Assembly: GCA_944380855.1 (NCBI GenBank)
Contig: CALWIW010000014.1
Coordinates: 1 to 49,842 of the forward strand
Origin: an uncultured Clostridia bacterium
GTDB lineage: Bacteria > Bacillota > Clostridia > Oscillospirales > Acutalibacteraceae
Direction of reading: 5' to 3'
Length of the DNA stretch: 49,842 nt
Below the pieces are notes generated by a model that did not search any database, was not told the origin of the DNA, and saw nothing but the letters and a program-made list of their open reading frames with translations. Of the stretch, positions 1 to 49,842 are shown one piece after another. Made by a program: the position numbers and the translations under genes. How positions within the stretch are numbered: position 1 is the stretch's first letter; every line of letters starts with the position of its first letter.

Positions 1-499
1 CTCTCTTTACAAAAGGCAGACAGTATCCGGAAAGCTTCTCCATTGCCGCAACAGCTCGGGAAACCGCTATATCGAACTTTTCATGATAAATTTCCGACGC
101 TCCGCCGTCCTCGGCTCTTGAATGAACTATCTCACAGGTTATATTAAGCCTTTCACACAGCTCTGTTAGGAATTTAAGCCTTTTATTAAGACTATCAAGC
201 AAAGTAAGCTCTATATCAGGACGCATAATTTTCAGCGGAACAGAGGGAAATCCCGCTCCCGTTCCCACATCTACCATTTTGCAGTTTTCAGGAACTTCCA
301 CATATTTCAGCATTATAACGCTGTCAACAAAATGTTTTAAAGCTACTCCGTCCATATCGGTTATGGCGGTTAGATTCATAAACTCGTTCCATTCCACCAA
401 TGCTTTAAAATATATCTCAAACTGCTGAAGCTGGATTTGCGAAAACTCAATACCGTTTTCCTGTCCCCTTGCTTTTAAAATATCTGTAAATTCACTCAT
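1..499 (-). CDS. rsmG: 16S rRNA (guanine527-N7)-methyltransferase RsmG (GidB), partial
   Basis: The gene runs off the left edge, so only about the first 166 residues are present. RsmG uses S-adenosylmethionine to methylate G527 of 16S rRNA. The visible protein begins MSEFTDILKARGQ and contains the SAM-binding glycine motif VDVGTGAGFPSVPLKI, then the LLDSLNKRLKFL strand-helix typical of RsmG. It starts 11 nt downstream of the mnmG stop on the same strand, so the two are probably co-transcribed. In many Bacillota parA/parB follow rsmG, which would lie beyond the window; the two parS sites here fit that expectation. The family call is secure. Confidence 0.95.
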   Translation of the reverse strand, partial: MSEFTDILKARGQENGIEFSQIQLQQFEIYFKALVEWNEFMNLTAITDMDGVALKHFVDSVIMLKYVEVPENCKMVDVGTGAGFPSVPLKIMRPDIELTLLDSLNKRLKFLTELCERLNITCEIVHSRAEDGGASEIYHEKFDIAVSRAVAAMEKLSGYCLPFVKR

Positions 500-510
500 A
501 TTTTCACCAA

Positions 511-2412
511 TCAGTTATCTTCTTTTCTGTTTCTTCTCTGGGCAAGCCAAATAAGCAAAACGCTTATATCAGCAGGAGAAACTCCGGAAATTCTGGAAGC
601 CTGTCCTATATTCAAAGGCTTTACCTTATTGAGCTTTTCCTGAGCCTCAAGTCTCAGGCCTATTATAGTCTTATAATCCACATCTGTAGGAAGCTTTTTG
701 CTTTCAAGCTTTCTCATTTGCTCAACCTGAGCCACCTGCTTTTTAATATATCCCTCGTACTTAATTTCCGTTTCAACCTGACTGAATATACTTTCGCTTA
801 TATTCGGTCTGCCTGTATCAAGAGATTCAAGGCATTTATAATCAATCTGCGGTCTTTTCAAAAGGTCTATCATTCTAACACCCGAGGTTACGGGAGATGT
901 TTCACGTGAAACAAGTATATTGTTTAACTCCTCAGATGGTGAGAAAACAACCTTTTCTATTCTTTTCATTTCCTCAGCCTTGATTTTTTGTCTTTCCAAA
1001 AAGCTTTCCCAGCGGCTGTCGGTTACAAGTCCTATCTTTCTGCCGATTGGAGTAAGTCTTTCATCGGCGTTGTCCTGACGAAGAATAAGTCTGTATTCAC
1101 TTCTTGACGTCATCATTCTGTAGGGGTCGTTTGCTCCCTTTGTCACCAAATCGTCTATAAGCGTTCCGATATAAGAGGAAGCACGGTCAAGCACAAGGCT
1201 TTCTTTTCCCAAAACCTTCATTGCGGCGTTTATACCTGCAACAAGTCCCTGAGCCGCCGCCTCTTCATATCCGCTTGAACCGTTGAACTGTCCTGCTCCG
1301 TACAGTCCGGGGAAATCCTTAAATTCCAACGTTGCGTTCATCGCCAGCGGGTCAACGCAGTCGTATTCTATAGCGTAAGCCGGACGCATTATAACTGCGT
1401 TTTCAAGTCCCTTAATGGAATGATAGAATTTAAGCTGAACCTCCTCGGGCAATGATGAAGACATTCCCTGCAAATACATTTCCTCTGTATCAAGTCCACA
1501 TGGTTCTATGAAAAGCTGGTGCCTTTCCTTTTCGGAAAATCTAACAATTTTATCTTCAAGGCTTGGGCAGTAACGAGGGCCTACACCCTCAATCTTTCCT
1601 CCGTAAAGAGGCGAACGGTGTATATTATCAAGAATAATCTTTTTTGTTTCAAGGTTTGTCCAGCTTACATGGCAGACAACCTTATTTTCAAGGCTTCCCT
1701 CCTCCGTTTCATAGGAAAAAGGAATAACAGGCTCGTCTCCCTCCTGAACCTCCAAGTCGGAAAAATCTATGCTTCTTTTAAGAACACGTGCAGGAGTTCC
1801 TGTTTTAAATCTTCTTAAAGGAAGTCCCAAGTCTTTGAGGCTCTGACCCAAAAATGTTGCCGGAAAAATTCCATCCGGTCCGCTCTCATAGGACACCTCG
1901 CCAATGAATATTTTACCGCCCAAAAATGTACCGGTTGCTATAATAACGGTTTTTGCAAAAATTTCTGCGTTCATTCTTGTTTCAAGAACCCACATTCCGT
2001 CATTTTCAAAATTATCGGACTTTTTAACTGAAACTATTTCCGCCTGTTTCAATTCGAGATTAGATTGAAGTTCCAACTTGTGTTTCATTATCTGAGCGTA
2101 TTGGCGGCGGTCAATCTGTGCTCTCAAAGAGTGAACAGCAGGGCCTTTTCCCCTGTTGAGCATACGCATCTGCAAAAGACTTTCATCTGCTGTTTTTCCC
2201 ATCTCACCGCCCAAAGCGTCAACCTCACGTACAAGGTGACCCTTTGCTGTTCCTCCGATAGAAGGATTGCATGGGCAGTTGCCAACAGCGTCAAGATTTA
2301 TTGTAAAAACAACTGTATTACAGCCAAGACGGGCAGCAGCCAAAGCCGCTTCAATTCCGGCGTGACCTGCACCGATTACAGCCACATCATAGTTTCCACC
2401 AAAATATTTCAT
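511..2412 (-). CDS. mnmG: tRNA uridine-5-carboxymethylaminomethyl(34) synthesis enzyme MnmG (GidA)
   Basis: MnmG is the FAD-dependent partner of MnmE. Together they install the carboxymethylaminomethyl group on wobble U34 of several tRNAs. The 633-residue protein is full length for the family. It shows the N-terminal dinucleotide-binding motif GAGHAG at residues 14-19, the following GNCPCNPSIGG segment, and a C-terminal helical domain ending near SGVSPADISVLL, which is the MnmE/tRNA-binding part. The ATG follows GGTGGGAAGG. A perfect parS sequence lies inside the gene at 898-913, encoding the residues VSRET. The partner mnmE is upstream on the same strand, but nearly 1 kb of repeat-rich spacer separates them, so mnmG may have its own promoter. 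Confidence 0.97.
   Translation of the reverse strand: MKYFGGNYDVAVIGAGHAGIEAALAAARLGCNTVVFTINLDAVGNCPCNPSIGGTAKGHLVREVDALGGEMGKTADESLLQMRMLNRGKGPAVHSLRAQIDRRQYAQIMKHKLELQSNLELKQAEIVSVKKSDNFENDGMWVLETRMNAEIFAKTVIIATGTFLGGKIFIGEVSYESGPDGIFPATFLGQSLKDLGLPLRRFKTGTPARVLKRSIDFSDLEVQEGDEPVIPFSYETEEGSLENKVVCHVSWTNLETKKIILDNIHRSPLYGGKIEGVGPRYCPSLEDKIVRFSEKERHQLFIEPCGLDTEEMYLQGMSSSLPEEVQLKFYHSIKGLENAVIMRPAYAIEYDCVDPLAMNATLEFKDFPGLYGAGQFNGSSGYEEAAAQGLVAGINAAMKVLGKESLVLDRASSYIGTLIDDLVTKGANDPYRMMTSRSEYRLILRQDNADERLTPIGRKIGLVTDSRWESFLERQKIKAEEMKRIEKVVFSPSEELNNILVSRETSPVTSGVRMIDLLKRPQIDYKCLESLDTGRPNISESIFSQVETEIKYEGYIKKQVAQVEQMRKLESKKLPTDVDYKTIIGLRLEAQEKLNKVKPLNIGQASRISGVSPADISVLLIWLAQRRNRKEDN
898..913. promoter_or_regulatory. 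parS site (ParB/Spo0J binding) inside mnmG
   Basis: The 16-bp perfect palindrome TGTTTCACGTGAAACA matches the ParB consensus exactly. It sits about 9 kb from the candidate origin, where parS sites are usual. A second identical site is at 4872-4887. Confidence 0.93.
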
Positions 2413-2438
2413 TACCTTCCCACCTTATTTTTTTAAAT

Positions 2439-2742
2439 CCGACCTGCAAAGGTTACTTTTTTAAATAAACGTCATTTCAGGTCGGGCGAGACTTTTGGCT
2501 CCGACCTGCAAAGGTTACTTTTAAAAATAAACTGCATTTCAGGTCGGGCGAGACCTTTATTTTTTATCCGACTTTTTTATTTCTGCCGTGCAAAGGTTCA
2601 GCTTAATCTTTAATTTCTACACACGGCAGGCGAAACCTTTATTTTTATATCCGCCTTGCAAAGGTTAAACTATAAATTAACTTTCATTTCAAGGCTGGCG
2701 AGAACTTATTCTTATTATTTAGAATAGCTCGCTCTCATTTAA
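2439..2742 (+). repeat. Four tandem 47-nt palindrome-capped repeats plus GCTCGCTC flank
   Basis: Copies lie at 2439-2485 and 2501-2547 (arms ccgacctg/caggtcgg), 2583-2629 (ctgccgtg/cacggcag) and 2651-2697 (ccgccttg with an imperfect partner caaggctg). Each has caaaggtt just inside the left arm, and three of the four are followed by gcgaNac. The array ends with agaatagctcgctctc at about 2719-2735. The arms change together while the loop stays similar. Confidence 0.85.
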
Positions 2743-2835
2743 CTTTTTTACTTACACAATCATACAATAAAACAGATATTTATTCAATATCTTTATTACT
2801 CATTTTTCTTTTTAAAAATTACAAAATTATTTATG

Positions 2836-2864
2836 GTAGGGGCGGATTATATATCCGCCCCTAC
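2836..2864. repeat. Perfect GC-rich inverted repeat
   Basis: Arms GTAGGGGCGGAT (2836-2847) and ATCCGCCCCTAC (2853-2864) flank a 5-nt loop, giving a 12-bp stem in otherwise AT-rich spacer. A similar GTAGGGGC palindrome occurs at 30691-30717, and partial versions at about 2971-2997 and 44429. It has no adjacent T-run, so it does not look like a simple terminator. Confidence 0.7.
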
Positions 2865-3128
2865 AGCATTTTACAAACACCATTTCCGCTTTAAATCCGA
2901 TTTTTTATTAACATTATTTCAATACAATGTGGAAACTTTTATTATTTATAATTTTTTATCTCAATATAAAATTATGAGCGGATTACATATCCGCCCATAG
3001 AAATCTTATTATATTAAATATCAATTCCGAGTTAAAATCGATTTTTTATCAACATTTCTTTAATACAATGTGGAAAAAAATTCTGATTGTGAGAATAGCC
3101 ACTCTAAATGATTAAAACAAACTCTTAC

Positions 3129-3363
3129 CCGCCGCATAACGTGCACCAACTGACAATGCAAAGTCATCCAAGGCGGAACTAAAAAAATTCTAAACGATAA
3201 ACAAAACTTTTCCCCAACCCATAACGAACGGTGTCTGCCATAGAGAAGTCATACAAAACAGCTATAAAAACTTATCTGTGAGAATAGCTACTCCTAATAA
3301 TAAAACAAACCTCACCCCGCCGCATGGCGTAAGTTTTCTGACAAATGAACCTGTCCCAGGCGG
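3129..3363 (-). repeat. Two diverged relatives of the 47-nt repeat (5-bp arms)
   Basis: Segments 3129-3176 (48 nt) and 3317-3363 (47 nt) begin ccgccgca and end aggcgg, so only the outer five positions (ccgcc/ggcgg) pair. They resemble the copies at 37381-37427 and 46419-46465. Between them, 3177-3316 holds another degenerate, similar stretch. The whole spacer 2413-3370 contains no convincing gene. Confidence 0.6.
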
Positions 3364-3370
3364 AACTAAA

Positions 3371-4741
3371 TTACTTGCCGACACAGAAGTTGTGGAATAC
3401 TCGGTCTACTACTGTTTCGCTTACACGTTCGCCGGTCAGCTCTAATATGCAGGAAATTGCGTCCTCAAGGGAAACTGTAACTGCATCGTATGTCATTCCC
3501 ATTTCTAATGCTTCTTTTGCTTCTTTCAGGGATTTTAAAGAATTTAATACGGCATCTCGCTGTCTTTCGTTGGAAAGTATGCCCTGTGACGGGTCAAAGT
3601 TTTCCGCTCCGCAGATTTCCGTTACGGCGTTTGTCAGGCTTTCAAGTCCGGTATTATTGGCGGCTGAAATGTAGACTATCTTCTTTACATAGTCCTTTAT
3701 TATGTCATCATTAAGCTCTTTTTCCAGGTCTGTTTTATTTACAACGGCAATGCAGGGAGTTCCTTTCAGTTCTTCCAAAAGCTCCATATCGTCATCATTA
3801 AGCTTTGATGAGTTATCAAAAACAGCTAAAACCAAACCGCAGTTTTTTATTCTCTCCTTTGCCCTTGAAACACCTATCTGCTCAACCTTATTGTCCGTAT
3901 CTCTTATTCCGGCAGTGTCGCTGAGTCTTAAAATAACGTCGCCCAAAACAACAGTTTCTTCTATTATATCCCTTGTTGTTCCCGGGATTTCTGTGACAAT
4001 GCTTTTTTCACAGCCGGCAAGCAAATTCATTATAGTTGATTTTCCTACGTTGGGCCTGCCCACAATTACGGTATCTATTCCCTCTTTAACAGCCTGTCCC
4101 ACATCATAAGTTTTCAAAAGGTCGTTAAGTTCTTTTTCAGATTCTTTAATACTGTTTTCCAAGGCTTCAAAAGAAACCTCCGGAATATCCTCCTCGGGAT
4201 AATCTGCCCAAGCCTGCAAATGGGCTGTTCTGGTTAAGATATCCTCTTTTACCTTATCTATTCTCTTTCGCAATGCACCTTCACGTACGGAAAGGGCGGC
4301 TCTTGCGGCAGCTTTGCTTTTAGCACCTATAATATCCATAACTGATTCAGCCTCAGTTAAATCTGTTTTACCGTTTAAGAAAGCTCTTTTCGTAAATTCA
4401 CCTGCTTCGGCAAGTCTTGCACCGTTTTTCAGAACCGTTCTCAAAACCTCACGGGTTACAAAAATTCCGCCGTGGCAGGAAATTTCCACCACGTCCTCAC
4501 CTGTATAGCTGTGAGGTGCTTTAAAAACAAGGGACACTACCTCGTCAATGCACTGTTCATCATCGTAAACTTTTCCGTACAGTGCCGAATATCCTTTAAG
4601 CTCAGAAAGCTTTTTTCCTCCTGCGGATTTAAAAACATTATCTGCAATTTCAACGGCTCTGTCCCCCGATATTCTTATAACGCCTATACCGCCTGCACCC
4701 TGTGCCGTGCTTATAGCCGCAACTGTATCAAATTCACTCAT
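3371..4741 (-). CDS. mnmE: tRNA uridine-5-carboxymethylaminomethyl(34) synthesis GTPase MnmE (TrmE)
   Basis: MnmE is the GTPase and formyl-THF-binding partner of MnmG in U34 modification. The 456-residue protein has the expected order: N-terminal THF-binding domain (GAGGIGVIRISG near residues 15-26; SCHGG near 89-93), a helical domain, an embedded G domain with P-loop GRPNVGKS at 228-235 and TTRDIIEE switch, NKTD further on, and the C-terminal CVGK motif (Cys453) that supplies the catalytic cysteine. An AGAGG ribosome binding site lies 8 nt before the ATG. The stop is followed by the repeat-rich spacer before mnmG. Confidence 0.97.
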   Translation of the reverse strand: MSEFDTVAAISTAQGAGGIGVIRISGDRAVEIADNVFKSAGGKKLSELKGYSALYGKVYDDEQCIDEVVSLVFKAPHSYTGEDVVEISCHGGIFVTREVLRTVLKNGARLAEAGEFTKRAFLNGKTDLTEAESVMDIIGAKSKAAARAALSVREGALRKRIDKVKEDILTRTAHLQAWADYPEEDIPEVSFEALENSIKESEKELNDLLKTYDVGQAVKEGIDTVIVGRPNVGKSTIMNLLAGCEKSIVTEIPGTTRDIIEETVVLGDVILRLSDTAGIRDTDNKVEQIGVSRAKERIKNCGLVLAVFDNSSKLNDDDMELLEELKGTPCIAVVNKTDLEKELNDDIIKDYVKKIVYISAANNTGLESLTNAVTEICGAENFDPSQGILSNERQRDAVLNSLKSLKEAKEALEMGMTYDAVTVSLEDAISCILELTGERVSETVVDRVFHNFCVGK

Positions 4742-4765
4742 TTATAACACCTCTATTTTTTATTT

Positions 4766-4850
4766 CCGCCTTGCAAAGGTTTAATTTAAAAACAAACGTC
4801 GTTTCAAGGCGGGCGAAACCTTTTCATTATTCTTTGGAATGGCTCGCTCT
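4766..4850 (+). repeat. 47-nt palindrome-capped repeat with GGAATGGCTCGCTCT flank
   Basis: Arms ccgccttg (4766-4773) and caaggcgg (4805-4812) bound 47 nt. Aaaggttt inside the left arm is also complementary to aaaccttt just outside the right arm, so a second, mutually exclusive pairing is possible. The conserved flank ggaatggctcgctct follows at 4836-4850. This is one of the clearest composite copies. Confidence 0.85.
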
Positions 4851-4871
4851 TATTTAACTTTGTTTTTTATT

Positions 4872-4887
4872 TGTTTCACGTGAAACA
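4872..4887. promoter_or_regulatory. parS site (ParB/Spo0J binding), intergenic
   Basis: An exact TGTTTCACGTGAAACA palindrome in the mnmE upstream spacer, identical to the one inside mnmG about 4 kb away. Confidence 0.95.
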
Positions 4888-5057
4888 ATAAATTTCACAC
4901 TTTAATATTCTCTTTAAATAATTGTTTATTATATACCCATCAACATTCATATTTATCCGCTGAAATTTTCCATTCTAATATATATTTATATAAAATATTA
5001 TACTATAATATTTTATATAAAGATAATCATTCCAAAGCGAAAAAGAAAACCCTTGCC

Positions 5058-5105
5058 CCGCCGTGAACTCCATCTGATTTTTAAAACAAACCTTTCCCAC
5101 GGCGG
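5058..5105 (-). repeat. Palindrome-capped repeat (arms ccgccgtg/cacggcgg)
   Basis: A 48-nt copy in reverse orientation, with arms at 5058-5065 and 5098-5105. The flank attccaaagcg precedes it at about 5030. The arm sequence differs from neighbouring copies but pairs perfectly. Confidence 0.75.
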
Positions 5106-5127
5106 AATCAAAAAAAACGGCGGAGAT

Positions 5128-5160
5128 AAAAAAAGACGGAAATGTATTATCATCTCCGTC
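5128..5160 (-). terminator. Rho-independent terminator after jag
   Basis: Read on the minus strand: a 10-bp stem with one mismatch (5151-5160 with 5135-5144), a 6-nt loop, then a run of seven T (5128-5134). It lies directly downstream of the jag stop and would end the rpmH-rnpA-yidD-yidC-jag transcript. Confidence 0.9.
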
Positions 5161-5171
5161 CTTTAACTTAA

Positions 5172-5987
5172 TTATTTATCAATTCTGCCGTAAAGGCCGG
5201 TTGCTCCGCCCTCATTGATAGGTTTGCGTTCTGCCAAAGGCTTGCTGTCGCCGGAACGCTTATCATAACCGTCTCTTTTTGAACCGGAGAACTTATTGTT
5301 ATATCTTCCCTTTTGACCGAATTTTCCGCCTCTCGGATTTCTTCTCTGAGGCTTCGGTGCTTTCGGGTCCGGACCTATAACCACATGACGTGCGGCGTTT
5401 TCACCCTCGCTCCAGGATATTGCACCGTTTACTTTCTGAACCGCAGTATGAATTATTCTTCTTTCATATGGATTCATAGGCTCCAAAGAGGTTTTTGCTC
5501 CTGTTTTTACAGCCTTGAAAGCAAGCTTTCTGCCTAAAATTGCAAGAGTCTCTTCTCTTTTTTCTCTGTAATTTCCTGTATTAAGAGTAATTCTGTAATA
5601 GTTATTATCCACGTGATTTGCAACAAGACCGGTAAGATACTGCAAAGCGTCAAGGGTTTCTCCCCTTCTGCCTATAACATATCCGACCTCTTCGCCCTCG
5701 ATGGATATCTCCACACCGTCTTCCTTATCGTGCTTTTCAACAGTAAGATTTTCAGCTCCCATTGCCTTTAAAACATTTTTAAGATACTCAACAGCAGTTT
5801 CAACGGGACTTACTTCAATGTAAACTCTTACCTTTGCCGGACTTCCTCCGAACAATCCTAATCTTTTCTTTTCGGGCATCTTTAAGATTTCAAACTCGGT
5901 TTCAAAGGTTTCAACGCCAAGCTCTTTGCAGGCATTTTCCCTTGCTTCATCTACAGTTGCACCTACTCCGATAGCTTCCTTAATCAA
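5172..5987 (-). CDS. jag: Jag/KhpB (EloR) RNA-binding protein
   Basis: This RNA-binding protein is linked in other Bacillota to cell elongation and partners with KhpA. Domains in order: Jag-N (MIKEAIGVGATVDEAREN, residues 1-50, with KKRLGLFGG), a KH domain with the GRRG loop at about residues 106-109, an R3H domain (ERRIIHTAVQKVNG), then a basic, glycine-rich tail. The frame is open to a TTG at 6008, but that codon has no ribosome binding site. The TTG at 5985-5987 follows AGAAGG with 7-nt spacing and gives the usual N-terminus, so I chose it (271 aa). It is last in the minus-strand yidC operon. Confidence 0.92.
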   Translation of the reverse strand: MIKEAIGVGATVDEARENACKELGVETFETEFEILKMPEKKRLGLFGGSPAKVRVYIEVSPVETAVEYLKNVLKAMGAENLTVEKHDKEDGVEISIEGEEVGYVIGRRGETLDALQYLTGLVANHVDNNYYRITLNTGNYREKREETLAILGRKLAFKAVKTGAKTSLEPMNPYERRIIHTAVQKVNGAISWSEGENAARHVVIGPDPKAPKPQRRNPRGGKFGQKGRYNNKFSGSKRDGYDKRSGDSKPLAERKPINEGGATGLYGRIDK

Positions 5988-6106
5988 AATTTCACCTTCT
6001 CGGAACAATAAAAATTTCTTATTTTTTCTCGTTTAACGTTATATATAGTCCGCGGTAAGCGGATAAATTTCAAAAATTTTGTAATATTACACTTTAGTTC
6101 GCTTAA

Positions 6107-7024
6107 TTACTGCAACTTTTCCGCATTTTTTTCCTGTATACGGAGAAGTGCCACGTGCTGTGCCTCCATTTTACCGCCCATTTTTGTGGCGTTATAGAAT
6201 TTATGAAGGACAAGGCTCTGAACAAATCCCAAAACAGTTGATACTATCCAATAGAAACCAACGGCAGCGGGAACGCTTAAAGCAATCCAAGCCGAGAACA
6301 AAGGCAATACAAAAAGCATAACCTTCATACAGCCCTGCATCTGGTTGCCCTGAATCTTTGTCATGGCAAACTGTGAGCCGATTGAGGTTAAAAGACACAG
6401 TGCCGGAATTATATAATATATTCCGCCTGCAACGCTTGGTGTTGACAAAAGGTCAAGACCTAAGAAATTAAAGCTTTGGTTAAACATGGAAATATTTGCA
6501 ATATCGCTTGCGGAGAATATTTCCGAAATAAAACTTGAATTTTGAATAGCCGGGAAAATATTTACAAATTCAATCTGCTGATAGAAAGTATTTGAAGATG
6601 TTTGAAGTCCCGGTATGGAGTTCATAAAACCTACAGCGTCGTTTACCGACTGAGCAGAAAGGTGAAGGGTATTGGTAAGCGGATAGGCAACGCTGTAAAA
6701 AACTCCCAAAAGAACAAGCATAGGCAGGATTGAAGTAAGGCATCCGCTCATAGGAGAAGTATTTTCTCTCTCATAAAGCTTCTGCATTTCCTGATTAAGC
6801 TTGTTTCTGTCGTTTGCGTACTTTTCTTTCAAAAGCTTCTGCTTTTCCTGAAGCTTTTGGTTTGCCGCCATAGATTTTTGCTGTTTAATTGAAAACGGGA
6901 ATGTGATTATCTTAATAATCAGGGTAAATATAATAATCGCTATACCGAAGTTCTTAACGATAAGCAAAGGCCACCACAGCAAGTAGCCCAATACAAAACC
7001 AATGTAGTTGAATATTTGCATCAT
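6107..7024 (-). CDS. yidC: Membrane protein insertase YidC/Oxa1 family
   Basis: YidC inserts and folds proteins in the cytoplasmic membrane, alone or with SecYEG. This 305-residue protein is the short Gram-positive type without the large periplasmic domain. It starts with a hydrophobic segment, then IIIFTLIIKIITFPFSIKQQKSM, the family pattern before the cytoplasmic coiled-coil hairpin (residues about 55-90). Later segments include SGCLTSILPMLVLLGVFY and a final ALSVPAAVGFYWIVSTVLG. No lipobox is visible. The ATG follows GAGGT. Its position between yidD and jag is the usual one in Bacillota. Confidence 0.95.
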   Translation of the reverse strand: MMQIFNYIGFVLGYLLWWPLLIVKNFGIAIIIFTLIIKIITFPFSIKQQKSMAANQKLQEKQKLLKEKYANDRNKLNQEMQKLYERENTSPMSGCLTSILPMLVLLGVFYSVAYPLTNTLHLSAQSVNDAVGFMNSIPGLQTSSNTFYQQIEFVNIFPAIQNSSFISEIFSASDIANISMFNQSFNFLGLDLLSTPSVAGGIYYIIPALCLLTSIGSQFAMTKIQGNQMQGCMKVMLFVLPLFSAWIALSVPAAVGFYWIVSTVLGFVQSLVLHKFYNATKMGGKMEAQHVALLRIQEKNAEKLQ

Positions 7025-7042
7025 GGTTAAACTACCTCACAA

Positions 7043-7273
7043 TTAGCTTTTCCTTTTTTTCTTTTCGGGAACGGGGTCAAACCCGCCTTTCGAAAAAGGA
7101 TTACATCTCAAAATTCTCCATACGGTCATAAGTCCGCCCTTAAAAGCACCGAAACGCTCAATGGCTTCAAGTCCGTACTGAGAACAAGTGGGATAATATT
7201 TGCACTTCGGAACAGTCCTTGGTGAAATATTTTTTCTGTAAAATCTGATAAGCTGTAATAAAATCTTTTTCAT
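7043..7273 (-). CDS. yidD: Membrane protein insertion efficiency factor YidD
   Basis: A small basic protein that aids YidC-dependent insertion. It shows the family signature [14 protein letters not shown] followed by [24 protein letters not shown]. The frame can be read back to a TTG at 7294, but that codon lacks a ribosome binding site. The ATG at 7273 gives [18 protein letters not shown], the conserved N-terminus with an amphipathic basic helix, so I use it (76 aa). It lies between rnpA and yidC on the same strand. Confidence 0.93.
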
Positions 7274-7322
7274 AATCAAAGTCTTAATAACCAAACAATC
7301 CGAAATTTTTTTATACCAATTT

Positions 7323-7679
7323 TTAAGTAGGAGACTTTACGTCCTCAATAATCAATCCCGCAGTTTTCAAATGACTTTGCATACAACTTAAAACATCTGT
7401 GCTTTTTACATAGGGAGTTTTACCTCTGGCAACAAAAACAATGTCGTACCCCTTTTTGATATCTCCCTCAAGCATATAGAAAGCCGCCCTGATAACTCTT
7501 CTTGCTCTGTTTCGCTGGACAGCTTTTCCGATTTTCTTGCCGGTAGTGATTCCGTAACGCAGGTTATTTGAATTATTTTTTATTATATAAGTAACAAGCA
7601 AAGGGCTTACAAAAGATCTGCCTCTCTTATAAGCTCTGGAAAATTCTCTTTTTTCTTTTAAAGTGAGGGCATCACTCAT
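7323..7679 (-). CDS. rnpA: Ribonuclease P protein component
   Basis: The protein subunit that helps the RNase P ribozyme mature tRNA 5' ends. The 118-residue product has the family hallmark [15 protein letters not shown] (RNR motif), preceded by [18 protein letters not shown] at 7688 is in frame upstream, but the ATG at 7679 has AAGGTG at good spacing and gives [18 protein letters not shown], so it is preferred. A hairpin with a T-run separates it from rpmH upstream. Confidence 0.95.
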
Positions 7680-7764
7680 TAAAATCACCTTAAACCGGAA
7701 ATTTCGTCAAACACATATAAGCAGCAGAAAACTCTGCCGCTTACCTTTGACTGAAATGAATTTT

Positions 7765-7800
7765 AAAAATACAGACCACAAAAAGGTGGCCTGTATTTTA
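7765..7800 (-). terminator. Hairpin with T-run between rpmH and rnpA (terminator or attenuator)
   Basis: On the minus strand AAATACAGGCCACC pairs with GTGGTCTGTATTT across a loop of T, followed by further T. It stands 15 nt past the rpmH stop, so it could reduce transcription into rnpA-yidD-yidC-jag relative to rpmH. Confidence 0.8.
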
Positions 7801-7814
7801 ACCTTTTTTATTAA

Positions 7815-7949
7815 TCAGTAAGAAAGTCTCTTTCTGCCTTTTGCTCTTCTGCGAGCCAATACTTTGCGTCCGTTTCTGTCAGACATTCTCTTTCTGAAGC
7901 CATGCTCTTTTTTTCTGTGAAGCTTTTTTGGCTGGTAAGTTCTCAGCAT
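7815..7949 (-). CDS. rpmH: 50S ribosomal protein L34
   Basis: A 44-residue, highly basic ribosomal protein: it starts [19 protein letters not shown] and ends AKGRKRLSY, the usual length and sequence for L34. GGGAGG lies 8 nt before the ATG. It is the first gene of the minus-strand transcript and is divergent from dnaA, the classical arrangement at bacterial origins. Confidence 0.98.
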
Positions 7950-7990
7950 TTAAAAATCCTCCCTTCGGATACATAACCTTGCACCTTAGC

Positions 7991-8019
7991 ATTATATATT
8001 ACTTTTGAAAATACGTCAA
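7991..8019 (-). promoter_or_regulatory. Sigma-A-type promoter for rpmH
   Basis: On the minus strand: TTGACG (8014-8019), 17-nt spacer, TATAAT (7991-7996), about 40 nt before the rpmH start. Only one base departs from consensus. Confidence 0.88.
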
Positions 8020-8209
8020 GGGTTTTACCTTTATTTTTCCGTCTATATCCGTAAAAAAAGAACTTTTTTTATTAATTATTTTACAAAAAATGCACCCACA
8101 TAAAATATTTCATATAAAATTGAAAAGAATAAACAAAAAGTCAAATTTTAAAAAAGCAAATTTGCACAGTGACAAAAGCTTCTTATGTTGAAAAAAATTA
8201 AAAAATAAG

Positions 8210-8238
8210 TTTACAAGGTAATTTTTTTTTGCTACAAT
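8210..8238 (+). promoter_or_regulatory. Sigma-A-type promoter for dnaA
   Basis: TTTACA (8210-8215), 17-nt spacer, TACAAT (8233-8238). The predicted start is about 120 nt upstream of dnaA. The spacer 7950-8366 otherwise holds only the divergent rpmH promoter and AT-rich sequence; I see no clear TTATCCACA box there. Confidence 0.82.
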
Positions 8239-8366
8239 ATATTATGAGAAATAGTGGAGGGGTATCGCCTTTTTTCCGCTTTTTATATACACGAAAATAT
8301 CCGAAAAGAAATTACGCTTTTTTTCGGCTTGTTTTCTGTAACTAAAAATATGTTTGGAGGTATTAT

Positions 8367-9695
8367 ATGGAATCCTTTAACGAGGCATGGGATATTATCT
8401 GCGATTACTGCAAAACCAAAATTACAGATGTTGCCTATAAAACATGGATAAGCAGAATTGTTCCCAAAAATCTCGATTTTGAAAAAGGCGAAGCAGTTTT
8501 GCTTGTTCCGAATGATTTTCATCGTCAAACCCTCATCAGATGCTACACGGTTTTGCTTAACGAAGCATTTAACGCAGTTTTCGGAATCGGATTTAGTGTA
8601 AAATTTGTAATTCCCAGCGAAGTGGGAGAAGACAACAGCAATAAAAAAGAAGAAACAGAGGATACTTTCCTTGACACAAACTATGAGTATACCTTTGATA
8701 CCTTTATAGTAGGTTCTTCAAATAAGTTCGCTCATGCGGCTTCCTTGGCAGTTGCCGCAAATCCGGCAGGTGCATACAACCCATTGTTCCTTTACGGAAA
8801 TTCAGGTCTCGGCAAAACCCACCTTTTGCTGGCAATAGGCAACGACATTAAAAAGACTCACCCTGAAAGCCATATACTTTATATAAAGGGTGACGACTTT
8901 ACAAACGAACTTATTGAATCAATCCAAATGAACAGAACTGCCGAGTTCCGTCAGAAATACAGACAGACCGACGTTCTTTTAATTGACGACGTTCAGTTTA
9001 TCGGCGGCAAGGAAAGAACACAGGAAGAGTTCTTCCATACTTTTGACACACTTTTTAATGATAAAAAACAGATAGTTTTGACATCTGACCGTCCTCCAAA
9101 GGAAATTAAAACTTTGTCAGAGCGTCTGCGTTCACGTTTTGAATCCGGACTTTTGGCTGATATTCAGCCTCCGGACATAGAAACACGTATCGCTATTATA
9201 GAAAGAAAAGCTCAGCTTCTTGATTTGAAAATTCCGGACGAGGTATGCGAGTTTATAGCTTCAAAAATAAAAACAAATATCCGTCAGCTGGAAGGCACAG
9301 TTAAAAAGCTTAAAGCCAAGAGCCTTTTGAACGGAGAAAGACCAACAATTGCCACAGTTCAGGAAATTATTTCCGATATTTTGAATAACGATGTTCCCCC
9401 GGAGCTTACAGTTGAGAAAATCGTAGACGAGGTTGCGAGAACTTTCGGAGTTGCTCCCGAGGATATACGTTCAAAGAAGAGCAGAAAGGCAAACATTAAC
9501 CATGCCCGTCAGATTGCAATTTACGTTGTAAGAGAGCTTACTCCCCTTTCTATGGTTGCAATCGGAGAAGAGTTCGGAAACAGACATTATTCTACAATTG
9601 TCTACACCGTTCAGCAGATTGAAGACGAAATGAACAACGATTCCAAGGTAAGAGAAACAGTAGAAGACATTATAAAGAATATAAGGGACAGATAA
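8367..9695 (+). CDS. dnaA: Chromosomal replication initiator DnaA
   Basis: The AAA+ ATPase that binds DnaA boxes and opens the origin. Domain I is at residues 1-85, followed by a short acidic linker. The AAA+ core has Walker A GNSGLGKT at about 144-151 and Walker B LLIDDVQF at about 204-211. The C-terminal helix-turn-helix signature NINHARQIAIYVVREL precedes the NRHYSTIVYTV box-recognition segment. The length of 442 aa is normal. The ATG follows GGAGG. Its predicted binding sites lie immediately downstream, before dnaN. Confidence 0.98.
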   Translation: MESFNEAWDIICDYCKTKITDVAYKTWISRIVPKNLDFEKGEAVLLVPNDFHRQTLIRCYTVLLNEAFNAVFGIGFSVKFVIPSEVGEDNSNKKEETEDTFLDTNYEYTFDTFIVGSSNKFAHAASLAVAANPAGAYNPLFLYGNSGLGKTHLLLAIGNDIKKTHPESHILYIKGDDFTNELIESIQMNRTAEFRQKYRQTDVLLIDDVQFIGGKERTQEEFFHTFDTLFNDKKQIVLTSDRPPKEIKTLSERLRSRFESGLLADIQPPDIETRIAIIERKAQLLDLKIPDEVCEFIASKIKTNIRQLEGTVKKLKAKSLLNGERPTIATVQEIISDILNNDVPPELTVEKIVDEVARTFGVAPEDIRSKKSRKANINHARQIAIYVVRELTPLSMVAIGEEFGNRHYSTIVYTVQQIEDEMNNDSKVRETVEDIIKNIRDR

Positions 9696-10017
9696 TGACC
9701 GTTTTTGACTGAATTTGTGAAAAAACAAGGGGTATTTTTATCCACAAAAGTTTCAACATTCAACACACATAATTAAACCCTTTGTTTATATGTGGATAAC
9801 AAGTTGAAATGTTGATAAGTATTCAACATTCTTCCAATTTTTCGGAAGTAAAATTTTTACTTGATTTTTTTCGATGAATACTTAATTTTTTTTAGTCTTA
9901 AACATTTCAACACCCCCTACTACTACTACTCTAAATTAATCATATTCATATCAAATCATATGATATGAATAAGGGCTTTCGGCAAAAAGGAATGTTGAAA
10001 AAAGGAGCGATAAAGAA
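9696..10017. other. Candidate origin of replication (oriC) between dnaA and dnaN
   Basis: The 322-nt gap has two perfect DnaA boxes in opposite orientation, TTATCCACA at 9738-9746 and TGTGGATAA at 9791-9799, a near-box TGTTGATAA at 9810-9818, an AT-rich stretch, a C-run at 9913-9917, and CTA triplets at 9917-9928. Boxes, then a GC cluster, then trios, is the order known for the unwinding element of Bacillus subtilis. A perfect 10-bp inverted repeat (9944-9953 with 9961-9970) follows before dnaN. Origin function is inferred from layout. Confidence 0.88.
9917..9933 (+). promoter_or_regulatory. DnaA-trio tract
   Basis: Four consecutive CTA triplets (TAG on the other strand) after a run of five C, then a degenerate ctcta. 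This resembles the element on which DnaA extends a filament to strip one strand. A degenerate box-like TTTCAACA sits just upstream at about 9905-9912. Confidence 0.75.
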
Positions 10018-11118
10018 ATGAAATTTAACTGTTCAAGAACAGACCTTGCCAATGCGGTAACTAATGTTTCCAGAGCGGTTTCAAGCAAAACTACAATTCC
10101 TGCACTTGAAGGAATTCTTATGAGGGCAAAGGACGGAAAAATAATTCTTTCCGCCTATGATTTGGAAATAGGAATAACCACAAAAATAGAGGCTTCGGTT
10201 TTAACACCGGGAGAAATTGTTGTTTCAGCAAAGCTTTTCTCTGAAATTGTGAGAAAGCTTCCGGAAGAAGTTGTAACCATTGAAACAGACGAAAGACTTA
10301 TAACATACATAACAAGCGGACAGGCAGATTATCAGATAGTGGGAATAAGCTCGGTTGAATTTCCCGACCTGCCTACCTTTGAAACAACAGACGAATTGAT
10401 AATAAAAGAAAGCCTTATCAAAAACATGATAAAGCAGACATTATACGCTGTGTCTGAAAACAATGCAAAGCCTATTTATACAGGTTCTCTCTTTGAAATC
10501 AAGGATAGAAGTCTGAAAATAGTTGCGGTTGACGGATTCAGAATGGCAATCAGAACAGAAGCAATAGATTACGACAGGGATACAAGGTTTGTTATTCCGG
10601 GAAAAACCCAGTCTGAATTTTTAAAGCTTTTGGGAAACGATGAAGAGGAAAATGTGTCTTTGATTGTGGGCGAAAGACACGTTATGTTTAAAGTAAAGGA
10701 ATATTCCATAATTTCAAGACTTATTGAGGGAACTTTCCTTGACTATGAAACCACAATTCCAAAGACAGAAGAAACTGTTGTAAGCATAAATACAAGAGTT
10801 TTGATAAACTCAGTTGAAAGAATGGCTCTTATAACCAGCGAAAAAATCCAAAGTCCTGTTAAATTTACTTTGACAGGTGACGAAATCAGGCTTTCCTGTT
10901 CAACTGCTGTAGGAAAAGCAGCCGATGTTTTGAGAACAAACATTGCAGGAAACGACGTAACAATCGGATTTAATCATAAATATCTTTTGGACGCATTGAA
11001 AAATGCAGAAACCGACGAGGTAAAGCTTATTATAAACGGAGGACTTTCTCCGATGATAGTTAAGCCTGTTTCGGGAGATTCTTTCCTTTTCCTTGTTGTT
11101 CCTATGAGATTGGCGTAA
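10018..11118 (+). CDS. dnaN: DNA polymerase III subunit beta (sliding clamp)
   Basis: The ring-shaped processivity clamp of the replicative polymerase. At 366 residues it matches the usual three-domain length. It starts MKFNCSRTDLANAVTNVSRAV and ends with the typical LVVPMRLA. Other recognisable segments are the TIPALEGILMRA stretch and FKVKEYSIISRLIEGTFLDYE. A strong AAGGAG ribosome binding site precedes the ATG. It follows the candidate origin in the normal dnaA-oriC-dnaN order. Confidence 0.98.
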   Translation: MKFNCSRTDLANAVTNVSRAVSSKTTIPALEGILMRAKDGKIILSAYDLEIGITTKIEASVLTPGEIVVSAKLFSEIVRKLPEEVVTIETDERLITYITSGQADYQIVGISSVEFPDLPTFETTDELIIKESLIKNMIKQTLYAVSENNAKPIYTGSLFEIKDRSLKIVAVDGFRMAIRTEAIDYDRDTRFVIPGKTQSEFLKLLGNDEEENVSLIVGERHVMFKVKEYSIISRLIEGTFLDYETTIPKTEETVVSINTRVLINSVERMALITSEKIQSPVKFTLTGDEIRLSCSTAVGKAADVLRTNIAGNDVTIGFNHKYLLDALKNAETDEVKLIINGGLSPMIVKPVSGDSFLFLVVPMRLA

Positions 11119-11157
11119 TTTTTAGATTTTTTATATATTATCAGAGCAAAATTTTGA

Positions 11158-11218
11158 GATTCAAAAGGGACCAATGTCCCTTTATCAGGTGGTTTGGAGG
11201 ACAGCGTCCTACAAGGTC
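11158..11218 (+). repeat. Double-hairpin repeat AAGGGAC..GTCCCTT / GGAGGACA..TGTCCT (copy 1)
   Basis: Two small hairpins in tandem: aaagggac with gtcccttt, then aggaca with tgtcct-like arms. The same arrangement recurs at 41110-41175, and the first hairpin recurs as a perfect long palindrome at 19261-19302. It sits between dnaN and yaaA. Confidence 0.7.
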
Positions 11219-11257
11219 TTGTGCGGATATAAAAGAAAGATGGTGTATTAATTATTT

Positions 11258-11482
11258 ATGAGATATGAAAAAATAGAATTGAAGGACGGGGAGGAATTTA
11301 TCCGTCTTGATAATTTGTTAAAGTTTGCGGGAGCGGCTGAAACCGGCGGTCATGCAAAGGTTATGATTCAGTCGGGAGAGGTCACCGTAAACGGAGAGGT
11401 CTGCACAATGAGAGGCAAAAAAATGCGTAAAGGCGATACCGCCGTATGCAATGACGTTACTGTTGAGGTGTTTGGAAGTTGA
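11258..11482 (+). CDS. yaaA: S4-domain RNA-binding protein, YaaA type
   Basis: A 74-residue S4 domain protein of the kind found between dnaN and recF in Bacillota. The S4 pattern is visible in FIRLDNLLKFAGAAETGGHAK, then SGEVTVNGE and RGKKMRKGD. The family is thought to bind RNA or ribosomes; the exact role is not shown by the sequence. The ribosome binding site is weak. Its TGA overlaps the TTG start of recF by 4 nt, implying translational coupling. Confidence 0.9.
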   Translation: MRYEKIELKDGEEFIRLDNLLKFAGAAETGGHAKVMIQSGEVTVNGEVCTMRGKKMRKGDTAVCNDVTVEVFGS

Positions 11483-12600
11483 AGCTTTTAAAACTGAACT
11501 TTAAAGGATTTCGTAATCTTGAGGACGGAGAAATTGAACCCGGTGATAAGGTAAATGTTATTTACGGGGAAAATGCTCAGGGAAAAACAAATCTTTTAGA
11601 GGCGGTTTGGGTTTTGTGCGGTGCTCACTCCTTTCGCGGAGCAAGGGACAGCGAGCTTATAGGCTTTAACAGCAGCAACGCCAAGCTTTACGCTGAGTTT
11701 TATTCCCAAAACAGAGTTCAAAACGCACAGATAAGCTTTTATCCCACACAGAATAAAAAAGACAAAAAAGAAATACTTATAAACGCAATACCTAAATCTG
11801 CCGCAGATTTGGTGGAAAAAACAGGTGCGGTTGTGTTTTCTCCCGAGGATTTAAGCCTTGTAAAAAGCGGTCCTGCTTTCAGGAGAAAATTTATTGACAG
11901 TGCAGTTTGCAGACAAAGGGTAAAATATGCCACTCTTTTGGGAAAATACAATAAGACTCTGAATCAAAGAAACGCTTTGCTTAAAGACATACCCAAGCAC
12001 GGCGAGCTGATGGATACTTTGGAAATATGGGACAGCACATTGTCGGCTTTGGGCGGAATGCTCATCAAGGAAAGAATAGATTTTATAAAAAAGCTTGATA
12101 TTTGTGCAAAGGAATATCACGACGGTATATCCTCGGGAAGAGAAATCTTAAAAATCACCTATGATACGAATTTTGAAACAGAGGGTCTGAGTTATCAACA
12201 ATTGGCGGAAGAAATGTTGAAAAAATTAAAGGCTCAGGTAAAAGAGGACATAATGAGAGGATATACGGGAACAGGTCCTCACAGAGATGACATAAATATG
12301 GAGATAAACGGGGTTTCAGCAAGAAATTTCGGTTCTCAGGGACAGCAGAGAAGCACGGTTTTGTCCTTAAAATTGGCAGAGGCAAAGCTTCACAAGGAAA
12401 TAACGGGAGAAAATCCCATAGTTTTGCTTGACGATGTGCTGTCGGAGCTTGACAACAGACGTCAGGATTATCTCCTTAACAAAACGGAAAATTATCAGGT
12501 GTTTATTACCTGCTGTGAAGAGTCAAATAAACAGCAGCTTAAAAACGGCAGGATTTTTAAAATAGACAAAGGCAAGGTGCGTCTTATGTCCTCCTTGTGA
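11479..12600 (+). CDS. recF: DNA replication and repair protein RecF
   Basis: An SMC-like ATPase that helps load RecA at gaps. The 373-residue protein starts at TTG, giving MKLLKLNFKGFRNLEDG, the normal N-terminus. Walker A GENAQGKT is at 30-37, the signature FGSQGQQRS lies near residue 277, and Walker B/D-loop is NPIVLLDDVLSELD. The start overlaps the yaaA stop. The remB-like gene follows 19 nt later, so yaaA-recF-remB and the next two genes likely form one transcript. Confidence 0.97.
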   Translation: MKLLKLNFKGFRNLEDGEIEPGDKVNVIYGENAQGKTNLLEAVWVLCGAHSFRGARDSELIGFNSSNAKLYAEFYSQNRVQNAQISFYPTQNKKDKKEILINAIPKSAADLVEKTGAVVFSPEDLSLVKSGPAFRRKFIDSAVCRQRVKYATLLGKYNKTLNQRNALLKDIPKHGELMDTLEIWDSTLSALGGMLIKERIDFIKKLDICAKEYHDGISSGREILKITYDTNFETEGLSYQQLAEEMLKKLKAQVKEDIMRGYTGTGPHRDDINMEINGVSARNFGSQGQQRSTVLSLKLAEAKLHKEITGENPIVLLDDVLSELDNRRQDYLLNKTENYQVFITCCEESNKQQLKNGRIFKIDKGKVRLMSSL

Positions 12601-12619
12601 TTATAAAGGCGGTGGTCAG

Positions 12620-12889
12620 ATGTATCTGCATTTGGGAGAAAATACGGTGGTGACTACCAAAAGTATTCTGGGAATTTTTGACCTTGATACTACCACCATA
12701 TCAAAAAACACAAGAGATTATCTTACAAAAGCCGAGAAGGAAGGAAATGTTGTAAATGTTTCAACAGAGCTTCCCAAGTCTTTTATAGTTTGCTGTGAAA
12801 ATAATAAAACTACAGTGTATATCAGTCAGATTTCAAGCCGAACCTTACTAAAAAGGAACAACGGGCTGAGAAAGGATATGTTAAAATGA
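12620..12889 (+). CDS. remB: RemB-like regulator (DUF370 family)
   Basis: An 89-residue protein beginning MYLHLGENTVVTTKSILGIFDLDTT and containing PKSFIVC and YISQISSRTLLKR, matching the RemA/RemB (DUF370) family. In B. subtilis remB (yaaB) sits at this same place between recF and gyrB and is linked to biofilm-matrix gene control. Function here is inferred from family and position. Its end overlaps the next gene by 4 nt. Confidence 0.9.
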   Translation: MYLHLGENTVVTTKSILGIFDLDTTTISKNTRDYLTKAEKEGNVVNVSTELPKSFIVCCENNKTTVYISQISSRTLLKRNNGLRKDMLK

Positions 12890-13242
12890 AGCTTGCTGTA
12901 TGTCCGTACTGCGGAAAAAAAGTACCCTATTTCAGGTCATTTGTGATAAAATCCAAGTGCGACTATGTATGCCCGAAATGCAAAAGAGAATCAAAGATAA
13001 GCGTTGATACGAAAATGAAAATTCCCTTTTGTATAGCTTTGGTTATTTCATTGGGATTTATAATTTTTAATTTGGCAGTTAACGGTCCGGAAAATATTTT
13101 ATTATTGGCTGTGAGCATTCTTCCGATTTTAATTTTTTATCTTCTCGTTCCATTTTTTATATATCTTAAACCTTATCTCAAATATAAAGACGAGGTTCGG
13201 GTAATGCCTAATAAAAATTCAAAAAGAAAAAGTGCAAGGTGA
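12886..13242 (+). CDS. Small zinc-ribbon membrane protein
   Basis: A 118-residue protein with an N-terminal zinc ribbon (CPYC, 19 residues, CPKC) and then two transmembrane segments (IPFCIALVISLGFIIFNLAV and a second around ILLLAVSILPILIFYLLVP), ending in a basic tail. I do not recognise a function. It overlaps remB by 4 nt and is followed 5 nt later by a protein of the same build, so the pair looks like a tandem duplication carried in the recF-gyrB interval. The ribbon is probably cytoplasmic. Confidence 0.75.
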   Translation: MKLAVCPYCGKKVPYFRSFVIKSKCDYVCPKCKRESKISVDTKMKIPFCIALVISLGFIIFNLAVNGPENILLLAVSILPILIFYLLVPFFIYLKPYLKYKDEVRVMPNKNSKRKSAR

Positions 13243-13247
13243 AGCTG

Positions 13248-13571
13248 ATGTTTAAATTGCCTGTTTGTCCCTACTGCCGTACGGTTTATAGGTACAATAG
13301 AGTCAGAAAAATAGAATTAAAGGAAAAAACTAAGGGTTGCTATCACTGTAAAAAGGAATTTAAGATAGAGAGATTTAAGGGATTTTTTGTGCTGGGAGCA
13401 GTTGTTTTTGTTTTGGCTGTTGCCACAAACCTGTTTTTGCTTAACAGTCTTGAAACCTTGAATTTAACACCGTTACTTGTTTTTACGGTTATTTATGTTA
13501 TACTCGGATTAATATGTATTCCGTTTTTTATAAATTTTAAAAAATCAGAAAATAAAAGCAGGAAAAAATAA
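13248..13571 (+). CDS. Small zinc-ribbon membrane protein, CXXC-20-CXXC type
   Basis: A 107-residue protein beginning MFKLPVCPYC. CPYC and CYHC are separated by exactly 20 residues, the pattern of the small CXXC-20-CXXC family. Two transmembrane helices follow (FFVLGAVVFVLAVATNLFLL; LLVFTVIYVILGLICIPFFI), then a lysine-rich end. A GTG at 13239 is in frame, but the ATG at 13248 has AAGGTG at proper distance. The overall plan matches the preceding gene although sequence identity is low. Function unknown. Confidence 0.75.
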   Translation: MFKLPVCPYCRTVYRYNRVRKIELKEKTKGCYHCKKEFKIERFKGFFVLGAVVFVLAVATNLFLLNSLETLNLTPLLVFTVIYVILGLICIPFFINFKKSENKSRKK

Positions 13572-13625
13572 TAAAACGAATAATCAGGATATTTAATACT
13601 CAGATAACGACGGTTGCGTGAATAA

Positions 13626-15629
<2,004 letters not shown>

Positions 15630-15942
15630 TTTTTATATCCGACTTTTTTATTTCCGCCTTGCAAGACTTTAGTTTGAAGATTAACACCGTTTCAAGGCGG
15701 GCGAGGCGTTTTGTTAAGCGACTTAAAATAGCTCGCTTGCGATTGGATTGATTTAGAAATTTTTTATTTTCTAAAAAAGGTCAGTCAAAAATGAACATCT
15801 TTAAAAGTAGGGCGAGGCGTTTCCTGAAATTTTTGGAATGGCTCGCTCTCGGTAAGGTTTGATATAGAATTATATCTAAACAGTCGGACAGTTTATAGGG
15901 ATAAAATAAGAATTACATTTATAAAAAACAGAGGCGAAAGTA
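15630..15942 (+). repeat. Repeat-bearing spacer with one 47-nt element and two flank motifs
   Basis: One palindrome-capped element lies at 15654-15700 (arms ccgccttg/caaggcgg), preceded by the shared prefix atatccgactttttta. Flank motifs aaaatagctcgctt (about 15725) and ggaatggctcgctctc (about 15836) occur without a complete second element between them. No gene seen. Confidence 0.75.
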
Positions 15943-16371
15943 ATGAAAATATCTAAAACAGAGTTGACGGTCAGATATGCGGAAACAGACCAAATGGGAA
16001 TAGTGCATCACAGCGTTTACCCTATATGGTACGAGGCAGGCAGAACCGATTATATAAAAATGTTTGATATGACTTACAGTCAAATGGAAGAAGCAGGAGT
16101 TATGATGCCTCTTGTAAATCTCAGCTGCCATTACGGAATCCCTGCAAGGTATGAGGACGTTGTGGTGGTTGAAACCAGAGCCATAAAGCTGTCTGCGGCT
16201 AAGATGATTTTTTATTACGAGGTAAAAAGAAAGAGCGACGGAGTTTTGCTTGGAAGCGGAACAACCGAGCATGGTTTTGTGGACTCAAAAACCTTTAAGC
16301 CTGTAAATGTAAAGAAAAAGCTTCCAGAGCTTTTTGCGAAAATTTCCGAGGACATAAGGGAAGAAAATTAA
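15943..16371 (+). CDS. Hot-dog fold acyl-CoA thioesterase (YbgC/FadM-like)
   Basis: A 142-residue protein of the 4-hydroxybenzoyl-CoA thioesterase group. The start VRYAETDQMGIVHHSVYPIWYE contains the conserved D-x-x-G-(I/V)-x-(H/N) active-site pattern, with Asp and the HH pair. This family hydrolyses acyl-CoA thioesters; the natural substrate cannot be told. An AGAGGCGAAAG ribosome binding site is present. It sits alone between gyrB and gyrA, separated from each by repeat elements, so it may be an insertion into the usual gyrBA pair. Confidence 0.88.
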   Translation: MKISKTELTVRYAETDQMGIVHHSVYPIWYEAGRTDYIKMFDMTYSQMEEAGVMMPLVNLSCHYGIPARYEDVVVVETRAIKLSAAKMIFYYEVKRKSDGVLLGSGTTEHGFVDSKTFKPVNVKKKLPELFAKISEDIREEN

Positions 16372-16485
16372 ATTTTTAAAATAAATAATTTATAATAAAG
16401 AAATTTACGTAGGTGCAGTAAATAAAAATTGTGATAAGCGTAAATGTAAGCGAACCATTCTAAGTCGTTTAGAAAAAGGTCTCGC

Positions 16486-16599
16486 CCGACCTGTAATGAG
16501 GTTTATTTTTAAAACGGCCTTTGCAGGTCGGATTAAAAAAATAAGGTTTCGCCCGCCATGTGCAGAACCTTACCGTCATATGGAGGTTAAGCATGGCGG
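16486..16599 (-). repeat. Two palindrome-capped repeats upstream of gyrA
   Basis: Copies at 16486-16531 (arms ccgacctg/caggtcgg, 46 nt) and 16553-16599 (ccgccatg/catggcgg, 47 nt), in reverse orientation, with the flank gcgaaccattctaa at about 16450. The second is nearly the same as the copy before aspS at 30939-30985. They end only 25 nt from the gyrA start and would be part of its leader RNA. Confidence 0.85.
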
Positions 16600-16624
16600 A
16601 TACAGAAAAGAGAGGTGTTGGAAG

Positions 16625-19177
16625 TTGGATAATTTTCAAGAGATGATGGAAAAGTCAAGAGTTGTTGACGTTGATATACAAAGAGAAATGAGAAAATCCT
16701 TTCTTGATTATTCAATGAGCGTTATTGTTTCAAGAGCCTTGCCCGATGTCAGGGACGGTCTTAAACCTGTTCACCGCAGAATTTTGTATACAATGTTTGA
16801 AAAGGGACTGACATTCGACAAGCCTTATCATAAATGTGCGGACACTGTCGGTGCTGTTTTGGGCAGCTATCACCCACACGGCGACTCTTCCGTTTACGAT
16901 GCTTTGGTAAGACTTGCTCAGAATTTCTCAATGAGATATATGCTGGTTGACGGTCACGGAAACTTCGGTTCTGTGGACGGCGATCCGCCTGCTGCTTACC
17001 GTTATACCGAGGCAAGAATGAGTAAAATCTCAATGGAGATGCTCACTGATATAGATAAAAAGACTGTAGATTTTATGCCGAACTACGACGACAGACTGGA
17101 AGAGCCTGTTGTTCTCCCCTGCCGTTTTCCGAATCTTTTGGTAAACGGAAGCAGCGGTATCGCAGTTGGTATGGCTACAAATATTCCGCCTCATAATTTG
17201 GGCGAGGTTGTAGACGCTATGGACTATCTTATTGATAATCCCGACGCGTCTGTTTCCGAGCTTATGGAGTATATCCCCGGCCCTGACTTTCCGACAGGTG
17301 CCACAATTATGGGAAGAAGCGGAATAAGAGCCGCTTACGCTACAGGAAGAGGCAAAATTGTTGTAAGAGCCAAGGCGGAAATTGTTGAGGAGAAAAACGG
17401 AAGATTTAAAATTATTGTTACAGAGCTTCCATATCAGGTAAATAAGGCAAGACTTATCGAGAGTATTGCCGATATGGTTAAGGATAAGAGAATTGAGGGA
17501 ATTTCAAATATTGAGGACCATTCCGACAGAAACGGTATGCATATTGAAATTGACGTAAAGCGTGACGCTTCTCCTCAGATTGTTTTAAATCAGCTTTTCT
17601 CATATTCTCAGCTTCAGGTTACTTTCGGCGTTATAATGATTGCCATTGTAAACGGCGAGCCTAAGCTTTTGACCTTAAAGGATATTTTAAATAATTATAT
17701 TGATTTTCAGGTTGACGTTGTCACAAGAAGAACTCAGTTTGATTTGAATAAAGCCAAGGAAAGAATGCATATTCTCGAGGGCTTGAAAATCGCTATAGAT
17801 TTTATTGACGAGGTTATCGCAATTATAAGGTCAAGTAAAGACCAGAGCGAAGCCAAGCTTAGACTTATGGAAAGATTCGGCCTTGACGAAATTCAGGCTC
17901 AGTCAATTGTTCAGATGCGTTTGGGACAGCTTACAGGTCTTGAAAGACAGAAAATTGAAGATGAAATAGCTTCTCTTCACGCAAAAATCGAGGATTTTGA
18001 GGATATTCTTTCCAATCATTCAAGAGTTTTGCAGATAATAAAGGACGAGGTAAACGCTGTAAGAAATAAGTATGCCGACCAGAGAAGAACGGAAATTCTT
18101 TCCGTAAGCGGCGAGGTTGATATTGAGGACCTTATTCCTCAGGAGGAATGTGTTCTTACTCTTACAGAGTTCGGCTATGTAAAACGTCTTTCAGTTGATA
18201 CTTATAAGCTTCAAAAACGAGGCGGCAGAGGCGTTGCGGGAATGACCCGCCGTGAGGAAGACGTGGCTACCGAAATGTTTATTATAAACAGCCACGACTA
18301 TGTGCTGTTCTTTACGGATAAGGGCAGAGTTTACAGACTTAAATGCTATGAAATTCCCGAGGGCAGCCGCCAGTCAAAGGGTATGAATATCGCAAATATT
18401 CTGCCTATTGCCGCTGACGAGCGTGTGACCTCTATGATTAAGGTTCACGAGTTCGACGAGGACAAGTACCTGATTATGGTAACAAGAAAAGGTATTGTAA
18501 AGAGAATTGAGCTTAACGCCTATAATACCGCAAGAAAGGGCGGACTTATTGCTCTTGAGCTTAATGAGGGCGACGAGCTTGCCTGGGTAAGAATGACCGA
18601 CGGCGAAAGCGAAGTTATTGTGGCGACCAAAAAGGGTATGGCAATACGCTTTAAGGAAACCGACGTAAGACCTATGGGCAGACAGGCAAGGGGCGTTAAG
18701 GCTATTACTCTCCGTGATGACGATGAGGTTATCGGCATGAGTACAGTCCGTGAGGACGCTTATGTGCTGACTGTTTCAGAAACAGGCTACGGCAGACTTT
18801 CAAAGCTCAGCGACTACAGAATACAGTCAAGAGGCGGTAAGGGTCTTACCAACTATCACGTTGATAAATACGGCGACGTTGCGGCGATAAAGATTGTTGA
18901 CATGGACGATGATATTATAATAATTTCATCGGACGGCGTAATTATCAGAATTCAGGCATCTTCAATCCGTGTTTGCTCACGTCCAAGCAAGGGCGTTACT
19001 GTTATGAAGGTTTCCGAGGGCAATAAGGTTGTGACCTTGGCAAGAGCACCTCACGACAGCGACGAAGAGGTGGACACTCTTGAAACAGACCCGGAGGAAA
19101 TTGCAGAAAACGAAGCAGAAGAAGCAATGTTAGAGAAAGAAACAGAGCAGGAAGAAAACACTGAAGTGACAGTATAA
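16625..19177 (+). CDS. gyrA: DNA gyrase subunit A
   Basis: The DNA-cleaving subunit of gyrase. The frame is open from 16496, but that upstream part is repeat sequence. The TTG at 16625 follows AGAGG and gives [18 protein letters not shown], then the conserved [21 protein letters not shown], for 850 aa. The catalytic tyrosine is in [10 protein letters not shown] (Tyr127 by this start). The quinolone region [11 protein letters not shown] keeps the Ser and Asp linked to sensitivity. The C-terminal beta-pinwheel has the GyrA box QKRGGRG, and the tail is very acidic. A terminator follows the stop. Confidence 0.96.
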
Positions 19178-19189
19178 TATTTTTAAATA

Positions 19190-19232
19190 AAACACGTGAT
19201 TTTTGAAATGAACTAAAAATCACGTGTTTTTT
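19190..19232. terminator. Terminator after gyrA
   Basis: A perfect 15-bp stem AAACACGTGATTTTT / AAAAATCACGTGTTT (19190-19204 with 19215-19229) followed by T. It has A on the other side and so may also work for the converging GH13 gene. Confidence 0.88.
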
Positions 19233-19260
19233 GGGTTTTATAGCAAATGTTGTGTAAAGT

Positions 19261-19302
19261 TTCGGGATTCCAAAGGGACAGTGGTCCCTTTGGAATCCCG
19301 AA
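19261..19302. repeat. Perfect 19-bp inverted repeat (hairpin repeat, copy 2)
   Basis: Arms 19261-19279 and 19284-19302 are exact complements with a 4-nt loop. The core gattccaaagggac..gtccctttgg and the upstream tatagcaaatgtt are shared with 41083-41140; the core is also at 11158. It lies between the convergent gyrA and GH13 genes. The run of A after it gives no T-tract on either strand in the right place for a standard terminator. Confidence 0.75.
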
Positions 19303-19307
19303 AAAAA

Positions 19308-21173
19308 TTAAATTAAAATAAATGCGGAGGAAAGAGGCGGAATATAAAGTTTTCCATTTTCCATACGTGTACCCATTAAAGGTGTGCCGGAGGCATAGCC
19401 CGGAGGACAGTCTATTTCTATTTCCTTATCCCCTGTGTTAAATCCGCAGAAAAGTCCCGTGTTTTCGTCGTGGCGAATGTAGGAAAGGAATTTTCCGTCG
19501 GAAAAGGCGTTGTGTATCTCACCTTCCCAAAGGGCGGTACAGACTTTTCTCATTTTGCCCAAGCCCTTGTACCAGTCAATAAGCTCCTGATTTTCGTAAT
19601 CCCATGGGAAGCACTGACGGTTAAAGGGGTCTTTATAGCCCTGCATTCCCGTTTCATCGCCGTAATAAATACATGGAAATCCCGGCAGTGTATACTGTAT
19701 ACCAGAAGCAATCTTCATAAGCTTTATGCCTTTGACGTATTCCTCATGATTTAAAAGCTTGTGTGCCTGCCAGTTTCTGTCACGTCCGTTTAAGGGTTCG
19801 CCGGCAAGAACTGTTATTGCTCTTTCCGTATCGTGGGTTGAAAGAAGATTCATAAGAACGTTTAATACAGGCTTTGGATAGTTTTCTACAACGGTCATTA
19901 TGGAGTTCATAACTATTAATGCGTCTGTTCCCTTGATGTAGTCTATAATTGCGTTGCGGAAAACATAGTTCATAACCGAGTCAAGTTCTTCACCAAGGAG
20001 AAATTTTCTTCTTGAACCGTAGCTTTCCTTGTTTGAGGCGTCTTCCCAAACCTCGCCTATTAAAAAGGCGTCGGGGTCGTAGTCTTTAATGTTGTCCCTT
20101 ATATTTTTTATAAACTCGTCGGGAAGTTCGTCAGCAACGTCAATTCTCCAGCCGCTGCTGCCTTTTTTCATCCATTTTCTGATTATTCCGTCCTTGCCGT
20201 TTATATATTCGCTGAAATTTGGGTCGGTTTCGTTTACCTCGGGCAGGGTGTAAAATCCCCACCATGAGCTGTAATTGTGGGGCCAGTTTGAGAATTTGTA
20301 CCAGCTGTAATAGGGTGAATTTTGGTCACGGAACGCTCCCCCGTCACCGTATTTTCCGCTGCGGTTAAAATAAATGCTGTCGGAGCCTGTGTGGGAGAAT
20401 ACACCGTCGTTTATTATGTGTATTCCAAGCTTTTTGGCTTCACTGCAAAGCTCTTCAAAGTCCTCCTCTGTGCCAAGCATAGGGTCGATTTTGCTGTAGT
20501 CCCCTGTGTCATAGCGGTGGTTTGAATAGGCTTCAAATATGGGGTTCAGATAAATGCAGGTGACTCCAAGCTCCGCAAGGTAAGGGAGCTTCATTGTTAT
20601 TCCCTTTAAATCACCCATGAAAAAGTCGTTGTTTGTTATTTCTCCCTGCTCGTTTGGCCACCATTTTGGCTGGGAATACCAGTTTTCGTTTATTGTAAGG
20701 TCGGTTCGTGTTATGTTCTTTCTTTCTCCGCTGAAATAAAATCTGTCAGGGAAAATCTGATACATGACTCCGCCTACGGGCCATTTCGGTGTTTTAAAAT
20801 CTTTTTTATAACAGGTAAGCTGCCATGATCTCCAGGGGGAACGGCTTAACTGGCTTTTTTCCTTGGGGTCGTCGGAGGGAACAATAAATCTCGGACCCTC
20901 TGCGGTGTTTATTTTAAAGCTGTACCAGTAAAGTCCCTCTTTTTCGGGAGTAAAGTCGCAGACCCAAAGTCCCGTTGTGTTGTCAAAGCCTATCTGCCAA
21001 AGCATATTTACAAAATTCCAGTCAGGGTCGTCATCATATTTTATGGCAAGCTGAGCCCTGCTGCACCTAAGCTCAGAGGGAACAAGTATTTGAAAATGAA
21101 CCTTTGTTCCCTTTTCTACAGCTCCGAAAGGACTTCTGTAAAAATAGCATTTAGAGTCAAATAAAGGATACAT
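19308..21173 (-). CDS. GH13 alpha-glycosidase (neopullulanase/cyclomaltodextrinase-like)
   Basis: A 621-residue cytoplasmic alpha-amylase-family enzyme without a signal peptide. Residues 1-125 look like an N-terminal beta-sandwich (CBM34/N-domain type). The catalytic barrel starts near VMYQIFPDRFY (137). Active-site regions: INDGVFSHT (256-262), nucleophile Asp345 in GWRIDVADE, acid/base Glu374 in LIGEVWED, and HD at 447-448 in STHDTE. A short beta domain closes the protein. It probably hydrolyses alpha-1,4 (perhaps alpha-1,6) bonds of maltodextrins. It follows glgP on the same strand, with a terminator between, fitting shared glycogen/maltodextrin breakdown. Exact specificity is uncertain. 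Confidence 0.9.
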   Translation of the reverse strand: MYPLFDSKCYFYRSPFGAVEKGTKVHFQILVPSELRCSRAQLAIKYDDDPDWNFVNMLWQIGFDNTTGLWVCDFTPEKEGLYWYSFKINTAEGPRFIVPSDDPKEKSQLSRSPWRSWQLTCYKKDFKTPKWPVGGVMYQIFPDRFYFSGERKNITRTDLTINENWYSQPKWWPNEQGEITNNDFFMGDLKGITMKLPYLAELGVTCIYLNPIFEAYSNHRYDTGDYSKIDPMLGTEEDFEELCSEAKKLGIHIINDGVFSHTGSDSIYFNRSGKYGDGGAFRDQNSPYYSWYKFSNWPHNYSSWWGFYTLPEVNETDPNFSEYINGKDGIIRKWMKKGSSGWRIDVADELPDEFIKNIRDNIKDYDPDAFLIGEVWEDASNKESYGSRRKFLLGEELDSVMNYVFRNAIIDYIKGTDALIVMNSIMTVVENYPKPVLNVLMNLLSTHDTERAITVLAGEPLNGRDRNWQAHKLLNHEEYVKGIKLMKIASGIQYTLPGFPCIYYGDETGMQGYKDPFNRQCFPWDYENQELIDWYKGLGKMRKVCTALWEGEIHNAFSDGKFLSYIRHDENTGLFCGFNTGDKEIEIDCPPGYASGTPLMGTRMENGKLYIPPLSSAFILI

Positions 21174-21202
21174 AGAATCACCCGAATTTATAAGATTTAA
21201 GA

Positions 21203-21234
21203 GAAAATATCCCGCCTTATGACGGGATATTTTC
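21203..21234 (-). terminator. Terminator between glgP and the GH13 gene
   Basis: A perfect 12-bp stem gaaaatatcccg / cgggatattttc (21203-21214 with 21223-21234) with an 8-nt loop, 20 nt past the glgP stop. Confidence 0.85.
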
Positions 21235-21254
21235 TATATTATGAAAAATTTGGT

Positions 21255-23657
21255 TTATTTGTTATCGTCAACAGGCTTTAAATTCCAAATGTTGTTGGCG
21301 TAATCTCTTATTGAACGGTCGGCAGCAAATATTCCTGCTCCGGCAATGTTCATAAGTGACATTTGGTTCCATTTCTTTTGGTCACCGTAAAGCTGTGATG
21401 CTTTCTGCTGTGCGAATGAATAATCGCCGAAGTCGGCAAGAACCATGTACGGGTCAACATTGAGAAGTGATGTTGCGATGTCAGAGAACTTGGAAGCGTT
21501 AATTTCATCTACGGCTGCTCTGATAATCTGATTGTTTCTGTAATAGTTGGACGGAACATAGCTCTGCTTCTTAATTCTTTCAACCTCAGGTGTGGTCATA
21601 CCAAAGAGAATAATATTTTCGTCGCCAACGGCCTGATGAATTTCTACGTTTGCACCGTCCAAAGTACCGATTGTAACAGCACCGTTTATCATAAACTTCA
21701 TGTTGCTTGTTCCTGATGCTTCTGTACCTGCAAGGGAAATCTGTTCGCTGAGTTCTGCGGCAGGAATAAGCTTCTCGGCAACTGTAACTCTGTAGTCCTC
21801 AAGATAAACAACCTTAAGCTTTTGGTTTACTCTCGGGTCGTTGTTGATTGTGTTTGCAAGATTTATGATAAACTGAATAATCTTCTTTGCAAAGTAGTAT
21901 CCCGGTGCAGCCTTTGCTCCGAAAATGTAGGTCTTTGGTTTAAACTCTGCGTTTGGATTGTTTCTGAGCCACTGATAAGTGGAAAGAATATGCAAAGCGT
22001 TCATAAGCTGTCTCTTGTACTCGTGAAGTCTTTTAACCTGTACGTCAAAAATTGAATCAGGGTCAACGATAATTCCGTTGTGCTTCTTGATATAGTCAGC
22101 CATGTAAATTTTGTTTTCTTTCTTTATCTCGGCAAGCTTTTTGAGAACCGACTCGTCGTCCTTAAACTTTTTAAGTTCTTCAAGCTTTGAAGCGTCTGTA
22201 ATATAACCGTCGCCGATAAGCTCTGTAATGAGAGATGAAAGCTTCGGGTTAGACTGGTTAAGCCAGCGTCTGTGAGCAATACCGTTTGTAACATTTGTAA
22301 ACTTGTAAGGTGTTACAGTGTAGTAATCGTGGAAAACAGTTTCCTTGAGGATTTCGCTGTGGAGGGCCGAAACGCCGTTTACCTTGTAGCTCGCCATAAC
22401 AGCAAGGTTTGCCATTCTTACAAAGCCCTCGTTTATTATAGCCATTCTGCCTACCTGATATCCGTCTATGCCTCTTGCGTGAAGCTCTGCACAGTAACGT
22501 CTGTTAAGCTCTTCAATAATCTGATAAATTCTCGGAAGAAGCTTTTTGAACATATCCTGGCTCCAGCACTCCAAAGCCTCTTTCATAACTGTATGGTTTG
22601 TATATGCTACTGAATTTGTAACAATATCCCATGCCTTATCCCAGCTGTATCCGCACTCGTCAAGGAGTATTCTCATAAGCTCGGGGATTGCAAGAACAGG
22701 GTGTGTATCGTTTAAGTGAAGTGTAACCTTTTCAGCAAAGTTTTCCATTGTCTTGTAAACTCTCAGGTGTCTGTTTACAATATCCTGAACAGTTGCACTT
22801 ACAAGGAAATACTGCTGTGTAAGACGGAGGCTCTTTCCTTCAGGGTGATTGTCGCCCGGATAGAGAACCTTTGTGATTGCCTCTGCCATAGCCTTTTGCT
22901 CCATGGCTCTTACATAATCTCCGCCGTTAAAGGCCTCCATATCAAAGGTTTTTGATTCGGCAGCCCAAAGTCTTAAACGGCTGATGCCCTTTCCGCCGTA
23001 TCCGGAAACAAGCATATCGTAAGGAATAGCGTTGATTTTTGTAGCGTCTTCAATTTCTACGCTGTGGTTTCCGCCTATCCAGAATTCCTTTACTCTGCCG
23101 TTAAAGGAAACCTCAACAGCCTTTTCAGGATGTGCGTGAAGCCATACGCTTCCGCCCGGGAGCCAGAAGTCAGGAAGCTCTGTCTGCCAGCCGTCAATGA
23201 GCTTCTGACTGAATATTCCGTATTCATATCTCAAAGAATATCCCATTGAAGGGTAGCTTTGTGATGCAAGACCGTCAAGGAAGCAGGCTGCAAGACGTCC
23301 CAAGCCGCCGTTTCCGAGACCTGCGTCAGGCTCCTGCTCGTAAACCTTGTCAAGAGAAATGCCGTAGCCCTTTAAAGATTCTTTAAGTGTATCCTCAAGA
23401 CCTAAGTTAAATATGTTATTTTTAAGGGATCTTCCCATAAGGAATTCCATGCAGAGGTAGTAAACCTGCTTTTTGCCCTGCTCGTTGGCTTCGTTTGTAA
23501 ACTCTTTATAGCCTTCGCTCATAAGGTCACGGCAAACAAGCACCGCAGCCTTGTAAAAATGCTCGTAAGTAGCCTCTTCGGGAGATACTCCGAAGTTGTG
23601 AGAAAGCTTTGCTCCTATTCTATCCGAAATTTGTTTAACAGTAAGATTGTAGTTCAT
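21255..23657 (-). CDS. glgP: Glycogen/starch/alpha-glucan phosphorylase
   Basis: A pyridoxal-phosphate enzyme that releases glucose-1-phosphate from alpha-1,4-glucans. From the ATG at 23657 the protein is 800 aa, normal for GlgP. A GTG at 23690 is in frame, but AGGAGG sits directly before 23657. Typical segments are YYLCMEFLMGRSL, DAGLGNGGLGRLAACFLD, NDTHPVLAIPELMR, the cofactor lysine in EASGTSNMKFMINGA, and TIGTLDGANVEI. It is first in the minus-strand pair with the GH13 enzyme. Confidence 0.97.
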   Translation of the reverse strand: MNYNLTVKQISDRIGAKLSHNFGVSPEEATYEHFYKAAVLVCRDLMSEGYKEFTNEANEQGKKQVYYLCMEFLMGRSLKNNIFNLGLEDTLKESLKGYGISLDKVYEQEPDAGLGNGGLGRLAACFLDGLASQSYPSMGYSLRYEYGIFSQKLIDGWQTELPDFWLPGGSVWLHAHPEKAVEVSFNGRVKEFWIGGNHSVEIEDATKINAIPYDMLVSGYGGKGISRLRLWAAESKTFDMEAFNGGDYVRAMEQKAMAEAITKVLYPGDNHPEGKSLRLTQQYFLVSATVQDIVNRHLRVYKTMENFAEKVTLHLNDTHPVLAIPELMRILLDECGYSWDKAWDIVTNSVAYTNHTVMKEALECWSQDMFKKLLPRIYQIIEELNRRYCAELHARGIDGYQVGRMAIINEGFVRMANLAVMASYKVNGVSALHSEILKETVFHDYYTVTPYKFTNVTNGIAHRRWLNQSNPKLSSLITELIGDGYITDASKLEELKKFKDDESVLKKLAEIKKENKIYMADYIKKHNGIIVDPDSIFDVQVKRLHEYKRQLMNALHILSTYQWLRNNPNAEFKPKTYIFGAKAAPGYYFAKKIIQFIINLANTINNDPRVNQKLKVVYLEDYRVTVAEKLIPAAELSEQISLAGTEASGTSNMKFMINGAVTIGTLDGANVEIHQAVGDENIILFGMTTPEVERIKKQSYVPSNYYRNNQIIRAAVDEINASKFSDIATSLLNVDPYMVLADFGDYSFAQQKASQLYGDQKKWNQMSLMNIAGAGIFAADRSIRDYANNIWNLKPVDDNK

Positions 23658-24209
23658 ACTATTTCCTCCTAAAATACGGCGGATAATCACGCTGTCGCCG
23701 CCGCTTGATTATAACAACAAAATTTTAATAATAAAATAAAAATATATGTTAACGTCCAGCCTATAAAAGGGGTGGAGCGACATATCGTATTATACTATAG
23801 GTTTAACTCAAATTCAATACCCTTAAAGCATTTTTTACGTAAAAAATACATTTTAACCGAAGAAATATAGGTATAAAATTTGTATAGTTTGCACAAATTA
23901 AATGTATATATTGGAATAACAGGGAAGATTGTCGTAGGAAATTTTATCCTTATTTTTCATATAAATTTATTTTATCCCCTGTATCAAAAGCAACTGTAAA
24001 GCCTTTTTTAATTGCTTTTTAAACCATGGCTGTTTATATATTTTTGGATATTATTTTTCCTTTTAATCATCTGTAAGTTAAAATGTTTTTTGCCTTTGGT
24101 TTGACGTAATTAAAAGAATGTATTATAATTGTTTCGTATAACAACCGTTGAAACTTTGGTTTTTTTGCGAAAAATATTATAAATCAAAGATAAGGAAAGG
24201 ACATGAGCT
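23658..24209. other. 552-nt divergent spacer between glgP and zapA
   Basis: AT-rich and without a convincing gene. It holds a possible minus-strand promoter for glgP (TTGAAT at 23812-23817, 17 nt, TATAAT at 23789-23794) and a clear plus-strand promoter for zapA at 24101-24129. A GC-richer patch, ggggtggagcgac, is at about 23769-23781. No 47-nt repeat is present, unlike most other long spacers here. Confidence 0.6.
24101..24129 (+). promoter_or_regulatory. Sigma-A-type promoter for zapA-U32
   Basis: TTGACG (24101-24106), 17-nt spacer, TATAAT (24124-24129), about 80 nt before zapA. Confidence 0.88.
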
Positions 24210-24731
24210 ATGAGTAAAAAAATTACAGTCACCCTTGCAGGCCAGATATTCACCATAATCAATCAGGACGATTTGAATTACGTTGAAGAAATTGCAGGTC
24301 AGGTGGACAGAAAAATTAAATACGTTCAAAGAGAAAACGAGCATTTCTCAATTACCGCCGCTGCCGTGCTTTCCTGTATGGATTTCTGCGACGATTTGAA
24401 CAAAATGCAGAAAGAAATTATTGACAGAAACAGAGAGCTTTTTGATGAAAAAGAAAAAAATTCTGTTTTAACCGAGCAGATTAAGGGCCTTATGAGTGAA
24501 ATTCAAACTCTTAAACTGAAGCTGGGCGAAACAGAAACAAAGGAAGAGGAAAATGTTTCAACAACTGAGGGCGCCTATGTTGAAAACCTTATAGACTCAG
24601 CCGATAAAAAAGAAAATGAACAGCAGACAGTAAATGAAGAAAATAAGCGTCCTGCAAAAAAAGAGTATGTTCCGAGAAACAACAGAAAAAGAAACAGAAA
24701 GAAAGCGGAAGATATAAATGAGCAGTCTTGA
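24210..24731 (+). CDS. zapA: Cell division protein ZapA
   Basis: ZapA binds FtsZ and bundles its filaments at the division site. Residues 1-100 match the family: KKITVTLAGQIFTIINQDD, YVEEIAGQVDRKI, and the AAAVLSCMDFCDDLNK helix, then a coiled coil. The remaining roughly 75 residues are a low-complexity Glu/Lys/Asn/Arg tail, so the protein (173 aa) is longer than the usual ZapA of about 90-110. AAAGGA precedes the ATG. It overlaps the next gene by 14 nt, so the two are translated from one message. Confidence 0.92.
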   Translation: MSKKITVTLAGQIFTIINQDDLNYVEEIAGQVDRKIKYVQRENEHFSITAAAVLSCMDFCDDLNKMQKEIIDRNRELFDEKEKNSVLTEQIKGLMSEIQTLKLKLGETETKEEENVSTTEGAYVENLIDSADKKENEQQTVNEENKRPAKKEYVPRNNRKRNRKKAEDINEQS

Positions 24732-26784
24732 GATACTTGCACCCTGCGGCGGCTTTGACAGCGTGGAAGCTGCGGTAAAATGCGGAGCAGACGCCGTTTA
24801 TCTTGGTGCAAAGGAGTTTTCCGCCAGAGCCTCGGCACATAATTTTGACTTTGAGGAAATGGAAAAAGCCGTAAAATACTGTCACCTTTGCGGAGTTAAG
24901 GTTTATCTTACCGCCAATACGGTAATTTTTGACGATGAGTGCGAAAAAGCTTTGAATACTGTTATTAAAGCTTCAAACGCAGGTATCGACGGAGTTATTG
25001 TGCAGGATTTCGGCCTTGTTTCCCTTATTAAAAGGTATGTTCCCCATCTTCCTCTCCACGGCTCCACTCAGATGAGCGTACATTCACCCTCAGGTGCGAA
25101 ATTTTTGGAAGAGCTGGGATTTAAAAGAGTTGTGCTGTCCCGCGAGCTTTCCATGGAGGAAATAAAGGAAATAAGAAAAGCCACATCTATGGAGCTTGAG
25201 GTCTTTGTTCACGGTGCTTTGTGTATGTGCGTTTCGGGTCAGTGCTATTTCAGTGCAATGCTTGGTTCAAGAAGCGGAAACCGGGGTGCCTGTGCTCAGC
25301 CCTGCCGTCTGCCCTTTTCGGTAAAGGGTAAAAACGGATATGCCTTAAGCCTTAAAGACAACAGTATTGTTGATTATCTTTCCGAGCTTGAAAAAATCGG
25401 TGTGAACTCCGCAAAAATAGAGGGAAGAATGAAACGTCCCGAGTATGTGGCGTCGGCTGTTACCGCCTGCCGTGAAAGCCTTGATTTAGGCTTTGTCACC
25501 GACAAAACAAGGCAGTATCTTACGGGAGTTTTCTCACGTTCGGGATTTACCGACGGATATTACAAAAACAAACGGGGCTATGATATGTTCGGCATAAGAA
25601 GAAAAGAGGACGTTACCTCGGCTTCCGAAAAGATGCTTGCTCAGATAAGAAACCTTTATAAGGAACAGCCTAAAAAAATTGCCCTTACGGCGGAATTTTC
25701 CCTTTCTCAGGGGGAATATCCCACCCTTACGGTATCCGACGGCACAAGCACTGTTTCAGTTAAAGGAGAAAGTGCGGGCGAAATTCCCTTAAAATCCCCT
25801 GTAAATGAAGAAAAAGTAAAAATACAGCTTGAAAAAACAGGCGGAACGCCTTACTTTTTTTCAAGTATAGATTTTAATATTTCAGAAAATGTTACTTTGC
25901 CTTTGTCGGCTATAAACAATATGAGAAGAAACGCCCTTGATATTCTTTCTGAAAAACGCAGTGAAAACAAAAATCCGATTTTGTCTTGTGTTACTCTGCC
26001 GCAGTTTAAACCTCACCAAAGAAAGGGTAATGACAAAAATTATGCCTTGTGGAAGTCACATAAGGCTGTGCCGGAGTTCTTTTCCGAATTTGACATAGTA
26101 TTTCTGCCTCTTTTTTCTGCGGAAGAAAAATTTATTTCCCTTTTAAATAAAGGCGTAACTGTTGGAGCGGAAATTCCCAGAGGAATGTTTTCCATGGATA
26201 AAAGAATTGAAAAAGCTCTGGAAACGCTTAAAGCTATTGGAATCAGGCACATTTTCGCCTCTAATATAGGGGCGGTTTACTTGGGCAGAAACCACGGTTT
26301 TATTGTTCACGGAGGTTTCGGACTGAACATAACAAACACATATGCTTTAAACTTTTTTAAGGAACAGGGACTTGAGGACGCCGAACTGAGCGTTGAGCTG
26401 TCTAAAGAGCGGATAAATTCTATTGGCGGAGATATTGACAGGGGAATTATGGTTTACGGTAAAATTCCTTTAATGCTTACAAGGAACTGTCCCGGCAAAA
26501 GTGCAGGAATTGATTGCAAAACCTGCAAAGGTACTTTGAAAATCCGTGACAGAAAAAAGGAAGATTTTGAGGTATTTTGCGACGGAACAAGCTGTGAAAT
26601 ACTAAATTGTAAAATATTAACGCTAATTGACAAGTTATCCACAATGTTTTCAACAGATGTTAAATACTATCGCTTTTATGTTGATAACTATGTTGAAACA
26701 GTGGAAAACCTTGAAGAATTCAAAGAAAACGCCATGTTAACAGAGAGGAAAACCAACGGATTATATTTGCGTGGTGTAAAATAA
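24718..26784 (+). CDS. U32-family protein (RlhA/TrhP-like RNA hydroxylation or U32 peptidase)
   Basis: A 688-residue protein starting LEILAPCGGFDSVEAAVKCGADAVYLG, the U32 family start, with the signature segment VFVHGALCMCVSGQCYFSAM and Cys at about 169, 171, 176, 192 and 196. The C-terminal part has a further cysteine set (NCPGKSAGIDCKTCKG). U32 members once called collagenases include RlhA and TrhP, which hydroxylate rRNA or tRNA, so an RNA-modification role is more likely than proteolysis. Pairing with zapA is common in Clostridia. DnaA-box-like sites lie in its last 150 nt. The exact subgroup is unsure. Confidence 0.88.
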   Translation: MSSLEILAPCGGFDSVEAAVKCGADAVYLGAKEFSARASAHNFDFEEMEKAVKYCHLCGVKVYLTANTVIFDDECEKALNTVIKASNAGIDGVIVQDFGLVSLIKRYVPHLPLHGSTQMSVHSPSGAKFLEELGFKRVVLSRELSMEEIKEIRKATSMELEVFVHGALCMCVSGQCYFSAMLGSRSGNRGACAQPCRLPFSVKGKNGYALSLKDNSIVDYLSELEKIGVNSAKIEGRMKRPEYVASAVTACRESLDLGFVTDKTRQYLTGVFSRSGFTDGYYKNKRGYDMFGIRRKEDVTSASEKMLAQIRNLYKEQPKKIALTAEFSLSQGEYPTLTVSDGTSTVSVKGESAGEIPLKSPVNEEKVKIQLEKTGGTPYFFSSIDFNISENVTLPLSAINNMRRNALDILSEKRSENKNPILSCVTLPQFKPHQRKGNDKNYALWKSHKAVPEFFSEFDIVFLPLFSAEEKFISLLNKGVTVGAEIPRGMFSMDKRIEKALETLKAIGIRHIFASNIGAVYLGRNHGFIVHGGFGLNITNTYALNFFKEQGLEDAELSVELSKERINSIGGDIDRGIMVYGKIPLMLTRNCPGKSAGIDCKTCKGTLKIRDRKKEDFEVFCDGTSCEILNCKILTLIDKLSTMFSTDVKYYRFYVDNYVETVENLEEFKENAMLTERKTNGLYLRGVK

Positions 26785-26824
26785 AGGAAAGTTTCCACTG
26801 TTTCCACAATAGGTATGTGGAAAA
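26635..26824. promoter_or_regulatory. DnaA-box-like cluster at the 3' end of the U32 gene
   Basis: A perfect TTATCCACA at 26635-26643, TGTTGATAA at 26679-26687, GTTTCCACA at 26800-26808 and TGTGGAAAA at 26816-26824. The 20 nt at 26678-26697 are repeated exactly at 46900-46919, in another such cluster. Binding by DnaA is inferred only from the motif. Confidence 0.45.
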
Positions 26825-26999
26825 CTTTTCAACTTTTTCCTTATCTTTGTAAAATTCCAAAGAAAAATTACCTAAAAGAATTAAAAATCGCAGTTTATGT
26901 ATTTTGAATTTTTTGTGTTTAAAATTTCATTATTATTGATTTTTGAATGTGCTGAGGGCGGAAAGTCAGGAAAGCATAATAAAAACAGGAGATTAAACC

Positions 27000-27440
27000 A
27001 TGAAGATAAAAGTAAAAAAATTAAATGAAAAGGCTGTTTTGCCCCAAAGAGCTACCGAAGGTTCGGCGGGAGCAGACCTTTTTGCCTGTACAGACCAACC
27101 GGTTGAAATAAATCCCGGTGAAATTAAGGTCATAAAAACGGGAATAGCCATAGAAATACCCGACAATAAGCACGCCGCCTTTGTTTATGCCAGAAGCGGC
27201 TTGGGTATAAAACACGGAATTTGCCTGAGTAACGGCGTTGGAGTTATTGACAGCGATTACCGCGGTGAAATCTGCGTGGGTCTTTGCAATATTTCCAAAA
27301 ATCCATATACAGTCGAGCCGGGAGAAAGAATTGCCCAGATGGTTATTATGCCCGTTGAATGTCCCGTATATGAGGAGTCACAGGAAATGAATTATACCGA
27401 AAGAGGAACGGGCGGTTTCGGCTCTACAGGTAAGTTTTAG
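27000..27440 (+). CDS. dut: dUTP diphosphatase
   Basis: It hydrolyses dUTP to dUMP, keeping uracil out of DNA and feeding thymidylate synthesis. The 146-residue trimeric-type protein shows all five motifs: AGADLFA (about 23-29), YARSGLGIKHG, the catalytic GVGVIDSDYRGE, GERIAQMVI, and the C-terminal RGTGGFGSTGKF. A strong AGGAG ribosome binding site precedes the ATG. It is a single gene with flanking spacers of 215 and 146 nt. Confidence 0.97.
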   Translation: MKIKVKKLNEKAVLPQRATEGSAGADLFACTDQPVEINPGEIKVIKTGIAIEIPDNKHAAFVYARSGLGIKHGICLSNGVGVIDSDYRGEICVGLCNISKNPYTVEPGERIAQMVIMPVECPVYEESQEMNYTERGTGGFGSTGKF

Positions 27441-27586
27441 CAAATATTGAACATAACGTCACAATATTTTTCTTCCTTTATTAAATATAGACAAAATTCA
27501 TAATATATATTTTCTATTAAATAAATGACTAAGCTCGTTGCAAATTTTGTGTGATTGTGATAAAATGGTACGAGAGGTATGATTTT

Positions 27587-28327
27587 ATGAGCCAGATAAT
27601 TGTTATGGCATCGGGAAAAGGAGGAACGGGAAAATCCACCGTTTCTGCCGGATTGTCGGTGTCCCTTGCGAAACAGGGTAAAAAGGTTTTGCTTATCGAC
27701 TGCGACTGCGGTATGAGAGGCCTTGACCTTATGCTGGGAGTTGAAAAGGACGTGGTTTTCGACGTGTCAGACGTGGTATGCGGAAACTGCGATTACAGCA
27801 AGGCTATTTACCAAGTTGAGGACGCAGGGGGACTTTATTTAATGTCCGCTCCCATTGATGCTTCAGAAGAGGTAAGCCCGTCGGTTATGAAGCAGATAAC
27901 CCAGGAACTTTCCGATAATTACGATTATATTTTGATTGACGCTCCCGCAGGCGTGGGAAGCTCTTTTGATACTGCTATAGAGCCGGCACAAAGGGCGGTT
28001 ATTGTGGTTAATGCAGAGCCTACCAGCGTCAGAGGCTGTCTTAATGTACGCAAAAAGCTAACAGATAAAGGTATTACAGACATAAGGCTGATTATCAACA
28101 GATTTAACGAAAGAAATTTCAGAACAATGGGTATATATAAGGATTTGGACGAGGTAATAGACGTCTGCAAAACCCAGCTTATCGGACTTGTTCCAGACGA
28201 TATAAGAATTGCCACCCTTATGCAAAGGGGCTGCGGCAAAGACTGCTGGTCGTCGGCAGGAGTTGTGTTTGACTGTATTGTTTCTAGAATTATGGGAATA
28301 AATGTTCCGCTGGCTTACGGAATGTAA
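27587..28327 (+). CDS. MinD-like ATPase of the ParA/MinD family
   Basis: A 246-residue deviant-Walker ATPase: KGGTGKST at 11-18, DCDCGMRGLDLMLG after it, and DYILIDAPAG. This is the MinD rather than ParA pattern. A GTG at 27551 is in frame, but AGAGG supports the ATG at 27587 giving MSQIIVMASGKGG. The protein ends SRIMGINVPLAYGM and lacks the basic amphipathic helix that anchors MinD to membranes. No minC or minE is in the window. It is followed by mgsA; minD beside mgsA occurs in other Clostridia. A division-site role is plausible but not shown. Confidence 0.85.
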   Translation: MSQIIVMASGKGGTGKSTVSAGLSVSLAKQGKKVLLIDCDCGMRGLDLMLGVEKDVVFDVSDVVCGNCDYSKAIYQVEDAGGLYLMSAPIDASEEVSPSVMKQITQELSDNYDYILIDAPAGVGSSFDTAIEPAQRAVIVVNAEPTSVRGCLNVRKKLTDKGITDIRLIINRFNERNFRTMGIYKDLDEVIDVCKTQLIGLVPDDIRIATLMQRGCGKDCWSSAGVVFDCIVSRIMGINVPLAYGM

Positions 28328-28441
28328 AAGTTTTTTGAAAGCTGTTATTTTGAATATCGTACCTTATATTATTAACTAAAGATTTATTTTTTTTTTCATA
28401 TATTAAATAGTCCGTATTTAATGAATTTGGAGGTTAAAGTT

Positions 28442-28837
28442 ATGAATATCGCAATTATTGCACACGACGAGAAAAAAGAGCTTATGGTTCAGTTTTGTAT
28501 TGCTTACTGCGGTGTTTTGAGCAGACATCACATTTGTGCTACAGATACAACGGGAAAGATTGTGTCCGAGGCAACAGGCTTGGAAATACAGAAGTTTTTG
28601 TCCGGAAGACAGGGCGGCGACCAGCAGATTGCCGCAAGAATTGCCTGCAACGAAATTGATATGCTTATTTTTCTCAGAGATCCTCTTAATCCAAAGCCTC
28701 ATGAGCCTAACGATATGAACCTTTTAAGACTTTGCGATATGCACAATATACCGGTTGCCACAAATATAGCCACTGCGGAGCTTCTTATCCACGGACTTGA
28801 AAGAGGCGACCTTGACTGGAGAAATATTTTGAAATAA
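28442..28837 (+). CDS. mgsA: Methylglyoxal synthase
   Basis: It converts dihydroxyacetone phosphate to methylglyoxal and phosphate, a bypass of lower glycolysis when phosphate is short. From the ATG at 28442, with GGAGG upstream, it is 131 aa. Key segments: [27 protein letters not shown], the active-site [14 protein letters not shown] and [19 protein letters not shown]-like earlier start has no support. A hairpin (28844-28872, ggaggggaaagc..gccttccctc) follows the stop. Confidence 0.95.
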
Positions 28838-28843
28838 AAGCTA

Positions 28844-28945
28844 CGGAGGGGAAAGCAGTTTTGCCTTCCCTCTTTTGCGGTATAAAAAAAGTAAAAAATA
28901 TTCACAAGGGCTCTGCTGAAATTATTCGGCAGTCCCTTTGCTGTT
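28844..28945 (+). terminator. Two hairpins between mgsA and hisS
   Basis: gaggggaaagc pairs imperfectly with gccttccctc, followed by tttt (28846-28876). Then aagggctctgctgaa pairs imperfectly with ttcggcagtcccttt at about 28907-28941, also followed by T-rich sequence. Either could end the mgsA message; no T-box AGGGTGG motif is present before hisS. Confidence 0.65.
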
Positions 28946-29017
28946 TATATAGAATTTTATATTTTAATATTATTTTAAAAATAATAATTAGATTTAGAAA
29001 TAATTTGGAGGAAAAGT

Positions 29018-30310
29018 ATGTCGCTTATAACTAAGAAAGTTAAGGGAACGGAAGACGTTCTCCCAAAGGACAGCTACAAATGGCAGTTTGTAGAGGATAT
29101 TATGAGAAAGGAAGCTCAGGCTTTCGGATTTAAGGAAATCCGTACACCTGTTTTTGAACATACCGAGCTTTTTTCAAGAGGCGTAGGTGAAACCACAGAC
29201 GTGGTTCAGAAAGAAATGTATACTTTCAGCACAAAGGGTGATGCTTCCATAACATTAAGACCTGAGGGAACGGCAGGAGCTGCAAGAGCTTTGCTGGAGC
29301 ACGCAATATATAACGACGGCCTTCCCGTAAAGGCAAGCTACTTTGTTTCCTGCTACAGATATGAAAAGCCACAGGCAGGACGACTGAGGGAATTTCACCA
29401 GTTCGGCTTGGAGTGCTACGGCACATCTTCCCCTGCGGCTGACGCAGAAATGATAAGTGCCGCCGCTTCTGTTTTCAAAAGACTGGGAATAGATAAGCTT
29501 CGCCTTGAAATAAACTCTATCGGCTGTCCAAAATGCAGAAAGAATTATCACGAGGCACTTAAAAATTATTTCGAGCAGTACAAAGATAAGCTCTGCGACA
29601 CCTGTATTTCAAGACTTGAAAGAAACCCCATGAGAATACTTGACTGTAAAAGCCCGATTTGCTCTGAAATTTCAGAAAACGCACCAAAGGTTCTGGATTA
29701 TATCTGCGACGAGTGCAGAGAGCATTTTGAGGGAGTTCAAAAGTATCTTGACGCCGCAAATATAGAATATACGGTAAATCCAACTATTGTGAGAGGACTT
29801 GACTATTATACAAAGACTGTTTTTGAATTTGTTACCGACTGTATCGGAGCACAGGGAACTGTCTGCGGCGGCGGAAGATACGACGGTCTTATTGAAGAGC
29901 TTGGCGGTCAGCATATGCCGTCTTTAGGCTTTGCAATGGGTATTGAAAGACTTTTAATACTTATGGATAAGCTGGGAATTGAGATTCCGAAGCCTGAAAC
30001 CTGCGATATTTATATTGCTGGTCTTGGAGAAAAAGGCTCATTTAAGGCTTTTGAAATTGCAAGCAAGGTGAGAACCTCGGGACTTATCGCAGAAACAGAC
30101 GTTGTGGGCAGAGGTCTGAGAGCCCAGATGAAATATGCCGACAAAATCGGAGCAAAGTTTTCCATGGTTTTGGGAGATGACGAGATTGACAACAATAAGG
30201 GCAAGCTTAAAAACATGAAAACAGGAGAAACAACAGAGGTTTCTTTGGACGATAATTTTTTGATACAGTTCCAAAAAGTACACGTTGAATATATGTTTGT
30301 GGGAAATTGA
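29018..30310 (+). CDS. hisS: Histidine--tRNA ligase
   Basis: A class II synthetase charging tRNA-His. The 430-residue protein starts VKGTEDVLPKDSYKW and shows motif 2 ASYFVSCYRYEKPQAGRLREF HQFG in two halves, the HisRS signature VRGLDYYTKTVFEF, and motif 3 SLGFAMGIERLL. The C-terminal anticodon-binding domain follows. GGAGG precedes the ATG. A four-cysteine set in the insertion (CPKC, CDTC) is visible. It is not cotranscribed with aspS: about 700 nt with a separate promoter intervenes. Confidence 0.97.
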   Translation: MSLITKKVKGTEDVLPKDSYKWQFVEDIMRKEAQAFGFKEIRTPVFEHTELFSRGVGETTDVVQKEMYTFSTKGDASITLRPEGTAGAARALLEHAIYNDGLPVKASYFVSCYRYEKPQAGRLREFHQFGLECYGTSSPAADAEMISAAASVFKRLGIDKLRLEINSIGCPKCRKNYHEALKNYFEQYKDKLCDTCISRLERNPMRILDCKSPICSEISENAPKVLDYICDECREHFEGVQKYLDAANIEYTVNPTIVRGLDYYTKTVFEFVTDCIGAQGTVCGGGRYDGLIEELGGQHMPSLGFAMGIERLLILMDKLGIEIPKPETCDIYIAGLGEKGSFKAFEIASKVRTSGLIAETDVVGRGLRAQMKYADKIGAKFSMVLGDDEIDNNKGKLKNMKTGETTEVSLDDNFLIQFQKVHVEYMFVGN

Positions 30311-30373
30311 TTTTCACTTTTGAAAATAAAAATAAACAGATACGGTAAGTATTAAAATATTACTTCGGTATAT

Positions 30374-30478
30374 ACAGGGCGAAACTTTTATTTTGACTTC
30401 CATGGCGTCTGAAAAGCCTTTGACGGCATAACGGACCTTTTGCCGAGGACTGTAAGAGTTCGCCCTGTTTTCTGTTTT
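30374..30478 (+). ncRNA. Possible structured RNA element between hisS and aspS
   Basis: A 10-bp closing stem ACAGGGCGAA (30374-30383) with TTCGCCCTGT (30459-30468) encloses about 75 nt with smaller stems (cggca..tgccg at about 30423-30445) and is followed by T-rich sequence. It has no good reading frame and does not match a riboswitch I know. It could be a small RNA or an elaborate hisS terminator. Confidence 0.4.
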
Positions 30479-30563
30479 TGGGTGATATTTCGGTATTTTA
30501 TGGCATAAAAATAGAAAACAGAAACCATTGTAAATTTAAACCGTTTTTTTTGAAATAATTATG

Positions 30564-30572
30564 TGTTATAAT
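30564..30572 (+). promoter_or_regulatory. Extended -10 promoter, probably for aspS
   Basis: TGTTATAAT matches the TGnTATAAT extended -10; no matching -35 was found at 17 nt. It lies about 440 nt upstream of aspS, with four 47-nt repeats in the leader. Confidence 0.5.
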
Positions 30573-30603
30573 TAATGTAAAATGTGGAAGTATTATTTTA
30601 AAT

Positions 30604-30650
30604 CCGACCTGCAAATGTGTTATATGAAAATAAACGTCGTTTCAGGTCGG
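30604..30650 (+). repeat. 47-nt palindrome-capped repeat (arms ccgacctg/caggtcgg)
   Basis: Forward copy with arms at 30604-30611 and 30643-30650, followed by gcgagacgttt. Aaatgt inside the left arm can pair, with one wobble, with acgttt outside the right arm. Confidence 0.85.
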
Positions 30651-30690
30651 GCGAGACGTTTGGTTTTGTATTGAAACTCAATTGTTTCAT

Positions 30691-30717
30691 CGCGTAGGGG
30701 CAGATTGCCCCTACGCG
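30691..30717. repeat. Perfect GC-rich inverted repeat CGCGTAGGGGCA/TGCCCCTACGCG
   Basis: A 12-bp stem with a 3-nt loop, related through GTAGGGGC to the palindrome at 2836-2864. Confidence 0.7.
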
Positions 30718-30809
30718 GTGGGTTGTAAAAAATATATTGAAGTAATTGAAGTATAAATTGAAGTTTATTTATAGCGAGCCATTCTAAAAAATTAAGAAAA
30801 AGGTTTCGC

Positions 30810-30985
30810 CCGCCTTGAAACGATGTTTATTTTTAAGGCAAAGTCTTGCAAGGCGGAAATAAAAGATTCGCCCGACGGAAAACGGAAGCTGACTTCAAGC
30901 TGACCCTTTCCCCGTCGGAATAAAAAATAAGGATTCGTCCGCCATGTGCAGAACCTAACCGTTATATGGAAGTTAAGCATGGCGG
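30810..30985 (-). repeat. Three palindrome-capped repeats in the aspS leader
   Basis: Copies at 30810-30856 (ccgccttg/caaggcgg), 30872-30918 (ccgacgg/ccgtcgg) and 30939-30985 (ccgccatg/catggcgg), each 47 nt, reverse orientation, with 15-20 nt between them. The flank agcgagccattctaaa precedes at about 30773-30788. The last copy ends 27 nt from the aspS start. Confidence 0.87.
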
Positions 30986-31012
30986 TTTTAAAAAATAAAG
31001 GAGATAATGAAA

Positions 31013-32797
31013 ATGGCAGAATTTATGACAGGTATGAAGAGAACAGACTATTGCGGAGATTTGAGAACCTCCGATATAGGAAGAGAAGTGACTGTTTGCG
31101 GCTGGGTTCAAAGACAGAGAGATTTGGGACAGCTTATTTTTATAGATTTAAGGGACAGAACGGGAATTGTCCAGCTTGCTTTTGACAGCGAAACAGACAG
31201 AGAGATTTTTGATAAGGCTTTTTCCGCAAGAAGCGAATATGTTTTGGCGGCTAAAGGCATTGTAAGAGAGAGAAGCTCTAAAAATATGGAAATTCCCACA
31301 GGTGAAATTGAGGTTGAGGTTAAGGATTTGAGAGTTCTTTCAAAGGCTGAAACACCTCCTTTTGAAATTTTGGACGAAACAAATACAAACGAGGAATTAA
31401 GACTTAAATACAGATATTTGGATTTGAGAAGAGGTCCGCTTCAGAGAAATATTATGATGAGAAGTAAAATTGCCAAGGTGGCAAGAGATTATTTCTATGA
31501 AAACGGATTTGTGGAGATTGAAACCCCTATGATGATGAAGTCCACTCCCGAGGGTGCAAGAGATTACCTTGTTCCTTCAAGAGTCCATAAGGGAAAGTTC
31601 TATGCTCTCCCCCAGTCTCCTCAGATTTATAAACAGCTTTTGATGGTTGCAGGATACGACAGATATATTCAGCTTGCAAGATGCTTCCGTGACGAGGATT
31701 TGAGAGCGGACAGACAGCCTGAGTTTACTCAGATTGATATGGAGCTTTCTTTTGTAGATATGGAAGACATTATGGAAATAAACGAGGGTCTTTTCAAAAG
31801 ACTTTTCAAAGATGTTTTAAATCAGGATTTGGAAACTCCGTTCCCGAGAATGACATATAAGGACGCAATGGAAAAATACGGCTCAGATAAGCCAGATATT
31901 CGCTTTGGCATGGAAATATGCGATATTTCAGATCTTGTTAAGGACTGCGACTTCGGCGTGTTCAAGGGTGCAATAGAAAACGGCGGTTCAGTAAGAGGTA
32001 TTGTGGCAAAGAACGCCGCTTCAACTCTTACAAGAAAAGAAATAGATAAGCTTACAGAGTTTGTAAAGGGAATCGGTGCAAAGGGTCTTGCTTTTGTACG
32101 CTGGGTTGAGGATAAGCCAACCTGTTCTTTTGCTAAGTTTATGGCAGAGGGTCAGCTTGAAAATATTCTCAGTACCATGGGTGCGGAAAAGGGCGACGTT
32201 GTGCTTTTGGTTGCTGATAAAAATTCCGTTACACTTCCTGTTTTGGGTGCATTAAGACTTAATGTTGCCAAAAAGCTTGATATAATCCCCAAGGGATTTT
32301 CTTTCCTTTGGATTGTGGACTTCCCGTTCTTCGAGTACGATTCCGAAAGCGGAGAGTGGGTTGCTATGCATCACCCATTTACAATGCCCCGTGAGGAATG
32401 TTTGCAGTATCTTGACACTGACCCGGGAAAGGTTATCGCAAAGGCATATGACCTTACTTTGAACGGTACAGAGCTTTCCAGCGGTTCAATAAGAATTACC
32501 GATTATGAGCTTCAGCAGAAAATGTTCAGAGCCTTGAAGCTTACTGATGAAGAGATTGAAGCAAAATTCGGTTTCCTTGTGGAAGCTTATAAGTACGGAG
32601 CACCGCCACACGGCGGAATGGGTATCGGCCTTGACAGAATCGCAATGATTTTGTGCGAAGCCGACAGTCTGAGAGATGTTACCGCATTCCCGAAGGTTCA
32701 GAACGCAAGCGAAATTATGTCAGCTTGCCCCTCTGTTGTGGATAAGGCAAACCTTGATATTTTGGGAATTAAGGTTATTGAAGAGGAAAAAGAATAA
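31013..32797 (+). CDS. aspS: Aspartate--tRNA ligase
   Basis: A class II synthetase charging tRNA-Asp, of the bacterial long form (594 aa). Domain order: OB-fold anticodon domain (VTVCGWVQRQRDLGQLIFID), catalytic core with QSPQIYKQLLMVAG, FRDEDLRADRQPEFTQ and C-terminal GMGIGLDRIAMIL, and the inserted GAD domain between about 290 and 410. An ATG at 31007 is too close to AAGGAG; the ATG at 31013 has 9-nt spacing and gives MAEFMTGMKRTDYCG, so it is chosen. Confidence 0.97.
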   Translation: MAEFMTGMKRTDYCGDLRTSDIGREVTVCGWVQRQRDLGQLIFIDLRDRTGIVQLAFDSETDREIFDKAFSARSEYVLAAKGIVRERSSKNMEIPTGEIEVEVKDLRVLSKAETPPFEILDETNTNEELRLKYRYLDLRRGPLQRNIMMRSKIAKVARDYFYENGFVEIETPMMMKSTPEGARDYLVPSRVHKGKFYALPQSPQIYKQLLMVAGYDRYIQLARCFRDEDLRADRQPEFTQIDMELSFVDMEDIMEINEGLFKRLFKDVLNQDLETPFPRMTYKDAMEKYGSDKPDIRFGMEICDISDLVKDCDFGVFKGAIENGGSVRGIVAKNAASTLTRKEIDKLTEFVKGIGAKGLAFVRWVEDKPTCSFAKFMAEGQLENILSTMGAEKGDVVLLVADKNSVTLPVLGALRLNVAKKLDIIPKGFSFLWIVDFPFFEYDSESGEWVAMHHPFTMPREECLQYLDTDPGKVIAKAYDLTLNGTELSSGSIRITDYELQQKMFRALKLTDEEIEAKFGFLVEAYKYGAPPHGGMGIGLDRIAMILCEADSLRDVTAFPKVQNASEIMSACPSVVDKANLDILGIKVIEEEKE

Positions 32798-32843
32798 TTA
32801 AACCTATAATTTTATAAATATATAAATATGAAAAAAAGGATTT

Positions 32844-32877
32844 TTCGCCGCAGAAGAATGGGGAATTCTGCGGTGAA
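32844..32877 (+). terminator. Hairpin after aspS
   Basis: TTCGCCGCAGAA (32844-32855) pairs with TTCTGCGGTGAA (32866-32877) with wobble. The T-tract after it is weak, so it may be a terminator or a leader hairpin for the next gene, whose ribosome binding site begins 15 nt later. Confidence 0.6.
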
Positions 32878-32905
32878 TTGATTAAAAATTTGGAGGGTGG
32901 AAGTT

Positions 32906-33688
32906 ATGCCATGGTATGTGGGTTCGATAATACTTTTTTCTATTATCCTGGTAATTGTAATTATAGTTCTTGTTGTGATAATTAAGATTAAACGTGCCGT
33001 AAAGAGCTTTTCAATGGAAGCTTTCGGAACGGACAGTCTTGCCGAGGGTTTAAAGCTTCAAAACGATAAGCTGTCTGAAACCCCTAAGTCAATTAAGGCT
33101 ATGACAAATATTCTGCTTCCCAGAATTGAAAAGGATTTTCCAGAGTTCAGCTATAACCAGTATAAGGAAAAAGCCGAGGAGCTTTTAAGAAGCTTTCTGA
33201 TTGCCGTATCCTCTCAGGATATGAGCGTTCTTGAGGGTCAGTCCCAGGAAATTAAAAATCAGGCACAGTCCTTTATTAATACTTTTTCCGCTGTAGGAAA
33301 AAAGGTTTTCTTTGACGATGTGGTTATTCATAATACACAGATTTGTAATTACAGAAAGAAAAACGGAAATGTGTATATAGAGTTTCACAGTGCCGTCGGA
33401 TATTACTATTATGTTGAAAACGGCAAAGGAAAGGTTATAGAGGGAAGCAAGGAAACAAAAAGACAGACATCTTTTATTATAACCCTTGCATATATACAGG
33501 ACAGACTTTTAAGTGAAAAAAACGGCAGCGGAGCACACGGAATAAACTGTCCCAACTGCGGAGCTCCCATAAATTACGCAGAGGGCAAGTTCTGCCAGTA
33601 CTGCGGAACAGGAGTTGCAGTGGAAATAAATATAAGAATATGGGATTTTATTTCCGTAAACGAGGACTCTCCGTCGTCTATTTTCTGA
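32906..33688 (+). CDS. Membrane-anchored Tim44-like protein with C-terminal zinc ribbon
   Basis: A 260-residue protein. Residues 1-30 form one transmembrane segment, after which comes a basic linker. Residues about 65-215 resemble the Tim44-like/SnoaL-like fold (DFPEFSYNQYKEKAEELL, then ITLAYIQDR). A CPNC..CQYC zinc ribbon is near residue 218-238. A GTG at 32897 is in frame, but GGAGG favours the ATG at 32906. It heads a block with SPFH, TFIIB-ribbon and TPM proteins, which suggests a membrane-surface job. The Tim44 assignment is by eye and moderate; no function is known to me. Confidence 0.75.
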   Translation: MPWYVGSIILFSIILVIVIIVLVVIIKIKRAVKSFSMEAFGTDSLAEGLKLQNDKLSETPKSIKAMTNILLPRIEKDFPEFSYNQYKEKAEELLRSFLIAVSSQDMSVLEGQSQEIKNQAQSFINTFSAVGKKVFFDDVVIHNTQICNYRKKNGNVYIEFHSAVGYYYYVENGKGKVIEGSKETKRQTSFIITLAYIQDRLLSEKNGSGAHGINCPNCGAPINYAEGKFCQYCGTGVAVEINIRIWDFISVNEDSPSSIF

Positions 33689-33755
33689 TTTGTTTTATCT
33701 GTATACAAAACCTTATTATTGTTTAATTTAAAAATATTATCTTAATATTTTTTAG

Positions 33756-33764
33756 TGATATAAT
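33756..33764 (+). promoter_or_regulatory. Extended -10 promoter before the SPFH gene
   Basis: TGATATAAT fits TGnTATAAT, 22 nt upstream of the start codon; the -35 region is not recognisable. Confidence 0.55.
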
Positions 33765-33786
33765 CTAAAATAGGAGTGAATGAAAA

Positions 33787-35097
33787 ATGGGTATTATAAG
33801 AGCAGTTATGGACTCCGTAAAAGGAGGCCTTGCAGACCAGTGGCTGGAAGTTATTGAGCCTGCTCCGATGAGAGACTCTGACTGTCTCGTTCCGGGACAA
33901 AAAGTAAATGTGAGAAACGGCAGAGGTTCAAACCTTTACGGTACGGACAATATTGTTTCAAACGGTTCTATGATTCACGTTTACGACAATCAGTTTATGA
34001 TGCTTATTGACGGCGGTAAGGTTGTTGACTATACCGCAGAGCCGGGCTATTACAAGGTAGACAACAGTGCCGCACCGTCACTTTTTAACGGTCAGTTTAA
34101 AGACACACTTAAAGACGCATTTAACAGAATGAAATTCGGCGGAATTCCGTCTCAGGTTCAGAGGGTTTTCTACATAAATCTTCAGGAGCTTAAGGGAATT
34201 AATTTCGGAACACCTTCGCCGGTAAACTATTACGACGCTCATTATGATGCAGAATTGTTTGTTCGTGCACACGGAAGCTATACAGTAAAAATCACAAACC
34301 CTCTTCTGTTTTATGCAGAGGCAGTAGGAAAGGACGCAATTACACAAAACCTTACCGTAAACTTTGCAGAACTTCATAAAAGACATTATTTGGGCGAATT
34401 TATGACAGCTTTTTCATCTGCTTTGAACCAAATGTCTGTTGACGGTATAAGGATATCCTTTGTAAAATCTAAATCGGCTGAACTTGCCAAGTATATGGCA
34501 AAGGAATTGGACGAAGAATGGGAAGTAAACCGCGGTATGGTTATTCAGTCTGTTAGCGTGGATATTTCCTATGATGAAGAATCCAGAGAGCTTATTAAGC
34601 TGAGAAACCAAGGTGCTATGATGTCACAATCTAATGTACAGCAGGGATACCTTGCAAAGAATATTGCAGAGGGTCTTAAAGCGGCAGGCGGCAACTCAGC
34701 AGGTGCTATGACAGGATTTTTGGGAATGGGTCTTGGTATGAATGCAGGTTCCTCAATTTTGGGCGGCTATCAACAAAATAATATGGCACAGCAGCAATAC
34801 GCCCAGCAGCAACAGCAGCAGCCCCAGATGCAGCAGCCGGCACAGCAGCCTCAGGCAGTTGCCGTAACACAGCCTGAACCTCAGCCACAGGAAGCACCGT
34901 CACAGGCAGAAGCTCCAACAGCTCAGGCACCTCAGTCAGGAGCTTGGATTTGCCAATGCGGAACGGAAAGCACAGGTAAGTTCTGCCCCAACTGCGGCAC
35001 AAAGAAGCCTGAAAATCAGAAGCGTTTCTGTGCGGAATGTGGAAATGAAGTATCACAGACCGCAAAATTCTGCCCTAACTGCGGAAATAAACTTTAA
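33787..35097 (+). CDS. SPFH-domain protein (YdjI/virion-core-like) with two C-terminal zinc ribbons
   Basis: A 436-residue soluble protein. Residues 1-290 match the SPFH/virion-core-protein-like family typified by B. subtilis YdjI (VIEPAPMRDSDCLVPGQKVNVRNG; FYINLQELKGINFGTPSPV). Then comes a glycine/methionine stretch, a Gln/Pro-rich linker (about 330-385) and two zinc ribbons (CQCGTES..CPNCG and CAECGNE..CPNCG). It has no transmembrane helix and probably works at the membrane through the two membrane proteins encoded next. Function is inferred from the Bacillus pspA-ydjGHI stress operon; pspA is not here. Confidence 0.85.
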   Translation: MGIIRAVMDSVKGGLADQWLEVIEPAPMRDSDCLVPGQKVNVRNGRGSNLYGTDNIVSNGSMIHVYDNQFMMLIDGGKVVDYTAEPGYYKVDNSAAPSLFNGQFKDTLKDAFNRMKFGGIPSQVQRVFYINLQELKGINFGTPSPVNYYDAHYDAELFVRAHGSYTVKITNPLLFYAEAVGKDAITQNLTVNFAELHKRHYLGEFMTAFSSALNQMSVDGIRISFVKSKSAELAKYMAKELDEEWEVNRGMVIQSVSVDISYDEESRELIKLRNQGAMMSQSNVQQGYLAKNIAEGLKAAGGNSAGAMTGFLGMGLGMNAGSSILGGYQQNNMAQQQYAQQQQQQPQMQQPAQQPQAVAVTQPEPQPQEAPSQAEAPTAQAPQSGAWICQCGTESTGKFCPNCGTKKPENQKRFCAECGNEVSQTAKFCPNCGNKL

Positions 35098-35112
35098 TTT
35101 TTAGCATCAAAT

Positions 35113-35150
35113 AACCGTGGTTATTGACTTTTTAACCACGGTTGTTGTTT
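35113..35150 (+). terminator. Terminator after the SPFH gene
   Basis: AACCGTGGTTA (35113-35123) with TAACCACGGTT (35133-35143) followed by gttgttt. It may partly separate the SPFH gene from the next two genes. Confidence 0.75.
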
Positions 35151-35273
35151 ATAATGACCTGTTAATTAGTTATATATAAAGGTTAATTAAGAGCGGGACG
35201 TTCCAAAACAACAGAGGAAGGTTGTTTTTATATTTTCACTTTGCAGGTCGGATATAAAAAGAGAGGTGGAAGA

Positions 35274-36413
35274 ATGGATATTGTAAGCTATAAATGTCCC
35301 AACTGCGGAGGTCCTCTTACCTTCGACGCGGACAAACAAATATTTGACTGTGATTACTGCTGTTCGGAATTTTCCGAGCAGGAGCTTATTGCAAGATTTA
35401 AAGAGCATGACGACGCTTTGGGCGACAACGAAAACGACAGAGCCGAAAAGGGTCAGCAGGCAGTAAACGGTCAGGAAAACGTATCGGAGAACAGCCAGCA
35501 ATTTTCCGATAACATGAACAATGAGGAAAGAGAAAAATTTGAAAACGAGGCGGTTTACTACATATGTCCCTCCTGCGGAGCGGAAATAGTAACCACCGAT
35601 ACAACGGCGGCAACAGAATGTTTTTACTGTCAGAATCCTGTTGTTCTTTCCGGACGTCTTTCCGGAGATTACAAGCCCGACTGCGTTATTCCTTTTGCGG
35701 TTTCAAGAGATAAGGCAATAGAAAAATTTTCCGAGGTTTGCAGAAAGAAAAAATTTCTGCCTGTTGGCTTCTGGCAGAGAAATCAAATTGAAAAAGTTAC
35801 AGGCGTATATTTTCCCTATTGGTACGCAGACGATGAAGCAGATATAAGTGCAACGGCAAGATGTGAAAAGGTAAGAAGCTGGACTTCGGGAGACAAAAGA
35901 TATACGGAAACAGAAATTTACAGAGTAGTAAGAGACGGCGACGCTCAGATTGAAAACATGATAAGAGGTGCTTTAAGCAAAGAGGACGCTTTTCTCTTAA
36001 AATATGTTCACCCCTACGACCTTTCAAAGATACGTGATTTTTCCATGACCTACCTTGCAGGTTATCAGGCGGAAAAGCGTGATATAGAAAAATCCGCAAT
36101 CGAAAAGGACATTGACGCAGAGTCAAAAAGACGCTGTGAAAATGCGGTGAGAGATACAATGAAACAGTATACCTCAGTAAGAATGGAAAACTTTTACTCT
36201 AATATTAAAAAGAGAAAGTGGAGATATACTCTCCTGCCTGTTTGGATGGTTACATACAAATACATGGGTAAAATTTATGTTTACGGCATGAACGGTCAGA
36301 CAGGTAAAATTTACGGAGAACTTCCCATGTCCAAAAAGAAGGTTGCAATGACTGCACTGATAATGGGACTGATAATTATCGCTTTGGGAGCAATAGGAGG
36401 TATGTTTATATGA
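35274..36413 (+). CDS. TFIIB-type zinc-ribbon membrane protein (YdjG-like)
   Basis: A 379-residue protein with an N-terminal ribbon (CPNCGG..CDYC, Cys 8, 11, 26, 29), an acidic Gln/Asn-rich spacer, a second ribbon (CPSCGAE..CFYC), a long mixed region with YFPYWYADDEA and LLPVWMVTYKYMGKIY repeats, and one C-terminal transmembrane helix. This layout matches YdjG of the B. subtilis ydjGHI group. A TTG at 35241 is in frame inside a half-repeat, but GAGAGG supports the ATG at 35274. It overlaps the next gene by 4 nt (ATGA). Confidence 0.82.
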   Translation: MDIVSYKCPNCGGPLTFDADKQIFDCDYCCSEFSEQELIARFKEHDDALGDNENDRAEKGQQAVNGQENVSENSQQFSDNMNNEEREKFENEAVYYICPSCGAEIVTTDTTAATECFYCQNPVVLSGRLSGDYKPDCVIPFAVSRDKAIEKFSEVCRKKKFLPVGFWQRNQIEKVTGVYFPYWYADDEADISATARCEKVRSWTSGDKRYTETEIYRVVRDGDAQIENMIRGALSKEDAFLLKYVHPYDLSKIRDFSMTYLAGYQAEKRDIEKSAIEKDIDAESKRRCENAVRDTMKQYTSVRMENFYSNIKKRKWRYTLLPVWMVTYKYMGKIYVYGMNGQTGKIYGELPMSKKKVAMTALIMGLIIIALGAIGGMFI

Positions 36414-37378
36414 TAAATAAGAAAAAAACATTATCTTCTGCCGCCGCAATTGTTATGTCTTTATTTATTGTCCTTTTTTCGGGACTTTTCGTTTCCGCTG
36501 AGTCACGGTGGGACGAACTTAATATTGACGCTTCAAGCACCGAAAACAGAGTGTTTGACCTTGCGGATATTTATTCGGACGCCGACGAGAAAAAGCTCAA
36601 CGAGGAAATTAACAAGATAAGCGTTCTCACAGGCTGGGATATAGGAATAGTTACCCATAAGCTTGGCGTTACTGAAAAGGAAATAGAGGCTCTCGCAGAC
36701 GATATTTACGACTACTGCGGATTTGGTGCAGGTACTTCCGATTTCAGCGGAGCAATTTTTGTCTTGGATATGAATTCAAGAAAATATTGTGTTTCTACCT
36801 GCGGAACTGCCATAAAAGGCGTAAACGACACGCAGATAAACAATATCTACGATGATATTTCCGAAAATCTTGCTGACAAGGATTATGTTGGCAGTGCTTA
36901 CGCTTACATAGACGGACTTGAAAAAAGCTATCTTACAGGAAACCTCACAAAAAATACAGACAGTCAGGGTTTTGTCCTTGATTCACAGGGCAACCGCTAT
37001 ATTGCTGACGGCCACGGCTTTGATAAGGATGGAAATATAAAGCATACAAGCTTTTTCGGAAAGTGGCTCAGCGGTTTAAAGGTAACATGGCTTCCTACAT
37101 TGATTGTTCTTGTTTTGGTTATAGTCGGATTTTTGCTTGGTGTCAGAAAAAATTATAAAAAGTTCGGTCAGAGCAATTCAACCGCAAACGAAGCAATTCA
37201 AAGATTAAGCCTTAGAAACCGAAGTGACAAACTTATTGATAAAAAGCTGGTTGTTACAAAAATACAGACAAACAGCAACAGCAGCTCTTCTTCAGGCAGA
37301 AGTTCAAGTTCCGGTTCTTCAACCCATACAAGCTCCAGCGGAAGAACCCACGGCGGTGGCGGCGGCCGTTCTTTTTAG
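36410..37378 (+). CDS. TPM-domain membrane protein (YdjH/YgcG-like)
   Basis: A 322-residue protein with a signal peptide (hydrophobic 12-28, likely cleaved after VSA), a TPM domain (VFDLADIYSDADEKKLNEEI to about residue 170), one transmembrane helix (TWLPTLIVLVLVIVGFLLG), and a Ser-rich tail ending GGGGGRSF. TPM proteins of this type (YdjH, YgcG) are membrane-bound with the domain outside. It is coupled to the ribbon gene by ATGA overlap, as ydjG-ydjH are in Bacillus, supporting a shared membrane-maintenance role. Confidence 0.88.
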   Translation: MINKKKTLSSAAAIVMSLFIVLFSGLFVSAESRWDELNIDASSTENRVFDLADIYSDADEKKLNEEINKISVLTGWDIGIVTHKLGVTEKEIEALADDIYDYCGFGAGTSDFSGAIFVLDMNSRKYCVSTCGTAIKGVNDTQINNIYDDISENLADKDYVGSAYAYIDGLEKSYLTGNLTKNTDSQGFVLDSQGNRYIADGHGFDKDGNIKHTSFFGKWLSGLKVTWLPTLIVLVLVIVGFLLGVRKNYKKFGQSNSTANEAIQRLSLRNRSDKLIDKKLVVTKIQTNSNSSSSSGRSSSSGSSTHTSSSGRTHGGGGGRSF

Positions 37379-37380
37379 TT

Positions 37381-37604
37381 CCGCCTTGGAAAGAGTCATC
37401 TTTTGGAAAACCTCCCCTTTGCGGCGGTTTTAACTTCTTTTTCCTGACGCAGAATGGCTTTTCTTTCCTTACAGTTTATTTTTTTTATATCCGACGTGCA
37501 AAAGTTTTTCTATTGAATAAACACCAGCACACGTCGGGCGAGACGTTGATTTTTAAAATTAAAATGGCTATGTCACGGTTAAATTTGTGGTATAGCCGTT
37601 TTTA
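37381..37604 (+). repeat. Composite spacer block A (inverted partner of block B at 46 kb)
   Basis: Contains a relative of the 47-nt element (37381-37427), the segment cctgacgcagaatggctt and neighbours (37443-37480), a full element at 37491-37537 (ccgacgtg/cacgtcgg), and a hairpin atggctatgtcac..gtggtatagcc (37563-37600). The same parts, in the same order, occur as reverse complement at 46044-46465. A second hairpin, cagccatggtc..gaccatg-like, is at 37648-37676. Confidence 0.85.
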
Positions 37605-37747
37605 TTATAATGTTTAATAAATAATATTATTATCATAAAAGAAAAAACAGCCATGGTCAAAAAATAACCATGACTGTAAAATTATAATATTTAAAATCAA
37701 ACTCTATTGAGAGCGAACCATTCCAAAGATTAAACAAAAGGTTTCGC

Positions 37748-37856
37748 CCGACCTGTGTAGTAGTCGATTTCTATATATTTCCTTGGCAGGTCGGAGTCAA
37801 AAGTTTCGCCCGCCTTGTAATGAAGTTTATTTTTAAATTAAAGTCTTGCAAGGCGG
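37748..37856 (-). repeat. Two palindrome-capped repeats after the smsB stop
   Basis: Copies at 37748-37794 (ccgacctg/caggtcgg) and 37810-37856 (ccgccttg/caaggcgg), with the flank gagcgaaccattcc at 37711-37724. The second copy and its neighbours are nearly identical to 46279-46325 in the same direction. Confidence 0.85.
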
Positions 37857-37867
37857 ATTTAAAATAA

Positions 37868-38809
37868 TTAACCGACTAAAAATCCTTCGATTATTTTTTC
37901 TTCGGCTTCTTCTTCCGTAAGACCTAAGGTTCTCAGCTTTAAAATCTGCTCTCCTGCAATTTTGCCGATTGCGGCTTCGTGAATAAGAGCCGCGTCAATG
38001 TTTCCTGCAAAAAGCTCAGGTGCTGCACTTACTGTGCCGTTGCCCACCAAAATTGCGTCACATTCCGAGTGCCCCGTACAGCGAGTGTTTCCTTTGATTA
38101 CAGAGCGGAACTCCTGGTGTGAGTTGTCCTTGGCAACGGAACGGGAAATAAGGTCGCAGGCGGAGTCCTCGCCGTCCATTGTAACGGAAAAGTCCGTATA
38201 TGCTGTTTCGTTTCCGTCTGTCATAATTCTTTCGGTAATGAGAAGCTTTGCCCTTGCTCCAACGGTTCCCGATGTCTTTCTGACTGTGCTGTCAACGCCG
38301 CTTATCTGAGTTGTATCCATTTCAAGAACGGAGTCCTCGTCCAAAGCAACATATGTTACAGGGTCAATTTTTCTCTGACCCTCTCCCTCACCTACACCTA
38401 TATGCTTTTCCTTATAAACCACATGGGCGTTTTTTCCCACAAAAAATCTGTGGATACCGTTGTGGCTTGATTCGCTGTGTCCGTCGTTGTGTATTCCGCA
38501 GCCGGCAACAATTACAATATCGGCATTTTCTCCAACAAAAAAGTCATTGTAAACAAGGTCCTCAACTCCGCTGTGGGTTACGCAGGCCGGAATATACACG
38601 GTCTCCCCTTTTGTGTTCGGCTTTATGTGAATTTCAATTCCCGGGTTATCGGTTTTCGGTACTATTGAAATATTTTTTGAGGACTGTCTTCCTGCACAGC
38701 CTCCGTCCTCTCTTATATTGTAGGCTGAATTTTCAAAATCAATCTCGCCGTCAGCGATAAGATTTAAAAGCTCCTTTGTAATGCTGTTCATATTTGCAAC
38801 GCTGCTCAT
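37868..38809 (-). CDS. SufB/SufD-family Fe-S scaffold protein (SmsB-like)
   Basis: A 313-residue protein with the right-handed beta-helix core of SufB/SufD: repeated short strands, then the C-terminal family signature ELFAGNIDAALIHEAAIGKIAGEQILKLRTLGLTEEEAEEKIIEGF (given in part), where Glu/His of HEAAIGK are conserved. It is much shorter than SufB of the full sufCDSUB operon, and only one SufBD-type gene is present. With the adjoining SufC it matches the minimal two-gene SMS (SmsCB) machinery. No cysteine desulfurase or scaffold SufU is beside it. Start overlaps the SufC stop by 4 nt. Confidence 0.88.
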   Translation of the reverse strand: MSSVANMNSITKELLNLIADGEIDFENSAYNIREDGGCAGRQSSKNISIVPKTDNPGIEIHIKPNTKGETVYIPACVTHSGVEDLVYNDFFVGENADIVIVAGCGIHNDGHSESSHNGIHRFFVGKNAHVVYKEKHIGVGEGEGQRKIDPVTYVALDEDSVLEMDTTQISGVDSTVRKTSGTVGARAKLLITERIMTDGNETAYTDFSVTMDGEDSACDLISRSVAKDNSHQEFRSVIKGNTRCTGHSECDAILVGNGTVSAAPELFAGNIDAALIHEAAIGKIAGEQILKLRTLGLTEEEAEEKIIEGFLVG

Positions 38810-39537
38810 GCTGTGTACACCTTCTTTCCTTTAGGGCATTGCATTGCTTTCTCGTCTGCCAAAAGCTCAGGCAATACCTCTTCCTTTGTGCCTCTTGTTC
38901 TCACCTTGCCGTTGGCGATTACAACAATCTCGTCGGCAATTTCCAAAATTCTCTCCTGGTGAGAAATAATTAAAAGTGAGTTGTTTGTTTTTTCTTTAAG
39001 CTCTTTGAAAGCCTCTATAAGTCCCGAGAAGCTCCAAAGGTCGATTCCTGCTTCCGGCTCGTCAAATACGGAAAGCTTTGTATTTGTTCTTGCCAAAACA
39101 GTGGCAATTTCAATTCTCTTTATCTCTCCGCCGGAAAGGCTTGCATTTACCTCTCTGTCGATGTAATCCTTTGTGCAAAGTCCCACTCTGCCCAAAATTG
39201 TGCAGTATTTATCTTCGGAAAGCTTTCCCCCGTGGGCAAGCTCCAAAAGGTTTCTTACGGTAAGTCCCTTAAAACGGACAGGCTGCTGGAAAGCGTAGCC
39301 TATGCCCTTTAATGCTCTTTCTGTTATGTCAAGGTCGGTTATGTCCTCTCCGTCAAGATAAATTTTACCTGCCGACGGAGTTTCAAGTCCTGCTATAATC
39401 TTTGCCAAAGAGGTTTTTCCTCCGCCGTTGGGCCCCGTTATAACCGTCAGCTTTCCCTCGGGGATCTCAAGGTCTATGCCGTTTAAAATCTGCTCTCCTC
39501 CGGGAACTGACCATGTAATATTTTCAAGCTTTAACAT
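38806..39537 (-). CDS. SufC-like Fe-S assembly ATPase (SmsC-like)
   Basis: A 243-residue ABC ATPase: Walker A GPNGGGKTS at 35-43, Q-loop YAFQQPVRFKGL, signature SLSGGEIKRIEIA, and Walker B LSVFDEPEAGIDLWS, then ISHQERIL with the H-loop histidine. The KRIEIA and DEPEAGID forms are typical of SufC rather than a transporter, and there is no permease nearby. It would drive conformational change of the SufB-type partner encoded downstream. It is first in the minus-strand pair, 284 nt from the divergent Crp/Fnr gene. Confidence 0.9.
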   Translation of the reverse strand: MLKLENITWSVPGGEQILNGIDLEIPEGKLTVITGPNGGGKTSLAKIIAGLETPSAGKIYLDGEDITDLDITERALKGIGYAFQQPVRFKGLTVRNLLELAHGGKLSEDKYCTILGRVGLCTKDYIDREVNASLSGGEIKRIEIATVLARTNTKLSVFDEPEAGIDLWSFSGLIEAFKELKEKTNNSLLIISHQERILEIADEIVVIANGKVRTRGTKEEVLPELLADEKAMQCPKGKKVYTA

Positions 39538-39792
39538 CTGCGTTTCCTTTCTGTATTCCTGACAAATAATTGTCTTATACTTTTATTTTCTCTGCCATTA
39601 CCCTGAAAACATTTTAAAAATTCCAAGGCCTGCGACAAATTACGGTAAAAATTTCCGCATATACACAATTTATATTGTATTGCAAAATACAGATTATGTC
39701 AATTTAGTATTTACATAATCTGTGAAAAATAACCGCAAATTAGTTCTTTACTTTTTCTGGGAATTATATTATCATATCAAAAGAAATAAATC

Positions 39793-39808
39793 TGTTGCAA
39801 TTGCAACA
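39793..39808. promoter_or_regulatory. Perfect 16-bp palindrome upstream of the Crp/Fnr gene
   Basis: TGTTGCAATTGCAACA lies immediately before AGGAGAGG of the regulator gene. Its symmetry and position suggest an operator, perhaps for the regulator itself; it could also lie in the message leader. Confidence 0.55.
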
Positions 39809-39821
39809 AAAGGAGAGGAAA

Positions 39822-40490
39822 ATGACATTTTACGATAATTTTTTATTTGAGGAAATAAAAAAAGAAGATTTTAATAAAATGATGTGCTGTTTTTCTCCGA
39901 AAATCGAAAGCTTTAAAAGAAATGAGATTGTCTGTGATTTCGGCAAAAATCCGGGAATTATAGGTATAATCCGCACCGGTACCGCCATAACCGTAAGAAA
40001 CAGCGTTAACGGAAACCGAACCATACTTGAAAGTCTTGAGGAAGGTGATATTTTCGGGGAAGCCTTTACAGTCTGCGACAAGCTCAGCGACGGTATTTAC
40101 GTTGTCTGCGAAGAGGACTGTCAGGTTATGTTTATGGATTACCGTTCCATACTTCACCCCTGCTCTAACGGGTGCATTTCTCACAGCAGGCTTTTGGAAA
40201 ACTTTTTCTTTATGCTTGCCCGCCGTTCGGTAATGTTAAGCCGCCGGGTAGAGCTTTTGAGCCGTCGTTCAATAAGGGAAAAAATTCTTTGCTATCTCAG
40301 CATGGAAAGCTGTTCCCAAAAATCACGGAAAATCCGTCTGCCTATGAGTCTTTCAAACCTTGCGGACTATCTTTGCGTTGACAGAAGTGCCATGATGAGA
40401 GAGCTTAAAAAGCTTAACGATGAAAAAATTATTCTAAGTGAGAAAAAAACGGTTACAATACTAAACAGTAATATAGAAACAGAAATGTAA
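39822..40490 (+). CDS. Crp/Fnr-family transcription regulator
   Basis: A 222-residue protein: cyclic-nucleotide-binding-type beta roll (about 20-120, with GIIRTGTAITVRN and LEEGDIFGEAF), dimer helix, and C-terminal winged helix (SLSNLADYLCVDRSAMMRELKKL). It starts at ATG after AGGAG; a frame extension to 39795 runs through the palindrome and lacks support. The protein is unusually cysteine-rich (for example CC, CEEDC, CSNGC), which could mean redox or Fe-S sensing. It is divergent from the sufCB-like genes, so control of Fe-S assembly is a reasonable guess, not shown. Confidence 0.88.
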   Translation: MTFYDNFLFEEIKKEDFNKMMCCFSPKIESFKRNEIVCDFGKNPGIIGIIRTGTAITVRNSVNGNRTILESLEEGDIFGEAFTVCDKLSDGIYVVCEEDCQVMFMDYRSILHPCSNGCISHSRLLENFFFMLARRSVMLSRRVELLSRRSIREKILCYLSMESCSQKSRKIRLPMSLSNLADYLCVDRSAMMRELKKLNDEKIILSEKKTVTILNSNIETEM

Positions 40491-40506
40491 AAGAGGAAAT
40501 AAAGCT

Positions 40507-41022
40507 ATGAATAATAACGGTATTGAAATAGAAAGAAAATATCTTATAAAAATGCCCGATATGGAAAAGCTCAGACAAACGGATAACTACGACTTTTCCG
40601 AAATAGAACAGGTTTATGTCAGCGACACAATGGACGGCATGTTCGGAAGAATAAGAAAAAGAGGAAAAAACGGAGTTTATAAATACTACAAAACCTTTAA
40701 AAAGGACGTAACAGTCGTTACCCGTATAGAAATAGAAAGCGAAATTTCCGAAAAAGAATATAAAGAGCTTAAAAAACACTGCCGTGAGGGTTTTGGAATT
40801 ATAGAAAAAACACGCCACGTATTTGATTACAAGGGTCAGACCTTTGAGCTTGATATTTTCCCATTTTGGAATGATAAAGCTTTTTTAGAAGCCGAGGTTT
40901 CTTCGGAAGATACAGAAATACCGATACCTCCCTTTATTGAAGTTATAAAAGAGGTTACAGAAGACCTAAGCTACAGAAATTCAGCTTTGGCGGTTTGGGT
41001 TTTTAAAAACACGGCTGAGTAA
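40507..41022 (+). CDS. CYTH-domain protein (triphosphate tunnel metalloenzyme family)
   Basis: A 171-residue protein beginning with the family mark EIERKYLI (ExExK). Later strands carry the expected charged residues (RIRKRG, YKYYKTFKK, RIEIESEI, FELDIFPFW, EAEV). Members bind triphosphates; activities include triphosphatase and adenylyl cyclase, and the substrate here is unknown. It starts 16 nt after the Crp/Fnr stop, so both are probably in one transcript. Confidence 0.88.
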   Translation: MNNNGIEIERKYLIKMPDMEKLRQTDNYDFSEIEQVYVSDTMDGMFGRIRKRGKNGVYKYYKTFKKDVTVVTRIEIESEISEKEYKELKKHCREGFGIIEKTRHVFDYKGQTFELDIFPFWNDKAFLEAEVSSEDTEIPIPPFIEVIKEVTEDLSYRNSALAVWVFKNTAE

Positions 41023-41082
41023 AAAATCCCCTGCATTAAGTGCGGTGATTTTCTGCTGTAAATGGTGTATTTTAATAATGGT

Positions 41083-41176
41083 TGTATAGCAAATGTTTGG
41101 GGAAAATTTTGGGATTCCAAAGGGACCAGTGTCCCTTTGGCAGGTGGTTTGGAGGACAGTGTCCTCCAAGGTCTTA
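41083..41176 (+). repeat. Double-hairpin repeat (copy 3)
   Basis: ttccaaagggac..gtccctttgg then ggaggaca..tgtcctcc, followed by aaggtctt. It matches 11158-11218 through both hairpins, and matches 19245-19290 in its first half including the leading tatagcaaatg. Confidence 0.72.
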
Positions 41177-41233
41177 AAATTCGTTAACGCCGATTTAAGT
41201 GACTTTCAGATTATGTTTTGAATAACAAAACTC

Positions 41234-41262
41234 TTTACAAAACAATTACTCTGTGATATTAT
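41234..41262 (+). promoter_or_regulatory. Promoter for copA
   Basis: TTTACA (41234-41239), 17-nt spacer, TATTAT (41257-41262), 55 nt upstream of copA and directly before a G/C-tract palindrome. Confidence 0.75.
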
Positions 41263-41266
41263 TGAT

Positions 41267-41290
41267 ATACACCCCACGGGGGTGGTGTGT
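41267..41290. promoter_or_regulatory. Candidate CsoR operator
   Basis: An imperfect palindrome atacaccccacggggg followed by tggtgtgt, with C- and G-tracts like known CsoR sites. It overlaps the expected transcription start of copA, where a repressor would block it; csoR is encoded just downstream. Confidence 0.6.
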
Positions 41291-41317
41291 TTTTGATAAA
41301 TATAAGGGGTGATATAA

Positions 41318-43930
41318 ATGAAAGAAAAATACGATATAACGGGAATGACTTGCAGTGCCTGCAGTGCTCACGTGGAAAAAGCCGTTAAAAAGCTTTCGGG
41401 CATGAAAAACGTCAGCGTTAATCTTCTGCAAAATTCTATGACCGTTGAGTACGACCAAAATTCTTTAAGTTCACAGGATATAACAGAGGCAGTTGAAAAG
41501 GCAGGCTACGGGGCTTTCCTTAAAACCAATGAGGCTGTGAAAGCTTCAGGCAATAAAAACGCTCAGACGGCAAAAGCGGAAAATAAAAGCGAAAAAAACG
41601 CCGCAGAGATGAAAAAAAGACTTATAAGCTCCTTTTGTTTTCTGATACCATTAATGTATTTTTCCATGGGACATATGCTGGGAGCACCTTTGCCAAAAAT
41701 TCTAAGTCCTGCGTTTAACCCGCTTATTTTTGCATTGATCCAGCTTTTTCTCACTTTGCCAATTATGTATATTAACCGAAAGTATTTTAAAACCGGATTT
41801 AAAACGCTTTTTAAGCTGTCCCCGAATATGGATTCCCTTATAGCTATAGGATCGGGAGCTTCGGCTGTTTACAGCATTTATATTATTTTTAAAATGGCTT
41901 ATTCCATGGGACTGGGCCATATGGCTTCCGCTCACCATATGGCAATGGATTTATACTTCGAGTCGGCGGCAATGATACTGACTCTTATAACCTTGGGAAA
42001 ATATTTCGAGGCACGTTCCAAAAAGAGAACCTCAGACGCCCTTACAAAGCTTATGAACCTTGCACCTAAAACCGCAGTTGTGGAAAGAAACGGCGAGGAA
42101 ATTGAAATTCTGTCGGAACAGGTGGCAGAGGGCGACATTGTAATTATAAGACCCGGACAGAGTATTCCCGTTGACGGAATTGTCACAGAGGGCAGAGGCT
42201 CCGTTGACCAGTCCGCAATAACAGGGGAGAGCATACCAGAGGAAAAAACAGTGGGAAGCTCGGTAATCGGTGCCACCGTAAACAAAAGCGGATTTTTTAA
42301 ATTCAAAGCCACAAAGGTTGGCGAAAACACAACTTTGGCACAGATTATAAAGCTGGTTGAGGAAGCAGGCGGCTCGAAAGCTCCCATTGCAAAGCTTGCG
42401 GACAAGGTAAGCGGAGTTTTCGTTCCTATTGTTATAGCAATAGCTGTAATCACCGCCGCCGTTTGGCTTATATTGGGATACCCCTTCAGCTTTGCCCTTA
42501 CAATGGGAATTTCCGTCCTTGTAATTTCCTGTCCCTGTGCTTTGGGACTTGCAACTCCCACGGCGATTATGGTGGGAACAGGCAAGGGAGCGGAAAACGG
42601 AATACTTATAAAATCAGCGGAAGCACTTGAAACGGCACATCTGATAAATACGGTTGTTTTGGATAAAACGGGAACAATAACCATGGGAACTCCAGTTGTA
42701 ACCGACGTTTTTCCCATAAAGGGAGAAACCGTGGAAAGCCTTGTTTCCCTTGGGGCGGCTGTTGAAAAACCCTCTGAGCACCCGTTGGCAGACGCTATTG
42801 TAAAATATGCAAATGAGAAAAAAATAAACATTCCCAATGTCCAAAACTTTTTTGCCCGTGAGGGAGAAGGAATCGGCGGAGAGGTTGACGGAAGAAAAAT
42901 ACTTGCAGGAAATCTTAAAATGATGCATAATAACGGTATAGATACGGAAAAAGCCGAAAAATATACTGAACAGTTGGCTCAGGAGGGGAAAACTCCCATG
43001 TATTTTGCCGCAGAGGGCAGACTTTTGGGAATTATCGCTGTTGCCGACACAATTAAGCCCACAAGCCCTCAGGCTGTTTCGGAATTTGAGAAAATGGGAA
43101 TAGACGTTGTAATGCTTACAGGTGACAACGCAAAAACCGCCGAGGCTATAAGAAAAAAAGCAGGAGTAAAGAGTGTTGTGGCACAGGTTATGCCTCAGGA
43201 CAAGGCGGCAGAGGTTCAAAGACTTCAAAAAGAGGGCAAAAAGGTGGCAATGATTGGCGACGGAATTAACGACGCTCCCGCACTGGCGTCATCAGACGTG
43301 GGAATCGCCATCGGAGCTGGTACTGATATTGCCATAGAATCGGCGGACGTTGTGCTTATGAAAAGCGATTTGCTGGACGGAGTAAACGCTGTCAGACTCA
43401 GCAAGGCTGTTATTAAAAACATCAAGGAAAACCTTTTTTGGGCATTTTTCTACAACGTAATCGGCATACCCATTGCCGCAGGAGTTTTCTACTGGGCAGG
43501 ACTTACCCTAAACCCAATGATTGGAGCGGCGGCAATGAGCTTCAGTTCAGTGTTCGTTGTTTCAAACGCATTAAGACTTAAATTTTTCAAGCCTTTAAAA
43601 TCCAATGAATACTGCACCGATAACTGTGCAGTAAAGAAACAATCAGACAGTACGGTAAATATTTCATATATTGAAGCTTCTTCAGAGGAGCAGAAAACAA
43701 AAAAAGAAAAGGAGAAAATCAAAATGAAAAAAACAATTATAATTGAAGGCATGATGTGTATGCACTGTGTAGCAAGAGTACAAAAAGCACTTGAGGATAT
43801 AGACGGAGTTACGGCTCAGATGGATTTGGATAAGAAAGCCGCATACCTTACCCTTGAAAAGGAAGTTTCCGACGAGATTTTGACAAAGGCCGTTACCGAC
43901 GCAGGTTATCAGGTGGTTACAATTCTTTAA
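41318..43930 (+). CDS. copA: Copper-exporting P1B-type ATPase CopA with N- and C-terminal metal-binding domains
   Basis: An 870-residue membrane pump that exports Cu(I). Order: N-terminal heavy-metal domain GMTCSACSAHVEKAV (Cys12, Cys15), eight expected membrane helices, CPC motif in ISCPCALGLATPTA (about 404-406), phosphorylation site DKTGTIT (about 448), SEHPLADAI, and GDGINDAPAL. After the last helix a charged linker leads to a second metal domain with MMCMHC (Cys814, Cys817), equal to a whole CopZ chaperone. Most CopA proteins lack a C-terminal domain of this kind. csoR follows 31 nt later, giving a repressor-controlled copper operon. Confidence 0.95.
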   Translation: MKEKYDITGMTCSACSAHVEKAVKKLSGMKNVSVNLLQNSMTVEYDQNSLSSQDITEAVEKAGYGAFLKTNEAVKASGNKNAQTAKAENKSEKNAAEMKKRLISSFCFLIPLMYFSMGHMLGAPLPKILSPAFNPLIFALIQLFLTLPIMYINRKYFKTGFKTLFKLSPNMDSLIAIGSGASAVYSIYIIFKMAYSMGLGHMASAHHMAMDLYFESAAMILTLITLGKYFEARSKKRTSDALTKLMNLAPKTAVVERNGEEIEILSEQVAEGDIVIIRPGQSIPVDGIVTEGRGSVDQSAITGESIPEEKTVGSSVIGATVNKSGFFKFKATKVGENTTLAQIIKLVEEAGGSKAPIAKLADKVSGVFVPIVIAIAVITAAVWLILGYPFSFALTMGISVLVISCPCALGLATPTAIMVGTGKGAENGILIKSAEALETAHLINTVVLDKTGTITMGTPVVTDVFPIKGETVESLVSLGAAVEKPSEHPLADAIVKYANEKKINIPNVQNFFAREGEGIGGEVDGRKILAGNLKMMHNNGIDTEKAEKYTEQLAQEGKTPMYFAAEGRLLGIIAVADTIKPTSPQAVSEFEKMGIDVVMLTGDNAKTAEAIRKKAGVKSVVAQVMPQDKAAEVQRLQKEGKKVAMIGDGINDAPALASSDVGIAIGAGTDIAIESADVVLMKSDLLDGVNAVRLSKAVIKNIKENLFWAFFYNVIGIPIAAGVFYWAGLTLNPMIGAAAMSFSSVFVVSNALRLKFFKPLKSNEYCTDNCAVKKQSDSTVNISYIEASSEEQKTKKEKEKIKMKKTIIIEGMMCMHCVARVQKALEDIDGVTAQMDLDKKAAYLTLEKEVSDEILTKAVTDAGYQVVTIL
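43724..43930 (+). CDS. Possible separately translated CopZ chaperone inside copA
   Basis: Within copA, AAGGAG at 43709-43714 stands 9 nt before an in-frame ATG at 43724. A product from this start would be 68 aa, beginning MKKTIIIEGMMCMHC, a complete CopZ-like copper chaperone. The strong internal ribosome binding site just at the domain boundary suggests both a fused and a free form are made. An alternative is that an ancestral copA-copZ pair fused by loss of the stop codon and the old site is a relic. Confidence 0.55.
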   Translation: MKKTIIIEGMMCMHCVARVQKALEDIDGVTAQMDLDKKAAYLTLEKEVSDEILTKAVTDAGYQVVTIL

Positions 43931-43961
43931 ACGAATTATTTATATAGAAAGGGCGGTAAAT

Positions 43962-44222
43962 ATGAAAGCGGACAGAAAAAAGGTGGAAACCCTTATAAAG
44001 ACCGCAAAGGGTCAGCTTGAGGGAGTTTTAAAAATGATTGAAGATGACAGATACTGTATAGACATTTCCAATCAGATTATGGCGGCAAACGCCGTTTTAA
44101 ACAAGGCAAACCGTGAAATACTTGCCGCCCATATGAAAAGCTGTGTTTTGGAAGCTGCAAAAAGCGAAAACGGCGAAGAAAAAATTGACGAGCTTATCAA
44201 AGTTATAAACAAACTTTTTTAA
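43962..44222 (+). CDS. csoR: Copper-sensing repressor CsoR
   Basis: An 86-residue all-helical DUF156 protein with the Cu(I) ligands of CsoR in place: Cys32, His57 and Cys61 (YCIDISNQI; AAHMKSCV). Apo-CsoR represses copper genes and releases DNA when it binds Cu(I). It starts after AAAGGGCGG. Being last in the copA operon, it would regulate its own synthesis through the site at 41267-41290. Confidence 0.92.
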   Translation: MKADRKKVETLIKTAKGQLEGVLKMIEDDRYCIDISNQIMAANAVLNKANREILAAHMKSCVLEAAKSENGEEKIDELIKVINKLF

Positions 44223-44246
44223 TTTTTTATATCCGCTTTTTTAAAT

Positions 44247-44402
44247 CCGCCTTGCAGCACTTCTGTTTGGAAATTAACACCGTTTCAAGGCGGGCGAATC
44301 TTTTGTTTCCGCCTTGCAAGACTTCAATTTAAAAATAAACTTTATTACAAGGCGGGCGAAACCTTTTACTTAATCTTTGGAATGGCTCGCTCACATAAAT
44401 AT
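44247..44402 (+). repeat. Two palindrome-capped repeats plus GGAATGGCTCGCTC flank
   Basis: Copies at 44247-44293 and 44309-44355 (both ccgccttg/caaggcgg, 47 nt), preceded by the prefix atatccgcttttttaaat and followed by ggaatggctcgctca (44379-44393). The spacer 44223-44658 has no gene; it also contains a gtaggggcggattc half-palindrome at about 44428. Confidence 0.87.
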
Positions 44403-44530
44403 TTTTACTATGCTTTTTATTCTCTGTGTAGGGGCGGATTCTTTTTTGTCCGTCGGAAAACAAAATTTTATTTATATCGGAGTTTAAAAATCCGTTCCTA
44501 AGAAAGATAAACAAACTTTAATAAAACTTT

Positions 44531-44578
44531 AGACTGAAATAAGACAGCGGCGGTAAAATGATTACCGCCGCTCAGTCT
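44531..44578 (+). terminator. Strong hairpin upstream of the MATE gene
   Basis: An inner perfect 11-bp stem agcggcggtaa/ttaccgccgct (44546-44556 with 44562-44572) inside an outer agactga/tcagtct pair, followed by gtttctt. It probably terminates upstream transcription before the MATE promoter. Confidence 0.75.
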
Positions 44579-44583
44579 GTTTC

Positions 44584-44612
44584 TTGCAGATTGTGTTTTT
44601 TTATTTTATAAT
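44584..44612 (+). promoter_or_regulatory. Promoter for the MATE gene
   Basis: TTGCAG (44584-44589), 17-nt spacer, TATAAT (44607-44612), about 45 nt before the start codon. Confidence 0.7.
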
Positions 44613-44658
44613 ATTTTTAATATAATCATATATAAGACAAAAATAAGGAGGGTTTTGA

Positions 44659-46032
44659 ATGGCTGTAAAGCCGCTTGGCACAGAAAAAAATGATTTAACC
44701 CAAGGAAGTCTGGTTAAAAAGGTTACATTGTTTTCCCTGCCATTTTTGCTTGCAAATATTATACAGGCACTTTACGGGGCGGCTGACCTTTTTGTAATAG
44801 GTCAGTACTGTTCTGCGGAAAGTGTGGCGGCTGTTTCCACCGCAACACAGGTAACTCAGATAATCACAAGCATTATTTCGGGTCTTACCTTGGGCGGCAC
44901 CGTCCTTGTGGGCAAATATGTGGGAATGAAAAGGGAAAAGGAAGTTAAGGAAACAATAGGAACTAATCTTACATTGTTTTTCTTTGCGGGAATTATACTT
45001 ACTGTTTTGCTTTTGATTTTTTCCGAGCCGATACTTTACGCTTTGCAGACGCCTGCGTCTGCCTTTGAAAAAGCAAAGGAATATGTGACCGTTTGCAGTT
45101 TCGGCATTGTATTTATCTGCGGATATAACGCCATAAGTGCGATACTCAGAGGTTACGGCGACTCAAAAACGCCCTTGATTTTTGTAGCCTTTGCAGGGAT
45201 TTTAAACATTATCGGGGATATTGTGCTGGTAAAATATTTTAATATGGACGTTAGCGGTGCGGCTTTGGCGACGATTGTTTCCCAGGGTGTAAGTATGTTT
45301 TGCTCCATTATATACCTTAATAAAAAGCAGTTTGTATTTGCCTTTAAGCTTAAAAATTTCAAGGTGGTAAAAGAGAGGGCCTTGGAGCTTGCGAAAATAG
45401 GAATACCCATAACCTTGCAGGAATGTATGGTAAGGCTTTCCTTTCTGTATCTCACCTCGGTGACAAACAGCTTGGGAGTAGCCGCTTCCTCGGCTGTGGG
45501 AATAGCAAGCAAATACGATGTTTTTGCAATGCTTCCGGCAACCTCGGCGGCTAACGCTTTGGCGTCTGTTGTTGCACAAAATTACGGTGCGGGAAAATAT
45601 CAGAGAATGAACAAATCCCTGCTTGTGGGAATTTGCTTTGCTCTGCCCATATCACTGTGCTTTTTCCTTTGGGCACAAATTTCTCCTGAAACAATGCTGG
45701 GGCTCTTTACAAAGGACAGCGAAATAATAAAAGTGGGAATAGACTTTTTCAGAACCTGTAGTTATGATTACATAGCAGTGCTGTTTGTGTTCTGCTTTAA
45801 CGGATATTTAAACGGAAGAACAAAGACGCTGTTTACAATGATAAGCTGCTGCTTCGGAGCTTTGGCACTTAGAATGCCGCTTATATATCTTGTATGCAGA
45901 TATTTCCCGGGTAATTTGGGAATAATCGGAACGGTGGCCCCGACAGTATCGGGAATAATGGCTGTTTACACATTGATTTATGTTTTGTATTTGGTTAAAA
46001 AACATAACCATGGGGATTTTTTATATAATTAG
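44659..46032 (+). CDS. MATE-family efflux transporter
   Basis: A 457-residue protein with about 12 transmembrane helices in two similar halves, of the kind that exports drugs or metabolites using a Na+ or H+ gradient. Family features: the start QGSLVKKVTLFSLPFLLANIIQALYGAADLFVIG, AISAILRGYGDSKTPL, and the second-half GIPITLQECMVRLSF. AAGGAGGG precedes the ATG. Substrate unknown. It is a single gene with its own promoter, and a hairpin (46048-46075) directly follows the stop. Confidence 0.93.
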   Translation: MAVKPLGTEKNDLTQGSLVKKVTLFSLPFLLANIIQALYGAADLFVIGQYCSAESVAAVSTATQVTQIITSIISGLTLGGTVLVGKYVGMKREKEVKETIGTNLTLFFFAGIILTVLLLIFSEPILYALQTPASAFEKAKEYVTVCSFGIVFICGYNAISAILRGYGDSKTPLIFVAFAGILNIIGDIVLVKYFNMDVSGAALATIVSQGVSMFCSIIYLNKKQFVFAFKLKNFKVVKERALELAKIGIPITLQECMVRLSFLYLTSVTNSLGVAASSAVGIASKYDVFAMLPATSAANALASVVAQNYGAGKYQRMNKSLLVGICFALPISLCFFLWAQISPETMLGLFTKDSEIIKVGIDFFRTCSYDYIAVLFVFCFNGYLNGRTKTLFTMISCCFGALALRMPLIYLVCRYFPGNLGIIGTVAPTVSGIMAVYTLIYVLYLVKKHNHGDFLYN

Positions 46033-46043
46033 TATCATAATAA

Positions 46044-46465
46044 AAAATGGCTGTGTCACAACGTTAACCGTGACATAGCCATTGTAATTTTTAAAACTAA
46101 CGTCTCGCCCGCCTTGAAACGATGTTAATTTCCAAACAAAAGTGTTACAAGGAGGAAATAAAAAATTCGCCTGACGTGTGCTGGTGTTTATTTAATAGAA
46201 AAAATTTTGCACGTTGGAACTAAAAAAGAAAGTTAAATGAGAGCGAGCCATTCTAAAGGAAACAGAGGAAGGTATCGCCCGCCTTGTAATGAAGTTTATT
46301 TTTAAATTAAAGCATTGCAAGGCGGATTTAAAATAAAGGCGGATTTAAAAAATTCGGAGATAAAAAATAAACTGTAAGGAAAGAAAAGCCATTCTGCGTC
46401 AGGAAAACGAAGTTAAAACCGCCGCAAATGAGAGGTTTTCCGAAAGCTGACCCTTTCCAAGGCGG
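46044..46465 (-). repeat. Composite spacer block B (inverted copy of block A) with extra 47-nt repeats
   Basis: Read as reverse complement this repeats 37381-37604: the relative at 46419-46465, the cattctgcgtcagg segment, the element at 46171-46217 (ctgacgtg/cacgttgg, where both changed bases still pair as wobbles), and the hairpin atggctgtgtcac..gtgacatagccat (46048-46080). Additional elements sit inside at 46109-46155 (ccgccttg/caaggagg) and 46279-46325 (ccgccttg/caaggcgg), with the flank gagcgagccattctaaa at 46240-46256. Confidence 0.87.
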
Positions 46466-46527
46466 ACAGAAAAATAATTAACATAATTCACATATATTAA
46501 CATGGGTTAAAAAGGAAGGGGGAAAAT

Positions 46528-46653
46528 ATGAGAAGTTTTCCTTTTCGGGCTGTGGAAACAGTTGATTTATTCATGTTAAAAAATGAGGAATTAAAGTTTT
46601 TTAAGATTTTACATTATAAAGGCAAAGATGATTTTTTAAGCCTTAAAAAGTGA
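46528..46653 (+). CDS. Possible 41-residue small protein
   Basis: An ATG at 46528 follows AAGGAAGGGGG with good spacing and opens a 41-codon frame starting MRSFPFRAVETVDLFMLK and ending FLSLKK. The stop lies in the middle of a hairpin (aagcctt..aaggctttttt) that looks like a terminator. It may be a tiny protein or a leader peptide; no family recognised. It could also be chance. Confidence 0.35.
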   Translation: MRSFPFRAVETVDLFMLKNEELKFFKILHYKGKDDFLSLKK

Positions 46654-46675
46654 TTTTTCAAGGCTTTTTTCTTTT
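46637..46675 (+). terminator. Terminator hairpin overlapping the small ORF end
   Basis: aagcctt (46639-46645) pairs with aaggctt (46659-46665), the inner aaaaa pairing with ttttt, then a T-tract. Confidence 0.65.
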
Positions 46676-47201
46676 TTGAAAAAAACCGATTTTTTGTATT
46701 TTTTCTTAAAAATGATAGTAATTTTCTTTTTAAGATAATAATTCGTTTTTTATTCCAAAAATCAGAAAAATAAACGTGAAACCTTGAAAAAAATTACGGA
46801 AAAATAAAATTATTTTACCTATTGACAACTAAAATATTACACATTGTAAATATTTGCCGTTGATTTATTCAATGAAAATGTTGATGTGGATAACTGACAA
46901 TGTTGATAACTATGTTGAATTAACGAAAAAGTCAGTAATATTCAAATTTTAAAACCTGTTTTAACAGGGTTTTTCAACTGTTTCAACAGAGTTTTCCACA
47001 TAAATGTTTATTTTAAGTAATAATACATTTTGTATATATTCTTTTTTGAAAAAATATTCACCATATGTTAATTGCACTGTGGAAACAAGTGACTTTTTTC
47101 GCCCTGTTTTGCAGTGGATTTTTAATCTATGTAAATATTTATGTATACAAGCCTTTAAAAATGCCAACCATTAAAAAAGAGAATATAAAGGAGGCAGTAA
47201 A
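46654..47201. other. AT-rich spacer with DnaA-box-like sites
   Basis: No convincing gene. It contains TGTGGATAA (46885-46893, a perfect box), TGTTGATAA (46901-46909), TTTTCCACA (46992-47000) and TGTGGAAAC (47078-47086), in very AT-rich DNA with additional ttcaac repeats. Twenty bases at 46900-46919 match 26678-26697 exactly. It resembles the composition of the oriC gap but lacks CTA trios. Confidence 0.5.
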
Positions 47202-47465
47202 ATGATAAAAGGAATTAACAGGCAGATTATAGAAATAAACGATACAGGCAACACATATTACGAAAAGGCTTGGCTTGTTGTGCGTCCCGAGTTTGACTCA
47301 GCACAAAAGGAGCTTCTTGAACGGGAAGCCGCCCAGCTTATTAAAGCTATTCAGGCACCCTCGTCCTTTCAGCGTAAAAATATAAAGCTGCGTCAGTGGG
47401 TAAAATTTCTTGTTGCCGCCGCAGTAGGAGCTTTGGTCTGCTTTATGATTGTAAGCGGGGTTTAA
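47202..47465 (+). CDS. Small C-terminally anchored membrane protein, unknown
   Basis: An 87-residue protein with a strong AAGGAGG ribosome binding site. Residues 1-65 are soluble and mixed-charged (VVRPEFDSAQKELLEREAAQ), and residues about 68-86 form one transmembrane helix (WVKFLVAAAVGALVCFMIV). I do not recognise a family. The single C-terminal helix implies a cytoplasmic domain held at the membrane. It lies alone between the DnaA-box-like spacer and a lipoprotein gene. Confidence 0.75.
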   Translation: MIKGINRQIIEINDTGNTYYEKAWLVVRPEFDSAQKELLEREAAQLIKAIQAPSSFQRKNIKLRQWVKFLVAAAVGALVCFMIVSGV

Positions 47466-47522
47466 CTGCGTATATAAGTGTATCTTTGTTTCTCTTAAAT
47501 GTTATTAATTGGTTTTATGCTA

Positions 47523-47551
47523 TTGATTTAAAAAATAAAATAGGCTATAAT
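47523..47551 (+). promoter_or_regulatory. Promoter for the lipoprotein gene
   Basis: TTGATT (47523-47528), 17-nt spacer, TATAAT (47546-47551), 36 nt upstream of the start codon. Confidence 0.72.
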
Positions 47552-47587
47552 AAAACGAAAGAAAAATAATATTTCGGAGGAATTCTG

Positions 47588-48127
47588 ATGAAAAAGATAA
47601 TTGCAGTTCTCGCCGCAATAATGATGTTTGCTTCTGTTGCAGCGGCTTGCGGTGTTAGCGACCCTCTTAATACAACGGAGGCTTCCACAACACAGGAGTC
47701 AACGCAGGAAGAGACACAGCCTCAGGTGGACAAAGAGGATTACAGCGACACCTTTGAGGATTTGTGCAAGTATATGACTGATATGACATATGTAAGCGGA
47801 GAGCCTAAGGAAATGACCGCAGAGCTTATCGGAGCTACAGAAGGCAAAAAATATTCCTTTAATTACGGTTCGGGAACAGTTACAGCTGAGTTTTATGTGT
47901 TTGACCTTGATAATTTAAATGAAACGGCAGAGAAGACTATTTCCGATGTTAAAGAAACAGGAAAGTTTAAAATCGGAAATCTTCCCGAAACAGAGGCTGT
48001 TCTTTCAGATAACGGCAAGTATCTTATGGTATACAGAGATACAGCCTATGACGCGGCAAATGCCGAAAGCCAGAATACAATCAGATATAATGAAGTTATG
48101 AAGGAATTTAAATCTTTCGGTAAGTGA
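47588..48127 (+). CDS. Putative lipoprotein
   Basis: A 179-residue protein with a short signal sequence (KKIIAVLAAIMMFASVAAAC) and a cysteine at residue 21 in a VAAAC context, a fair but not ideal lipobox. A Thr/Gln/Glu-rich linker (about 28-50) follows, then a small domain of about 120 residues. GGAGG precedes the ATG. No family recognised. It is probably tethered to the outer face of the membrane. Confidence 0.75.
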   Translation: MKKIIAVLAAIMMFASVAAACGVSDPLNTTEASTTQESTQEETQPQVDKEDYSDTFEDLCKYMTDMTYVSGEPKEMTAELIGATEGKKYSFNYGSGTVTAEFYVFDLDNLNETAEKTISDVKETGKFKIGNLPETEAVLSDNGKYLMVYRDTAYDAANAESQNTIRYNEVMKEFKSFGK

Positions 48128-48141
48128 TAAAAACATTAAAT

Positions 48142-48182
48142 AACAAAAGCAGGTAAACCACTTCGGCTTACCTGCTTTCTTT
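48142..48182. terminator. Bidirectional terminator between convergent genes
   Basis: AAAGCAGGTAA and TTACCTGCTTT pair perfectly (about 48145-48156 with 48168-48178) around a loop containing cttcgg, with A before and T after, serving both the lipoprotein gene and the converging minus-strand gene. Confidence 0.88.
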
Positions 48183-48205
48183 ATGTTTATGAAGTTTATT
48201 TTTTC

Positions 48206-49441
48206 TTATTTAAGTCTCGCTCCGCAGCTTCCGCAGAACATATCGTTGGGGCCGTGCTCGGTTCCGCACATCGGGCATCTGGTGTCTGCCTGTGGTTCAG
48301 GCTGAGGCTCGGGAGTGCTTTCGTATGAATAGCTGTTTTCTGGCTCCTGAGGCTGGCTCTGAGGGGTGTTTTGATTATAGTAAGGATTGTAGTAGGCATT
48401 GTCCTGATTGTTTACAGGGGCGTTTACAGGCTCGCTGTATGGATTGCCGTACTGTACGCCCTGATTAAAGCTGTTGTCCTGACTGCCGTAGTTGTTATAA
48501 GGCTGCTGTGCAGGCTGATAGGAATAGCCCATGTTCATCTGAGGAGCATTGTTTGCAGCGGCAAAGTTTCCCATAGCCTGACGCTCCATATAAGGTCTTA
48601 TGTAGCTTGCATATTTGATTGCAAAAACAGCTTCCGCAAGAGGAACAATTAAGCTAATTGATGTGGTAACATAAAACATTGGCGGAATTTCAACTCGGCT
48701 GTAAGGCATAGAGTAAATAGAGGAAATTCCAATTATAATTGCAATAACGTTAAAAACAATCCCTATGATTGTCATAACTCCGTAAGCAGTTGCACCCTTT
48801 TTTGAAAGATAGGCGGAATTAAGTCCTCGGCGGATTGCACCGTAAAAGCGTACACGATGTATGCACTGAATAATAACATATATCATAACCACTGTGAAAA
48901 TAATTCCTATTATTAAAAGCATGCTGTCATACATGGATTTGACTGCACCGTATTCATAATAAGATGAATAGCCGAATACTGACTGAAAAAATCCTGTAGA
49001 CGACAACGAACCTGCAAAAATAAGTATTATAACAACAAACAATGCAAGAAGACAGGCAAAAGCCAGCATTACAATTGAAACAATCCAATTAATTGTAACT
49101 CCAGCATTTGGCTTTGAGCTTGGGGAGGAACTTCTTGATTTAAAGAACATTAAAATAAATCCCAAAACATAAAACAATGCCGGAATTGCTGCTATCCATG
49201 TTATATTAACAGTGGAAACAGTTTCATCGTAGTAGTAAGAATAGTTGAAATTGACGTTTGACATACTGGCAATATTCATAATTGAACTGACAATAGTCAA
49301 AACAGCGGATATAGCAAAAAGACAGGCAAGCACTAAAACAATAGGTCTGGAAAGAAAACCCTTTATAATTTTGTTGTTTTCTTCGTAGGGATTGTATGCT
49401 GAGGGTTCAGCCATACCCTGGTTGTACATATTCTGATACAT
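48206..49441 (-). CDS. Multi-pass membrane protein with C-terminal zinc ribbon
   Basis: A 411-residue protein. About five to seven transmembrane helices lie between residues 25 and 290, interrupted by a Ser/Tyr-rich loop. A long Gln/Asn/Pro/Tyr-rich linker (about 300-385) leads to a terminal zinc ribbon CPMCG..CGSCG. The frame extends to 49522, but GGAGG with 7-nt spacing supports the ATG at 49441 (MYQNMYNQGMAEPSAYN). Function unknown. Its linker-plus-ribbon end is like that of the SPFH protein at 33787-35097. Confidence 0.8.
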   Translation of the reverse strand: MYQNMYNQGMAEPSAYNPYEENNKIIKGFLSRPIVLVLACLFAISAVLTIVSSIMNIASMSNVNFNYSYYYDETVSTVNITWIAAIPALFYVLGFILMFFKSRSSSPSSKPNAGVTINWIVSIVMLAFACLLALFVVIILIFAGSLSSTGFFQSVFGYSSYYEYGAVKSMYDSMLLIIGIIFTVVMIYVIIQCIHRVRFYGAIRRGLNSAYLSKKGATAYGVMTIIGIVFNVIAIIIGISSIYSMPYSRVEIPPMFYVTTSISLIVPLAEAVFAIKYASYIRPYMERQAMGNFAAANNAPQMNMGYSYQPAQQPYNNYGSQDNSFNQGVQYGNPYSEPVNAPVNNQDNAYYNPYYNQNTPQSQPQEPENSYSYESTPEPQPEPQADTRCPMCGTEHGPNDMFCGSCGARLK

Positions 49442-49788
49442 ATTCATACCTCCAAAATAAAAAATTATACCCGAAAGCCTCGGAATTAAATATATTTTAT
49501 AAGAAAATAAGTAAAATATCAATAGATTTTGAAAAATATAGTTGAAAATTAAAAAAGAAAGCAGAAAACTACAGCAAATAATGTGATTACATGGATATTA
49601 TATTGTTGCTTGGGCAAACTTATAACGCTTAACGCTAAGTACATTTTAATAAAAATGATGAAGACAGAATAATAAGAAAATAACAAGAAATAATACGGGG
49701 AATTATGTATAAAAAAAGAGGGAATAAATCAAATCTAATATAGAAAACGTCAAACTGAAAAAAACTCAAAAAAAAGCGAAAAAAAGTG
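49442..49788. other. AT-rich spacer at the right edge
   Basis: No gene, repeat of the 47-nt family or RNA was recognised in this stretch; it leads into a consensus promoter. Confidence 0.6.
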
Positions 49789-49817
49789 TTGACAAACGGG
49801 AATAAATGCTATATAAT
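49789..49817 (+). promoter_or_regulatory. Full-consensus sigma-A promoter pointing out of the window
   Basis: TTGACA (49789-49794), 17-nt spacer, TATAAT (49812-49817): a perfect match, followed by a G/C-rich start region. Such promoters near origins often drive rRNA or tRNA operons, but what follows is not visible. Confidence 0.9.
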
Positions 49818-49842
49818 AGCAACTGTTCCGCTCGGGACGACA

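What the first reader, a model, noticed from the sequence alone, without database searches (positions are those of the whole stretch)
2439..46325. Family of fixed-length 47-nt repeats with covarying 8-nt arms
At least 21 spacer copies are bounded by complementary 8-mers (7-mers in one). Arm-to-arm length is 47 nt in nearly all (46 or 48 in two). Starts: 2439, 2501, 2583, 2651, 4766, 5058, 15654, 16486, 16553, 30604, 30810, 30872, 30939, 37491, 37748, 37810, 44247, 44309, 46109, 46171, 46279. Arms differ between copies yet stay complementary: ccgacctg/caggtcgg, ccgccttg/caaggcgg, ccgccgtg/cacggcgg, ccgccatg/catggcgg, ccgacgtg/cacgtcgg, ctgccgtg/cacggcag, ccgacgg/ccgtcgg. At 46171 both changes keep pairing as G-U wobbles. 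Such covariation implies selection on the paired structure, in RNA or as a DNA cruciform. The fixed length suggests a unit recognised by a protein, as in REP or small MITE families. Most copies lie in gene-end or leader positions; none is clearly inside a required gene.
Basis: seen in the sequence. Interest (0 to 1): 0.85.

Follow-up and report, generated by a model that had tools for sequence, protein, structure and literature searches.

The report
Hairpin repeat modules lining gene ends
A gut bacterium and its close relative carry over a hundred copies of a short hairpin-forming DNA repeat, mostly parked in a fixed orientation next to where genes begin or end; the two arms of the hairpin change together, so their pairing matters, but what reads the hairpin is unknown.

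Summary
All 21 sites exist; 17 have perfectly complementary 8-nt arms (15 at 47 nt, one at 46, one at 48). The family is larger: at least 143 matches in this genome, at least 150 in its only held congener (inferred to be Anaeromassilibacillus sp. An172), none convincing in 58 genomes of other genera. Arm covariation is real: with sites selected by the left arm, the two best covarying column pairs of 2,556 are arm pairs 6-42 (all four pair types) and 4-44, beyond a tree-based null. Units picked only by a preceding head motif show the other six arm positions nearly invariant. The tail side points at a gene: the last unit ends within 15 nt of the stop codon in 59 of 101 stop-facing arrays, and within 40 nt of the start in 30 of 55 start-facing ones. 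The loop sequence is kept on the element strand whichever way the gene runs, favouring DNA-level identity over sequence-specific RNA function. Best reading: a genus-restricted, BOX/REP-like, non-autonomous modular repeat whose folded hairpin is recognised by an unidentified partner. No transposase link or MITE hallmark was found. New variant of a known kind.

The parts
2439..2697 (-). array of 4 units (2439-2485, 2501-2547, 2583-2629, 2651-2697), head to tail on the - strand, tail facing the mnmG start (2412)
2698..2757 (-). class A head of the mnmG-leader array (GTTAAATGAGAGCGAGCTATTCTAAA...)
4766..4812 (-). single unit, tail facing the mnmE start (4741)
4813..4872 (-). class A head of the mnmE-leader element
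5058..5105 (+). single 48-nt unit, tail facing the jag/khpB 3' end (5172); its best match at the orthologous G001 site is also 48 nt
15654..15700 (-). single unit, 24 nt from the gyrB stop; unit identical 47/47 at the orthologous site of G001
15701..15760 (-). class A head of the gyrB 3' element
16486..16599 (+). array of 2 units (46 nt and 47 nt), tail facing the gyrA start
16426..16485 (+). class A head of the gyrA-leader array
30604..30650 (-). single unit on the hisS 3' side (about 290 nt from the stop); no class A head recognised
30810..30985 (+). array of 3 units (30810, 30872, 30939), last unit 21 nt from the aspS start (31007)
30750..30809 (+). class A head of the aspS-leader array
37491..37537 (-). 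single unit on the 3' side of a TPM-domain gene, with a second repeat family (near 37407) between its tail and the gene
37538..37597 (-). class B head (AATGGCTATGTCACG... terminator-like hairpin)
37748..37856 (+). array of 2 units, last unit 11 nt from the 3' end of the SufBD-like gene (37868)
37688..37747 (+). class A head, stop type, with a hairpin terminator of the neighbouring gene beyond it (read by eye)
44247..44355 (-). array of 2 units, last unit 24 nt from a called gene stop (44222)
44356..44415 (-). class A head
46109..46217 (+). array of 2 units (46109, 46171) with a class B head, after the MatE gene
46279..46325 (+). single unit with its own class A head at about 46219-46278 (merged with the previous array)

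Best explanation
This is a genus-restricted family of modular, non-autonomous interspersed DNA repeats that works like the pneumococcal BOX elements and REPs. Each element is head + 1-5 hairpin units + A-rich tail. The unit is read by a trans-acting partner in folded form (a DNA hairpin or cruciform), through conserved arm letters CCGnCnTG/CAnGnCGG plus base pairing, at a set loop length of 31 nt. Elements persist where they do least harm or were put to use: in the untranslated space flush against translation, before the ribosome-binding site or after the stop codon. Units then turn over inside old sites by loss, duplication and copying from other sites. Shown: anatomy, pairing, genus restriction among the genomes searched, polarity towards genes, different units at shared sites. 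Inferred: recognition in folded DNA form, copying in trans, and that nothing sequence-specific is done by the RNA.
For: Covariation with sites selected by the left arm: ranks 1 and 2 of 2,556 column pairs, both beyond a tree null; compensatory double changes. Units chosen only by a head motif and the TCGC tag: arm positions 1, 2, 3, 5, 7, 8 conserved in 89-94 of 95, positions 4 and 6 variable. Span 47 dominates among spans 38-57. Head, units and tail, 1-5 units per array. Present in 2 of 2 genus members and in no other of 58 relatives convincingly. Loop profile of start-facing and stop-facing units correlates 0.97 on the element strand, 0.19 on the transcript strand. At least 14 of 20 orthologous gaps with an element have one in both species, yet 29 of 36 units match some paralog better than the best unit at the orthologous site (my count; there are far more paralogs to choose from, which inflates this).
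Against: No mobilising enzyme identified; G000 is 86% complete, so a missing enzyme is weak evidence. No inverted ends seen and no clean empty site with a duplication. The polarity towards genes and the different distal head at starts and stops are more than a random parasite needs. Movement itself was not seen. At stops the wobble counts do fit RNA pairing. Loop likeness between contexts could be shared ancestry alone.
Confidence: 0.5

Rival explanations
1. RNA-level module: the units are hairpins in mRNA 5' and 3' untranslated regions that protect or regulate transcripts (an RNase barrier or a protein-binding leader), placed as close to the ribosome-covered region as possible.
For: The last unit often ends 7-11 nt from a stop codon or 21-30 nt from a start codon. 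A terminator was detected beyond the first unit, pointing away from the gene, in 45 of 94 stop arrays and 4 of 45 start arrays. In L115 the order is TPP aptamer, terminator, element, ribosome-binding site, gene. RNA folds of two of four tested element stretches beat shuffles (z -3.6, -4.7); so does the L115 leader, which includes the riboswitch terminator. Wobble test at stops: on the transcript strand 27 G-U against 16 A-C, as predicted.
Against: At stops the transcript carries the reverse complement, yet the loop profile is alike on the element strand (0.97 against 0.19). Wobble test at starts: 8 G-U against 14 A-C, opposite to prediction. The head hairpin and the AAAGGT/ACCTTT pairing show no covariation. 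The other two of four folds were ordinary (z -1.4). No promoter enrichment at starts: best-match scores upstream were alike for start and stop arrays.
Confidence: 0.27
2. Chromosome-organisation or DNA-binding sites: units are bound as cruciforms or inverted half-sites by a nucleoid, gyrase or partition-like protein, which would explain regional clustering.
For: Strong clustering over contigs (chi-square 292 against a maximum of 203 in 5,000 simulations). 0 units in 180 kb of nine control stretches; one of them (C3) has syntenic matches at 84% identity in G001, so it is not foreign. The dnaA contig is the densest G000 contig over 20 kb.
Against: Half-site binding predicts the same consensus in both arms, not covariation (inference). 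Controls were chosen from contigs or stretches already known to lack listed hits. Distance to the origin could not be shown: marker positions in two complete relatives disagree.
Confidence: 0.13
3. Neutral mutational origin: template switching perfects quasi-palindromes, so arms covary without selection.
For: Template-switch correction of quasi-palindromes is a known mutation process (recalled, no call).
Against: It would act on every stem position, but in units chosen without using arm letters six of eight positions hardly vary (89-94 of 95) and only two covary. The span is held near 47.
Confidence: 0.05

Closest known systems
BOX elements of Streptococcus pneumoniae / S. suis (PMC3049150; found passages and section 6 seen)
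   Same: Modular repeat with end modules around a variable number of tandem stem-loop modules; high copy, mostly intergenic; array length varies between strains at the same site; about half of insertions shared by all strains compared.
   Different: Here the tail side faces genes in a fixed polarity at short distance, the unit is a fixed 47 nt with a 31-nt loop and demonstrated arm covariation. BOX has terminal inverted repeats likened to ISSpn2 and a proposed mover; none was seen here. Sequence was not compared with BOX.
GTAG- and CGTC-tagged REPs / REPINs (PMC3733652 found passages; PMC3116915 listing only)
   Same: A conserved tetranucleotide (here TCGC) directly 5' of a palindromic stem; 8-bp stem; head-to-head neighbours common (18 head-head against 1 tail-tail adjacent pairs with no gene between); variants with different stems.
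   Different: Loop 31 nt against 2-20 (GTAG) or 4-5 (CGTC); tag TCGC; no transposase gene found beside units; same-orientation arrays with a separate head.
Stem-loop sequence families in bacterial genomes (PMC2267715; two passages seen) and small MITEs such as RUP (passages in PMC3049150) or bcr1 (listing only)
   Same: High-copy short non-coding elements, stem-loop bearing, in intergenic DNA; low-GC Firmicutes are among the hosts.
   Different: No inverted ends or target duplications found here; no sequence comparison made.

Membership tests
REP (GTAG/CGTC tagged) | conserved GTAG or CGTC tetranucleotide at the stem base | tested here: not met
   the tag is TCGC, nearly invariant in the window set and at first units
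REP (GTAG/CGTC tagged) | palindromic stem with a short loop (2-20 nt or 4-5 nt, PMC3733652) | tested here: not met
   8-bp stem but a 31-nt loop at the dominant span of 47
REP (GTAG/CGTC tagged) | RAYT/Y1 transposase flanked by REPs (GTAG class) | tested here: not met
   Y1_Tnp 0 in G000 (86% complete), 1 in G001 with no unit or head found in its 2-kb locus
BOX-type modular repeat | distinct end modules around a variable number of tandem stem-loop modules | tested here: met
   head, 1-5 units, tail
BOX-type modular repeat | sequence relationship to boxA/boxB/boxC | not tested
   no BOX sequence was aligned
MITE | terminal inverted repeats | tested here: not met
   profiles of the head end and tail end are not inverted copies; judged by eye, and the outer head boundary is not sharp
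MITE | target site duplication at an empty site | tested here: inconclusive
   four differing sites aligned; one is a decayed relic, the others give no clean junction
Structured RNA family (Rfam) | match to a curated covariance model | tested here: not met
   no match at units in the window and the 23 loci searched, 3 of them at a relaxed threshold; other loci not searched
Base-paired element (any) | covariation beyond phylogeny | tested here: met
   pairs 6-42 and 4-44 above every value of 120 tree-simulated nulls

The most novel reading that the evidence does not exclude
The genus has a dedicated gene-boundary mark: a hairpin DNA module that a protein reads in folded form and that is placed, in a fixed polarity, at the outer edge of the translated region at both ends of genes, with head variants specific to gene starts and gene stops. 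Targeting would then follow translation or transcription boundaries rather than a DNA motif.
Probability: 0.15. Interest if true: 0.88.

Novelty: new variant of a known kind. Interest (0 to 1): 0.55.

Why it matters
It is a bacterial repeat family in which selection on pairing can be shown from one genus alone, and whose polarity is tied to gene ends at short, nearly constant distance. That makes two open questions testable: what spreads BOX/REP-like elements that lack a visible enzyme, and whether such elements become working parts of transcript ends. An172 is a named isolate, so the tests may be feasible.

Tried and rejected
Pseudoknot between AAAGGTY before the left arm and ACCTTT inside the loop: 66% of cells paired in the window set, but no covariation in the larger set. 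Head hairpin GCGARCC/GGTYTCGC: R and Y vary independently. Head read as a leader peptide: the start codon is not kept (by eye). RNA-strand wobble test: met at stops, opposite at starts. REP transposase: not found beside units. Contamination as the cause of unit-free contigs: composition similar (tetranucleotide r with the window 0.84-0.96), and one such stretch has syntenic matches in the congener. Origin-proximal placement: inconclusive. First covariation run was spoilt by 46/48-nt units out of register and replaced. One search's 11 stretches outside An172 (Proteobacteria, a Methanoregula, a planctomycete) are treated as chance. The plasmid search with dnaA was uninformative. Paper searches listed nothing that I recognised as describing this repeat (listings only, and the library holds open-licence papers only); two gave the REP and BOX literature.

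Biases and rows dropped. The left-only selection fixes arm letters 1, 3, 5 and 8 and limits 2 to C/T, so invariance there says nothing; therefore re-tested it with head-anchored sites (95 of 105 head cores had a TCGC in reach). Right-only selection gave perfect complementarity at span 47 in 61 of 111 (own) and 117 of 157 (G001), units of 46/48 nt being out of register; 0 sites in the controls. The scanner only allows spans 46-48. One search used 178 of 187 left-selected sites (9 with a bad right end), 173 distinct. Gene contexts rest on my own codon-usage gene caller. Distances run from the unit, not from the head or tail end; the head is about 60 nt long, so head-side distances above 50 are partly by construction. 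One search used only arrays with a recognised head and a tail within 150 nt of a gene (41 start, 63 stop); its Fisher test leaves out 18 start rows with neither motif, 2 with both, and 8 stop rows with neither. One search kept 144 of 164 arrays. score at most 150 (81, with stricter filters) candidates per genome, so copy numbers are minima. One search's shared-site count is a minimum: at least one gap scored as G001-only (L109, asnB) also has an array in G000. The clustering simulation assumes 76 arrays and uses the hit list, retyped by contig.
Full report
What was checked. The 21 reported sites were read directly. All coordinates are right. Seventeen have perfectly complementary 8-nt arms (15 at 47 nt, one at 46, one at 48), one pairs with two G-T wobbles, one has 7-bp arms and two pair at 7 of 8. 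Exact complementary 8-mers at other spans from 40 to 55 number 1 to 5 each, against 17 at 47. The window carries mnmG, mnmE, jag, yidC, dnaA, dnaN, gyrB, gyrA, hisS and aspS relatives, so it is probably a replication-origin region. It is the whole of contig C14 of a 1.89-Mb, 63-contig draft genome.

How many and where. A covariance model built from the 21 copies finds 143 matches at E <= 0.01 in the genome. Of 60 genomes searched as relatives, the genome itself and its congener G001 have it; one match in G058 at E = 0.0056 is taken as chance. The genus holds only these two genomes, and G001 has 150 matches at E <= 1e-6. Counts are minima because at most 150 candidates per genome are scored. 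G001 has the contig lengths of Anaeromassilibacillus sp. An172 (family Acutalibacteraceae). An exact-pattern scan of the genome collection gave 43 stretches, 32 from An172; the other 11 are single matches (two of them in one Sphingomonadales bin) and are treated as chance. The same pattern in viral contigs gave none. Rfam gave no match at units in the window and the 23 loci searched.

Fixed length. Sites were selected by the left arm and its TCGC tag only, and spans 38-57 were tested. The right arm pairs (wobbles allowed) at span 47 in 63 of 94 sites in G000 and 69 of 93 in G001, at 48 in 11 and 10, at 46 in 3 and 1, at 44 in 1 and 0, and nowhere else; the remaining sites have no fully paired arm. 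A scanner that ignores pairing and the variable arm positions, but only allows spans 46-48, finds 124 units in 217 kb of G000 hit regions (103 at 47) and 187 in 393 kb of G001 (161 at 47), none in shuffled sequence, and none in 180 kb of nine control stretches.

Covariation. With left-only selection and the right end placed by invariant letters only, 173 distinct units give arm pair 6-42 as the best covarying pair (CG 71, TA 67, GC 16, AT 13) and 4-44 as the second (AT 81, CG 78, GC 4). Against 120 alignments simulated on the inferred tree, only these two of 2,556 pairs exceed the null (E below 1/120); next come 4-42 and 6-44, which link the same positions (E 0.075 and 0.083). Same-branch compensatory double changes number 14 on a tree that includes the arms (11 and 3), and 65 on a tree that leaves the arms out (36 and 29); the second figure is inflated if units recombine. 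Among 253 distinct 47-mers, 190 have perfectly paired arms, of 12 types. The selection itself fixes several left-arm letters, so conservation was re-tested on 95 units chosen only by a preceding head motif and the TCGC tag: arm positions 1, 2, 3, 5, 7 and 8 agree in 89-94 of 95, while positions 4 and 6 vary. So pairing is under selection, and most arm letters are also conserved as sequence.

The larger element. 144 of 164 arrays have a recognisable head core upstream of the first unit; the class A consensus is about GAGAGCGARCCATTCCAAAGA..TAA..AAAAGGTYTCGC. A second head class carries a terminator-like hairpin (AATGGCTNTGTCACA...). Arrays end in about ATATAAAAA and hold 1 to 5 units, 15 nt apart in 36 of 110 gaps. 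Of 164 arrays, 101 have their tail side towards a gene stop (last unit within 15 nt in 59, within 40 in 75) and 55 towards a gene start (within 40 nt in 30, within 100 in 38); 8 face no called gene. On the head side the first unit is never within 40 nt of a gene, but the head itself takes about 60 nt. Median distances are 11 and 30 nt on the tail side (stop, start) and 247 and 303 on the head side. The tail side is nearer a gene in 137 of 150, and 6 of 164 arrays overlap a called gene. The distal head differs by context: GTT type 15 and CC type 6 at starts, 8 and 47 at stops (Fisher P = 4e-6), with 18 start and 8 stop rows showing neither motif and 2 start rows both. Terminators pointing away from the gene were detected beyond the first unit in 45 of 94 stop arrays and 4 of 45 start arrays; promoter-like scores upstream did not differ between contexts. 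Two minor unit classes favour starts (10 of 13 against 78 of 260, P = 0.0009, classes chosen after looking), while the main classes occur in both contexts. In L115 the order is TPP aptamer, terminator, element, ribosome-binding site, gene. That the distances match the edges of an initiating or terminating ribosome is inference. One exception: an array in L128 lies upstream of tRNA genes.

DNA or RNA. Start-facing units are on the presumed transcript strand, stop-facing units on the opposite strand. Yet the loop profile (74 start, 156 stop units) is alike on the element strand (correlation 0.97) and not on the transcript strand (0.19). The wobble test for RNA pairing is met at stops (27 G-U against 16 A-C on the transcript strand) but goes the other way at starts (8 against 14). 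The bias follows the element strand, not the transcript. Both speak for identity at the DNA level, though shared ancestry alone could keep the loops alike.

History. In synteny, 20 orthologous gaps carry an element in at least one species and at least 14 in both. Inside shared sites the units differ: the gyrB unit is identical, but the mnmE unit is 0.68 identical to its ortholog and 0.98 to a unit elsewhere in G001; by my count 29 of 36 units match some paralog better, with the caveat that paralogs are many. Four differing sites were aligned; one is a decayed relic in G000 and none gives a clean empty site. Elements are strongly clustered over contigs. One unit-free stretch has syntenic matches at 84% identity in the congener, so it is not foreign. 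Whether the cluster follows the origin could not be decided.

Reading. It works like BOX and REP elements: modular, high-copy, hairpin-bearing, with no gene of its own seen. It is not filed as REP (tag, loop length and transposase tests not met) nor as MITE (no inverted ends seen; duplication test inconclusive). The partner that reads the hairpin is unknown, and the enzyme that spread it was not found.

Noticed in passing
window 37407 (-) and L094, L097, L099, L100, L116, L126, L127, L131: A second repeat family (AACCGCCGCATGGCGGAGGTTTT hairpin, often with CTTCGTCAGGAAA upstream) can sit between an element tail and a gene; 6 copies in G000 hit loci, 5 in G001 loci, 0 in 180 kb of control stretches.
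   Followed up: partly
window 37563, 45957, 46045, 46069 and other loci: A repeated terminator-like hairpin (AATGGCTNTGYCACA half) serves as the alternative head; 19 pattern matches in G000 hit loci, 16 in G001, 0 in control stretches (both strands counted, so one hairpin can count twice).
   Followed up: partly
window 15943-16371: A thioesterase gene lies between gyrB and gyrA, flanked by two arrays whose heads face it, in both genus members; in G098 (another genus) the aligned gyrB and gyrA ends are about 90 nt apart.
   Followed up: partly
L115 1280-1600 (-): TPP riboswitch with a terminator directly upstream of an element and a gene.
   Followed up: partly
G000 contigs C3, C7, C9, C13, C15, C16: No matches listed on these contigs (about 368 kb) although the genome average would predict about 28.
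   Followed up: partly
L115 4457-4697 (-): T-box leader in the same contig.
   Followed up: no
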